DNA of 64,000 nucleotides from Nymphaea colorata (Eukaryota; Streptophyta; Magnoliopsida; Nymphaeales; Nymphaeaceae). The stretch lies in assembly GCF_008831285.2 (NCBI RefSeq), contig NC_045149.1, positions 16,733,035 to 16,797,034 on the forward strand, written 5' to 3'. Below, in pieces: positions 1 through 64,000 of this stretch. The notes beneath the pieces are model-generated. The model was not told the DNA's origin and did no database searches. It was given only the letters and a program-made list of their open reading frames with translations. Numbering within the stretch: the first letter of the stretch is position 1; every line of letters starts with the position of its first letter. The position numbers were made by a program, and so were the translations under genes.

Positions 1-184
1 GAAAAAAACCATCTTGTGGTCTCGATGCTGAATATCATTAACATTCTTAAGTAAACAGTTCATCGAATAGTAGTGTCCAAAGTCCAATCATCCTTCCTAG
101 TACTCGTCTAGCTGCCATTCATTGAGAGTGTCGATAAATGCAAATTCGGGAAGTTGGTTTCTAGCTAACAAATTGTAGTATGTT

Positions 185-456
185 AGTACGGCTATATTTA
201 ATTTTTTTAAAATCTATGCTTTTAGGCTTAATTTTTTCTTTAATTTTGATTTTTTTCCTTTTTTTTATTTCCCTTCCACCAAAATTCTAGATTTCCTCTC
301 ATTTTTCTTTAATTTTGAGAATTCTTGTGGATTAATATATATACAGTGTATATATTTACCGTATCCTTGTACCCAAATTCTGATACGAGAAATTTTGTCA
401 TACCTGTACTTGCTTTGCATACCTTAACCTATACCCGTACTCATGTGACTTTAGAT
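185..456. mobile_element. Truncated hAT-like miniature element
   Basis: This AT-rich segment is a relative of the intact element at 62075-62378, in opposite orientation. Both share a run rich in TTTAATTTTGA and TTTCCCTTCCAC, followed by GTACC-rich subterminal sequence. The right end reads CATGTGACTTTAG, close to the terminal inverted repeat of the other copy. The left terminus is missing, so target-site duplication cannot be tested. No coding sequence is visible. Confidence 0.5.
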
Positions 457-2789
457 TATGGGTAATTCTCATAGCTTCAAACCTACCACCGAAAATAAAT
501 TGACTGGATGACGGGAGAATGCCAGAAAAAAGACAAAACCTTAAATATGAAGCTTCACCAAAAAATGCCCAAACCAATCTATGGATAAATCGCGGAACAA
601 GCAGCTGCATCGCCCTTCGCAGGAGACATTGCCTCTTGCTAGAAACTACCGAAAACTAGTTGACGAAGCACCCAATGTTACCGAAGAACTCCACATGTTG
701 ACAAAAGGCGAGGGTTTTGAATTTTGTTTTAAAGTAAAAAAAAAAAAAAACAAAAGCCCTAATTTAAAGATGGTTTTGAACTCGATCAACTTTCACTGAG
801 TCTGAAAAATGTCAGGTACATTGACCATACCCAGTATGGTCAATCAAATACCCGAGCCACATCCAAGTGTGTATCAGTACCCATACTGGTATGGTTATCC
901 GTGTGACACAGCTCCCCACCTTTATTGCATATATATAGAAACAACTAGAAAGGATGCCAAGCATCAACAAAAAAGCCAAAAGACCAGATCGATAACCCTT
1001 ACTGATCTTGGGAGAGAAGGACGATCCACATGAAAATCACAAAACCTCGCTTAACTAAGGAAGAGACCAGGAAAAGCCCACTTCCACCCAACCAGATACC
1101 AGCATCTATTCACGCTGGCCAGAACTACTCTGAATCAGCCACTATCGTCGCATCCATCCTGCTTACCATAGAGTTTTAGCTGATGGCCTGCATCAGTTGC
1201 CGGGAGTTGATCTGCAACATGCATTCTGCAAAGGCCCATCGTCTAGCTAATTGGTCGCTATTCACTTTTTATCGTTGCTTCAGCTTGATTTCGTCTCTTG
1301 TATGTTCCGTATGCACTATGCTAAGTTACTTTACGGAACCCCTGCCAGGACAGGCTTGTTGGATATTTATGGAAGCATATGATTTAGGTGTGCGAATCCT
1401 GATAATCACGGTTAACAGTTTTTACCTTGGTCTTAATCAAGTATATGAATAAAAGGAGGGAGCTCGTTTAACTTCTTTTTAGTATGTTCTGCTGTAGGCG
1501 CCTCATTTTGCAAACTTGCCCAAGTAAAACCTGACGACTTTAAATATCTCTATCAGACATGTGTAGTTGCAGTCAGCACCAAAAGGAGTGGTTTCGGCTA
1601 ACGAGGTAATTCTAAGATGATATGGTTAGCCTTGAACTTCTGAATTGAGTAGAAATATTAAAATAATAGTATCATATCTAGTAAAGCTGTTAAATTCTAA
1701 GCAGCGCTGATAGCTGAAAGCGCCTCAGACCCCTTATCTTTTTATTTTCTTTATCTCTCCCCCTTCTATGGAAATGATAACATTAGGCTTGGCCTAGTTC
1801 CAGATACGAACTAAATTGTCCTACTTATTAATTATTATTAAAGATAACGTGTAAAATAAAAGAATATATCTTTAACTATATGAAAACACGACTCGCATAA
1901 CTATATGTATTTCGTGCCGCGTGACAAAGGATCCAAGCACGAAAAGGTCATTTACTTAAAAGCATTTAATCAGAACATATTCAACCAGGGTAAATCTCAT
2001 GGTGGAAAATCTTAAAAGGGTGGAAAGCCTTGCCTTGAAGTTTGATGACCCTGATAGGTGATTAGGTCTTTTAACTTAGGTTTAGTTTGTGTATCAAATC
2101 GAAAGAAAGACTAGTCTTATCTGAGATCCTAGTGGCTTTGGTAGTAGCTGAGACTTGGGAGTCCAATTTTCTGATCGATTGGGCTTAACCCGAGAGAGAG
2201 TCAGAACGATCATTCTGAGTGTCTCCGTGGCTCGTGAAAGATGAAAGACTGTGTGGTGCACTTTTGGTTGCTGTCATGACTTGAAGATATGATTTGTGAT
2301 TCTGCTAATAAGGTAGCGGTATAACTATTTTGGTTGTTTGGAGAGACAGACGTAAAGACGTTCTGCCATGTACCAATTTCACGTAGCTTAGTTGCTAATA
2401 GTTGAAGACCTGGGCCACTCTAAATGATTGTGGCTGGTCCGTAGCCATGAGTCGCCTGTTTGAAGGGTGACTAGAGACAAAGAATGCAGTGAAGTTTGTA
2501 TTCTGGGCAGTGGAGGTAAGGGAAATTTAAGTTTAATAATATCTTGGACATTATCTTTCTTTTGTCATACGTTGTTAGGAATTTAGGGGTTAGATTAAGG
2601 CCTTCATATCGAAACGAAATCAGGCCAATAAATTTATGTAGTCAAAAGTGTGTTTAGGCCTAGGAGACTTTCTTTCGACTAGGCTTTAGTACCTAAGTGC
2701 TCAAATGAATCTTCAAAACAGTTACTTTTTTCTCTTTTCCTGCTATTTTTTTTCCAATTTTAGTCTTTCTTTCTTGTTCTTGTTCTTTC
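457..2789. other. Intergenic, no recognisable gene
   Basis: Only short open frames without family resemblance are present. Near 830-915 there is CATACC/GGTATG-rich sequence ending in CCGTGTGACACAG, which resembles a terminus of the hAT-like family seen at 58.8 and 62 kb and may be another decayed fragment. I see no splice-bounded coding exon here. Confidence 0.5.
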
Positions 2790-3311
2790 TCAGAGATAAG
2801 CTGCCGTGAGCGGAGGATCGGCCGAAACACTGTTTTGTTGCTGAGACCGATACTGACAACACAGGTTCATCACGATGCTTGTCAGAATACAGTGATCATT
2901 GGCACCAAGCAACACAAGTGGCTCCTGCAATATACGAGAGAATGATGAGGTGAGATAGGAGTTCAGTAAATTTGCACCATCGCAGAATTTACCCTTCTCT
3001 AGCAAACTAAGAGTCCCTGAAGGGGAGCATCTCTCCACGCATTGCTCCAATGTAGACCCCGACATATGGTTCACGAGGGCCCTTTCATGGGATCTGCAGA
3101 GAAGTTGAGGATGACTTCTCCTGTTTGAAGGGATGATGAACTTCATGGAATCCCACCCAAAGTAAACAATGTCCCACCCATCAAACACACCCTGGTTGGT
3201 CTGGATGCGTTGGAACCACGGACTACAAGCAAAAATCTCAGCAGAAGTAGATGATACGTCTGCAAATGGCAAAGCTGACCCGGTCAGGCAACCGGCAGCA
3301 CATATCAACAA
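2790..3311 (-). other. Unrecognised 173-codon open frame, possible exon or pseudogene
   Basis: An uninterrupted minus-strand frame of 173 codons starts at ATG 3311 and stops at 2790. It is clearly more GC-rich than its surroundings and the predicted protein has a balanced composition rather than simple repeats, which is unusual for the spacers in this window. I do not recognise the protein. Two CAG trinucleotides preceded by pyrimidine- or T-rich sequence lie inside it and could be 3' splice sites, so it may hold one or two exons joined by chance, or a decayed gene fragment. No TATA box or clear upstream exon was found. Confidence 0.25.
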
Positions 3312-4540
3312 TGGTGAAACTAAAGTGAAGTTGAATATCTAACTGAAATGGGCATCGTTAGCTTTGTTTTGGAACCAACCATAAAGTTTTATAGGTAAGT
3401 TTAAAGTGTCGCTTGTCTTCGTCTCGGCCCTGTGTGTCTGAGCTGTCATTTGTCATATATATATATATATATATATATATAGAGGGAGAGGGGTGTGGGC
3501 GTGCACGGCGGGGGATTGTCATGACAACTGTAATATGACTATGATGGACCATTTGTGTATACATATTTTTCCGTTTTTTTTTTGCAATACTGTAGTTTTA
3601 TGAATGTTTTAGACCCTTTTTTTTTTTCGCTCCTACAAAAACCTGGTGCTGTTTTTGCGTCACAAATTTGTTTATCATGTCTCAGTTGAGCGAGGGTTGT
3701 AGGATTTGCATCGGAATGGCTGGAAAGACCCTGCATTTCAGTTGTCCAAATTAATATACCTCAGTGAAGTCTGTATTTTGGATGATAGCCTTTCTAAACT
3801 GGTATATTCAAACTATTTCTGCAACAGCAGACATTTACTCGATAAGTACAAGACTTTTTATACTTTTCGATGTCATAAACGTGTTTACCTTTTCTGTTTG
3901 CGTTCTCATCTTTTTATTTAGAGACGGCAAAGAAAAAAATTTAATGAGGGTTTAAAATATCCGAACCGAGTTGTTTCTACTAACATTCATATTCAGTAGG
4001 CCAGATTCTTCTCAAGCAGATATAATAATGCGGTTTCATGATTGTCATGTGTTCATACGCGGGTCCAGATGAACGTCTGCATGAGGACTCCATGTGTTCT
4101 AGCTGTAAAGGAAGACTTCTGCAAACAAATAGTTAATTCCCATCCCATCAAATGAAATCCACATACATCTCTATCTGAGAGCTGTGGATGATTATACCCC
4201 GTTATCCCCTAACAGTACCGTTTCATGGCTGAAATCTTCACTGCAGTAGCAAGCTGAACTCCAATAGAACTTCTCTTCTTTGAGAACAACTTGCTTAGTG
4301 TTGAGCGGGTGGCAATTTGGATTCATTGCCAACTGCCTTTTGAAAGCGGGGGCTCCTGATTTGAACGAACTCAAGTTGTCTTATTTTTCTGGATCGCAGT
4401 TGTGCATGAAGTTACAAATTTGTCTGAGCATATGAAGCTTGCAAAAACGCTCAATTTTCGGCCATTTGCATAGGTAACCTTAGGGGTGGCGTTCTCTTGG
4501 AATTTGAGCAGAGCTTCATCCAAGGTTTAGCTAGGGTGTG
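3312..4540. other. Intergenic with (TA)n microsatellite
   Basis: A pure (TA)n tract occupies about 3455-3481, followed by a short GA-rich stretch. The rest is AT-rich sequence with T and A homopolymers. Short open frames here lack any family similarity I can recognise. Confidence 0.5.
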
Positions 4541-4800
4541 TGACAACCTGGTTTGGTGGATCCTACTGCTCCTTAGCAATTTTTGTTTTCAGTTTTAAAA
4601 AGACTAGAAACCAAGACAAATACTTACAAGCTTTTGAGGCATTACAATCTATCCTTTAAGGCAAACACGTTTGATCTAAAGTCGAGTGTTCAACTGGCTC
4701 TGATACCACTATAACAATTTAGTTTGACGGATCCTGATTCATTCTTCTGTAGTTTCAGTTCTACTTCGAAAAATGTTAGAAATTATGATGACCAATCACT
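4541..4800 (-). mobile_element. Candidate TRIM-like or LTR-retrotransposon fragment with primer-binding site
   Basis: On the minus strand TGGTATCAGAGC (4697-4708) matches the usual primer-binding site that pairs with the 3' end of initiator tRNA-Met in plant LTR retrotransposons. Starting one or two bases beyond it, 4710-4790 resembles 4541-4620: both contain a GGATCC beside a GTTTG block and end, read on minus, in TTGT-containing termini. This is the layout of two short decayed LTRs around a tiny interior. The LTR copies are diverged and boundaries are approximate; it could also be a nested fragment of a larger element. Confidence 0.35.
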
Positions 4801-5434
4801 TAATAACCTTCTTTATACATCTTACTTTTCACAGTTTTAAATGAAAAAGTTTAAAAGAGCCTTGTCATCCTTGAGATATTTCTCCACTAAAGTATTTTTG
4901 TGGTGGATGGCCTTCCATCAAGTATCCAATGTCAATGTTCACATAAAGCCAAACCAAGCCGCGTGGGGTATGCACACCCAGAACGATCCACGAAATATTC
5001 AATTTTATAAAATCCATTGTCAAAAGGAGGTTTTTGACAGCTAAATAAGAAGGAAGGATCAAGCTGCAGTCGTCGTAGCAGACGAATTACAAAGGAATAT
5101 GGCCAAATGATGCTTCACATGCATACAAATCCTGCAGTGCTGTCATTGCCTGCTATCATCATGGCTCTTGTGGGCCATCTAATTTAGGTGGCTAAACTAT
5201 AGACGCAAGCTGATCACTTACAAGCTTTTGGACAGTTTGATTTTCCATATATCGCCTCACTGCTCAAAATCAGGCTTCTTGGTTATTAAATATTTAAATA
5301 TGTATGCATAAAAATTATGTGGATTGAGTACTAGTTTTTTGAGTAACTTGATTGATGGCTCTTAAGATGCAGTGGGACAACTTTATTTTTTGTGAATTAA
5401 AAGGGACTTTGAAAATTTGTAGCACCTTGTAGAT

Positions 5435-5497
5435 GATCAATCATATTAGTCCAATGTCTTGTAATTAGTGCACAGTTTTTATATGTATTTAGGTAAC

Positions 5498-5573
<76 letters not shown>

Positions 5574-5626
5574 CAATCATATTAGTCCGATGTCTTATAA
5601 TTAGTGCACAGTTTTTATATGTATTT
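5435..5626. repeat. 56-bp direct repeat around a (TA)n tract
   Basis: Positions 5435-5490 and 5571-5626 are near-identical copies beginning GATCAATCATATTAGTCC and differing at only a few bases. They flank a (TA)n tract at about 5505-5570. The arrangement suggests a local duplication by slippage or unequal exchange through the microsatellite. Confidence 0.8.
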
Positions 5627-5756
5627 CGATCGCCCTTCTAAGCTTATTTCCTAATATTAGATCTCTCTTTAATATCAAGAAAAGAAAGATGGAAGCATAA
5701 CTAAAAGTCTGGGTGATTTAGAATTGGTGGTTTCAAGATCTAATCACACACACACC

Positions 5757-5760
<4 letters not shown>

Positions 5761-5827
<67 letters not shown>
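5761..5827. repeat. (TA)n microsatellite
   Basis: An uninterrupted TA dinucleotide tract of about 67 bp, immediately preceded by a short (CA)n. It lies about 190 bp from another long TA tract at 5505-5570. Confidence 0.9.
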
Positions 5828-5829
<2 letters not shown>

Positions 5830-8106
5830 GCGTTGTATTTTGTGCTGTTTTAATCTCAACAAGCATTACTTGACTTGCCGTATTGTCATTCTGCTTGAGG
5901 ATGCTATGACATCTAATCAACGTAAGCGTGAGACGAGCAGGTCCCACTTGATTTGGCATCACAAAGAATCTCCCTTTTATTGGTTCAATAATTTGTTGTG
6001 TATCAATTTCAATGATAGAAACAATTAGCAATAATGATCTTCATGAATTTTAACACAGTGTAATATCTGTTGTTTACCTTTTTTAAAAATATTTTTGAAA
6101 AATATTTTGTAGACCATCGATCAACAATACATAATTCTTATTTAGTGTATATATTACATGAGCTAATGAAATGGTCAATACGAAAACTATGTAGAGTTAT
6201 TACAAGCTGTCAAATCTACCTACGTGATAAAAATTAAAAAGTAAATGATAACTTATACATTGACTTTACATGTGACCTGCCGTGTCATTTATTTTAAAGT
6301 TATATATAAGAAAATTGAATGGTAACTCTAGCTTTTTATAGTGCAATCTAATATGCATTGTTCGGTTCAATATAATGGATGATGAAAAAATAAAAAAAAA
6401 TGTGATGAACATTTTTATCAAGTAATATTAGTGTATATATTTTCATCCTTATTTTTCGTTCAACCATCCATTTGCTTTACATAAACTGTGTTAGTTAAAT
6501 AAATGGGTGAGTCTAATTAACCAAAGTCCTTGTTCACGTATACATATAAAAGCTAAAATCTGTCGACTATCCAACAATTTCTGGAAAATCCAAGAAAAAA
6601 AAAAATCTTGAATTGGTACGCTAGTCTGGTGTGGTAAAAAAAAGAAAAAGAAATGTACGGACTGATCATTTTCTGACATTCAGGAAACAACTTGTGTCTC
6701 GTTTCAGTAGATTCGAAGGGCATTGTTAAATCAATATATTTGCGAAATTATTAGATTTGCAATCGATTCTCCTAAGCTGGGTGGTCCGGGCACTCGCAGA
6801 ATGGCATGGACCCACTTCGGATTTAGGCAACACAAGCCATTGAGCTTAGAATATCGCATGATCGTATTTTTCATGAAACCAACAACGTGGGTTTGACACC
6901 CATGTTCCAAAGTTTAGGAATTAAGAAAAATGATTCGGACCTTGATTTGATGGCTTTGGCTTGGAAATCTTTTGGGTTTGAGAACTGTGGATTCAAGATC
7001 AGACCATCCTCCTCCCCCTTCTATATTGAATATCACAAATATTTAATACACATAAGATCTTGACTTAAAGATTCTTAGTTTCATGAACCATGAATTTCAT
7101 TATGGATGTCTTGCCACACATCATAGATTTCAGAGCCAGAGTGATCAAATGGGTCCTTAAAGAATCAATAGTATGGACTTTTTTTGCACAGGAAGTCTTA
7201 ATTTTGCATTAAAAGTATTTTTCTTTTTAAAAGTTCTAGGGTTCCAAAGATGGAGATCTCGGTTCTTAAGACTGAGAGTCAAGAAAAGCATACAGTACTC
7301 GATTACACATTCAATGACACTTGGTTTTAAGTACGCAAATTTCTTCTAAAGTTGGAGTCGTGTTGACTTGGCTCCTGAACCGGACAAGTTAGCCACCAAA
7401 GCTTCTTTCTGAAACAAGTTGCTTGCAGATGCATTGTATGAACTGCTAAATTACTAAAAGTTATTGGCATCGGCGACGCTGTGCCAGGACGTGGGTGGCT
7501 CCGAGTTCATATTAGAAGCCAATGCCGGCCGCGTTGGCATCACTTATTTAGATCAAGGCAAGGAGTCAGGCGGCCTGGTCATCGATTTTTGGATTTGTTT
7601 ACACACAGAGCAACACAATAATGAATAAACCATGTCCATCCACATGGATGCTCTGCGTAATTCGTCCTTATATGACATCTACCGTGTATTCTGGCCCCTG
7701 AATAATTTGAAAAATGCTTCACTGTGGGATTATGTGGATTTGGAAGGAAATAGTTTCCGGTGTCGAAATCTGTCTGTGAACTGAATCAGCGAGACTTCCG
7801 ACTCCATGAATTGGTTGTGAGTTGGTGAAACATATTCGAAAGTAATTATTTAAAACATAGACACTAAAACAATGGTGTAAAAATAAAAAACTAAAATGTA
7901 TTGAAGGATTTCTTAATACTCGACACTTGGAACTCTTTAATCACTGGATGAATCTGAAGCAAGTTCAATAGAATGCCATACAGCCATTAAAAACTAAAAT
8001 ATGGGTTTTGTGGGTCATTTTCAGAAGGTGGGTTGTATTTACCTGTATAAGCTAATATGTGTCCTATAAGAGCCCTATGCTAGGGAAATTGACTTCAGGA
8101 AACAAG
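5828..8106. other. Intergenic, no recognisable gene
   Basis: AT-rich sequence without exon-like open frames. The stretch 6780-7150 is less AT-rich but has stop codons in all frames. Nothing recognisable was seen. Confidence 0.5.
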
Positions 8107-8293
8107 GGGGGAGGCGGTAGGCGGTAGGGGCCCTGGCTCCCCCTCAAAAAAAATTCTTAAAAAATTTACGTGTAAATTTAGAAAATTTCACTTGTTTTAT
8201 ACAAAAATTTTGAAAAATGATATTTTGGTCCCTGTCAAAATTTGAAAACTTTAATTCAGTCTCTCTCATGAAAAATTTTTGGCTCCGTCTCTG
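8107..8293. repeat. Dispersed repeat family, copy 1
   Basis: A roughly 190-bp unit with a GC-rich start (GGGGCCCTGGCTCCCCC), an AT-rich centre with AAATTTTGAAAAATGATATTTTGG, and an end with TTTTTGGCTCCGTCTCTGA. Similar units occur at 12519, 39367 and 51958, and a partial one near 15160. The GGCTCC and GGAGCC-like ends are roughly inverted, suggesting a short TIR element, although no target duplication is clear. Confidence 0.5.
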
Positions 8294-9111
8294 ATTGACT
8301 TCATTCCTCGTCACTGAATCAAATTTCGATTATCAATTTTTAGGGGAAGTTGGGCAATAGTAACATCATAATTATTGTTGTCAAAACAACTCATTAGGGC
8401 ACTCCACCTGCATATTTGAGGAAAAAAGACAGGAAATTTGAAGTATTTATTCTCACTTTTAGCACAAATTTCCCATGATAATTGAGAAAGAGGCAAACCC
8501 AGCTTTATATACAGGCTTACAGGGTGATGAGAGTCCAGTCATTAGTTTAATTCCTATGGACACTATTCGCTTGAACCTTATTGGATAGGACACTGCACCA
8601 AGTTGAAGGTGTAAGCCCCACACAACCTTGAACCCGGTAGGTGAGTTTTGGCTTCTCGTGCCAAATTGGTACCATGAATATTGTACTCACTCTTTGGGCT
8701 GATAAGCACAAGAAATGAGCACACCTTCCTCACCAAAGCACACCAAGCTTTATTTTTGCTAACAGACACTGGCGCATGCGAGTGTAGATCTCATGAAGGC
8801 TTCCAGCTTTAGTGAAATTCCAAAGCTCCCAATAATAGTAAAAGAATCGAGTGAGCAAAAACGGAAAGCATTGGACACTTCTGGAGTTGGTGAATAAAGC
8901 CAATGGGCACCGTGGACATCGAATAGAAGCATTTTAAAGACTTAGGTAGCGAACATATACTAATTTATTCATGCCGAAATTTTATGTAAAAGAACATGAT
9001 TAGTTTGTAGTTTTCATAAAGCAATATTTTGTATAAATGAAAAGACAGTCATTATTTCATAAGTAGTTACTAGTTGACATGAATATTCGAGTTCCTGTGG
9101 GATATTTCTCA
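8294..9111. other. Intergenic, no recognisable gene
   Basis: Mixed-composition spacer with short minus-strand open frames at 8311-8496 and 8578-8769 that show no protein family resemblance. Confidence 0.45.
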
Positions 9112-9275
9112 ATTTTTCTGGGTGAGCGACAGGTAATAGTAGCGGTGCATCCTTCAACTTGGATGTCGCGTCCTACCACTTTAAGACCCAGAAACATAAC
9201 GCCCACAAGAATCGAACTAAAGACCTACTTTTAGACATGCCTCTAACCTGACCAGCTACGCTATGTCCCTTGAAT
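9112..9275 (-). mobile_element. tRNA-derived SINE
   Basis: Read on the minus strand, TAGCGTAGCTGG (9252-9263) fits the RNA polymerase III A box and AGTTCGATTC (9209-9218) fits the B box, at tRNA-like spacing. The head is followed by a body containing TGCATCCTTCAACTTGG (plus-strand sense), which is also found in the copy near 41.1 kb. The cloverleaf itself is not intact, so it is a SINE head rather than a tRNA gene. The 3' boundary is approximate. Confidence 0.6.
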
Positions 9276-10036
9276 AAAGATATTTCTCAATTCTTGCAAC
9301 CATAAAATAATATGTATATTTCCTTATGTCGATTTTAATTACTTGTGATTTAGTTAAGTAATAAACTATTACGGACCTTAATAATTGAACAGGCACTTAC
9401 TAGCTCATGTACCTTTCATCTTAGCAATCTTAACGACTCAACTCTTGAAAAGACCCAAGAAAGATCACCGTTCTATCAGGAGAATAGTCATCCTGATCGC
9501 ATATGATACATCGCCTTGATATATAACTAACTTGGAACGCCTTACATTTCTTTATTTATTTGTCACTGTACACGTGCAGCTTACTTTTCTAGGCTATGTC
9601 AATTGTCATGTGGATGGATTATATGTGCAATGTAAATAAATATTGGAGGAATTTTCAAAAGTACAACTCCATATAAGAAAAGTCTTGGTTTTCTGGTATT
9701 GAAAGAAACGCACTTAAATTTCTATAATTAACTGAATAGATCTAGAAAATTAACTCTGCTGAATTAACAAGTAGTTCAGGAAAATTATTATTTTGCCATC
9801 CAAAACCAGCAAGAAAACATACTTAACTTCGTCAAAAAATAGTTAACAATGCGCAAATATTATTAGGCATAGTTAAAGCGGTTAATGCAAATTAATCAAC
9901 TCGAATTTGGTTCTATGAATTTTAAGTGCATTTTGGTATTCAAAAAGTTAGTAGTATTTTTAATTATCACCAATTCATCTGTCGCCTTGGAAAAGAAAAA
10001 AAAAATTGCAACGCTTTGTTGGGCTCATGTACTTTG
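9276..10036. other. Intergenic, no recognisable gene
   Basis: AT-rich spacer upstream of the first proline-rich protein gene. No open frame of note. Confidence 0.5.
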
Positions 10037-10532
10037 TCCGAGCACCTACACATAAGTTGGACGTCGGGCGGGCTGAGTAGTCGATAGGTATATGGTACTG
10101 GGCTCAGACTCGGACCCGAAAAAAAAAGGTCACGAGCAGAAACGATCAGTTATCGGGCCGGTTTGGGTGGGCCCAATAATATTTCTTAATATATATTTTA
10201 TTAATTTATATATATAATTGTAATATTTTATTATGATTAATTATATATATTATTTTATATTAAAAAATATATTTTTAAATTTAATCTGTTCGAACTCATA
10301 TTCAAGTTTTATGTGTCAGACCCGACTCAAACCCAGCTCTTTATCAAATCGAAGGGAACCGAACTGGGCTTACCTATAGAAGCACCAGAGTGTAGGTGCC
10401 CAGTTAGCCTTTGCTTTGTGGCCCTAAGGTGCCTGGGCCAACCCTACGCAACGAAGGCCCTCCTCGGTGTTTGGATGGGCCCATGGGACATACACTTGTA
10501 TCATGTATGACTACTCGGTCGGTGCTCGGCCC
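10037..10532. mobile_element. Candidate decayed TIR element upstream of the first proline-rich gene
   Basis: Inverted copies of CCGAGCACC lie at the left edge (from about 10039) and right edge (to about 10530), with GAGTAGTC and GACTACTC inverted near them. A second inverted pair, GCACCTACAC (10042) and GTGTAGGTGC (10390), frames an extremely AT-rich core. This resembles one or two nested non-autonomous DNA elements. Boundaries and superfamily are uncertain, and the element ends about 50 bp before the conserved promoter block. Confidence 0.3.
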
Positions 10533-10584
10533 CAGTCACTGGTTCCCTTCCCATGGCCTGCTATCATTCGTACGTTGAAACATT

Positions 10585-10606
10585 GCAACTCGACAAAGCT
10601 CTAGAG
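10585..10606 (+). promoter_or_regulatory. Conserved upstream block of proline-rich gene 1
   Basis: GCAACTCGACAAAGCTC is shared, with few changes, with 18619-18640 and 25489-25510. The block begins 138 bp before the TATA box and 243 bp before the start codon, almost the same distances as in the two paralogues. Intervening promoter sequence is mostly dissimilar, which points to constraint on a regulatory site. Which factor binds it is unknown. Confidence 0.5.
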
Positions 10607-10722
10607 GCCATGCCTGTTCCTCTGAGTAGCCGTGACAGCTACGGTTCGCCGGAAAATGGCCATGCGGCCGCATCTTTTTTCTTTCTGCACCCTGGTCACC
10701 CCACCCCCTCCCTCCTTCCCCC

Positions 10723-10730
10723 TATATAAA
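10723..10730 (+). promoter_or_regulatory. TATA box of proline-rich gene 1
   Basis: TATATAAA sits in a C-rich context (CCCCCTATATAAACCCCC) 105 bp upstream of the start codon, with a pyrimidine and A-rich leader after it. The same C-flanked TATA arrangement precedes the other two copies. Confidence 0.75.
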
Positions 10731-10827
10731 CCCCCTTACCTATCAACTCCCACTCACCACCAGCACAGAGGAGCCAAGTATTCCATCTTCTCATCTGCCT
10801 AGCCAGAGAAAGGAGAGGGAGAAAAAA

Positions 10828-11244
10828 ATGGCATTCAAGGTGTTGATTTCTTCTCTTTTCATTTCAATGGTGCTCATCCAGTGTGCCTCCGCTTGCCCTT
10901 CTTGTGGTGAACCATACAAGCCACCTACGCCCAAGCCACCAGTGTACAAGCCGCCGGTGCACCCTCACTACCCGGCGAACCCACATTGCCCGGTCGACGG
11001 GTTCAAGCTTGACGCTTGCTTCAACTTGCTGCATGGGCTCCTGAACGTTGTGCTCGGCCGCCCACCAAGTGGGTCCGAGTGCTGCCCCGTCATCGCCGGC
11101 TTGGTCGACTTCGAGGCCGCTGCTTGCCTCTGCAATGTGGTCAAGGCTGACATCTTGGGTGTTCATCTCGAATTCGAGAAGAAGTTCGCCTTGCTGGTTA
11201 ACACCTGTGGATGCTCCATCCCCAAAGGCTACAAATGTGCCTAG
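10828..11244 (+). CDS. Hybrid proline-rich protein (8-cysteine motif), copy 1
   Basis: A single-exon gene for a 138-residue secreted protein of the hybrid proline-rich (HyPRP, DC2.15/14-kDa proline-rich) family. Residues 1-22 form a signal peptide ending CASA. A short proline-rich linker (about 24-53, with YKPP and KPPVYKPP) precedes the eight-cysteine motif: C54, C64, C85-C86, C100-L-C102, C127 and C137. In the family this is a four-helix lipid-transfer-like fold; members act in the cell wall or apoplast in growth, defence and stress. Three further cysteines (23, 26, 129) give eleven in the mature protein. The start is the first ATG after the TATA box and is embedded in AAAAAAATGG. It is the least GC-biased and most diverged of the three tandem copies, 7.6 kb from the next. 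The exact function is not inferable. Confidence 0.93.
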   Translation: MAFKVLISSLFISMVLIQCASACPSCGEPYKPPTPKPPVYKPPVHPHYPANPHCPVDGFKLDACFNLLHGLLNVVLGRPPSGSECCPVIAGLVDFEAAACLCNVVKADILGVHLEFEKKFALLVNTCGCSIPKGYKCA

Positions 11245-11350
11245 ACCAACGACGTTTACGCTTTTCTTCTTCTTCTTCTCCAGTATTCTTGTTATTCTAC
11301 TTTCTATATTTTTGATTCTGCTGTTTGATTCTAGTGTTTGGTGCTCTACG

Positions 11351-11376
11351 GTGTGTGTGGTTGGAGTTCCAATAAG
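11351..11376 (+). terminator. Poly(A) signal region of proline-rich gene 1
   Basis: A GTGTGTGGTT tract followed by CCAATAAG lies about 105-130 bp after the stop. The copies at 19405 and 26253 carry GGTGTGGTTNCAATAA at similar distance, so the 3' UTR end signal is conserved among paralogues. Confidence 0.55.
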
Positions 11377-12518
11377 CTGCTTACATGCAGTCAGTGCAAG
11401 CAGTTGTCCTTTTCGTTGTGTTGGTCCAATACTATGTCCCTGCGCCTTTACCTGTTGATGAGCAGGTGCTGAGAAGAGCAGAAAAAAAAAAAAAAAAGAG
11501 AAGGAACTTGAGTTAGCAACATCTGGTCATGTCATGGTGGTCTCAGCTTTTACCAGATGAAATAGGTCCTGCCAGCCATGAGGAAGAAGCAAGCTTTCTG
11601 GTGGATCAGAGGACGTAGGTGCAGTAAGTCGTCGTCCATCATGTTGCTTTTGCATTATTATTTCAAAGTCGAGTGCAATTCTTTGTTGCCAAGTGTGATC
11701 ATGTCATGGTATAAGAAATGTTTGATTTTCTCATTGATGCCTAAGCTTCTACACTTTCTTGCCATGATCTCGAGGTGAAACATGACAAAATTAAACTGCA
11801 GAACCTGATGACAAGTAAACTTATCTCTTGCGAAAGTTGTGGTTAATGCATGGCCGCCGACACCAAGTTAACTATTACGCTTTCAACTTCATGAAGCTTA
11901 AAAGAGAAACTTACGTTCATTTTCATTTTCCCCGTCTATAACGGCGGATTCTACCATTAGATTAGATCAGTACAGTAGGATTCAGATGTGAAATGCCCGT
12001 GCTATTACCGAACCCCAAGAAAAATGTTCACATTTTAGAAATGGGGTTTGGGTTGAGCAGTCAATCCGTACCGTACGTGCCCATGCAGAACCCGACTGGA
12101 GATGCCAGTCGACGTTGTGGTGATGGCCCCATATATTCGGATTTCTATGTAAAATGATTAGAAAATTTTTCATCTTCATACATCTTTTTTTTGTAATTTA
12201 TAAAATGGTACCACTCCCTTGATTTAATTCCTTAGCAAGAGTCACATTTTTAGTGAAGTCCATCACCAAATTACATTTTTACTGTTTTAGCTACTGCCTT
12301 TTGTTTTTCAGGTCAGTTCAGTAGGAGTTTGCTTCAATCTCTTACTTGATACCTTTACTAGAAAATTTGGCTCTCTTTTTTCGTTAAATTGTGAGCAAAC
12401 ACCTGCAAAAGGGAAATAGGTCAGAAGGTTATTCAATTGTTTACCTGAGCTTTTAAACTTAAAAATAAATGTAAAATGATCTACATGACTTTGAAAACTT
12501 AATCTGATTGGCATATGT
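11377..12518. other. 3' flank of proline-rich gene 1 and spacer
   Basis: Contains an A15-type homopolymer near 11481 and otherwise unremarkable sequence. No exon-like frame was recognised. Confidence 0.45.
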
Positions 12519-12882
12519 AGGGGCGGAGCCAAAGGAGGGATCCACATGGGCCTTGGCCCACCTCAAAAAAACATCAATTGTCATATATAAAAATTTTAAT
12601 AAATGATTTACATGTAAGTTCTGAAAATTTCAATTGTCATATATAAAAATTTTAATAAATGGTATTTGGGCCTGTTAAAATTTAAAAACTTTAATTTGAA
12701 AAATTTGTATTTGTTTGTTAGAGAAATTGAAATAAAAAGAGAGAGAGAAAGTTTAATAAAAGAAAAAGGTGAGAATTTTGAAAAGGAAATATGTCTTAAA
12801 TACAATTACTACCAAGAGAAATTCAAGGGAATCTTTCGTGAAACAAAGCCATGTGCCCCCGAGTCAGTGGGATCCGCCCGCC
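12519..12882. repeat. Dispersed repeat family, copy 2
   Basis: Starts GGGGCGGAGCCAAAGGAGG, continues with the family's AT-rich centre, and ends near GGGATCCGCCCGCCC. A 32-bp unit starting TCAATTGTCATATATAAAAA is duplicated inside it, and an A/G-rich insertion lengthens it relative to the other copies. Confidence 0.5.
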
Positions 12883-13986
12883 CGCCCTCCTCCAAGTCAC
12901 TTTCTTAATTATCAACCTGCAGCAAGAGAAATAGATAGCCAGAAATAATTAATCGTGCAAACCGGTAATTTATTACAGTAATCGTTTAATTTTTCATTTT
13001 TTTATAATTAAAATGGTTTTTTTAAATAAAAATGATACTTTAAAAAAAAATTAAAATAAGGGCTCTCTGAATTAAGTAAACTCTCAACTTTGGAAACAGA
13101 AAAATAAAATGAATGTAATTTTTCTGTTTTTGCAAGGACTGTATTTTTATTCAGAAATTATAGGCAAAACAGAACCCAAAAGAAAGAAACTTTACCTAAA
13201 GCAAATGCTGGGAACACATGCTCCTTCAAGTTCCACATGCTCCTTCAAATCTTCCTACTATCAATCTTAATTGAGGCTAATAGCACATTTAAAGAAATGA
13301 TGTATAGATGGATGGAAATTGGAAAAAGAAAAAAGCATATTAAATGACTTCGCATAGTTAATGCAGATATACGCATAATAGATCACAAACACAGAATCAA
13401 ACCTTCTAGATAGGCCGCTAATCCTTGGTTTCTGATTGTCTCCACCAAAAGGCCGTGTTTGATAGGTGGAATATTCTTCACTTGGTAAAACATGTCTTCC
13501 AAGCGCATCTCACGTTTGAATGCGGGAGAAGCCATCCACGGCAGACTGGTTTCTTTTGAATAGACGCACAGTTCGTAGCTTCTGGGTAAAAGTTATCCAC
13601 GAAATAGAAAATGTCCCGGGCAACTTTGTCGAGCGCCAGATGTGCCATAATTGAAGGGAAAAGGATTGACGTGGGAGCACGTTTCATGGTCCCATCGAGC
13701 TGCCGACCATGGGATCTTTTCCAACCAACGGCCAATTTCTATCCCATCAAATCAAACGCATGTTGTGACACAAATGACGCAGAGATGGGCTGCATTCTGA
13801 TTGAAATGCCCCACCAGGCACATGTTCAAGGACCAAACTCTTATATTATCTACAACTTCAAGCTCGTGACATTTACGTCATAAATTGAATTAACTTGGTC
13901 CTTAGTTTGAGCTCGAACCGAGCCGAGACCAGCCCGACCGAGCTCGAACCCAATCTTGTGCTCAGCTACCATTGCATTCTTTACAT
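12883..13986. other. Intergenic, no recognisable gene
   Basis: Very AT-rich to 13400, then more mixed. Opposing overlapping short frames at 13478-13883 resemble nothing known. The end (about 13895-13970) is a GAGCTCGAACC-rich stretch of the sort found in decayed transposon termini. Confidence 0.45.
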
Positions 13987-14315
13987 GAGCATTTGATGGC
14001 TTTGAATTTTGATTTTAGAATTGAAATTTTAGAAACAAAATTCCATCTTAAACTGGAATTGAAATTCTAATTCTAATTCTAATTTGATAGTATGGAGTTT
14101 TGATTCCATGATATGTTTGATAAAACAGGAATTAAAATTGTCTCTAAACTTAATCCTGCAATCATAATTTCAACCCGTAGGGTAGAACTACAACTCCGCA
14201 ATCATGATTCAAGAGTGAACTTATAATTCTGAAATCAAAATTCTTTGTCTGATTTCATAAAAGATAAGAATTTTAATTCCAGAATTTCATAATTTGGGCC
14301 TCATCAAACATGCTC
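13987..14315. mobile_element. Candidate MITE
   Basis: GAGCATTTGATGGC at the left matches, imperfectly, the reverse complement of the right end GGGCCTCATCAAACATGCTC. The interior is AT-rich with repeated AATTCTAATTCTAA and many TTTTGATT words. Length and ends fit a short PIF/Harbinger-like MITE. TTA and TAA trinucleotides are close to but not exactly at the ends, so the target duplication is not proven. Confidence 0.4.
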
Positions 14316-15369
14316 TAAAGGTTTTGAGCATGTTACCGTCGTTTGGAGATATCCAGATCAACAGCGGCAAACTGGTTTTATAATATTGATCCTTTGGCAG
14401 CATCCAAGTTAGGTCAGTAGAGTGCATGTCGGCAAAGCCAAAATCTGTGGGTCATCAATGGCCGCAACAATCCAAGCCTCACTCTCATGCCTATCTGTTG
14501 CTCCACCAATCAAATGCAGCAAAGGGATGAGGAGAAGAAGCACAGACCTTGTAGCCAATAATATTGATGCATGCTTCATATCACCACAAAATTATGCAAG
14601 CCAAGGTGTTAAGTGTGGGAATAATATGGGGGTTCTTCAGCAGAGATGTATGGTTGCTGAAGATTAATTCATTTTGGAACTCTGGTTCTTGGGTTTGGAT
14701 CTGCCCGAGACTCGTAATTTAATGATTCTGGGTTTCTTGGAGATTTGATAGCGTAATTGGATTTGGATCTAACACTTCGAATCTGTGGTTTTTGGCATGG
14801 GGACAAGGGTTTGGTCGTGTACGAGTAATATAAAAAGAGCTAGACCGGAATATCCGTTTGATAGAAAGATCTCTTCGTGACAGGTCAAGTCACCATAGTT
14901 TTTTAAAAGTTTAAAGTTGGACGGTGGAGAATTTTGTAAAACTGCCGTAAACAACTACTCTTGTCCGGATGTGGTCGGAGTTGAAGTTTTATTCCGTTAG
15001 CAGCCAAGAATGGCCGAACCCACCGACTTGGCTCACAGCTTGGTGTTTGGTGTTAGGTCCGGTCACACATGCCAGGCCAAACATGTATTCCCAATACTTT
15101 AAATAAATCTTGGAGACTAGCTAACACCCACGCAACAACCCACCACATAACATACATACCAGTGGCAGAGCCAGGATTTTTTTGGTTTAGAGACGCTCGA
15201 GCCACCAGCTCAAGTCTAATATGTAACTTTTAATAGTCCAATGTGGGCTCCATGTAACTTTTGACAATGCAACTTTGATTTACACTAATGTGAGGTCCAA
15301 CCAACCCCCATGTATCATACACAGACAATGTGAGCATGCGTCCTCACATATATATGTACTTTTGTAAAT
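14316..15369. other. Intergenic with partial dispersed repeat
   Basis: No gene recognised. Near 15160-15200, GTGGCAGAGCCAGGATTTTTTT is a partial member of the dispersed GGAGCC family. The remainder has no structure I can name. Confidence 0.4.
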
Positions 15370-16341
15370 GATGTGTCTTACAAGTATACTAGGAGATATC
15401 GTATTGTTCCATTCAAGCATTTTTTGCATTAATGTGATTGCCAGACGTCTCATATTAGAGATCCAACATGTTGGATGGTTGGATTGGCAAAATGATGAAA
15501 GTTTGGTCATCAATGTCATTTTCGTGGATGCTATTCCTTTAAACTGTAAATGATGGGTACGTGATGCTAATCTGGATCTCGATACAACTTCTAACCCTAA
15601 TTACAAGTGAAAAGGAAGAAGGTCTTCGACCACTTTAAAATATCCACATTTAAACATTTGAATTAGCATAGCAGGCTTAAGCTTAATCTGGTTCTCATTT
15701 TAAGACAACATTCTCATCCCATGAGGTGTTGTACAAGAGAGAAAGTTGTGTGTGCCGAAAGACATTTTGATAATTTATTAAAAAAATGTCCTCCATAATT
15801 TTTTTAATTTTTTTCATTTTTAATATTGTCTTTACAATTTTTTTTAAATGTAAATTAAAAGTATTTCAGCTTACAAGTATATTAAGGGATATCTTATTGT
15901 TCCATTCAAGTATTTTTTGCATTAATGCGATTGCCACACGTTGGCTGGATTGGCAAAACAATGAACGTTCTGCCATCAATGTCATTTTCGTAGATGTTAT
16001 TCCTCTAAACTGTAAATGATCGGTACGTGATACTAATTTAGATCTCAATCCAGCTTCTAACCCCAAAACAAGTGAAAAGGAAAAAGGTCTTCAACCACTT
16101 TAAAATATCCATATACATATCCACGTTTAAACATTTGAATTAGCATCGCAGGCTTAAGCTTAATCTTATTCTCATTCTAAGACAACATTCTCATCTCATG
16201 AGGTGTTGTACAAGAGAGAAAGTTGTGTGTGTAAAGGAGAGAAAGACATTTTGATAATTTATTAAAAAAACCATCCATAATTTTTTTTTTAATTTTGTGT
16301 TTGCAAAAAGTTTTTTTTAAATGTAAATTAAGAGTATTTCA
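15370..16341. repeat. Tandem duplication, unit about 0.49 kb
   Basis: Two direct copies, about 15370-15869 and 15870-16341, each start at CTTACAAGTAT (15377 and 15870, offset 493 bp) and include TTCCATTCAAG, GTTGTACAAGAGAGAAAG and a closing AATGTAAATTAA. They differ by scattered substitutions and small indels, so the duplication is not fresh. Open frames within both are short and unlike known proteins. Confidence 0.85.
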
Positions 16342-18618
16342 ATTATTCACCATCTTCATACGCCTTGTAAAAAATGGATGGCATAAATTGGCTCCATTTG
16401 ATTGACAAGACGTCTTAGAGAGGGTCTTCACGTGGCAAACACTTCACTTTCAGTAATTTCCTCAGTACTATTTTAAATATCTATGAAATCTTTTAAAAAC
16501 GATGCATTAGGTATAAATCTTCATTTTGGTCGTTTTACTATTATTTTTAAACATTAACAATATTTGAAAACATTTGGGTGACACCCAAAAAAACAACTTT
16601 TGAAATTAAAATGGTTCTACTTCCAAAACGTCATCTGAAACATGTCTAAAAGAAAGTGAATATCACAGTCACCCGTCAAGTTTTTTTTTTTCTTTGTCTG
16701 ATTAAAATTTAATGTTTTAATAAATTCTCGTAAAATAATTTTTTTGAGTATATGATCAAAATAACAACTTCTTCCTTTTATTAAATCCGCTGGCACCTAT
16801 TAACTTTACTCACATTCTTCGATTCCGACCATCTCCAGCCACATGAAATCCGTGCATGGGACCCACTAAATCTGTTGTGTGCCCAATTAAATGCTAGCTA
16901 TTGATCTTTCTTGGGCGGATTGGCTGGTATGCCATTTTCATATTTTCAAAATAAAAATTAAAATAGTTAATATAATTGGAAAAATAAAACTGAAAATTAA
17001 TATGATCTTTCGACGAGGGACTAACATGGCATGCATCGGCGGATACAGATCAACACAACGCCATGAAAATCCACGCAAATAATTACGTACCGGAGAGTGA
17101 ATGCTGAAGCTCCTTTCATCTCTACAGGGTTCTACAGGGTTTAAGACTGTTTTGTGGTGTTTTTAGAGAGATGCAGATGTTATGTTTTAACTTACATATA
17201 AAATAAAATATGCAAATTCTTGTTTGCACGTAAAGTTAACACGATTGTTTGCACGTAAAGTTAATACCATCAAAGTTTGAAACGGAGACTAACTCTCTAC
17301 CTACCACCCCTGCTTCAATCATACACAAACTAATTATGCATACATTTAACAATAAGAATTAATGAATCGAAAACTGCATGGCTAGCTGATGATATTAATA
17401 CCCGTATAAAAATTCAAATGGCGTTGTAAGTTGATATAATCAAGCGGCTTGAAGTCGCCGTAGTTGAAAACCAGCAACAAGTTTTCCTTCTGTTTTTTAC
17501 CCTTTCTGCTTGCTCCCACTGAAAATCACTTCGGGGCTGATGACTTCATTGCCAAAGGCTAGCAAAGGCTATCCCCGGCTTTTGTCTTCACGGCAAGAGA
17601 CAAATCCCAGTGGATTTCGACCTCATGTTCTTTTCTGTCTAGTTGCTGATGCTTGCGGTAAAAAATTATGAAAATGGTAGGAGTAAAAAGAGAGCAAGGA
17701 ACACAAATATAAATCTGAAAGTAAAATTAAGATGACGGTTGGAACTTTAGACGATGGAAGTATTGTACGGTTGAACCATCTTTAAGAGGAAGAATTCTTT
17801 TGGTTTTTTGTTTTGTGTTAGACGATGAAGCAGACATTTTTTCTTCTGATGCAAACGAGATGTTTAAACAGTCGGCAGAATCTAACCAATCCCTATATGA
17901 ACTTAAATATACAAAAATTAACAAGACGGACTCTAAATTTGTATCATTTTACTGTATTACATCTGAGACCGGATTCTTTTTCAATGTTGAAATAGTTACT
18001 TGGCTGCACATGAGAAGTCAAATTGTAAGCGGAGAGGATAGTGCATATCTCCATGAATAGACGGATGCTAGTCGCCAAGAGGATCGACGTGGGTGGTCCA
18101 AATCCAAATGAGCGTTCATGGCGGCATGACTAGAAAAGGAAACGGGCATGGCGGGCAGAATTTGTCACTGAACTTCAAATGGGAGGGGAGAGTGACTGAA
18201 AACGTCGAATGCGGACAGCTATGTACGTGACCAGTAAGTGTGAAAGGAGAGAAAGCTTTGATACTTCTTAATCTTGAACGTAGATGTTTCTGTAAGCACC
18301 TTTTCCGGAGCGTATCTTACGGGTGATAAATTGAAAGTGATGCGTCAATGGATGCATTTGAAGGTTTAATCTCAGTCTTCCTTTTTCGGTTAATGTGAAT
18401 GCAGAATTGGCTTCTGAAAGTTGATCACTTCGCATTGGTCCAAATGTTGATATACATATGTGTGTGTGTGTGTGTACGCGCGTGTATGTATGTGTGTGTG
18501 TGTGTGGAGAAAGAGAGGCAGAGAAAAAGAAAAGACAAATGGGATATAAAAGAAAAGATTATTCTGATATGTACCATCCCTATCGCTCAGCAGGTTGGCT
18601 CCCATGCATTGTAGTATA
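16342..18618. other. Intergenic with (TG)n tract
   Basis: AT-rich spacer without recognised exons. GTTTGCACGTAAAGTTAA is directly repeated around 17222-17262. An imperfect (TG)n tract lies at about 18459-18507, roughly 110 bp before the conserved promoter block of the second proline-rich gene. Confidence 0.5.
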
Positions 18619-18640
18619 GCAACTGGACAAAGCTCCAAAA
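18619..18640 (+). promoter_or_regulatory. Conserved upstream block of proline-rich gene 2
   Basis: GCAACTGGACAAAGCTCCAA begins 139 bp before the TATA box and 253 bp before the ATG. Immediately upstream CCATGCATTGTA carries the RY-type core CATGCA and is also shared with gene 3, which has CCATGCACTGTA. Confidence 0.55.
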
Positions 18641-18757
18641 GGTGTGGCGGTTTCCCCTCCACTAGGGAATGCCAGCTATGGCGGTGTCCGCCATCGCCCA
18701 CATGCCTGCACCTTCCCTCTGCACTACCAACCCCATCCTTTCCCTTCCCCATCCCTC

Positions 18758-18766
18758 TATATATAA
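18758..18766 (+). promoter_or_regulatory. TATA box of proline-rich gene 2
   Basis: TATATATAA lies 114 bp upstream of the start codon, in a C-rich context like the other two copies. Confidence 0.75.
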
Positions 18767-18871
18767 CCCTGCCTGGCCTGCAACTCCCACCATCACTACC
18801 ACAAGAGCAGGACTGAAGTATCCAACCCTCTCTTGTGAGCCTTACCTAGTGATCGAGTGTGAGAGATAGAT

Positions 18872-19297
18872 ATGGCATCCAAGGTCATCCCTTCCCTTCT
18901 CGTAGCGCTGGTGCTCATCCAGTGCGCCGCTGCCTGCGAGCCTTCCTGCGAAAACCCACCCGTCTACAAGCCCCCTGTGTACAAGCCCCCCGTGTACAAG
19001 CCCCCTGTGTACAAGCCTCACTACCCAGCTTACCCACATTGCCCGGTCGACGCCCTGAAGCTCGGCGTCTGCGTCGACCTGCTCCACGGCCTGCTTAACC
19101 TGGTCATCGGCCACCCGCCGAGTGGCTCCGACTGCTGCCCCCTCATCAAGGGCCTGGTCGACCTTGAGGCCGCTGCCTGCCTCTGCACCGCCATCAAGGC
19201 CGACATCTTGGGCATCCACGTCGACCTCGACGTCAAGCTCACCCTCCTCGCCAACACCTGCGGCTGCTCCATCCCCGACGGATACAAGTGCGCTTAA
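18872..19297 (+). CDS. Hybrid proline-rich protein (8-cysteine motif), copy 2
   Basis: Single-exon gene for a 141-residue secreted HyPRP. The signal peptide covers residues 1-21 (ending CAAA). The linker is a clean array of four PPVYK repeats (about 29-48). The eight-cysteine domain starts at C57 and contains the CC and CLC pairs and a CGC near the end in place of the single seventh cysteine. Third codon positions are strongly G or C. The domain-coding part is very close in nucleotide sequence to copy 3 (few, mostly silent, differences), whereas the distal flanks are unrelated. The ATG chosen is the first after the TATA box and gives the signal peptide. Family members are extracellular and lipid-transfer-like; the precise role here is unknown. 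Confidence 0.94.
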   Translation: MASKVIPSLLVALVLIQCAAACEPSCENPPVYKPPVYKPPVYKPPVYKPHYPAYPHCPVDALKLGVCVDLLHGLLNLVIGHPPSGSDCCPLIKGLVDLEAAACLCTAIKADILGIHVDLDVKLTLLANTCGCSIPDGYKCA

Positions 19298-19404
19298 GCT
19301 AATGCTCCGGTGCTGCTCCTTCCACGTTCTCGCGCGTCATTCCGGCTATCTGCCTTATATTTCTAGTTTTCTTGTTTGATTCAAGCACCCCTTGAATGCT
19401 CTTT

Positions 19405-19421
19405 GGTGTGGTTACAATAAG
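19405..19421 (+). terminator. Poly(A) signal region of proline-rich gene 2
   Basis: GGTGTGGTTACAATAAG, the form of the conserved 3' UTR motif found in this copy, lies about 110 bp beyond the stop codon. Confidence 0.55.
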
Positions 19422-21973
19422 GTGTTTGTCTGAATTCTCTGTAATCCTGCTCTGTTATTTGTATTAGTTCATTTATCCTATTGTTGCCTGTTAAACAGGC
19501 CATTCAAGAAAAAGCAAAAAAAAAAAAAGATTTGTCGGAAGAACAATCTGTGAGCGAAATAATTTCTTTTTCAGTTGCCATCCATCAAGAAATGCACCTG
19601 GGCTTGTGACAAACCCAAAGCTCTAGTGTGAAACCTGTTGCTGGTTTCTCCTAATTCTAAAACGAACCTCACAATTAAGATCGAGGGTCATTTGATATCA
19701 GTCATTGTCCGTATACAACAAGCTCGCCATCTCAAGCTCGACTCCAGCCACAGATTGCTGAGATTGAGCTATATCCAGTAAACCTAGTCTGGGTTTGAGT
19801 TCGAGATCGACTCGTTTAAGCTTATGTCAGTTAATTCATATACTTTATACTTTTAAATGAAAATAAAAATCGCAAGGAGAGTGTTAAAATTCAGAGAAAA
19901 AAAATACCGACATATCCTTGAATATTAACAAACTGGAAAAACACCAGCCGATTAGAGTTTAAACAAGTCCAGCTCGTGTCACTCGAACTCAACTGGTTCA
20001 TAACTCTTTATAACTCAAGTTTTAAGTCAAGCTCCGACTCCTTTATTAAAAGAGTTGAGCTTGGAGTTTGAATCGAGCTTGTACATCCCTACTTGATGTA
20101 GAAAATTATTGAGGTGACTGTGATGGTACTCGTGGTGTTGGCCACTTGCCGATGGGTAAAACCTTTTAGAGTTCTGCTCGTTCAGAAATCAGCCGAGGGA
20201 CCTAAAAGTTTCATCCGATTACAAATACTTCAGCTTTACTCGTATGAGCTTGAGCAAAGCTGCCAATCACTGTTGGGCTCAGGCAGTAAAAGGCACTTTA
20301 TGTGAATCGGACAGACCGCTCATGTCCCATACTAAGAGCTTGCAGGAAAAAAACACAGTAACATATTTTTCCATAATATAGGTTTCGAAGTTGCAGTCAT
20401 AGGGATCTAACCGTAGGTACACAAGAACGCAAAATCTATATACAGTTTATGTGAATGAAAAACAACATGAGAACTTAATGTGTTTACCATAACTCATAAG
20501 AGTTTAAAAGTAAATGTTCTAGCTTGCTTAATTACAGCATAAGCTATCATAAACTTATGCTTTTGTTTCAAAACCCAACAATTTTGGGACATTCCAAAGC
20601 AAATATTTGTAGGACTAGCGTCGTGAGAAGGAAGTTAAAATTGCTACATGATACACCCATCATGCCGCATATAATAGGAACACAAATTTTACAATATATT
20701 ATATATATGTGTGTATAAACACAAGGGGCGTTTTTTTTTCCTTCTATGGACACAAGCGTTCCACAAATCAAACACCCTCCCGGGAACCTTTGATTTGTCC
20801 AAGACCGCTCTATGGCCAACATCAATAGCGCGCATAATACCAAACCGGACCGCGTGCTGCATCAAACTATCCAAAAATAAATAAATAATGTATACATAAT
20901 ATGTGTATATGTATAAACATGTATTTATATACAGAGAGCTGGTGGGGATCTAAAGTCAAAATGAAGTACGAAAATGATAATTTCATATTAGAAGAACAGG
21001 AACACAAAGATTCACAGCCACATAAACAGACGCCTGGACCCCATTTATAAGTTAAGATCTGGTTCTGCTGGTACGACTGAAGCAACAATTAGGTCCGCCT
21101 CTCGCGGGACGCACCATTTGGTGGACACCCCTTCGTGACATGTGGACACGCACAGGCAAATTCAAACGCACTGACACAAATAATCATCATTTCTGTATGT
21201 CAAAAGCATATATGTCTTCGAGTCATAATTCTTCACTCATATCAAACCCGTCCAGGCCCCAAGTTTCCTTTTAAAGGACACTTGATCCTGCGTCCAGGTG
21301 TGAGCACGGTCCACAAGTCATTCATTCGCGACATAGGTCTTAATTTCTTGGAAAGGAATGATGGCATTAATCAACAAGTATATTATATTATGTTGGACAC
21401 ATAATATAATGGGTCAAGCTTACATCTTATTTTAAACAACAAGTAGTGTAATATTCCCACAACCTTCGTCCACTTGGCTAAGTAGGTTGGCTTTAAAGCC
21501 TTCGAATCTGAGGAAGACAAGACTTCGAAATTACCAAGGCCAAAAATCCACTAGAGGTACTTATGGGCTTTACACTAGTGAAAGACAATCAAAGTAAAGC
21601 ACGATTTGTGAAGATCAAACTCTGAAATTAACTGGTGTAATGAATGTATAAAGGAAACGTTAGTTGCGCTTACAAATTGAAAGATGGCAGCATTAGACCT
21701 TTTTCTTTTCTTTTTCCAATGAAGCCAAATTGGTTAGGATGTTGTTTAACTTATTGCAACATTCCATCGGTGAGATGCTTTTGCTTCCCTTGAGTACAAA
21801 AATAGCAGTCGTTGAAAACAAGAATGAAACGACGGATAAGAATAGAAAATTGTAAACACATCCAACTCCATGCCGGCATCCAGAATGGAGCCATGTAAAA
21901 AAAAAATGCTTAATTTGTCATATCCGTCTACTGTCCATGGAGAACGATTAAATGAAGTGCTCAATTGGCATAA
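19422..21973. other. Intergenic, decayed transposon-like sequence
   Basis: An A12 tract follows near 19516. From about 19730 to 20091 the sequence is rich in AAGCTCGA and CGAGCTT words and ends GCTTGTACATCCCTA, a terminus typical of plant hAT-like MITEs (TAGGGATGTACAAGC read inversely), but I cannot place its partner. The rest shows no recognisable gene. Confidence 0.4.
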
Positions 21974-22101
21974 TCAATCACTTTTTTTTTTTTTTTGAAG
22001 GATTTCTTTTAGGGACCAGGCCCTCTCTTAAACCCCGAAGCTTTGATTTGAACAAGCGACTGGCCTAACCAGACGCCACACCCTTCGGTTTTACTCAATC
22101 A
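21974..22101 (-). mobile_element. Short SINE with poly(A) tail and target duplication
   Basis: Read on minus, a tRNA-like head (GGGTGTGGCGTCTGGTTAGG, then TTGTTCAAATC as a B-box-like site) is followed by a short body and a terminal poly(A), seen as T15 from 21982 on plus. TCAATCA flanks it at 21974-21980 and 22095-22101, consistent with a target-site duplication. Total length without flanks is about 114 bp. Confidence 0.6.
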
Positions 22102-22884
22102 ATTGATGCAATATTGAGATGCATGGCTAAGCCACGCACCATTGTAGATCTCTTTTATAAGATTTTGGGTTCAGAAAGAAGTTTGTGAGCCGGGCCTTCA
22201 AGCTCTGCAGAAAATTGTGGGCCGATAACAACTACTGTGTCAGCATGCGGCTGGGGTTCGAGTTGGCATTCCATTATCAGCCAATGCTCGGCCATGTTAC
22301 CCTCAATGATTCGGGAAAAGGGAGATCCATTGGTGTCAGGGCCGGCCCTCACGGTCTGGCTTTTTAGCATTAAAGCAACCAGCTGATAACATGCAAACAT
22401 GAGGAGCACAAAGCAACCAGGAAGAATACACAAACATGTGAATGGTCCATGTATATACTACATCGCATTCTTCTGGTCAATTTGATCTTTATATTAATGT
22501 AATCAGTTTTATGAATAAGCCAGACTCCGGGCTAACGTGCGCTGGGAAATGAAACAACCTAGCTGCTCTCGGCTTGGCTTGCAAACAGCTCGTTTGAGCT
22601 CGTGAAATTGTTTGGACGATTAGCGGATCCACATGTGTACAACATATTCATGGTTCGGGTTGAATTATTGTATAATCTTGTTTTGAATGATGAACACATT
22701 CTGAAGATGACCTATGTATTGGTCCTTACAAGACAACATCTGCAAGACTTTCTTTAACAGAGAAGTAGGTTTGGACTTTAAATTATATAATTGCATGCTT
22801 TTAAACTTTAATGGAATGTAGTTTTTCATAAGTAAGATCAAGTTTGTTGAAATAAGATCGGCCTTTTGAATTCTCTCACTTTTT
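22102..22884. other. Intergenic, no recognisable gene
   Basis: No exon-like frame or repeat identified before the start of the inverted-repeat arm. Confidence 0.45.
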
Positions 22885-23003
22885 GGTTCACTATTGGCAA
22901 GTAAACTCTGTCTCTGCAATTCCTGCTAAAGTCTGCGTCCGTGTATATGCACAAAGATGGTGAAGATACACCATAACAAGCCGAAGCTGCAAGCAGCTAC
23001 ATG

Positions 23004-23034
<31 letters not shown>

Positions 23035-23485
23035 TAGACTTCTCTATGGGTCGCCTTTGATTGTTTAATTTTTTTAATCAATTAAAATAATTCCCACTAG
23101 CTTTCCTGCGAAGAAGAATCTTTCCTCCTAAAGAATATTGGACCTAAAGGAATATGGTACCTTCACTCGTTCTTGTTTTCAATTAAACCATGCAGAGTGC
23201 AACGAATTCTGAGCAAGATATAAAGAGAAAAACTAAGTTTACAACTTCCAAATATCCCATAAATTAACAAGCTTGAAACTCCAAACACTACACTCTATCG
23301 TCGGATAACATTCTTCAGATTGAATCAACCGGACTCCCGGCTCTGAACTTATGGAACAACCAAATTGAATTCACCATAAAAAAGGAAAGAAAACAAAAGA
23401 TAGCTAGACAGAAACGAACAGTTTGTTCGTACAGACTTCATGGAAGAACTTTATTGGAACCACACCAAAGACAACCAAACATATA
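22885..23485 (-). repeat. Left arm of inverted repeat, carrying a HyPRP 3' UTR remnant
   Basis: The reverse complement matches 26235-26817 nearly throughout, by eye over 90 percent, with a few small indels and differing lengths of the internal (CT)n tract. At its upper edge (23390-23485) the minus strand carries the HyPRP-type 3' UTR motif GGTGTGGTTCCAATAAAG and the sequence just downstream of it. No coding sequence of such a gene follows beyond 23490. It is therefore a truncated inverted copy of the tail and downstream flank of a proline-rich gene. Confidence 0.9.
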
Positions 23486-24286
23486 CGAGAACATCTAGCT
23501 CTGCTCGTTGCATTCCTGGATTATTATCAAAATATATATAGCTCGAGCTAGATATCTCACTCATGAAATTCTTAATTTAAACCAAAATTAAGCAAATAGT
23601 TATGCCATTAATGAGATTTTATGGATTAACATCAGCTCTATACTTGGATATAAGAATCATAAATTCTAGAGGAACGCATCAAGTATAAACTAAGTTCGAA
23701 TACATGAAGCGTTAAGATGCCTTGAAGTGCGATTATGCAAAAGGTTTCACCGTGTAGGTTTTCGTTCATTCCATGAAATGTGAACAACAAATTAAGCAAT
23801 AATGAAATTAAAAATTTCACGGACGCGTTCTTGGCCGGAAACAATACTCCTACCCCAAGATTTATGTTAAGACCTGTCACTTTTCTATGGTGCAGGGAAA
23901 GGCAGTGCATGTGCAAATATGGACAATGGCATGACAGTTCTCAGTAAGTGAAAAGATATATTCAGAAAAAAAAATAGAAACCCGGTTGTAGTGGTACCAA
24001 GAAAAAGCAAATATTTTATTAGAAATAATTTAGCCTTGCTACATCATGAATACCCGTGGCAAAACTTGAAATATTTTTATTTTAGATAGTCTGGAAATGA
24101 CACCGTGTTTCGATGGCTTTACTATAAAGCCGGGCTGAATCCCCCTTGCTTGCAAGGGACAAGTGACAAGTGTATGAGTTTAGACCTCGTGATATGACAT
24201 CGACTTGGTAATATTCATTCTTCACAAGTGAATCTTTGGTAGAACGTATGACGGCACAGGTGGAAATAAATATGAAGCGAAAGGCA
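23486..24286. other. Spacer inside the inverted repeat
   Basis: AT-rich sequence with no recognised exon. Where a HyPRP coding region would be expected on the minus strand, none is present. Confidence 0.5.
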
Positions 24287-24635
24287 AATAGTGTTAGGAA
24301 CAACACAGAATAAACTCTTCTCTCGCACTCTCAAGAGAGAGTTAGAAGCAACAAGGAAGAAGACAACGATTTACGTGGTTCGGAGCAATAATCTCCTACG
24401 TCTACGGTCGCACAGATCTCTTGTATTTTCTCTCTTCTATGAACACACAGAACAAACACTCTCAAGCGGCGGTCATCCTCAAAACATAAGGATTAGGGCA
24501 AACCCGCATTTGTACAAAATAACATATATGCCCTTACATAAAGAGAAATAGATGCACACAGAACAGACACTGTTGGATCCGCGATATTGCAAATGAGCGT
24601 CCAGTATGGATCAACTTCCATACACCAACAAATAG
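24287..24635. mobile_element. Solo LTR with 5-bp target duplication
   Basis: The segment 24292-24630 starts TGTTAGG and ends CCAACA, i.e. the 5'-TG...CA-3' and short inverted ends of an LTR. It is flanked by AATAG at 24287-24291 and again at 24631-24635, a perfect 5-bp duplication as left by LTR retrotransposon integrase. No internal domain, primer-binding site or second LTR is present. Inside is TTTACGTGGTTCGG, a word I associate with common short plant LTRs. The orientation of the parent element is not certain. Confidence 0.8.
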
Positions 24636-25369
24636 ATGCACTTTAGTTGAGCAAACGATCGGTGCCTGTAATCTTCTTCTTGTAATGGTACTTTGCTAGC
24701 TGTAACTTGGACCTATGACTTTCGACTTATTCAGTTGCCTTGGAAGTATGTGTTGAATTCAAGCCAAAGAATGCGTTGAGAGGATGATGCTTATCTTCAT
24801 GGGCCAAAGCCTTCCTGATCAGTTCTATACATACTGCCCTAAATAGAGACTCGGTGGGATGCTAACGCTAAATTTTCTGGAGGCGGACAGAACATGTCCA
24901 GTAAAGTACAGTGAAAGGTGGCCTCAAGAGTGTGAAACAGAAGAAATTTTGACACCGTTAAGTTTGACTAGATTGGCAGAGGATGCTGTGCTCGCAAGGG
25001 CCGCGTATTTCGGGCGCAAAATTGAAAGCGATGGGAGAAAATCTGCAGAATAATCTTTTCTCTGTTTTTTCTTTTATTCAGAATGAAATGGAGTCCACCA
25101 GCCGGGCGAACAAATAATATCTAGTATATGACTTCATTTTACTACATAATATTACGTCTTCAATGACATTCTTCTAATGTAAAATTTATCTTTCTGAATC
25201 GGGAAAAAATCGATAAGTTGCATGCTACCGATTTCTGAAGTACTCGGAAATTCATGTCGGTAAGTACGAAATATGATTTGTTTTAAGCGACCAAGATCAG
25301 AATGGTCGTTGGGATGGATCTTCCATGGAATTAAAAAATTTGCAATGAAAACCTTCACGATCACTGAAT

Positions 25370-25406
<37 letters not shown>

Positions 25407-25488
25407 AAGTTGCAGAAAAAAAAAATACTATCTTGATACTGCAACATCTCTATCCGCCACCTTGTTGCCGTCCATGCACTGTAATATG
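24636..25488. other. Spacer with (GA)n upstream of gene 3
   Basis: No gene recognised. A (GA)n tract at about 25375-25404 lies roughly 85 bp before the conserved promoter block of the third proline-rich gene. Confidence 0.5.
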
Positions 25489-25510
25489 GCAACTGGACAA
25501 AGGTCCAAAG
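25489..25510 (+). promoter_or_regulatory. Conserved upstream block of proline-rich gene 3
   Basis: GCAACTGGACAAAGGTCCAA starts 133 bp before the TATA box and 249 bp before the ATG, preceded by CCATGCACTGTA. A CACGTGGC (ACGT-core, ABRE or G-box-like) at 25578-25585 lies between this block and the TATA box and is not present in the other two promoters. Confidence 0.55.
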
Positions 25511-25621
25511 CTAATGGCTGTTGCCTGTTCCCTTCCCGCCAGGGCTGCATGCCAGCTACGGCATTGCCGCTCCTTCTCACGTGGCCACGCTTCCTCTCTC
25601 CTCGCAGGCTCTCTCCACCAC

Positions 25622-25629
25622 TATATAAA
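25622..25629 (+). promoter_or_regulatory. TATA box of proline-rich gene 3
   Basis: TATATAAA in the context CACTATATAAACCCC, 116 bp before the start codon. Confidence 0.75.
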
Positions 25630-25737
25630 CCCCTACCCACCATTCCCTTCGAACTCACCACCACAAGGAGCAATCCAGAAAGATCTCCCACCCTGATCTC
25701 TCTGTGAATCTCCCACCACAGAGAAAGAAAGACAGAG

Positions 25738-26148
25738 ATGGCATCCAAGGTCTTCCCTTCCCTTTTGGTGGCAATGGTGCTCATCCAGTGCGCCGCCGCC
25801 TGCTACCCTTCCTGCGAACACCCCCCCGTCTACAAGCCCCCCGTCTACAAGCCACCTGTGGTCAAGCCTCACTACCCAGCCTACCCACATTGCCCGGTCG
25901 ACGCCTTGAAGCTCGGCGTCTGCGTCGACCTGCTCCACGGCCTGCTCAACCTGGTCATCGGCCACCCGCCGAGTGGCTCCGACTGCTGCCCCCTCATCAA
26001 GGGCCTGGTCGACCTCGAGGCCGCTGCTTGCCTCTGCACCGTCATCAAGGCCGACGTCCTGGGCATCAAGGTTGACCTTGATGTCAAGCTCTCCTTGCTC
26101 GCCAACACCTGCGGCTGCTCCATCCCCGCCGGATACAAGTGCCTTTAA
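25738..26148 (+). CDS. Hybrid proline-rich protein (8-cysteine motif), copy 3
   Basis: Single-exon gene for a 136-residue secreted HyPRP. Signal peptide residues 1-21; linker of two PPVYK and one PPVVK repeats; then the eight-cysteine domain with CC, CLC and the same CGC variant as its paralogues. It has one more linker variant and one fewer unit than copy 2, but its domain region is almost the same sequence, so the two arose by recent duplication or have been homogenised. The gene lies between the arms of a 0.6-kb inverted repeat, with the right arm starting in its own 3' UTR. Expression could be influenced if the region is read through. Role as for the family: an apoplastic lipid-transfer-like wall protein. 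Confidence 0.94.
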   Translation: MASKVFPSLLVAMVLIQCAAACYPSCEHPPVYKPPVYKPPVVKPHYPAYPHCPVDALKLGVCVDLLHGLLNLVIGHPPSGSDCCPLIKGLVDLEAAACLCTVIKADVLGIKVDLDVKLSLLANTCGCSIPAGYKCL

Positions 26149-26234
26149 GCGTCCAGTACTGCTCGGTTTCTTCCTGATTCTTACCATCTTAATTAGCTAG
26201 GCCGCGTAGTTCTGGACCTGTTGTTTGATTCTTC

Positions 26235-26817
26235 ATGTGGTTGGTGCTCTTTGGTGTGGTTCCAATAAAGTACTTCCATGAAGTCTGTACCAACAAACTG
26301 TTCGTTTCTGTCTAGCTATCTTGTGTTTTTTTTTTTTCTTTTTTTATGGTGAATTCAATTTGGTTGTTTCATAAGTTCGGAGCCGGGAGTCCGGTTGATT
26401 CAATCTGAAGAATGTTATCCGACGATAGAGTGTAATGTTTTGAGCTTCAAGCTTGTTAATTTATGGGATATTTGGAAGTTGTAAACTTAGTTTTTCTCTT
26501 TATATCTTGCTCAGAATTCGTTGCACTCTGCATGGTTTAATTGAAAACAAGAACGTCTCTAGGTACCATATTCCTTAAGAGAAAAGATTCTTCGTTGCAG
26601 GAAAGCTAGTGGGAATTGTTCTAATTGATTAAAAAATAAAACAATCAAAGGCGACCGACAGAGAAGTCCAAGAGAGAGAGGGAGAGAGAGAGGGAGAGAG
26701 AGAGAGAGTTCCATGCTTCGGCTTGTTATGGTCTTTCTTCACCATCTTTGTGCATATACATGGACGGAGACTTTAGGAGGGACTGCAGAGACAGAGTTTA
26801 CTTGCCAATAGTGAACC
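26235..26817 (+). repeat. Right arm of inverted repeat (3' UTR and flank of gene 3)
   Basis: This arm begins in the 3' UTR of copy 3 and includes its poly(A) signal, GGTGTGGTTCCAATAAA at 26253-26269, then the downstream flank and a (GA)n tract near 26675-26708. It pairs with 22885-23485 and the match ends at GTGAACC (26811-26817). The arms enclose about 2.75 kb. Confidence 0.9.
26253..26269 (+). terminator. Poly(A) signal region of proline-rich gene 3
   Basis: GGTGTGGTTCCAATAAA contains the canonical AATAAA about 115 bp after the stop codon; it is the best-preserved version of the motif among the three copies. Confidence 0.6.
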
Positions 26818-27298
26818 TGATCAGCATCCAACTTTAATGTAGAAGGTAGAATGCGTGAACGGCCCTGTGTTCAGAAAAGAAACGCCATGAAACGCCAAGC
26901 AAATTCAATAATGGTGCAGCTATGCATGAACCCAAAAGGCACATAACTGGAGACTGCAAAACAAAAAAAGTTGCATCTCTCCATAATGTATTCTGCAGGT
27001 AGTGGTGACCTGGCAAGGATCCCTCGATCAGAAGCATGACAGTTATTGTAGTCTTACGCCCCATGGTTTTACCTTCGATCCTCCAACTTCACTTGTTAGG
27101 TCGTACGAAGAATTAAGATGCTGATCTGATAATAAATTGCCTGTCTCATCAAGCATTAAATTCCCCACAGTGGCCCAAGCTACAATTACAGGGACCTTTC
27201 AGAAGGGAGAGTTAATGAAAATGATCCAAAATCCGTCGTCGCTTAGGCTGGAAAGGAGAAGCGAATGAAGTGGCTGGCAGAGGCTGAAATTTACCTAA
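26818..27298. other. Spacer, no recognisable gene
   Basis: No exon, repeat or motif recognised. Its last bases TAA (27296-27298) are the target duplication of the next element. Confidence 0.5.
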
Positions 27299-28019
27299 GG
27301 GCCCGTTTGATGGGCGGGTGAAATTTAATGCGGTAAATTTACCATGGTAAATTTTTCTGAAAAAATTTACAGGATGAAATTTCTCCCTCTTCCAATTTGA
27401 GGCCTTGTTTGATGGGCGAGAAGAATTTACCGTGGTAAATTTAATCCTGTTTGATGCACAGGAAGAATTTAACATGGTAAATTTAACCATGTTTGATGCA
27501 CATGAAGAATTTAACATGGTAAATATTGTTTTTGTTGTGTCTTCTCCTCTCCAAATTTGACTTGGGAGATCACAAAGGAAGGCATCAAAAGGTTGTTCTT
27601 TGTTGTTGGCATTCAAGACCAATACATCAAGGTTCCTCAGAAAGCCCCTCTTCCAACTCATCGATCACACCATTAATTTAGTTAAACATATCCAGAACGA
27701 ACGCATAATCAACAAAAACCTTAATTTGAATATAGAGCGATTCAGAACTTGATGCATTCATAAAACCCAAGGTTCAATAAGATACGACCAACATATGTTT
27801 ACCAATAAATTATCACTTCATTTCATTGTGTACAATACTACCAAATAACAGCATATGGTCGGCCATGAAACCAGAACAGCCTAAAAATTCAACAACCAAA
27901 CTCTACATCTTAGCCATAAAGTGCACTCCCTTGCTGTGAAACCTCTTCATGATCCTCCCCACCTCTCCACGGTCTCCATCGAAGCACGCCAAATCTTAAT
28001 TCTTATCAAACCAATCTCT

Positions 28020-28106
28020 CTATTCCGGCAACAAAGAGGTCAGGAGATTGATGAACTCTTCCCTGGCTTGCTCCTTGGGCATGTCCCCAAGTGCCAGCCA
28101 CGCCTG
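28020..28106 (-). pseudogene. Terminal exon resembling an acyl-CoA-binding domain
   Basis: Reading minus, a 3' splice site (GATGCAG at 28107-28113) precedes 28 codons and a TAG at 28020. The peptide contains AWLALGDMPKEQAREEF and LLTSLLPE. The pattern AWxxLGxMxxExA followed by an amphipathic helix resembles helices 3-4 of acyl-CoA-binding domains. The first half of such a domain, with the YKQATxGPC region, was not found. It lies inside the Harbinger-like element and is most simply a captured exon. The assignment is by eye and could be chance similarity. Confidence 0.35.
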
Positions 28107-28520
28107 CTGCATCGCCATGAAGTTATGGTCAGTAAAGCAAGTAAAAAATATAGAACACATATACAAATGGTGACATATGTTTGACATATGTTTGCTTGGC
28201 AAAAAAAAGCATGACATAGACAAAAAAGTACATAAAAAGTTGCAGAAAAATTGAATGTCGAATCACATATGTTTCAAGGTAAGATTAACTTTAAAGTGAC
28301 AAAACAGAGCACTGGAAAGTGGAAAAAAACCATTTCCTGATACATAAGCAGCCTAAAAGATCTTTAAAATCAAAACGAGACATCGTTTTGAAGATAAGAC
28401 AAGAGGATTAACTGATCAGCTTGTTTCTCAAGGTTGAATTAATGAAAGAGAAAACCCTGCAAATGAATCAACTTGGCATCTTCAAGCCTGCGCTTTTTTG
28501 TCCTAACAGCTGCCTTAATC

Positions 28521-28584
28521 TTTTTTTTATTTGCCCTGACTTCACTTTGTTTGCTGCTTTCAAGGCTTGCGCCTTCGCATCAGG
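28521..28584 (-). pseudogene. Fragment resembling the N-terminus of ribosomal protein L23a
   Basis: On the minus strand, after a possible acceptor (CTGCTTAG), the frame reads PDAKAQALKAANKVKSGQ followed by IKK. The N-terminal region of plant cytosolic uL23 (RPL23A) has a very similar DxKAQALKxAKxVKSG stretch. The frame is then disturbed at an A8 homopolymer and downstream sequence no longer resembles the family. No remainder of the ribosomal protein is present, so this is a small captured or decayed fragment. Confidence 0.35.
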
Positions 28585-28941
28585 TTTCTAAGCAGGAGCT
28601 GTACGCAGAAATTTCAAATAAGGTGACTTCTGTCAAGATTGCCACATGCACTGCAAGATCCTAAGAATTTAATAAGGAGCCGAACATAGACAAGTGCCTC
28701 GCATGGTACTGGATCATAATCATAATCATAAAGGTTATCCCAAAAAGAAGTTGGAAGGAAAAGAATTTTAGGGAAAACAGCTGAAAAATGTCCCTTTTCA
28801 AGAAGCAAGGTGCCGGTGGAGATGATGAACTCCACAAGGGAAGCAGACCTAAACAAATTGTTGATGATATAAGACAGTCATCATGCCACCAAATACTGCA
28901 CACACACATATACACAGATAGCGAGAGAGAAAGGAGCGACC

Positions 28942-28994
<53 letters not shown>

Positions 28995-29365
28995 GTAGGC
29001 GACTTAGCGACATTTGCTCACTGAAGCATAGCGATGGCTCTCTGAAAGGCCTGGTTTCCATTGTTGGTCCTCCTCGATCACGAAGGATAGAGAGGAACCA
29101 TCTGGAACCGATTGCAAGAGAGAGACAGAGAAAAACAAATTGGGCGTTTTTGAAAAAGGGACACATCGAGAGCAAGAGAAACCCTTACATGAGAGGCGAC
29201 TGTGGCGTTGGCGAATCGGCAGAGGAGCGGAGCAGAAATGGCGGAGCAGCGACGTTGAGAAAGGCCTTTGGTGCGACGGTGAGAAGACGGTGAGAAGTTT
29301 CTTTGTCAGGGAGGAGCAGCTGCAGAGAAGGAAAAGGGTGAAATACGACGGGAGGAGAGGGTGTC

Positions 29366-29442
29366 GAGCGGGTGAAATTCCACCCGCTCGAAAGTCCGAG
29401 GTGCGAGCTCGGACTTTCGAGCGGGTGGAATTTCACCCGCTC
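29366..29442. repeat. Perfect 35-bp inverted repeat (hairpin)
   Basis: The arms 29366-29400 and 29408-29442 are exact reverse complements with a 7-base loop. Each arm begins or ends with the subterminal motif GAGCGGGTGAAATTCCACCC. The hairpin sits about 125 bp inside the right end of the Harbinger-like element. Confidence 0.95.
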
Positions 29443-29568
29443 TCTTTTGCATTAAACGGGGTGAAATTCACCCCGTTTGATGCGTTTTTGGTGGGGCGGG
29501 TGAAATTTCACCCGCCCGTACCGTTTTTTCTCTCTTCTCTCATTTTTCCCCGCCTATCAAACGGGGCC

Positions 29569-30961
29569 TAAAGGTGGACACAGAAGCAAATAAATGTAAG
29601 AACAGGAATTCTTATTCTTGTTAATTTATCCATGACCCAAAGGTCCTTTGCTTGTAATGTGTGAAATTATTGTGGTTAAGGACAAATTATTCAGTGCATA
29701 AAGCCAAAATCATCTTTTTTCATTGAAATTGAGTTCCTTCAAGTTGTTGTATGTAAACAAATGCGTTATTTGTCATCATTAAGGAGATAATAGATTTGCA
29801 AAGTCAGATTAATTTGTCAAATGTGAACATGAAGTTTTGCAATAAGAGAGGTAAAACTCTTTTCTTAACAATCTTGACTCAGAGAGAGAGAAGACTGCAC
29901 CCACTTATCGACGTGGCCCATAGCCAACTCGTTTTGAAAAGTATTACCTTTAAGTGATGTATAAATGAAAAATTCAATATATACATATACATAATTACCA
30001 AAGTTGACTCTTATCAAGCACAAGTATATATCCCGGATCAATTTACCCATTTGCCGACATATATATTCGGGTCAAATCAATAGTGGAGCTTGAGGGGGTG
30101 CTCATTCAATACTTTAATTTAATTTTTGTTTAGTACTTATATGTATAATAATCAAATATATTAAAACATTAACATATATATTAAACTAATTTAAACTAAT
30201 TTTGTGAGGCTAGCGTGGGCAACTGAAATGCTTATTTTCAGTAGAAATATCAAAGGTACCATATCTGGATGGTTTTGGAGCAGTTTTGAGTTGTTTACTT
30301 CATTGAATCATATCTGTAAGACGTTGTTTACATCACTATGCTATGTGGTCAGGCGGCCAGAACCGAGCCTCGTGTCTGCTGTCAGGCTGCAGTCTCAGAC
30401 GTTATCTTGTGGTGTGACGAAGTAACAAAGCCTCCTTAACTGTCACAGAGTTTCTCTTCTTTTTCTTTTATGTTTTTCTGGTTTCTTTGAAATTCATTTC
30501 GGGCTTGGCTGTTCCTGATCTGGGTTCTAGCTAGTATTCCGATCTTACAGAACATTAGAAATCGGAGCGACAGCCAGACTAGATTTGGCGTCGGATGTAA
30601 GCAAGTCATATGCAAACCAATTTTCGATTACAACACTCGTTGGGCTCATTATACAAGAGAGGGAGAGGGGAAGAGAGAGTATTTTGTATACGTTCATTCA
30701 AAAAAACTAGGCATGCAAATGAATGCAAAATATATGTCGGAAAATGGATGTAAAGTTCGACCATTCTGACATCCAATGTCTTGGTCAGATTTACGTATAT
30801 GATGAAAAAGTATATGGCAGGAAAGTTGAAACTTCAAATTATGTAAAATACTTGCAGAGTTTGATTTACAAATTAATTGGGTTTTCATGATTTCTTATGG
30901 ACAGATTTTTGGACATTCCTTATCCATCTTTTTGGGTTGATTTGTGACAACCAGCTGAATG

Positions 30962-31033
<72 letters not shown>

Positions 31034-31869
31034 TATTGAAATCAAGAGAGAGCCGAAAGACTAAATATTTAGAAGTGAACAATCAACATTATAAGCACCA
31101 TACAATAAAGGGACCGGCGACGGTTTCGTTTTGAACTGGTTATAGTACTTCTAGTTCTAGCAATGGTCTATTAAATACTTAGCTATCGGGTATGTCTCAT
31201 ACTAAATTCATGCTTAATAATTAGGGCATGGATTCTCGCACTTCTGAATTCTCGGATGCGGACTTTATCTAAAAGCCATGATGTTAATTCGTTTAATCTT
31301 AGGGGCATGATTGATTTTAAGTCCTCCATCGCACGATGTGCGGTCGAAAATTAGAACATTGTCATCTCAACATATAGAAAAGGACTGATATTTTTGGTGA
31401 GGATCTAAGCTTCTTTAGGGCGTACATTTTGAAGGAAAAAGAACAAATGAACATTTGGGGAAATTCAGTGATGTGAGGCCATGTTTCCAAGGTCCGCACA
31501 AAGCTTGGGCCTCAATTGAAAAGTTTGAATCCTCGAGTTCTGGTGCATTAGTGTTGGTATGATTAGTTTGATTGATTATACCTAAGTTCTAACATAAAGC
31601 GAAGCATCAAGACAGGAATTATCATGCTTAAACCGATAAGCCGTGGTGATGATCTCAGAAATTAAGAAGTTAAGAAGTCACCAAGCATAACATTGGCCCA
31701 TCGTTAACTGTTCTGTAGCAGCATTCACTGCCCGAGTTGGGCCAGCTCAAGCTTGACTCTAATCTTAAACCTGCATGAGCACAAGTACGCAACCAGGCTC
31801 ATAAACTCAAATTTGAACTCAACTGAGAAGACGGTCTTCGTATATACAGTATTGGCCTTACACTATGTC
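29569..31869. other. Spacer with (TA)n/(GA)n
   Basis: A (TA)n tract at about 30964-31012 runs into (GA)n to 31034. Otherwise AT-rich with no recognised gene. A stretch near 31735-31830 is rich in CTCAAGCTTGA-like words typical of decayed transposon ends. Confidence 0.5.
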
Positions 31870-32125
31870 ACCATAGTATGAGGTGCGGGTGCCGGTGTGG
31901 CGAGGGTATTTTATTATTATTATTATTAATTATTTATTATATATATAACAAAATAAGCATATTATTACAATTTAATTACTATTGTATATAACGTACTTGA
32001 ATAATTGTATTGCATAGTAAAATATCAAAACAACATATATAATATAAGTAATGTAGTAATATGACATTCTAATTGGACTCGGGTGTGAGTCGGAGCTACA
32101 CCCATATCCGGTGCGCACCCGACTC
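31870..32125. mobile_element. Candidate decayed TIR element
   Basis: GGTGCGGGTGCCGGTGTGG at the left and CCGGTGCGCACCCGACTCG at the right are inverted GC-rich ends around an AT-rich core with repeated TTATTA. The GGTGCGGGTG words also occur in the 58.8-kb hAT-like element. No target duplication is evident. Confidence 0.3.
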
Positions 32126-34607
32126 GATGCGGCAGTAAAATAAAATAGTCTGGTGACTTAGGTCTTACATGATCCAACCTTGCGTGGCTGGAGCTTCATT
32201 CTGAAGAATTCTTTGTATATGTTTTAAACGAGTTTGTTCTAACTAGCCTCTACAAACTAAGCTCGACTGGCTTGATCGTCTAGACTCATTAAAGAGGTGA
32301 AGTCGGCTTCTTTAGTGGAAGAGTTGAATTTAGATGAATCGAACTGATCAACACACTCGCAACATTAATGCAATTGAAGAAGAAAGCTAATCGTTTTTGG
32401 CTTCTTACACAAATATACCGCAATTGAGAAGCGAGAGTTGGTCCGCATATGCGTTGTCATAACCGAACCCTTTGCATCCTGGCTTACCTAACCAGCTTGG
32501 CTCACAAAGGGCTGGCTAGAAAGGACTGTTTGGAGGTTAGTCTCTAGCCCTTGTTACTGAAAAAGTGAATTGGCCAAAAGGTCATTTTTCATCTTTATCT
32601 TTTTTTCTTTTTTGTTTTTTTTTATCAGGCTGTTGTTTTAATTTCTCAAATTAAGAGTATTTTGGTCATTTTAACACCCACCGAAGTGATCCAACCAAAA
32701 TATTAAGTATAGAATATGATTGGTATCAAGGAGCAGGGAGACAAAGTGGGTTGGCCGCTGCTATTCCCCCTGAAATAAATTAAAAAAAAATTATTAGATG
32801 ACTTTTTCAAAAATGCTAAATTTGCCCTCAAGAAAAAATTTGGAAACCGCATGCATTCACAGTTTTCCTATCCAGAAAACCCTATGTCTTCTGGAGATAA
32901 TGTGACTTGATCATAAATCTTTTCCATTTCTAGGTCCATTGCATGGGATGTAGTACTTGAATCAGAATCATTTATAAAAGTTTACCCATCTAGCTAGCCG
33001 TTTTAGTAAGATCAATCCTCTTCCACTGTAAAACATAATCAATTCATGCGAGTACCGTCAGTTAATTTATCAAACAAAAAGGGATCAGTGTTAGTTTGTT
33101 TCACCAACCAAAACAAGATGACGTAATTTACCTTTAACCATGAACACACACACACGCACACTCTCTCTCTCTAGACAATGGTTTCGATGAGCAGAGGAGA
33201 GTATTTGTTCCAATTAAATATAAACTACATAGAATCGTCCTTAAAGCGGAATGACTCTGTATTATGAAGAAAAAACTAAACTCCAAAAGGTCTGCAGATA
33301 AATACTCTCACTATCAATGAGATAAGAGGTTCTATTGATGATGGTGCCGGAGGGGCATAAAATAGCTGATCGGACTGGGAGGGCTAGTGAAAATCCGATC
33401 ATCAATTCAATTTGTGATTGCAAATGGAGGTATGCATTGCTCTCAAGTTAACGACAATAACCATAAGTTCACCCATATCTCAAAACAGTCTTGAATCCCA
33501 ATGACAAGAAGAAGGGAGAAGGGCTTCGGCTTCTTCATGATATCTCCCCTACACTGCCGTGCATGGATTCAGCAGTTACATTCTCTGATCTTAACATCAA
33601 TATTAATATCAACCTTCCGTAAATGAAGAATATATTTTATCCTTCTTATTTTCATGAGTTCATTTCGTTTTACCGATACTAATTTCCGTGCAACACAAGA
33701 TCCGTGCCTTTGCTTGCCTTTTATCTTTAGTAGGAGAACTTCCACAATCTTCATCTAGATCTGAATTGCTAACCGATTAGGGCAGCTTGGCTTAACATGA
33801 CTTCCCCCAACACCTAAGCCAGCATATAGTTCAACAAATTCATAAACTAAAAACGCAGTGATTTTCTTTATTGTAGCCACATCTCTGCTGCCGATTTAGC
33901 AGGTGCCAACATAAACTTCTCAGCACATAAATCATTCACGTTAAGATTTCAATCGATCAATATTATCACAGCAAAAGTAGCGTTTATTCGTCCCGACAAG
34001 CCGGACCTCAGACCTAACCCAAGGAATTAAAAAAAAAAAAATAAAGTTGTCCATATGCATAATATCTCACACACATGAGAGACCTACCTTAAGTAAAAAC
34101 ACGGGAAGGCAAAAGAACAGGAAATCATGCATCTTCACGCTAAGAATCATCCAATTCTTCTGTTGAATTATGCCATATTTGCTTATGAAGGTGGTCACCT
34201 TGTTTCCGCCATGAAAAGTGGGAGAACAACGAGCCAAAAAGGAGGGAAAGGGCCCCCAACTACAAGTAAACCCTCGCAGACGTTTAAACTCCACTGTTGA
34301 GTAGGCCCTTTTGAATGAGCGTCACTGATGCCATGTGCGTAGGGCTCAATATCGCACGAATCCACTCCTATGCACCGTATAAAAGGAGTGGGAGTTCCAC
34401 TTGTTCCAAGGGGACCCTAAATGCTATATCTTAGACTCTTAGTAGTAGCTGAGAATGGGTCCACTGTCCAACTTGAAGGTTTCAGTTTGATCCCTAGGGC
34501 TCTATATTGGGAGGGCTACCTAGCTGACCGCACCATGTGCCAAGGTGCACTCGGCTATGGATGGTCACTTGCGTAGCAATCAATCCATCTAGCTAAAAAA
34601 AGGACTG

Positions 34608-34667
<60 letters not shown>

Positions 34668-35675
34668 CAGTCAGTCAGATTAAAGGCTTTTAGATTGGTG
34701 GTTAGTGAGAGTTTGATAATGAAATTAAGTACCTGAACTTTTGAACTAGAAAATATCGAAACTGGAGAGAAGATACTCGAATGGGGAGTACTAGGGAGAG
34801 TATTACTTGATATCGTTTACACCATGGAAACCAAATTAAATCTGTAGCTCAAGGTGGCACCTCTTGTTCATGATCAGTCTGTGGCATAGGCGTTTCCAAC
34901 GTCAGATTGGCTACAAAACTAAGCTTCTTATGTGCATCTGGCTAGGTGAGTCGAAACTGAAACCTTCCAAAAAAAAATAATGTCAAGAGTTTCATTCTCT
35001 GGATGTACTCTGTTAAGAGAACCAAAATAAAGTCTTGGAATGAGTTAAATTTTCGTTTTCATGGTGCAATTCCCTTTTCAAATTAAGGCAAAGGGTGAAG
35101 CTTTGATGTCTTCAAACTGGGTTTTCCATGGCTGTTGTCCACACTAGCCGGCCCAAGAACAAATGCTTATACTATTCCAAGTTGTTCTTGTGTGGGAGTT
35201 TTCTTCCAGCTGTGTGTCTTAATTCATGGGCTGCACCCACTCAATAATGATGGTATAGAAGAAAAGGGGAAGTAACTTACTTTTCTGACAAAGTGAAACT
35301 GAATTAATGGAGACAAAGGGAAGCCCATTATTGGGCTTAAGCTTTTGTGTCGTCATAGAAGCATCCAGTTTAATTTAGTCAGGAACTACCACGCTTAATG
35401 GAGATGTTAAATGAGACTAGAAATTTGAGTTAGTAACTGCATGCAAAAAAAAAAAAAAAAAAAACTAAAATATACGTAGTTAAGAGATGGAACATCACTG
35501 TCATCGAACATTCCCTAAGAAGGCGAGTTACGGTCTTCATCCAACTTAAGAGAATGACAAAATCTCTCTCTCACACACATTTGAAAGTAGAGTTAGGTAG
35601 AGTCTGACCTGTTACATCATGGCACTTACAATATATTTCAAACCATGTTGGAGGTTGATCATCTTTCTATACTTT
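32126..35675. other. Spacer, no recognisable gene
   Basis: Contains a long (TA)n tract at 34611-34664 flanked by the inverted octamers GACTGAAC (34603) and GTTCAGTC (34665), which makes a palindrome of about 70 bp. Short open frames (for example 33569-33754 and 34067-34294, both minus) have no recognised similarity. Confidence 0.45.
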
Positions 35676-35933
35676 TTACCTTTTTGAAAGTATCTGGTCA
35701 GACAAGACGATGATAAACAAAACTAGTTTCTTTACCTCTACATATAACTGCAGTGGGAACACCATAATTTGAAAAGCTCTCTTTCCTGAAAGAGCACGAA
35801 GCTCGAGAATAAAGTTCACAGTCGACATAATGTCCCTTCTAGATGATTCAAACACCACTCCACTGCCTTCTGGAATTAACGTGGAGGTAATCTCTGCGTC
35901 CCATTGCTTTTCAATCTCAACTTTCCCATGCAC
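35676..35933 (-). other. Unrecognised open frame, possible exon
   Basis: An 85-codon minus-strand frame whose central part (roughly residues 5-65) has a protein-like, non-repetitive composition. An in-frame GAGGTAAAGA could be a splice donor at its end. I do not recognise a family and no companion exon was found nearby. It may be chance. Confidence 0.15.
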
Positions 35934-38416
35934 AGTCCATCATGGGAGAGATAAGTCATCTCCCTCATGATTCACAAGTAAAGAATCCAATCTTCAGTCT
36001 CTCCCTTTAAAGTTATGATTGCAGCGACCTTTTCTCATCCTCATCCCTATAGCCATCCCCTTATTTTGTCTCTATCTCTCTCACATTCTAGTCTGATCAG
36101 CTAGCGCTAAGGGCCTAACAGACGTGATTTCTGATGCACAACACAGGCAAAAATCCTGCGTATATATATATATATGATCTGCACATGGAGACAGAAGCAA
36201 GCATACATCACCACCAACCATCATCGTCATCACCATCTCATCATCTGTGTAGTTGAAAATATTGTGTTGAAATTGGTGATGCATTCTTTCAACATAAGGC
36301 AGAATTTATTAATTGTGAGGGCGTTAAAGAAGACATAGGTTGTGATACTTCTTTCCATTGCAAGCAAGAGTCATCAATCTTTCCATCATAAAGCCTAAGC
36401 CACGCGCGCCCAGTGAAGAGATATCACTGTTTGCTTCTTTTCACTTACATCTTTTCATTAAGACTTGGGCAGAACCTCGGGATAGTTTTTCAACCGAAAC
36501 AGTAGTCGACTAGTCGTTGCTTATAGGAAAATAATGCAAGGGTCGCCCTTTCTTCCCTTGAGAAGACTGCGATTGATGCCGAACTTCTGAGAAGCCATGA
36601 TAATGATCCGTCTGTGTGTCTCTTAATGACGGTCGCCCCCTTCTTTCCACCGCCACCAATCGCCGGTTCGTTTAGCTGTCCGGGATAGGACCCACTGGCT
36701 TCTCTCAAGTGGGGAACTGTCTGCTTGAGACCGTTCTTTTCTTTCCACACTCATGAACTAGCCATTGATCGATCGGATCAGGGAGAAGTAGACAGGGCGA
36801 ACACTGGTCACGGGACACACCATGATCAAACATCCTTTTCCTTGTCTACAATCATGCAGAGACTTCGCGGGTCCCAATTAGGATCCATTCTCTCTGCCGC
36901 TTCTTCTATTTACTCTGTAGCTACTACAGTAAGAAACCCTCTAGAAAATAACTATTTCTTACGAGTCCGGTGAATCAGAAGCCCTCCTAAATGAAATCCT
37001 TGTCTGCCAGATGCGTCCCCTTTTGTTTTAGATCATAACCACAAATATCATTTTCTAGGTTTTAACGCTGAAGTTTTGTTATAAGTATAATACAGAAAAG
37101 TTGTTTTTTACAGAAAAAAAAAAAGTGAAAATTCTGGAAATTTTAAAACAGTTAATCTTTCGGTGAAAAGAAGAAGGTAGCCAAAATCTTAAAAATAAAA
37201 TGCAAAAATCGTGAAAAGAAAAAACTAGTAAAAATAAAATTGCAAAGAAACATGAAAAAACAAAAAAAACGATAAAAAGGGGGGAAATGAAAATAAAACA
37301 CGTTTTTCCTTGACATTTGTTTCTTTAAAGTGGGTTTTCACGTTTTATTTGGCTGACCAGTTTTTAACGTTTTAAACATGTTTTTTTTTATAATCCCCTG
37401 ATGTCCAACCTTTCAAAAATCCTCATTCAGTTTCCTATATATATATATATATATACATACAAGGATGCGCAATATAACACAAATATCATTCAACACAAAA
37501 TCCATTGTTTTTTATCTTTTTCTGCACTTCGTAATGGGTGGGAGAAATCTGGTTCTTGGCAGCTGCAATAAAATCTTATGGTCTTCCCTGATGGCAGACG
37601 GTAGATCTGTCTCTGGCATAAATGCCAACGAAAATGGAAGTAGCACTGCCGGCCTAGGTGTCGTAGCTCCTCCACTCCATTAAGCCCTTTAGGGCTGCAT
37701 TAAAACCTGACGATCAAGAACACTATCTTTTTCCTTTCAGAAAACATAAGTAATATTCATCCATGTTTTCTTTTATAGATCTACCAAACAAACAAATTTT
37801 GTAGGAAGTTAATAGGAACACAAGCAAAAAGAATAGTGAAGTTCAAAAAAATACAAAAACTGTTGTTCCAATCAACGGAAGGTCAAGAAGTCTACTATTG
37901 GAGTTGTGATTTGATCTTCTTGCGCTGCCAGATCTCACGTAGGGCTATTGCGAAATTTTATATGGGATTGCCCTCAAACTTATAAGTGGATTCATGTATG
38001 ACACGACCGATGGCCCTAACAAACTTCATACTCAATTAGGCACAGTAAAAACCTAGCCTACTGGGTCCAGGTTGATTGGACTCAGTCGCCGCCCGGTCAG
38101 CCAATATGCTCACATGAGAATGAACCAAGTTCATGCAACTTGCTGCGGCTTGTATAACGTTAGCTCCTTCAGTATCTTCAAAATTGCTTAAGATCTAAAT
38201 TTCTGATCCAAGTGTGACAGTTCAAGTTAAATCTCATCCCCAGGCCTTCAAGTTGAAGGAACTTAGTTGTAGAGTATGCATCCTATGCCTTTGAGATGAA
38301 GCAGTAGGAAGACTTTATCATGCTATATATATATATATATATATATACATATATATATAGAACGCACTTCTCGACAATCTGAATATATTTACAAATCTTT
38401 ACGTGGTTAGATCTTT
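35934..38416. other. Spacer, no recognisable gene
   Basis: Holds (TA)n tracts near 36161-36174, 37437-37455 and 38324-38359, and A-rich stretches around 37110-37290. Overlapping opposite-strand short frames at 36490-36973 and 37465-37683 resemble nothing known. Confidence 0.45.
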
Positions 38417-38890
38417 AATGGATGTCAAAGCATTGGATCCGGTTAGGTTTTCACTCTATCAGATCTGATGAATGGGAAGTTGCACATTTAGGTTTGAATT
38501 GTGACTCAAGTGTGAATGAAGAAAAGTCAGACGACATCTGAATCAAATTGTCAAAGCCGCAACCGCAAAATCCAATCCAAACCTCATTTTAATCACAGAG
38601 CCATTATATTTTAGCCTGGTTTGTTGTTTGGTAATGAAGCTAACATCCGTTTTTGAAAGTTGAATTGGATATGGATGCACAAGGAGTTGACAGTGCATGT
38701 TATATTCAAGATGATCATATCCACTGTCTATGGTACTTTGTGAAACCAAATCCAAATTTGATTCTGATCAACTTTCATCTCCCAAACCCAAAACTAATCC
38801 TTCTTTGGATTGGATATTTTTTTTGTATCTGGCCGATCTGATGAAATTTCATGAAATATCAAATCTGAATCCAATTCATTGACATCCCTA
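38417..38890. mobile_element. Candidate hAT-like element
   Basis: The left end (A)TGGATGTCAAAGCATTGG matches the reverse complement of the right end, TAGGGATGTCAATGAATTGG. TAGGGATGTCAA-type ends are common in plant hAT-like MITEs. The interior is rich in CAAATCCAAAT and GATCTGAT words. The flanking 8-mers do not match, so the insertion is old or the ends are eroded. Confidence 0.4.
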
Positions 38891-38939
38891 TGTCCCTTGC
38901 CAAACATGCGCAGAATCCTTCATTCTACCATGCGGTCAT

Positions 38940-39356
38940 TCCCCCACATTATTATTGTCTCTGGTTAGACAGAAAATCTCGATATTGATAGCCTCAGACA
39001 TCAAATTCTGGCCTCCAGATCCCCGGACATATAGTAATACTGTATTAGCATCAACCGAAGAAAGCTAAAGAACTCAATTACGTACTTGAGATAATGATTG
39101 GGTTTGATTATGATCATTCTACCAGGCAGTCTCCGTCTGTTCTTCCCCCAACAGTGCCTCTGGTTAGACAAAAAATCTTGGCATTAGTAGTCTCAGGCAT
39201 CAATTTCAGATTTCCCTATATCCAGATATGAGTTCGAAGACTCCCAAAAATGTTGCACTAAAACAGTATTAGCTTGACATCAACCAAATAAAGTAAAAAA
39301 AAAAACAAAACCGAACACTTAAGCTAATGACTTGGTTTTAGCATGATCGTTTCGAT
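38940..39356. repeat. Diverged tandem duplication, unit about 0.2 kb
   Basis: CTCTGGTTAGACA at 38959 recurs at 39158, and matching order continues on both sides: CTCAGRCATCAA, GTATTAGC, CATCAACC, GATTATGATCATT or its variant. The copies run about 38940-39138 and 39139-39356, with many substitutions and one copy longer. Confidence 0.7.
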
Positions 39357-39366
39357 TTGCCGGAAC

Positions 39367-39514
39367 CAGTGGTGGAGCTAAGGGGGGCCGTGATTCGCCG
39401 TCCCTCAATTTTTTTTAATTTACATATAAATTTGAAAAAAAATCATTTATTCGATATAAAAAATTTAAAAATAATATTTTGACTTTCATATGAAAAAATT
39501 CTGGCTGCGCCCTT
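39367..39514. repeat. Dispersed repeat family, copy 3
   Basis: Begins CCAGTGGTGGAGCTAAGGGG and ends TCTGGCTGCGCCC around the AT-rich family core AAATTTAAAAATAATATTTTGAC. Confidence 0.5.
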
Positions 39515-41104
39515 ATATAAAACTCATTTCTAAGCTTGTGATCACCGTCGGCGCACCAGGACCTCAAATATTTGACCACGCTCTTTTTGGCCTATGAAGG
39601 GCTGGAAATGGTGAAACACAAACACATTTCGCGTTTTGTATAATAACCAGATCTACACCAAACACTAAACGTGGACTTAGCCAAAACTCTAGGTTCACTA
39701 AATCTGCGAACCACTAACCTAACCCTCCCCCAAGTGGGCTGGCTTGGACCAATTATAATCCAAATAAAACTTTGGAGGACGAGGACCATAGCTGTCCCCT
39801 GAATAAACAATCCATTTAAAAAAACGCGAAAGAACGGCAGAAAGTACAACAAGCGTTTGAGTTCGGGTCGCTTTCCACATATGAGATAGATGTGGGCGTT
39901 TGTTAGTCGTCACATGGGCTTTGGGATAAATTAAGCTCTCATTCTGACAGTTTCCTCTAAACAATTGCTTCTTGACTTTATATATATATATTCATTAAGG
40001 TTTGCTTCTTTACCAATAAAATGGTAGAGTTGAAAAAGCATCGACATGTATACTTCTTAATTTAAACTGAAGCTTGGCATTAAAGAGCTATTATGCCATC
40101 TCTTCTTGTTATGTCAGTTTCTAAATGTTGTGTTCTTATCATGTTCTTCACTGGTATGCGTGACAGAAAGCGAATTTAATGAAACTTCGTTTTTAATGGC
40201 CAAAGTAGGTGCCGATGATCGAATGGTTGGTCATTTCTAATCTGCTAGGCAGGCAAAGGGAGCAGAACCAAACCCACAAAAATCATAAAGAAGAAAAGCG
40301 AGCCGCGGAGTTCGTGCAACGGAAGGTTTTAATCGTTGTTTAATACGTTCTATACCTATAATTAATTTTAAAAACGAAAAATCCCCGCTGCCTGCCTACG
40401 TTATTCAATTCACTCAGATCACAAGAGGTGTCTTTTCACGTCTTTTCTCGGTTTTATAATGTTGCAGTTTTCTATGCATCACGATAATACATGTACATTC
40501 ATATAATAATATATGTGTTATTAAGTCTAGGTGACCCGATCTCTAAGCATCGTTTAGAAATCAACGGCTGCGATCTGACCGTCCTGCAGGGCCTGTTTTC
40601 GGATCCGTAGGGGCCATCATTCCCCCATATAGCTTAGGTGGTACGAACACAAGTGTATAGCTTACAATGAATGCATTCTCAATGAAACTACATTATATAT
40701 ATATATATATATATATTCCCCACATACTATTTTGTAGAATGCACCTTCACATTAACCATGGTAGTTGGCTTTCTTTTTTAAAGCGTAAGAAATGACCTCA
40801 TGATAATTTAGTATTTTATGGACCAAGAGTTTCAAAAAAACCATTAATAACCGGCTTGATGACGCTAAGATTGCGTTAGAAACATTTTTTCGTGTAAAAT
40901 AGATGGGATTACACGTGAACTTGTTGCATGGGACATGTTTTTGGTTCTATTTTGAGAGTAATCTCAATAGTCGAGTCTACCTCAAAGATGAGCTCATTGC
41001 ATGAAAAACTAAGAAGCAAAAATCTACGTATGATAAATAACTTAGACTGGAGGCCTCGTGATAGGATGTGATTTTTATATAATTAGTGGTGAGGTACGGC
41101 ATGG
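39515..41104. other. Spacer, no recognisable gene
   Basis: Overlapping short minus-strand frames at 39592-39964 lack family similarity. A (TA)n tract lies at about 40692-40716. TAGCTTAGGTGG near 40629 looks like a pol III A box without a B box following, so I do not call a SINE there. Confidence 0.4.
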
Positions 41105-41275
41105 GCAACATGCACCTTCAAATTGATTTACATGGGCCAGGGAAATGCCAATACATTTATTAAATAGAGTGTCGTGCATATATTGTTTGTAGTATAGAGG
41201 CGTACAAGAGTCGAACTAACAAACAAACTTTCATTAGTTCATCAGTTCAACCAATTATGCTATGCCCTTCAAAAC
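41105..41275 (-). mobile_element. tRNA-derived SINE, second copy
   Basis: On minus, TAGCATAATTGG (41252-41263) and AGTTCGACTC (41208-41217) serve as A and B boxes with the same spacing as at 9.2 kb. The body shares TGCACCTTCAAATTGAT (plus sense) with that copy, so both belong to one family. The end toward 41105 is approximate. Confidence 0.55.
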
Positions 41276-42975
41276 TAGTTTGATTTCTATGACGGTGATT
41301 ATATAGAATGCTCATATATATGTTAAGCCTATGTCAAACGCTAACACAATTCTGTCTGGTTGCGTTTAATAGATTCAGATTTAAGATCTGAGACTGCAAA
41401 AAAGTGTGTGCTTAGAGAGACCCTTAGTTTAAAATGGAAGAAGTTCCAAATGACAGTGGGACCATTCCTCTTGCTTAACGGCAAATACAAGGATGCTAAA
41501 TGCACAAGAAATCAAATTTTACAAAAGTTAGTCACTGACTCTTATTTACAAATACAACAAAGCAGTGCACATCTTTAAGATTATATCAAGCCCATTACAG
41601 ATGCACAAGGAAACACAGAGAGACCATGCCTCTCTCTTACGCAGCCATGCTTCACATGCGTGCACTAAGAATCTGACTTGCAAAGTAAGGTATTTTCGCA
41701 GGGTTGTCACTTTGTTCGAAGGTTGGAATTACGATCCCTATATTTATTCAATTACTATAAAATTTATCTATTTTATTTTATTTTTTATTTCATGTGGCAT
41801 TCGCTTCTATAATTGGAAGTGGCGTTCTTTCGTGTTAGACCAGACCCAGTTCCAGACCAGACCAGACCGAGCCAACCTTGGTCGGTGCCAAGGTTGATAC
41901 TGGTCTCCGTAGACTACGGGAGGAGAACAGCGTCATTTCAATTGTTGTTCAGCTGCAAAAGGTCTTTTGACTCTGAAATTATCCTCGATTTAAATTGTGG
42001 AGGCAGGAAATAGACAAATACAATTTCCTGGTTTTTCTCCAGACGTCCGAAGCCGTTGATGGTTGAAAGGCGGCAAATTTCTTATTTATTTATTTTTTTT
42101 TACTGCGCGGTAGAAAAATAGGTCCTTCCCCGATAGCCGTACACTATTAAAAAAGAAACCATATATTCATAAAATATAACAAGAATAGCCACCGCTGATA
42201 ACACTAATGTCCCATGCCACGTTGTCCAAAACCATGGCCAAAAGTTGTTAAAGCATGTGGTGGAGGGCGAGAACCGAGACGCAGGGAAAGCCATATGACA
42301 AAATTGCCCCTCTCCTGCTCCATGAGACCTAAGATCGATCACAAGATAAGTCAGTGCGGAGCCATGATCATTCATTAAGATCGTCTTTGTCTAATTAATG
42401 AAATAAATGGTTCTTAAGAGGCTCAAATAAATTGATATCTAAGTCAAATGATCTATTTATTACTGGTTGTCAGAAAATATTTTGCTTTATTGATTTTTAT
42501 TTCTATATCAGGATTCAACTACAAGTCACATTCTTGACAAGTAAATCATATTGAATGCAATCATAAGAGTATTGTTCAAGATGAAGAAGCTTGTGACAAA
42601 TTTCTTTGTTTCTTGCACCATAAACTTCACCACCAACAAATCTATAATAAAACAACTCCGGCATCGCTTGTCCTTCGAACGCTTTTCAATACAATTCCAT
42701 GGTACTCGAGGGAGGGCAAGTTAGGGAACCCGGGCACGGTTTTTACCAACGGTATATTTTAAGTGTACCCCGGGTTCTGGGTCCTAAGTGAAAGAACAGT
42801 GAGAATGACAGCACACAGACAAAAGCTTCTCAGGAAGAAAGAGAGAGATTGATGCACACCTATAGAGAAAGAGAGAGCCAATCTGATGCACACCTATAAA
42901 TGCTTATCTGATATTATTTTTAAATGGAGGAAATACATTACGGGGTAAGGGAGACGGGAGAGGAGGAAATAGAAG
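41276..42975. other. Spacer upstream of the GRAS gene
   Basis: No exon recognised. Contains AGACCAGACC-type short repeats near 41837-41870. TATA-rich sequence begins at the end of this stretch. Confidence 0.45.
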
Positions 42976-43050
42976 AATTATATATATCTATATACCTATA
43001 TATATATATATATAGATATATATCAAGAGAGAGAGAGAGAGAGAGCTGTG
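42976..43050. repeat. (TA)n then (GA)n microsatellite in the GRAS promoter/leader region
   Basis: Interrupted TA tract (42978-43024) followed by (GA)n (43026-43045), about 550-620 bp upstream of the GRAS start codon. GA and CT tracts are frequent in plant core promoters and leaders, and a further GA tract lies at 43254-43270. Confidence 0.7.
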
Positions 43051-43319
43051 GAGAGAGAAAGAGGAGGGAAAGGGGGACGCTTTGTTACCTTTTTTATGTT
43101 GCACGCATCCATGGCAGAGGAGCAGAAGGGGAGGGTACTGTGTACGCAGGAGAGGAGGAGGAGAAGGGGGAGAAGATAACAGGAGAGCAGAAAAGGCGGA
43201 AACCCAGTAGAGAAGGAAAAGGAGTGACGGCCGAGGGCCTAGAGGGATAGGAATAGAGAGAGAGAGAGGAGGGGTCTGATTTTACCGCCTTCTGTTCCGT
43301 CTGTAAAAGAGAGAAAAGA

Positions 43320-43373
43320 ATGAGTTCTATGAAAGCACGCAGCCTCCCTGCGCTTCCTCTTTACTCCCTGTAA
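43320..43373 (+). promoter_or_regulatory. Upstream ORF 1 in the GRAS leader
   Basis: ATG at 43320 opens a 17-codon frame ending TAA 43371-43373. It lies in the CT-rich sequence that I take as the 5' leader of the GRAS gene. If the transcript starts upstream of it, scanning ribosomes would meet this frame first. The transcription start is not known. Confidence 0.4.
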
Positions 43374-43425
43374 TCTCGCGCTCTGTCTCTCGTTCTACTT
43401 GTGTTCCGTACTCTCTCTTTCTGAT

Positions 43426-43503
43426 ATGAAGGAGAAACGCTACCTCCCTAAAAGCATTCACTGGCTTAGAGTGGTGGTGCGCACTCTGAAACTATTCCCT
43501 TAG
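43426..43503 (+). promoter_or_regulatory. Upstream ORF 2 in the GRAS leader
   Basis: ATG at 43426 opens a 25-codon basic-peptide frame (starting MKEKRYLPK) that stops at TAG 43501-43503, 96 bp before the GRAS ATG. Nine bases after its stop lies GTAAGT (43512-43517), a perfect splice donor with no usable acceptor before the main start codon. Confidence 0.4.
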
Positions 43504-43599
43504 CAATCTTGGTAAGTGAAAAAAAAAAAAAAAGTCCTCGTTTTTCTGTATTTTCTGGTGGTCTTTCTTCATCGTGGGTACTCGGTTTTCTGGGACCCG

Positions 43600-45867
43600 A
43601 TGAAGGGGATGCCCTTCAATTTTGGGGGGAAGGGCGTTTCAGTACCGGTGCCGGAGTTTGGCGAGGGAAAGTGGAAGAAGGTAAACAACGAGCCCACCTC
43701 TGTGCTGGACACGCATAGGAGTCCGAGCCCCACCTCGACGTCCACCCTGTCTTCTTCCTTTGGTGGTGGTGGTGGTGGTAGCTCCACCGATACTGCTGGG
43801 GGGGTGGCGGCCATCTCTGGCCATCAGCCGCAGAAATGGGCGGCTGCCGGCGAGCCGACCAAAGACGAGTGGCCTGTTGAGCTCGTGGGGTCTGGAAAAT
43901 GTGGGGTTGCTATGGATGAATGGGATAATATGATGATTGAAACTGTGGGAGCGCCTGAGCCGCAGGACAACTCTCTCTTCAGGTGGATGGTGGGGGAGAT
44001 GGAGGATCCCTTGAGGATCCCGCAAGGTGGTGGGAGCGCGAATCAAGTTAATGGCGTCGGCGGCGGTAGTTGTGGAGGAGGAGGAGGCGGTTGTGGTGGT
44101 ACTGTTTCGTTTGATGGTCCAGTTGAGCCTGGGTTCTCGGTTGACTCTACCACTTACGGCTTTGGTGCAAGCTTCATCGATCCCTCCTGTAATGGAGTGG
44201 TTTTTCCTGTGAACTCCTTGCTTGGTGGTTTCTCCTCTGCTTCTAAATTCGGTGCCTGCTCTGGTGGAGGTGCTGCCACCAGTGTTGGTGCTGGTAATGT
44301 CTCTCTGTTCGCGCCGTCGACAAATCTTTCGCTCCCTTTGGTCGACCTACCGGGAATTTTCTGCCAGCAGCAGCCGGAGCCACCTCTGTTGGAGGAGAAA
44401 CCTCATATTCACCCATTCATAAATTCGGCGGCGTCAAATTTGGGATTCTACCTACAGGAAGTTCCGGTCATTCCTCCAGCAAAACGCCACCAGTCGGCGG
44501 GGCTTGACCAGGAATGGGCGCCACCTCCCCCTAGCCAGGCTCTGCCCTTCCCTCCCCTTGTAAAGCAGGAGATGCAAATTCCACATCCGAACAAGGTGCC
44601 CTTCTCCGACTCTGGGCAGGAATTGTTCCTGAGGCCACACAAACTGAAGCAGCAGCAGCAGCCTATGTCTTTGCTGCAGCAGCATCAGCAGCAGAGGCCG
44701 AGATCGATGCCTGATTCTGTTTACGGTCCGGGCTCGGACGACGCAGCGCAGCTATTCATTGTGGATCAGCTCCACCGGGCAGCCGAGCTCGCCGAAACCG
44801 GAAATTCTGTTCACGCCAGGGCGATATTGGCGCGGCTCAATCACCACCTGTCCTCACCTGTTGGGAAGCCCCCGCATAGGGCTGCTTTCTATTTCAAGGA
44901 GGCTCTCTTCCACGTCCTGGGCACCCGGAATGGTGCCCCTCCTGTGCAGGGCGTCAATCCGGCCATTGCACCTCCAGTCTATTCTCCCTCCGACGTCGTT
45001 CTCAGGATAGGTGCGTACAAGGCCTTCTGTGAGATCTCCCCATTAGTGCAATTCGCTAGCTTGACGTGCAACCAGGCTCTGCTGGAGATCCTCAACGGCC
45101 CTAGCGCGATTCACATCCTCGATTTTGATATCGGGATCGGCGGGCACTGGGCTTCTTTCATGCAGGAGATTGCGCCAAAGGTTGATGGTACTCACTCCCT
45201 TAAGATCACTGCATTCATCTCACCGTCTTCGCATAATGAGCTGGAGCTCGCGCTTACCAAAGAGAACCTCTCGAACTTTGCTCGCTTGCTTAATATACCC
45301 TTTGAATTCAACGCTGTCATTCTCGATTCGTTCGATCCTTCTGTCTGCAATTTGCGCAGTCCAAATCAGGTTCTTGTTGCCAATCTCCCCGTCTCGTCTC
45401 ATCGATTCTTTTCTTCGAGTTCGCTACCTTCACTCCTCCAATTCGTCAGGCAGCTTTCACCAAAATTGGTTGTCTCCTCTGACAATGCTTGTGATCGGAC
45501 AGACCTCCCGTTCTCGCAGCATTTCCTAAATGGTTTGCAGTTCTACTCATTTCTTTTTGACTCCCTCGATGCCATGAATGTCAATCCGAATACTCTCCGC
45601 AAGGTCGAAGGTCTGCTTCTTAAGCCAAAGATTGAGAGCCTCGTGGCTAGCTGGTATCATGCGGCGGAGAAGCTCCCGCCTTGGAGGAATCTGTTCATTT
45701 CAGCTGGCTTCACGCCTGTGGCTCTCAGCAACTACACACAGATACAGGCTGAATGCCTCATTAAGCGGCTCAATTTACGGGGTTTCCACGTCGAGAAGCA
45801 CCAAGCTTCACTTCTTCTCCTTTGGCAGCGCCGGGAGCTCGCCACTGCTTCAGTTTGGACGTGCTGA
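43600..45867 (+). CDS. HAM: GRAS transcription factor of the HAIRY MERISTEM / SCL6 class
   Basis: Encodes 755 residues from ATG 43600, the first in-frame ATG, giving the family N-terminus MKGMPFNFGGKGV followed by EPTSVLDTHRSPSP. The variable N-terminal half has glycine-rich stretches and a Q-rich tract (about residues 351-370). The GRAS domain starts near residue 380: LHRI region with ILARLNHHL (408-416), a VHIID motif written IHILDFDIG (504-512), and a C-terminal SAW region ending ELATASVWTC. HAM proteins maintain shoot and root meristems, acting with WUSCHEL-family factors in the nucleus. The coding region has no intron, as usual. miR171 regulates it through an exact site in the GRAS domain. 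It converges with the CDP-diacylglycerol synthase gene downstream. It appears orthologous to Arabidopsis HAM1/HAM2, supported by neighbours as well as sequence. Confidence 0.95.
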   Translation: MKGMPFNFGGKGVSVPVPEFGEGKWKKVNNEPTSVLDTHRSPSPTSTSTLSSSFGGGGGGSSTDTAGGVAAISGHQPQKWAAAGEPTKDEWPVELVGSGKCGVAMDEWDNMMIETVGAPEPQDNSLFRWMVGEMEDPLRIPQGGGSANQVNGVGGGSCGGGGGGCGGTVSFDGPVEPGFSVDSTTYGFGASFIDPSCNGVVFPVNSLLGGFSSASKFGACSGGGAATSVGAGNVSLFAPSTNLSLPLVDLPGIFCQQQPEPPLLEEKPHIHPFINSAASNLGFYLQEVPVIPPAKRHQSAGLDQEWAPPPPSQALPFPPLVKQEMQIPHPNKVPFSDSGQELFLRPHKLKQQQQPMSLLQQHQQQRPRSMPDSVYGPGSDDAAQLFIVDQLHRAAELAETGNSVHARAILARLNHHLSSPVGKPPHRAAFYFKEALFHVLGTRNGAPPVQGVNPAIAPPVYSPSDVVLRIGAYKAFCEISPLVQFASLTCNQALLEILNGPSAIHILDFDIGIGGHWASFMQEIAPKVDGTHSLKITAFISPSSHNELELALTKENLSNFARLLNIPFEFNAVILDSFDPSVCNLRSPNQVLVANLPVSSHRFFSSSSLPSLLQFVRQLSPKLVVSSDNACDRTDLPFSQHFLNGLQFYSFLFDSLDAMNVNPNTLRKVEGLLLKPKIESLVASWYHAAEKLPPWRNLFISAGFTPVALSNYTQIQAECLIKRLNLRGFHVEKHQASLLLLWQRRELATASVWTC
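44823..44843 (+). promoter_or_regulatory. miR171 target site
   Basis: The 21 nt beginning GATATTGGCGCGGCTC and ending AATCA are, from memory of the miR171a sequence, fully complementary to it. They encode the ILARLNH segment of the GRAS domain, the classical site where miR171 directs cleavage of HAM/SCL6 transcripts. Confidence 0.93.
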
Positions 45868-48800
45868 TGGGGTGCTAACGCCTGCACCTTTGGCAAGCAT
45901 GTAAGACCATACTTATATGCTGAATTCCTTTTGTTATAAGTGATACAGTAGGTATGAAAACTTGCTGTTTTTGTCATCACTTCGGGGTTTAGCCTTCTAC
46001 TTTATCCTCTTTTACTTCCCGTTGGCAGTATACTTAATGTCATTTTGACTATTTGATTCCAGCTTCACACTCTGAGAAACTTGGAAGATATTTTCTTTGT
46101 TTCCTTTTGTCATGAACCAGGAGGATATGCTAACGGGTTTATGTCGTGCGTATATAACATCTTTGGGAAGTCACTGGCGCTAGTGTATATGTTACAAGCA
46201 ACAACTTTAGTAGGTGTTGATTGTACACATGGAGAGGGCCCAACATCTGTTTGCCCGTCTGACGAACTAGTGTTATAATCAAAACTGTTGCTGTAAATTA
46301 TTCTTACACTTATAAATGGCAAAATTCTAGCAAATTTCTGCATATGATGGTGCTAATGGGGTAAGTAGCTGCGTTGGATTTGCTGCGTTTGTGTTCTTGT
46401 GGAGAACAGACCTTTTGGTTAAATGTGGGTGATCGTGCTTGCTCAGTGGCCCAGTGGATTGGTGTGTTCGCTGTCTCTTCTGTTGATTGCTTAAGAAATT
46501 GATTTGCATCTGCAGAATATGCATTGTCCTAGTGTTCTTCACATTTGCTTGCGAACCCTCTGTTAGATTTTTATTTTTATTTTCCACATATCAACTTTAG
46601 CAATTGGATGATGATAACAGGATTATGTCAGTATCTTTGCTGTTCCAAGAACCCCAATAACGGCACCTTAGTCTATCAAAGTCTTCTTGGTTGTAAATCA
46701 TTTTGCAGTTTAGCTTATCCATCCATATCACTGGATTTATTTTCATATGTTTTCTCTGCTTTGTAGTGGTCTGACCCTTTTGCAAGTGCATTTATTTATG
46801 GAAAAGCTCGTAGACAATGCTTTCGATCAAGCTTAAATCTCTACAGAGCCTATAGACCATTTAACAAGATGCAATAGTCTGTTTCAACAACCTATGATCG
46901 TTTTATGAGGAGCCAACTTGCTGGCTTTTTTTTTTTAGTTTGTCCCGTTGAATTTTTGAAAGCTGACATCTCGGGGGCACCGTATAGTTGTGTATTTCTG
47001 CCAGTTCTTAAATTAACTTGTTTGCAGAAGGATTAGTGCTTTATCCTCCAGAGTTAAATAAGTACTCTAGCTACCAAGCTGGTGTTAAGTGCTTTGTTTT
47101 TTGCCTGATCTTTTTGTTTCAATGAAGTCTATGCAGTTAAAGATGCAAAATCACATGAGTGCTGCTTTTTTGTTCCTGTCTGCTGTTTTCTTCTTCCCTG
47201 TTTAATACCAAATGAAGTGGTAGAGAATGTATTTGAGGACAGTGTCAGCATAGAATACTTCTTCCTTTTCTTCTCTGAGTAGAAGAAGATGAAGTTTTTT
47301 GTTGTCAGTAACTGTTGGGTCCTTGTTTCGTATACCCTGTTCTCCAAAGACAGTCTATCCAAAGTAGCTACCTTCTTGCAGTTGGACTAAAACTTTAAAA
47401 AATGTCTAAATTTGCTTCTTGCCAATTCACAGTGAATTTCTTATATTGCTGGTGGTGTTATTATTATAGTTATTTTGCCTTCTCTTGGTTTGGTACTGGA
47501 ATCAAAATAAAATAAATTGATGGGAAGGGCTGTCCTAATCCATTATATAATAGTCAAGTTGTGATCAGTCTTGAATTGCTTTAATCTCAACATTCTCTTT
47601 ATTATTTGACAGTCAACAGAAACTGGCTTTCAATTACAGATATCTGAATTTACTTGAAAGATATTTACTGTTGTGCAATGAGAAAATTCTTTAACCATCG
47701 TTGATTCCGGTAACTTTTTGCTCTCTCCCTCTCTCTGTTGGGTGTTTCTGGCTTACAAGCTGAGGCTCTGTTGGTTGATGAATGCGTGATTCATGTTCTT
47801 CATACTCGGATACAGTTAGAGCACTTTAGCGAGCTGTGCACGCTTTGCGATTCAAATAGAGACCGTTTGTTTTACCGCGGTTGCTAGACTAAGACTCTGC
47901 ATTAGAGCCGATGTTGACAGGAGGGATGAGAATTGAACGAATTCTTTCCCGTCTCTGCTATTTGGACTTGCGTATTTTTATAGCGATGGAGATGAAATTC
48001 GCATTGATCTCCCACACAACTAGATTCTTGAGTTAATTCTACTCTCATCCTCGCTCTTTCCTATAGATTCAGTTAAACTATTGATGAAGAATCCAAAATT
48101 TCAGAAACCTTCAGCGCAGAATTGAAGGCACGATGAAGCCCACTCCACGAGGTTCTGCACTTGGGGACGCATAATCAGCATCCGCTGACCGATTATGCTT
48201 TTGTTTCCCTCGAGAATACTGAATTTCCTTGGTACTTTAGTCCAACCAATGGCCAGCTTTATGAGTGGCCGAGTTCCATCTTCATGGATTGCGGTTCACA
48301 AAACAGCGGCAGAAGTGTTACCACTCAGGGGTTGTAGTTCAGAAAATTCTGGTATAGATGTTTCAGCTCCACCCACCCTTTAGCCTTGTGTCTGGTTCCA
48401 ATCTGCCCCTACCTCGTGGGTTCTAGATGGTTAAAAGATGTTCAACTCAGGCATAACTGAAAACTAGGCCTCTCCCAGCATGGGCGACCATCTGCCCACT
48501 TCCGCTTGGTAAACAGACCGGGAGGGAGAGAGAGAGAGAGAGAAAGAAAGAAAGAAAGAAATCTCACTTTAAGTAGCGTTCACAGGAATTGATAAGGTAA
48601 GGGACGTGTTTCATCTTGTGTTCTCTGACATCAGCTGTGTCATGCCTCTTGGGGAGAGGGAGAGAAAATGAGAGTGAAGTCACTTGGCGTTAAGTCTGGT
48701 TCTACCGAGGATCAACCCATTAATGGCTAAAATTTACAACAGCTAATCTTGAGAGAATATGAACTCGAACTCTGCATTTGCTTGGACCTGAATGGCTTTT

Positions 48801-49112
48801 GGGTAGGGATGTAAATGAGTGGGATATCTGATTTCTTTGTCTCTGACTGAGGTCTAGTTTGGATGACATGATATAATTCTCGGCTCACCACAAACTTTGT
48901 TTTTACCTCAAAACTGGGTGGTTTCCTACTGTGCGTGGGTGACGCTTCTCAACCCAATAATTCGCGTGAAAAGCTGCCCAAACCCTAGCCTTTTCAAACC
49001 CCGCTTCCAATCCGGACCTGCTAAGCCCGTCCATCGCCAAACTACGCTCGACAGATCTGTGTTTGATGTGAAATTTCCTCGAGTCCTTGTTTTGTTGTCC
49101 ACGCTGGTGCAT

Positions 49113-49159
<47 letters not shown>

Positions 49160-49378
49160 GGAGAAGGGAAGCGGCGAAGCTTCTCCTCTTCACGGCGTAG
49201 CGACAATATCACAATCAGGAATAGGTCTCTCCACTTTTTATCTGAACAAGTTTCTGTGGATGTGGAGCAAAAAACTTTTTGGGGACAACGACGGGCCAAT
49301 GGAAAAGAGGGATGGACGGTCCAACCTGGACTAGACTGCTCAGATGGACGGCAAAGAATTCTCTTTTGAGCTTTACAG

Positions 49379-49410
<32 letters not shown>

Positions 49411-50237
49411 GGTGGGAAAGACGAGGGGAGGCAGATGACAGAGTCTCTGGCTCTCTGCTTCCCCTCCTTTTGCTTTGATCTGCAAGCAATTAGATGTGAC
49501 GCAACATCCTTTCAAGAATCGCATGGCCCCCACCCTGCTCATTAATTACTTCAGTTCGGGGTCTTGTTCTTATTTGCCATGGTTAAAGATCGACTCCACC
49601 ACTTCAAGGATGGAGCCTCTGCTTTCCTTCACCTGTCACTGTGACGTCATGTTTGGATAATGGTGTATGTGCGTGCCCCCGCCCGCTTGAGTTTCCCTTT
49701 CTTTCTCTCAAAGGATGATGGCAGATCTATCAGCAGTATGATGCTGATTGCCTTTCATTAAGGCAGATTTCAGATCACCGTGGCTCTTGGATTGATCTAA
49801 GATTTCTTTTATATAAGACCTTTATAAGCAAATATCAGACTTTATTGCTATGTGAAAAGGAGGATTCGAGATCCACGGTTTGCCATTTATTTCAGACAAT
49901 GAATTTCAATCTAATGCAGATTTGAGATCAAGCTCGGACGGGATATAGTCAAAGGTCTGTTTATGAAGTATTAACAATCATATAATTCGAATTAATGTCT
50001 TAGATATGACAAGAACTGAACCATTCAGTTTATCTAGATTAGGTAAAACCAACATGCATTCATGAAGTAAACAAGGCTCATATTTGTTACAGATGAAGCC
50101 CTTTCATTTCATGGGGTTCAAGAAGAATAAAAGAAGAAAATGTTTGAAGTTGTGCGATTTATAAAGACAAAGCTTTCCTGCAGTTATGACTGCACTATAC
50201 ATAGCTTCGCTTTTACTAACATACACAAATGAATAAG

Positions 50238-50281
<44 letters not shown>

Positions 50282-51957
50282 CACTTGTACTGTTTGGAGG
50301 AGATGCATTTCTAATCCAATATTATGTTCCTTTTAAGGAGTGACAATTAACAAATTAAGGTGCTGGATTTAGTTTACAGGACTTTCTGAATTGAATAATG
50401 CAATTTTAGCACTACTTCCTCCTATTGTGCAAATGTGATGCTGCTATCCCATTTTATTTGGATTTGTTTCAGATTTCTGATCTTATCAGAATCTGCTCAG
50501 ACAGTCGACTCAGATTTCTGATCCATTCTGAATCTGTTGGGACAGATTTGTCGCTAAAGCCAGATTTTCTCTCCGATTCACAGTCCCACTCATGTTTTTT
50601 TGATTCGGAATACAATTCTACATCCGGATCTGAGTAGGAATCAAGAAAATCCGTGTGTATCGTGAATTGGTCCTTGCCTTGTTTTCTGGAACTAAATATG
50701 CGGTTCTTCACCGTGGATCCCTGCACGCAAGTTATAAGTTGTGTCAACTGGGCTCCAAATCTTTTGTACAGTAACTCGCAAATTTGGCAATTTTATTTTG
50801 ATATACTGTTTTATGTTTTCTTTTTTCCTTTTTGGTGATAAAAGAAGAACAAAGGTTCTTGTCCCAAACAATGTAGAACTCTAAGTTGAAGAGATCACTT
50901 GAACACTTAAAATTCAATGGTAGTTCATATGAGCTGATTAACTTTCAGTTTACATAAGATGTTTAGACTAAGATGTTTAGACTTACCAACAACATGCATA
51001 AACTCCATAAAACCTTTCTAGTGTGTTTGAATGGATGGATAAGTACATCTAGAGATATTTCATGCCAGATTCTGACCTTGTAGACCAATCACGAGCAAAG
51101 AGAGCAACTTAAGACACTTAAGGGGTCGTTTGACAATTATAATAGTAGGACAGTATTGTATGAATCTGACTCAAACATACAATGTTTTACGAGCAGTTTG
51201 TTATTGTTCCCATCGCCACGCGATCTTTAATCCCCTTTTGATAGAAGAAAAAAAAAACTGTAAAAGAGAATAATGACAACTGAAGAAAGTGTCTCGAGAA
51301 GCTGTTTCTGTCTCGTGACAAATTTATCACACTATTCAAATAATGAGAATAGATACTCCTTGAGATATGTGGTACATGAAATGGAAAATCCAGGACCAGT
51401 CCTTTTTATATGGGAAACTGGATCCCGAGTCTCTCCATCTTCTTTAAATAAATACTGTTCAAAATTTGTTAAGTACAGACTTCCGCCATTATCTTTTTTC
51501 AAACATTAAGATTTAGTTTTCCTATATATCCATTTATTTCCACCACGCCTTTAACTTATTATCAAATTGATCAATTAACTCTAACAACGCCAATGTATAG
51601 TCTAAGCTGTTGGGCCGCACAAACATATCTCAATTCATACAAAAACAGAGTCCTTTTCACAAGAAAATGATGAAATCTGGAATAGCAAGTTCAAGAATTT
51701 CTCAGCCTCGATTATTAGTTTTTGTTTTTTTTTTCCCTCTTTCATGTAGCTTTGTGCATCTCAGGGTGGCATGCCCCTCACTTTTAATCAAATTCAATTT
51801 GCCTTACAAAGGTTTTGAAAAATACAGTGGGATACTTTGAAAAATTTTCAGAAATTTTATTTAATGATGCCATTTTGGCATCGACTTAGTCTTTTGGTCT
51901 GTGGGCCACTTAAATTTTTTTGAAAAGAAAAAAAATCTCTGGTTCCACCATCTCTGT
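45868..51957. other. 3' flank of the GRAS gene and long spacer
   Basis: CATGTAAGA right after the stop (about 45900) could be a 3' UTR splice donor, and the T-rich sequence to about 47.5 kb may include transcript tail, but no poly(A) site can be fixed. Microsatellites: (GA)n at 48527-48542, 49118-49158 and 50239-50277, and (CT)n at 49378-49405. Near 48805 GGTAGGGATGTAAATG resembles a single hAT-like MITE end without partner. No exon of another gene was recognised. Confidence 0.45.
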
Positions 51958-52206
51958 AAACTGGCAGAAGAAAGGGGGGCCGTATATGGCTTCCCTCTCA
52001 TTTTGAGGAAAAAAATTATAGTTATAATATTGAAAATTTTTAATTTGGTTCTTGTAAAAAGTTTAAAAAATATTGTTCAGCATATATATGAATTGTGAAA
52101 ATATTTTTAATTCGGTTCTTGTAAAAAGTTTAAAAAATATTGTTCAGCATATATATGAATTTTGAAAATACTATTCGCTCTCAACAAAAAATTTTCTCGC
52201 TCCGCT
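51958..52206. repeat. Dispersed repeat family, copy 4, with internal 66-bp tandem duplication
   Basis: Starts AAGAAAGGGGGGCCG and ends CTCGCTCCGCTC. Within it a 66-bp unit, containing GGTTCTTGTAAAAAGTTTAA and CAGCATATATATGAATT, is present twice in tandem (about 52031-52096 and 52097-52162), almost unchanged. The duplication arose after insertion, since other copies lack it. Confidence 0.6.
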
Positions 52207-55200
52207 CATTCTATACATTCGTAGCACACAAGTGGGCAATAAAATAATTTGAGCAATACAACCTACTTTACGCTATTGATTGCAAGGCTATAAATCGAGG
52301 TTTAGGACTTTTCTAGCTCTTGTAGGTCGGAGTTGTCGCAAGGGACGATATACTTTTTTTTTTTTTTTGACCGACCCTTGCATTGGTCCCGCGAATCAAA
52401 CAAGGGCAGGGTGCGTATCCTCGGATCTGATGTTCCCAAACACAAACACAAACACAAACAAACACGCACACGCACATCTGACCTGAGATCCGGGGTTCTT
52501 AGGGGAAACATGGATATGAAATCCACGTTTCAGTCACAGTGGTGATCCAAGTTTGTTTGAACAATAGGTTCCAGGATTTCAGATCCCCTCGGATCTCATA
52601 TGACATAGGCAAACAAACTCAAGGGATAAATGTTATTTCAAGGAACGGCGCACACAGCTCGTATAGGCCGTAAGATCAGACGGAACATTTTGGTAATTTT
52701 TTAAAGAAAAGGGCATGTTCATCATTAACCAAACTGGCGCATGAAATGTAGTATGGTGCATATAACCAGGTTCGGTTTTTTCATGTAATTCTTTAGCATA
52801 AAAGATTGTGGAGTTACCCTCTTCATTGCTTTAATCTCATGACAAAGCAAAACTCAGCTCTAAATATCATCCAAATTATAGGTCTTGAGCTAACTGAATC
52901 ATTAAGGTATGGGGAATCCATAATTCCAGAGCTCATTCAACTCATGGGCTTAAATCTAATCGACTTGGTTCAGTTTGTAGAGCCTTAGAAAGCAGACTCC
53001 ATTTGGCTTTCGTTATGTTATTCTGCTACTTTAATGGGTAGTTTGGTCTACCAAGCTTACCAGGTAGGAGCAGTCAGCCATATCTCGCCCACAGAAGGGA
53101 GAGAAATCCATCTACCGGCCACTTTTCTCTTTCAGGCAGTCGGGATTTGACGGTGGCCCTAGCATTATTGGAAGTATAATGTGTGAGAAGCAACAAACGC
53201 GTTGTTTCCACGCTCACAGAGGCAAGGAAAGAAGCATCTCCCTAGAAAGGCAAAAGTCTCAAGCTTTTCATGGAGAGAGGTCACCCGATCTAGTGACCAC
53301 AAATCTATTCAAAAGTGGCTGTCGATGACGACCTTAAAGCCATGATGTCAGCGTTCTCCTTGAATTGATTTTGCGGTATATAGATGAAAAAGTGAAGAAT
53401 ATTACAACCATGAAAAGCAAGTTAGTGGCTTGTCCGATTCTTGGCCAGGTAGAGGGAGAGAGATAGAGGCGGTTGCAATGTAGAAAGCGAGTGCTCGTCT
53501 TGTGGGTGGTGCAATTGAAATTGTAATGGCTGCCCACGAATCTTAGGGTACCATATCTCATGAAGCTTAACGAAGACAAAAGACAAAAAAGCTCGATGCC
53601 CTTCCTGTAAAGCTCCTTATGATTGCATACTTTCGAAGCCATGAATAGCATAAAGGAGTTGGAAACTTGCCAACCTTTCAGGAGACTCTCTCTCTCCCTC
53701 TCTCTCTTTGATTGAAACCAAAGCTGCAACTTGCCAAGCTCTCCTGCACACCCATTTTGACTCATGAATGACGTCAGTAAATTCGCTGGATGATAAAGGT
53801 ATCCTTTACCTTGAAACTCAAACGTTCGACGAGATCCTCGCCTGCACAGAAGACCTGGTTTAATTGGTCTTCGTCGATAAGAGAATTGTTATTTGTCGTG
53901 ATGAGCAAACAGAAAAATAGTGGATGATTGACAGTGTTACTCAATGAAGAAAAGGACTGCTTCCTTATCATCGATCTACCAACGAAGGAAACAGCCAGAC
54001 AATGGTCTGTGGTAGCGGCTGCGTAAGGGCAAAGAAGAGAGTAAGGAAGAAGGAAAGAATGCTCTAAGTTGGCAAGACAAAGTCAGATAGAGACCAAAGC
54101 TGCATTTCGACTCTTGAAACTGTTGACCTCCTTCAACTTGATAGACTTGAATCTTAGAAACGCACTGATAAGGAAATCTGAGCTGTTGTTAGTCCGCTGC
54201 AAATTTTAATTCAAGAAAAGTTTATATAAAAAGTTTAGGCTCCATGCAGCTAACCAAACTAGTTTCAGAACCCACTTCACTTAACTTTCCCCTGACCAAG
54301 TTTTTCGAGTAGTCTGGCTACAACCTGTGGGGCAAGTCTTTTGTGGAAGTCAGTACAAGCGTAGGCTTGGGCCCATGCTCTATGGGCGGACTGCACCGGA
54401 TCAAGTGGGTAGTCCAAAAACGTTTAATAAGTTCGATCTAGGACCGACCAGCGTTTTTCATTTAACGTATAGGCTTGGGCCAGCGCGTTGTATATGTACA
54501 TGAGGACAAGACGTTAACACCAATGCCCATGTGCTTTCGTCCATTCGCCTTACCGATCTTAACTTTGCAACGGTTTTGTGGAATGTGACATGTTCAGGTT
54601 CTTGGAATAAAGAGAAAGATAAGACGCATATAATTGCACTTTTAAAGTATTTCCAAGAACTTCCAGCCTAACTTGAAGATTTGATTCTAAATTTCTTAAT
54701 GGCCTCTCTTTTTACGTAACAGTGTTAACCTGCACTCCAAGAAAACATACCTACTGAATTTAGGCCTCCAAATCTTATATTACCAAAAAAATGTTGCACA
54801 GAAAGACGAAGCACAGTAACAAAAGGCTCTCCTAGCGCAAAGAGGTGCAGAAAGGACCTGCCTGACAGGATCGGTGACGGAAATTTCAATCAGATTTGGC
54901 AAACCTGAAGATCCAGGTAGCTGATGAATATACTGGAGAAGATACGATCATGCAGCAAAGACATTCATGATTCACGAAACATATTAGAATTAGAGGTTTG
55001 ACCAGCACTCGTGGTCGTCTTCCCAACAACGTAAAACTCGGACGCGCAAATGCATCCTAAACCCAACGCACCATCGTCCGCAATTAAGGAAGTTTAAACC
55101 CATCACAGGCCACCTAAAGACGAGGACCTTCCATTTTTCCTGATCTCCCTGACTCAAAAAAACATCTAGTCACCTTTCAAGTTGATCCATAAAGTGCCAC

Positions 55201-55557
55201 GATCTTTGTTTGTAACGTACCCTTTTAGGTCTGGTTCTTTCACCAATTCCAGCGCTTCAAAGTACAAGAAACAAAGTTGAAGCGGAGATTAGTGTAAAGT
55301 TTGAGAGAATTTGTGACTGCGTACGTGAAAATGTGAAGCATAGGTGACTTGATTGGGATTGTTACATGCAGGGATGCATATTTGACAATTCAATTTTATG
55401 GAATTCTTTCTCTTGCGATCTATTAGAAAAATATAAATAAATGAAATTAATAAACTTGAAAAGACTTAATGAAGACAACAACGGTCCGGGAAATGACTTT
55501 CTATATTTGTACATTTCGTGTGAAACATATTTGTGTGAACATATACATGGAAGCACT
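52207..55557. other. Spacer between convergent genes
   Basis: Contains a (CAAACA)n-like microsatellite at about 52438-52462. A 143-codon minus frame at 53334-53765 includes GA-repeat-encoded residues and has no family similarity, so I do not call it a gene. The part nearest 55557 should include the 3' UTR of the CDP-diacylglycerol synthase gene, but no poly(A) signal can be assigned with confidence. Confidence 0.45.
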
Positions 55558-58500
55558 CTAAAGACCGAACAATGGCACGCCCATTCTGACGAAGGAATAG
55601 GCGAGTGCACCGGTGAAGATATAGCTATCCACTCTGTCAAGCAAGCCACCTGCAGAATCACCAACAGGTATTCCCAGTAAGATATATTGAGACATTCCAT
55701 AAAATTGGAATTATATTCTACATTTAAGGTATATATATGACAAACAAAAGGGCGAAGATCATGTAAATTCAGAATATACTTGGACGCATGTTTCGTGAGC
55801 ACTACAATACATGTAAATTCAGAATATACTTGGACGCATGTTTCGTGAGCACTACAATAGAGAATGTCAATACCATCTATGCATGGTAAATGCTCACATT
55901 TAAATCTAATAAAAGGCACACGGCCTGAGACCTGTCATTGCGGATTTTAACGAGAAGAATTACATGACTACGTACTCATAGGATTCCAAAGACAGGAACA
56001 AAAGACTGTGAGACCGGGTCCATGCTTCATGTTTCACCAACCAATACCCCTCTATGTTCTTTCCCCAAACCTGCTGCTTGTTTAACAGTTTCATTTTCTT
56101 CTTAGAATGTAGGGCTGCAAAGGAGAGCCCTTCATGCTTCATTTAGTACCAATCAAGACACACATGTATGGTACATGTCCAGAATTTGTTTCCCCCTTCG
56201 AACCCAACACCTTTCCCATTCCACACCCCCCACCCTCTCTCCCATTCGGTTGCCTAAACAGATTCATTTTCATGAAAATATGAAAATGAGCCACCCTTTT
56301 TCTCCTCTCCGATGGAATCTGACATTTCTGGAATCTATCAGATCTAGGAAACTTGTCATATTTCTTTTCATGCTGAAATTTTTAAGCACACCACGAAAAA
56401 ACAGAAAGGTGCTCTTTCACATATAACAGACTATAAATTGTAAATGTCTCGTGCTAAACGAAATGTAATTTTTTAAAGAATTTTTATTACAGAAAATATT
56501 AAATCAAATATTGATCATAAGTTCATTCCATATTTTATGTTATCAAACTATGTCACATGGGTGCTTCTAAATGGCTGCTGCATCCCTGTCGCAACACTGG
56601 CATTGGTGCTGGTGCTTTTTTGACACAACACATCCGGTTCAGTCAGCCGAACCAGGCCAAAACTGACCGTTTTAAATGTGCACATAAATAAACTATCTCT
56701 AATAAAAAAAAGTTTATATGTAAATATAGACAAATAAGGTCACTGAACAGTTAAATAACTATGCAACAAATGATTTATATACATATATACACACTGAGGT
56801 GCACCAGCATTTCACTGGTGTTTCTTTAACATGTGCACATGCATGGGTGCATGGACGCACACCTAAGTTGTTAAATATTGGAAGTTGGACATAAGTTGTT
56901 CAAGATACTAAAAAGACAAACATGGACTAATCGGTTTGACTTGGCCCAATTTGATTGACAATATAAATAAATTAACGACATTACATATATTATACAAAGA
57001 ACGTACATATATTTTTATGAGTCAGAACATTAGTTGGTTGTCCAATGACTAGTCTGACTAATTGACTAGACTGACCAAGTGATTGCTAGCCTAAACACAG
57101 ATCATTCAATAACTGACTCAACCGACCAGTCAGCAAACTAATCGGGATTTTGACAACTCAGGCAAGATTAAGTTTTACTAGTTATAATTTATAAAGAACC
57201 CACAAACAAAGCCTGATAACACACGCATGGCCAAACTCAATTATTTTCAACCAGAAGATAAGTTAGATAGGCACATCAAATCAGTAAAACAGAGTGAAAC
57301 ATAGCAAGCTTCAACTTCATCTATTCATAAAAGTGGGAAACAGAAACATTTCTCCTTACTCCCAAATTCCTCTTTTAAATGCAAGCGAAAATGGAGAAAC
57401 AATCCCACGCATGGTAAGGATTCCCAACCAACAAACAACCAATAGTAATTTATGAAACAAAACATATTCATAGATTGAATTGGAAGTAACACATACAACA
57501 TCTGAAATTTCATATCGTCAGTAACCCTCTTATAATCTTATTCAATGTCAACTCTAAAAAGCCAGATATTTTACAGTATGGTCCCAAGCCCTAAGGTGAA
57601 GCTGCTTTATTTAACTTGAGTGGGATTAGACTGACAATAAATAAAACACAAAATAATTGATGGTACCAAAGAAACGAGAACCACAATCTTTCAACTTCAT
57701 ATGAACTTCAATGATAAACATAAGCCTGGGAAACATTTTCACTTCTTAATGTCCTTATACAACTGATCAAATTTTAAACATGTTAAACACTACAAATAAA
57801 CTAACAGTAGTAGAATTTGCACAAGCATTGCCAAAAGTAATGAAGGAAATGTGGCAAGGGGGACATACCATGTCCAGGAATGAGAGAGCCAGAGTCTTTG
57901 ACACCAGCATCACGCTTGATCATTGACTCAACAAGGTCCCCAAAGAGGGATCCCATGAAATTCAAAACTCCATAAGCCAATGCACTGATGTGGATCACAC
58001 AATAAGGAAAAAAATGAAAGTATGGAAGGAAATTAGACACAAAAGCTAATGCTTACAGAATAAAGGAGGTATTAGATGTTTAACATAGCAGATTATGATA
58101 AAAAACCCATAAACTATATCTATACTGCGCTAATATACACTAAGAAATCCACATAGTACATGCATGCTGGTGTAACATATATAATATAAACCATACTTGC
58201 AAATATAGTTCTAAGGTTTCTATAGGTGAGGCTTTCCTCAGGTATTAACTAGCAAATTTTGCTTTTCTTAGGGAAAACTAGGGAATTAAGATATATTATA
58301 TATATATATATGAGAGAGAAAATTTTGGAATCATGGATTACTATTAAATTCTTACAAACAAAACATTGAAAAAAGTCTAATTAAAATATCGAAACTAAAA
58401 AATTTTAAATATATTAACAATTAATTTTCGAAAACTCAGAGGAATATTGTGATACTTTTATAACGTTTTTATTTCAGCAATATTTTCAAAACATCAAGAT

Positions 58501-61500
58501 ACATAATGTTTCCATTTTTTGAATTTGATTGATCCTTTGCATTATATATATATAATAGTCTTCCTTGTTTTCTTCTCCAGCATAGGAGAATCAAGGTGCA
58601 AACCTCACTATCGGCATGGCAATAATGACAGACGACAATACTATAAGGTTGAACCATTGAAGTCGAGACATAAATGTGTGTTTTATTCCAGATAAAATAA
58701 TTTGCATTAGGCAAAAATTTCATACATGGATAGAGTTTTTTGTCCATCGAAATATGAAAGCACAAATTGTTCATAAAATCCACAAAAGTTAAATTTGAAA
58801 CAAGATTTCTAATCTAAGTCACACGGATACGTGGGTTTGCCCACGTATCCCGTGTCAATACGCAATTCGGACACGGATACGGCATGGATACGTTTTGGAA
58901 TGGGTAAGACCCGATCCGAACCCAAAAAACCCGATTTTAACTTGTCGAGCTCTTCTCCCATTCACCCGACGAGGCTTCACGTTAGGGTTTATGCAGACCA
59001 GATCGTCGGCAGCTATGGCGGGCGACGGTAAAGACTTCCGGCGACCCAAGGCGACGTCCGGCGACGGACAGGTAAGTGGGTTTTCTTTTTTTCTTTTTGA
59101 TATTAGAAGTTAGGGTTCGTGTTCTTCATATGGGAGTTTTTTTTTCTGTTTTTGGATTTGCCGATTTGGGGGTTTTTTTCTGTTTTTGGATTTGCTGATT
59201 TTCACAACTGCACAATACATATCAATGAGCTCAATCTTTCTGAACTTGACCATTTAGCAGTGACATCTTTGTCGAGTGTTGTTCACTTGAACAGTAAACT
59301 CAGTAAAGGGGAACAGCATCGGTTTTTGGCGCTTCTGTTCTAGCAGCCGTTGATATGGTCTGTTACAGATTGACAAATTGCACCTGTTACAGATTCTCTG
59401 AAGTGGGAATCGGGGCATTTTGTTTTACATTAGATTTGGAAACCATCTTTCTATCCCAAGCCCCACTTGGCATTACATTTACATAACCAATAAAGCATAA
59501 GAAGTATACTTGTATGATTTTCCCTGTTGTAAGCATTCCTCTGAACCAGACCTGTTAGAGACTTTGTTCATTGTTAATTTGTTATGCTTCCTTATGCACT
59601 TATAATCTTGATTTTTGAGATGTTGAACCCTTGTGTTTTATTCCTTCAATTGTATGTTCATTATATGTTTTAATGTAGTATGGCGGACAAACAATGTTTT
59701 GTTTGTGACTTTAAGAGTGAACTATCAATTTAATGTTTTTTTTTTTTCAATTTATAATTTTTGAGAATATTTTCCATATCCACGTATCCTAGAATTGTGA
59801 AAATTGCCGTGTCCGTACCCGTATCCTCGTATCGCACCCGCACCCGTGTGACTTAGCTTCTAATGTGACCTTTCCATCAAAGAGGTTGCATTATGCACAA
59901 AAAACTAGTTACTACGACAAATCAAATCAGAGAGACTGAAATGTACCTTATCAATGAGGCTGGCCACTGAAGGATCTTGGACAACACGATTGTAGTCATT
60001 ACACATCCAGCTAAGCCGGCAAAAGCTCCTTCCAATGTCTTTTTTGGGCTAATGGTTGTAAGTGGTGTTCGGCCAATCGCCTGAAAACAACAAACACAAC
60101 AGCCTGAGACTAACTAGCCATTTTTATACAAATAAAAGATGTTCATTTATTTAACTCTCCTTGCCTATAGGGAGATACTAACACCTACTCATCGGCTAAT
60201 GTATATAGGGTAAAAAAAGGTCAAAGTCAGAAAAAAATTGGCCGTTCCTGCAAGAGAGTTTAAACAATTCAATAGTCCGACATTTAATGTACGGCAACAT
60301 TAGGCCATGTATTTAAGTGTCATAGCAATGTAAGCAAACAAATTGGAATTCAAAATATGTTCACAATATCAATTTGGAACGACATACAACAGATTGTATT
60401 AACATAAAAAGAGCATGAGAAAGCTAAAGGAATAGCAAGAACGAAATACAGAAGCAACATATGATCTAAGATATTCATGTTCGACATTGGGAGCTTACTT
60501 AGTCTTAGCGTTGTGCAAAAGACCATATCCGAGACAGCTAAATACTTCATTTGTCGGGTCACAAATGTTTCTGATACAATAGAAAATGACAAAAAACCTC
60601 AAACCAAATCTGGCCTCACTGCAACCCTACCTCGAATTTTCAAAATTAGATCTGTTAGAATCTCTATGTTAGTTTTTTATAACTATTTCTTGTGCCTGTT
60701 TTCCCAAAAGCATTCATGTAACCAATGACTGATGATAGCATGAGCAGAGAAAAGATTTAGTGAATTTTTGCCTCAATTCTACCCATAAAGCATTTGATAC
60801 CACAGAACTAAGGAAGATTATGCTGCCACAAAAGAGAAAATGAGTACTCAAACAGGAAGGCGGGTCTTGGGGCATGTAGCAATCAATCTCATTATTTTAA
60901 CAATACATGTGCTATTTGAGGCAATAGCCACACGATAGAGGTTGACAACCTATTAGACATGCCAATACAGATCTATAATGTACTCATTGGCTCATTCCAG
61001 ATGAAAATAGTGAAACCCCCGATAAGTAGTTTGGTAAAAAAGACTGGAGTATAGATACCTTCCCAACTAGATATGCAGAAGTATCTGCTGCAATTACACT
61101 GCTTATAGAAATCAATGTTGCAACAAGGCCAACAGTCCAGTGGGCTTGACCCCCAAGAAGAAATGGCCAACTAGCTCCAATTTCTGTCAATCACAAACTG
61201 GTTAAACACCAAATTTTAGTAGATAACTCATCTCAGACAATGAACAAAGAACTAATCTGAGAAGCAAAATGCCATGGTCAAGTACATAAGAGAGAGAGAA
61301 TAGTGTGTTTCACTTAGAGCACCTAACCCTATTTTGGACCACATACGTGGAGTCCACCACTTGTTCCACCTTAAACAAAGGGTAGGCACACAAGGTGCAA
61401 GGCAGAATAGAGACTGGGCAACAGATCAAGTACTGACCCAAATGCAACTGAACTTAGAGAACTTTATTCCGGATTGGTTGAATCTGCTCAGGATCACCAA

Positions 61501-63068
61501 ATTCTGGATTGTTTCATTCAACACCAATTCTAACTATTACTAAAGTTCACTAAGAAATAAACTATACTTTTTTATCAGAAACAAACTGAACTAATGCATA
61601 CTGTTATTGGTTGTTATTATTATCTAGCTGTATTCATAACTATAGTTATTTGATTGTATTTACTTGATTGCTACTTGCCATGTTATAGGTATGTTCAACC
61701 TTTTCATTATTTTGTCGTAAAAGTACAACATAAAAATTTATGCATGACCTGAACTGGCCGAGTGACCCTGACCCAGTAGTCAGCTGAACCGAGTTTGATT
61801 CATGGGTTTGTCAACTACGTTTTTTACCAAATCAAGAATCTCAAACAGGGAACTTCTCCATAGGTATTCACAGAACCATTTCTATTTCATATGTTTAATT
61901 TAACAACTGACCAAACTAAGGATATTTTTAACAGAAAAGCAAGGTCAGAACATAGGTCTAATAAAAAAAATTGATCAATCAAATTCTGAGTTATGACAAG
62001 GAATTAAATAACTATGGTTTAATCAATCTATTTGAGACAAGATTATTTAATTTAGTAAATCTTTGTGTTCAGATCTATGTCACATGGGGTAGGGGTATGA
62101 TACACGTACGGGTACGGACATGTGCGTACGGGTACGACGATTTTAGAAAATTTTAAATTCTCAAAATTAAAGGAAAATGAGAGGAAAGTATAGAATCTTA
62201 GTGGAAGGGAAATACAAAAGAAGAGAAAAATCAAAATTAAAGAAAAAATTAAGTTTGAAAATAAAAGTTTAAATGTTTTAAAATGCAGCCGTACCCAGCT
62301 GCATCCACATACCCACATCGCCGTACCCATGTACTGACATGGTTACCTAGGCAAATCACACGTACCCATGTCACATAGGTTCAAATACATGTAAAGGAAA
62401 TAATAAGAACAAGAACTTGGAAATAAGACTTACAAAATAGTTGGCATTTCAGGGACAAAAAGTTTCTTTCTGTTAGCCTTGATCTGCAGGCTCTAATAAT
62501 GGTGACAATTGATAAGGGAGAGCAAGACACCATTCACTGGTGATTGATGCAGAATTTGGCATCTACAAGGCCTTTCAATGTAGGTCATTCAAAGTACTTT
62601 CTTAATTTGTTAATGATGTCATAGAAACACCAGGAATTCCTCACACTTCTTGTCCTTTTCTTGCAACTGCTTTTGACATTTCTTTCCTTCACCAAATTGA
62701 TGGTGTTGTCAACAATCAAATACCGTTTCTTGGAGTCATATAAATTATTTTGGCTAAAATGACTGTTCAACTACAAGGATGATGAAACCTGAGAACATAT
62801 AGTTAACAAAGAATATCGCAAAGTACTAAAATGTTTATGCCCTCAATTTAACAAACAAGAAAGCCAAGAAAACATACTAGTATTCAAGGCAGGGGCTGCC
62901 AGACCACATCGAAGCTTCACCCAGAAGCAAGGAAGGTAACCACAGTAAAAGAGCCCAAAGATTGCACTACTCAGCTGTGCAAAACGAGGATTCCCTCGCT
63001 GCAAAACCAATGCCATTGCTACGATGAAGGCAGATGATGTCACAGAAATGTCCATATGACCAAAATAC
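55558..63068 (-). CDS. CDS4/CDS5-like: Plastid-type phosphatidate cytidylyltransferase (CDP-diacylglycerol synthase), 3' five exons
   Basis: Converts phosphatidate and CTP to CDP-diacylglycerol, precursor of phosphatidylglycerol in plastid membranes. Five coding exons read on minus: 63068-62878, 61183-61059, 60080-59947, 57984-57869 and 55649-55558 (stop TAG 55558-55560). All have GT-AG borders and the phases join into one frame of about 218 codons. Visible are multiple hydrophobic segments, [44 protein letters not shown] and the family signature S-M-I-K-R, K-D, PGHGG, DRVD split over the last two exons (GHG/G). The upstream exons with the transit peptide lie beyond 64000. One oddity: KKTLEG where relatives have KKTWEG. 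Introns of 1-2.2 kb carry transposons. The final residues read [10 protein letters not shown]. Similarity to CDS4/CDS5 rather than the ER forms rests on the segments cited. Confidence 0.92.
55761..55859. repeat. 50-bp exact tandem duplication in the last intron
   Basis: The unit starting ATGTAAATTCAGAATATAC occurs at 55761-55810 and again at 55811-55859 with no difference except the last base. It lies about 110 bp from the final coding exon of the CDP-diacylglycerol synthase gene, in the intron. Confidence 0.95.
58814..59856. mobile_element. hAT-like element with captured 5' exon, in a CDS intron
   Basis: Ends are CTAAGTCACACGG on the left and, reverse complemented, CTAAGTCACACGG on the right, followed by GGATACG or GGGTGCGGGTGCG-type subterminal repeats. 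Flanking 8-mers TTTCTAAT (58806-58813) and CTTCTAAT (59857-59864) match at seven of eight positions, the target-duplication size of hAT elements. No transposase is present. The GC-rich interior at 58920-59071 looks like a gene leader and first exon. The element's right end is 90 bp from the donor of the exon at 59947-60080. Confidence 0.75.
58991..59071 (+). pseudogene. Captured first exon inside the hAT-like element
   Basis: After a leader containing TTAGGGTTT, ATG 58991 (with a second in-frame ATG at 59015) opens a GC-rich frame of 27 codons, including [19 protein letters not shown], that runs exactly into a strong donor CAG/GTAAGTG at 59071/59072. It faces opposite to the host gene. No second exon follows within the element, so it is a fragment. 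The parent gene is unknown. Confidence 0.5.
62075..62378. mobile_element. hAT-like MITE in a CDS intron
   Basis: A 304-bp element with ends CTATGTCACATGGGG and, on the other strand, CTATGTGACATGGG. It is flanked by GTTCAGAT (62067-62074) and GTTCAAAT (62379-62386), seven of eight identical. Subterminal GTACGGGTACGG words repeat. The AT-rich core matches that of 185-456. It lies in the intron between the exons at 62878-63068 and 61059-61183. Confidence 0.75.
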
Positions 63069-63414
63069 CTAGTCATGAAGGATAAATAGGTAAGCAAAAA
63101 TTACACACTTCATAGATTAATATACTACAAAACAGATATCGGAATTTTGAACAGGTGGCATTCCATAGATTTTTATGTCTCTGCACAATCTCAAGTAAAC
63201 GTGAGAAAATGACAGGAAAAAAACATTAAGAAGTTTCCCATGCTATAATACAAATGCAGTCCAAGTTATATATGTGGTCGTTGATGAGAAAATTCATGTG
63301 CTATTACTAACAGTGTGCTAAAGTAATGGATTACTTAAAGTAAGCATTATATTTTTTTTCAGCCTGTGATATCCTGTTCTCCTCTTTTCTTTGTGATCCT
63401 GCATTTCTTTCAGG

Positions 63415-63475
<61 letters not shown>

Positions 63476-64000
63476 GAAAGGCTGCAAGCCCTCTCCTTCT
63501 CTCCGTGGGTGAGGGCCAGCAGCAGCCCTCCCTCTCACACACAAATCTTCTCTTTCATTCTCTATTCCTTTCTCTTTCACTGCTATAGATAAGGGCCATC
63601 AGCCATCACATCAGCCCTTGCCCCTCTCTCATGGACGGCAAATTCTCTCTGTCTTTTAAACTAGGCATCAGGCAGGCTGGGCACCTGTCCGGGTAGTTGG
63701 GTTCCTGCTCGTTTTTGGCTCCTAGATTGAACCAGGTGATGTGTGTGCATGTACAATACTCTTTTAATTTTGTCACAGTTGGCCCAGGCCCCAGCATGGG
63801 TATTGATGGTCAGGCCAGCCTGAGCCTGACACTTATCGGCCCAAGCCAGGCCAATGCCTAGCCCTACTCTCTTTGTGTTGCAAGTTCTATCTTTTTCTCT
63901 TATTTGTTTCATATTAGGATCTGAATTTTCAATTGCTGAATGTTGAACCGCATGTTCCGTATTAAGATAATATTTTTATTGAATTGCTTAATGATGAACT
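63069..64000 (-). other. Intron or upstream region of the CDP-diacylglycerol synthase gene, with (CT)n
   Basis: Upstream of the acceptor at 63069-63072 no exon encoding the expected preceding segment was seen, so the intron probably continues beyond the window. A (CT)n tract occupies about 63417-63472. Near 63780-63860 GGCCCAGGC and GCCAGGCC-type words suggest a decayed transposon end. Confidence 0.5.

Follow-up and report, generated by a model that had tools for sequence, protein, structure and literature searches.

Genes of the window

The window, that is, the whole stretch of Nymphaea colorata DNA analysed here (64,000 nucleotides, C12:16733035-16797034), carries three genes for hybrid proline-rich proteins (HyPRPs), one HAM-type GRAS gene and five exons of a CDP-DAG synthase (CDS) gene. 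Its features, in window positions, are as follows:

10828-11244, plus strand: HyPRP copy L1, 138 aa (Pfam Hydrophob_seed, E 7e-21)
18872-19297, plus strand: HyPRP copy L2, 141 aa (Hydrophob_seed, E 7e-24)
25738-26148, plus strand: HyPRP copy L3, 136 aa (Hydrophob_seed, E 2e-23)
39843-39949, plus strand: conserved non-coding element located 3.7 kb upstream of HAM (109 columns, 75% against C4, E 9e-12)
43047-43115, plus strand: HAM proximal upstream conserved stretch (83% against C4)
43305-43391, plus strand: HAM proximal upstream conserved stretch (72% against C4)
43600-45867, plus strand: HAM-type GRAS transcription factor, 755 aa in a single open frame (PF03514, GRAS, E 1e-84)
44823-44843, plus strand: perfect miR171 target site inside the HAM coding sequence, encoding ILARLN
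55558-55649, minus strand: last CDP-DAG synthase exon, with stop, in phase, AG/GT borders
57869-57984, minus strand: CDP-DAG synthase exon, in phase, AG/GT borders
59947-60080, minus strand: CDP-DAG synthase exon, in phase, AG/GT borders
61059-61183, minus strand: CDP-DAG synthase exon, in phase, AG/GT borders
62878-63068, minus strand: 5'-most CDP-DAG synthase exon within the window, in phase, AG/GT borders

HAM is a meristem regulator controlled by miR171. In the protein encoded here the GRAS domain is C-terminal (residues 388-754, PF03514), and the miR171 site GAUAUUGGCGCGGCUCAAUCA (ILARLN) is present at 44823 exactly as in AtHAM1-3, being the sole match on both strands of the window even with up to 6 mismatches allowed. 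The same target sequence is conserved among 37 HAM orthologues from 13 plants, according to PMC3727082. Two HAM groups are recognised, and most HAM genes, including one Amborella member, fall into OG-HAM-II, to which the table and text of PMC5332381, as we read them, also assign AtHAM1-3.

The window HyPRPs, presumably secreted Cys-rich proteins, contain a short stretch of the PPVYK type, read directly in the sequence. L1 consists of an N-terminus that is hydrophobic by eye, a short Pro/Tyr/Lys-rich stretch and the Cys-rich domain, while L2 combines YKPPV repeats with that domain; L3 is 92% identical to L2 at the amino acid level, with dS of 0.20 (NG86) or 0.39 (YN00). All three match PF14547 and, like the left copy read on C4, show the eight-cysteine pattern C..C..CC..CxC..C..C, with the spacing C-x9-C-x20-CC-x13-CxC-x24-CxC-x7-C, which comprises that pattern plus one additional Cys. 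The domain stretch of the left HyPRPs (window 10828-26148 and C4:23629863-23630237) accordingly has nine cysteines with an added CGC, and the right-hand copies read, described below, lack this extra Cys. An element of ~600 bp occurs at 22885-23484 and, inverted and 88% identical, at 26235-26817, on either side of L3, perhaps as two copies of a mobile element, and a head-to-tail duplication of ~490 bp (15377-15868 and 15870-16341, 79% identical) lies between L1 and L2.

Plastid CDP-DAG synthase supplies CDP-DAG for plastid phosphatidylglycerol. The gene extends past the right edge of the window, a further upstream exon lying in phase ~1 kb outside, and the spliced product contains a cytidylyltransferase domain (PF01148, E 5e-52), in which the C-terminal signature is intact. 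Its only PDB matches are 4q2g (E 2e-18) and 4q2e (E 6e-18), which we take to be the bacterial TmCdsA, and NCBIfam PRK11624 matches at E 3e-26, under the family cut-off. Judged by these sequence relationships, the synthase is of the prokaryotic (plastid, CDS4/5) rather than the ER type. CDS4/5 are described in PMC7018664 as prokaryote-type plastid enzymes most similar to the cyanobacterial ones; a scan with six short patterns found no cyanobacterial title among the 80 of 157 prokaryotic relatives listed. HAM (plus) and the synthase (minus) face each other across a gap of ~9.7 kb (45867 to 55558). A perfect two-copy tandem repeat of 50 bp lies at 55760-55859, in the last synthase intron near the last exon.

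The window contains 280 open frames of at least 60 aa. Filtering out low complexity and genes already known left 232, and 229 of these were scanned against Pfam, a scan that covers neither exons shorter than 60 aa nor three frames beside L3 (25264-25704, 25349-25693 and 25431-25802). Three scanned frames matched PF01148 and were taken as synthase exons; no further convincing Pfam gene was found among the 229. Weak matches (ACBP at 8e-4, DUF3915 at 2e-3, and three other families between 7e-3 and 1e-2) were taken as chance, and a recheck for ACBP found none. Likewise not found in the window were Rfam families at gathering score, tRNA genes, and ATG8 and YABBY, the latter two searched with query sequences of these families.

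Both the HAM-type factor, by its GRAS match and exact miR171 target, and the CDS4/5-type synthase, by its five in-phase minus-strand exons and its domain, were correctly called in the first-pass annotation, made from the sequence alone; the HyPRP was also rightly placed, although it is not one gene but three in tandem on the plus strand. The same annotation regarded the gene spacing as stretched by repeats, which is rejected because gene density equals the genome average: five genes in 64 kb correspond to one gene per 12.8 kb, and the genome as a whole averages one per 13.0 kb (31,580 genes in 409 Mb, PMC7015852).

The paralogous block on C4 and linkage of the families

Another HAM gene lies on C4, where the following neighbours were located:

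C4:23597243, minus strand: VAP, left
C4:23629863, plus strand: HyPRP, left
C4:23645109-23647364, plus strand: HAM, 751-aa open frame with an exact miR171 site
C4:23872727, plus strand: YABBY
C4:24800202: ATG8

In a GRAS tree of this genome the window HAM pairs with the C4 HAM (100/100 support), the tree having taken in the 8 top-scoring of 28 other GRAS matches, so that closer relatives are possible among the remaining 20. The two proteins are 71% identical over 741 aligned residues, and their dS, 0.91 (NG86) or 0.76 (YN00), is close to the published Nymphaea colorata duplication peak at KS ~0.9, dated to 117-98 Ma in PMC7015852. The C4 block is most simply the duplication partner of the C12 block. 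VAP, HyPRP, YABBY and ATG8 are common to both, and of the two blocks only that on C12 was found to hold the synthase: the window's own protein detected none in C4:23627001-23667000 at E 0.001, and the PF01148 matches of the genome fall in three places only, on C13, C1 and C12, in an exon-by-exon search in which weak exons can be missed. Most of the neighbourhood has outlived the host's own duplication, and the duplicate, which kept the meristem regulator without the lipid enzyme, is an internal control that helps to tell inherited from functional linkage.

Distances from the C12 HAM to the nearest member of seven other families were determined genome-wide. The choice of families followed the Arabidopsis map, their chance values presuppose independence, and each exon was read separately, so that genes can be missed. 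The synthase is nearest, at 14 kb as measured to one exon (P 2e-4), followed by HyPRP at 18 kb (single-family P 1.6e-3), VAP at 75 kb (P 2.2e-3 with 6 VAP loci counted, nearer 4e-3 with the ~10 loci given by a laxer threshold), YABBY at 331 kb (P 0.013) and ATG8 at 1.29 Mb (P 0.037, weak alone but repeated on C4). SPX, 1.44 Mb away, is not linked beyond chance (P 0.10), and V-SNARE has no copy on C12 or C4; five of the seven families therefore fall within 1.3 Mb of HAM. The product of the C12 chance values is 4e-13, with independence assumed and the families chosen beforehand.

Gene order and mirrored flanks

In Arabidopsis the order is SPX3, VAP12, CDS4, GRAS (AT2G45160, HAM1), ATG8E, an LTP-family gene, YABBY and GOS12 (PMC9554558, section 3.2, Table 3). 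The segment AT2G45140-AT2G45190 resembles the Nymphaea neighbourhood in that VAP, synthase, HAM, HyPRP/LTP-type and YABBY genes are all linked and HAM adjoins the synthase (PMC9554558), but in Nymphaea HyPRP and VAP stand on both sides, SPX and V-SNARE are not near HAM, and the position of either HAM-CDS or YABBY is rearranged. Since the families of the Arabidopsis chromosome 2 block are linked here, the neighbourhood is common to both and therefore predates the Arabidopsis duplications, as had been proposed. The accompanying claim that the order is the same could not be upheld: HyPRPs on both sides of HAM-CDS make the order ambiguous, VAP and YABBY are not both collinear with Arabidopsis unless rearranged, and ATG8, which in Arabidopsis separates HAM1 from the LTP-family gene, lies 1.3 Mb from HAM here. 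The HAM and synthase genes of the window are probably, and its HyPRP genes perhaps, orthologous to the named Arabidopsis genes. As in the window, a synthase presumably stands beside HAM at AT3G60620-AT3G60630 (CDS5, HAM2), and the right-hand HyPRP array outside the window may match AT2G45180 more closely than the window copies do. Literature searches on HAIRY MERISTEM microsynteny, on CDP-diacylglycerol synthase-GRAS synteny and on AT3G60630 together with AT3G60620, mostly outside subscription journals, found no paper.

The layout on C12 is VAP(-) HyPRPx3(+) HAM(+) CDS(-) HyPRPx3(-) VAP(+) YABBY(+), and on C4 VAP(-) HyPRPx2(+) HAM(+) HyPRPx2(-) VAP(+) YABBY(+). Besides the genes already given, it comprises:

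C12:16701318, minus strand: VAP, left
C12:16801260, minus strand: HyPRP, right-hand
C12:16812787, minus strand: HyPRP, right-hand
C12:16821245, minus strand: HyPRP, right-hand
C12:17042701, plus strand: VAP, right
C4:23829024, plus strand: VAP, right (one exon-sized match containing a stop, E 7e-4)

HyPRPs thus flank HAM-CDS on C12, three plus-strand copies left of HAM and three minus-strand copies right of the synthase, and HAM on C4, with two plus-strand copies to the left and two minus-strand copies to the right; 10 of 19 HyPRP matches, the genome having at least 19, lie in these two blocks. VAP likewise seems to be present on both sides of both blocks, on the minus strand to the left and on the plus strand to the right, the right VAPs being 180-265 kb from HAM. 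A tree was built from seven HyPRPs: all three left and all three right copies of C12, one of the two left and neither of the two right copies of C4; R1 forms a long branch in it. The left copies part from the right ones with 97/98 support, and the two groups are 44-57% identical in the domain. The best-scoring non-self match of the right copy R2 is a C4 right copy (58%, 142 bits), which, on this sequence comparison, suggests that the mirrored layout arose before the duplication. Two scores speak against a clean left/right split: with R2, a copy on C3 that belongs to neither block (54%, 103 bits) outscores the C12 left copies (42-49%, 96-98 bits), as does the outer C4 left copy, which is not in the tree (52%, 111 bits). 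The mirrored HyPRP and VAP flanks are the most novel and unexpected part of the locus, and could account for a flip of HAM-CDS.

Such a flip depends on which VAP corresponds to AT2G45140, and the choice is ambiguous. With the left VAP as counterpart, one flip of HAM-CDS, with or without HyPRP, is needed to obtain the Arabidopsis order; with the right VAP, HyPRP-HAM-CDS-VAP follows the Arabidopsis order, and it is YABBY that must have changed place. Compared exon by exon with a VAP27-type sequence, the left VAP is 77, 88 and 73% identical and the right one 77, 63 and 76%, which weakly favours the left VAP as the counterpart.

It is also worth recording that long frames resembling, by eye, pieces of retroelements occur to the right of the right-hand HyPRP array (C12:16867035-16887034), and that two diverged but similar frames (...LKIATIFFLCVLIVTFFSFLIG...) on the minus strand left of VAP, at about C12:16668-16674 kb, look like a tandem gene pair.

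Conserved non-coding DNA and explanations for the linkage

The window was compared with 40 kb of C4 (C4:23627001-23667000) at E 0.01. An unbroken match at 43461-46183 spans HAM and its flanks, and the element at 39843-39949 is found on the same strand and at the same relative place in the C4 HAM block. From 46184 to 64000, an interval that covers the synthase introns, this stretch of C4 gave no match at that threshold. Matches at 6301, 6400, 8198 (which recurs inside the window), 15758, 30963-31062 and 38853 were discounted, being either out of collinear order or simple repeat; a reversed-sequence control returned simple-repeat matches only. A whole-genome search with 39843-39949 found only itself and missed the C4 copy, so that it tells no more than that close copies are not common. 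The alignment of intergenic DNA for conserved non-coding sequence, suggested as a check in the first-pass annotation and made here between C12 and C4 only, was accordingly positive upstream of HAM and negative beyond its 3' flank, and directs the search for HAM control DNA to ~4 kb upstream.

We consider that the neighbourhood represents an inherited gene block in slow decay, rather than one in which regulation ties HAM to the lipid enzyme, with a probability of roughly three in four. In the ancestor of water lily and mesangiosperms, VAP27, HyPRP, HAM, the plastid CDP-DAG synthase and YABBY would have lain near each other, with ATG8 more loosely placed, and members would later have been lost, moved or flipped in each lineage. 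The genes would function separately, most likely with nothing coupling them, and the linkage would last chiefly since small rearrangements are rare; we infer passive retention of a small multi-family gene block older than the water lily/mesangiosperm split. We know of no common pathway for HAM, CDS and HyPRP. The linkages LHY/CCA1-PRR and PIF3-PHYA likewise join different genes since early angiosperms, but those pairs serve clock or light signalling (PMC9516744). Several points weigh against the inherited block: passive retention is a null that the C12/C4 data cannot prove, a regulatory-looking conserved sequence lies on the HyPRP side, 3.7 kb upstream of HAM, SPX and V-SNARE are unlinked, ATG8 by itself is weak, and the prokaryotic synthase relatives listed, scanned with six short patterns, include no cyanobacterial title. 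The two lineages separated before the monocot-eudicot split (171-203 Ma in PMC7015852), and survival of the block in both could also reflect selection.

Compatible with the inherited block, and not exclusive of it, is the tentative idea that an old inverted duplication mirrored VAP and HyPRP around HAM-CDS and that the central segment has been inverted in some lineages by recombination between the two arms. The locus would then be a decayed palindrome, VAP-HyPRP / HAM-CDS / HyPRP-VAP, older than the water-lily duplication and oppositely oriented in Arabidopsis and water lily, which we regard as possible but doubtful. The mirrored layouts of both C12 and C4 speak for it, as do the separation of left and right HyPRPs among the seven copies read and the somewhat better fit of the left VAP to the VAP27-type sequence. 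The arms, however, have diverged too far to show a flip from one genome, a C4 left HyPRP outside the tree scores slightly above the C12 left copies with R2, and the right VAPs are distant from HAM, that of C4 being a single exon-sized match with a stop. Moreover, two mirrored gene types amount to a one-in-four coincidence, and a move of YABBY explains the Arabidopsis order equally well. Mirrored repeats nevertheless offer a testable mechanism for small inversions between lineages.

A regulatory tether of the genomic-regulatory-block type, in which HAM is controlled over long range by DNA within or past its neighbours, which stops HAM, synthase and HyPRP from separating, is rather unlikely. It is consistent with the conservation and collinearity of 39843-39949 and 43047-43391 between C12 and C4, with no other close copy found for the former, and with the retention of HyPRP on the upstream side of HAM in both blocks. 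Yet the element lies less than 4 kb from HAM, an ordinary enhancer distance, and in the single C12/C4 comparison conserved non-coding DNA did not spread through the bystander gene, as it does in a genomic regulatory block. The shared regulatory DNA earlier put forward as a possible link between HAM and the synthase is ranked low, because no synthase was found on C4, where HAM is intact and retains its HyPRPs and upstream conserved DNA, and because no conserved DNA was found beyond the HAM 3' flank (46184-64000).

Independent placement of large families is scarcely credible: the HyPRP family is indeed big and SPX and V-SNARE are unlinked, but the joint chance for C12 is tiny, even if calculated after the choice of families and with independence assumed, and the C4 block repeats most of the pattern.

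On C14, another HyPRP and another YABBY (1835974-1836225 and 1855023-1855261) lie 19 kb apart, with three more HyPRPs on the minus strand at 1966332-1998024; the group is perhaps a piece of an older paralogue of this neighbourhood.
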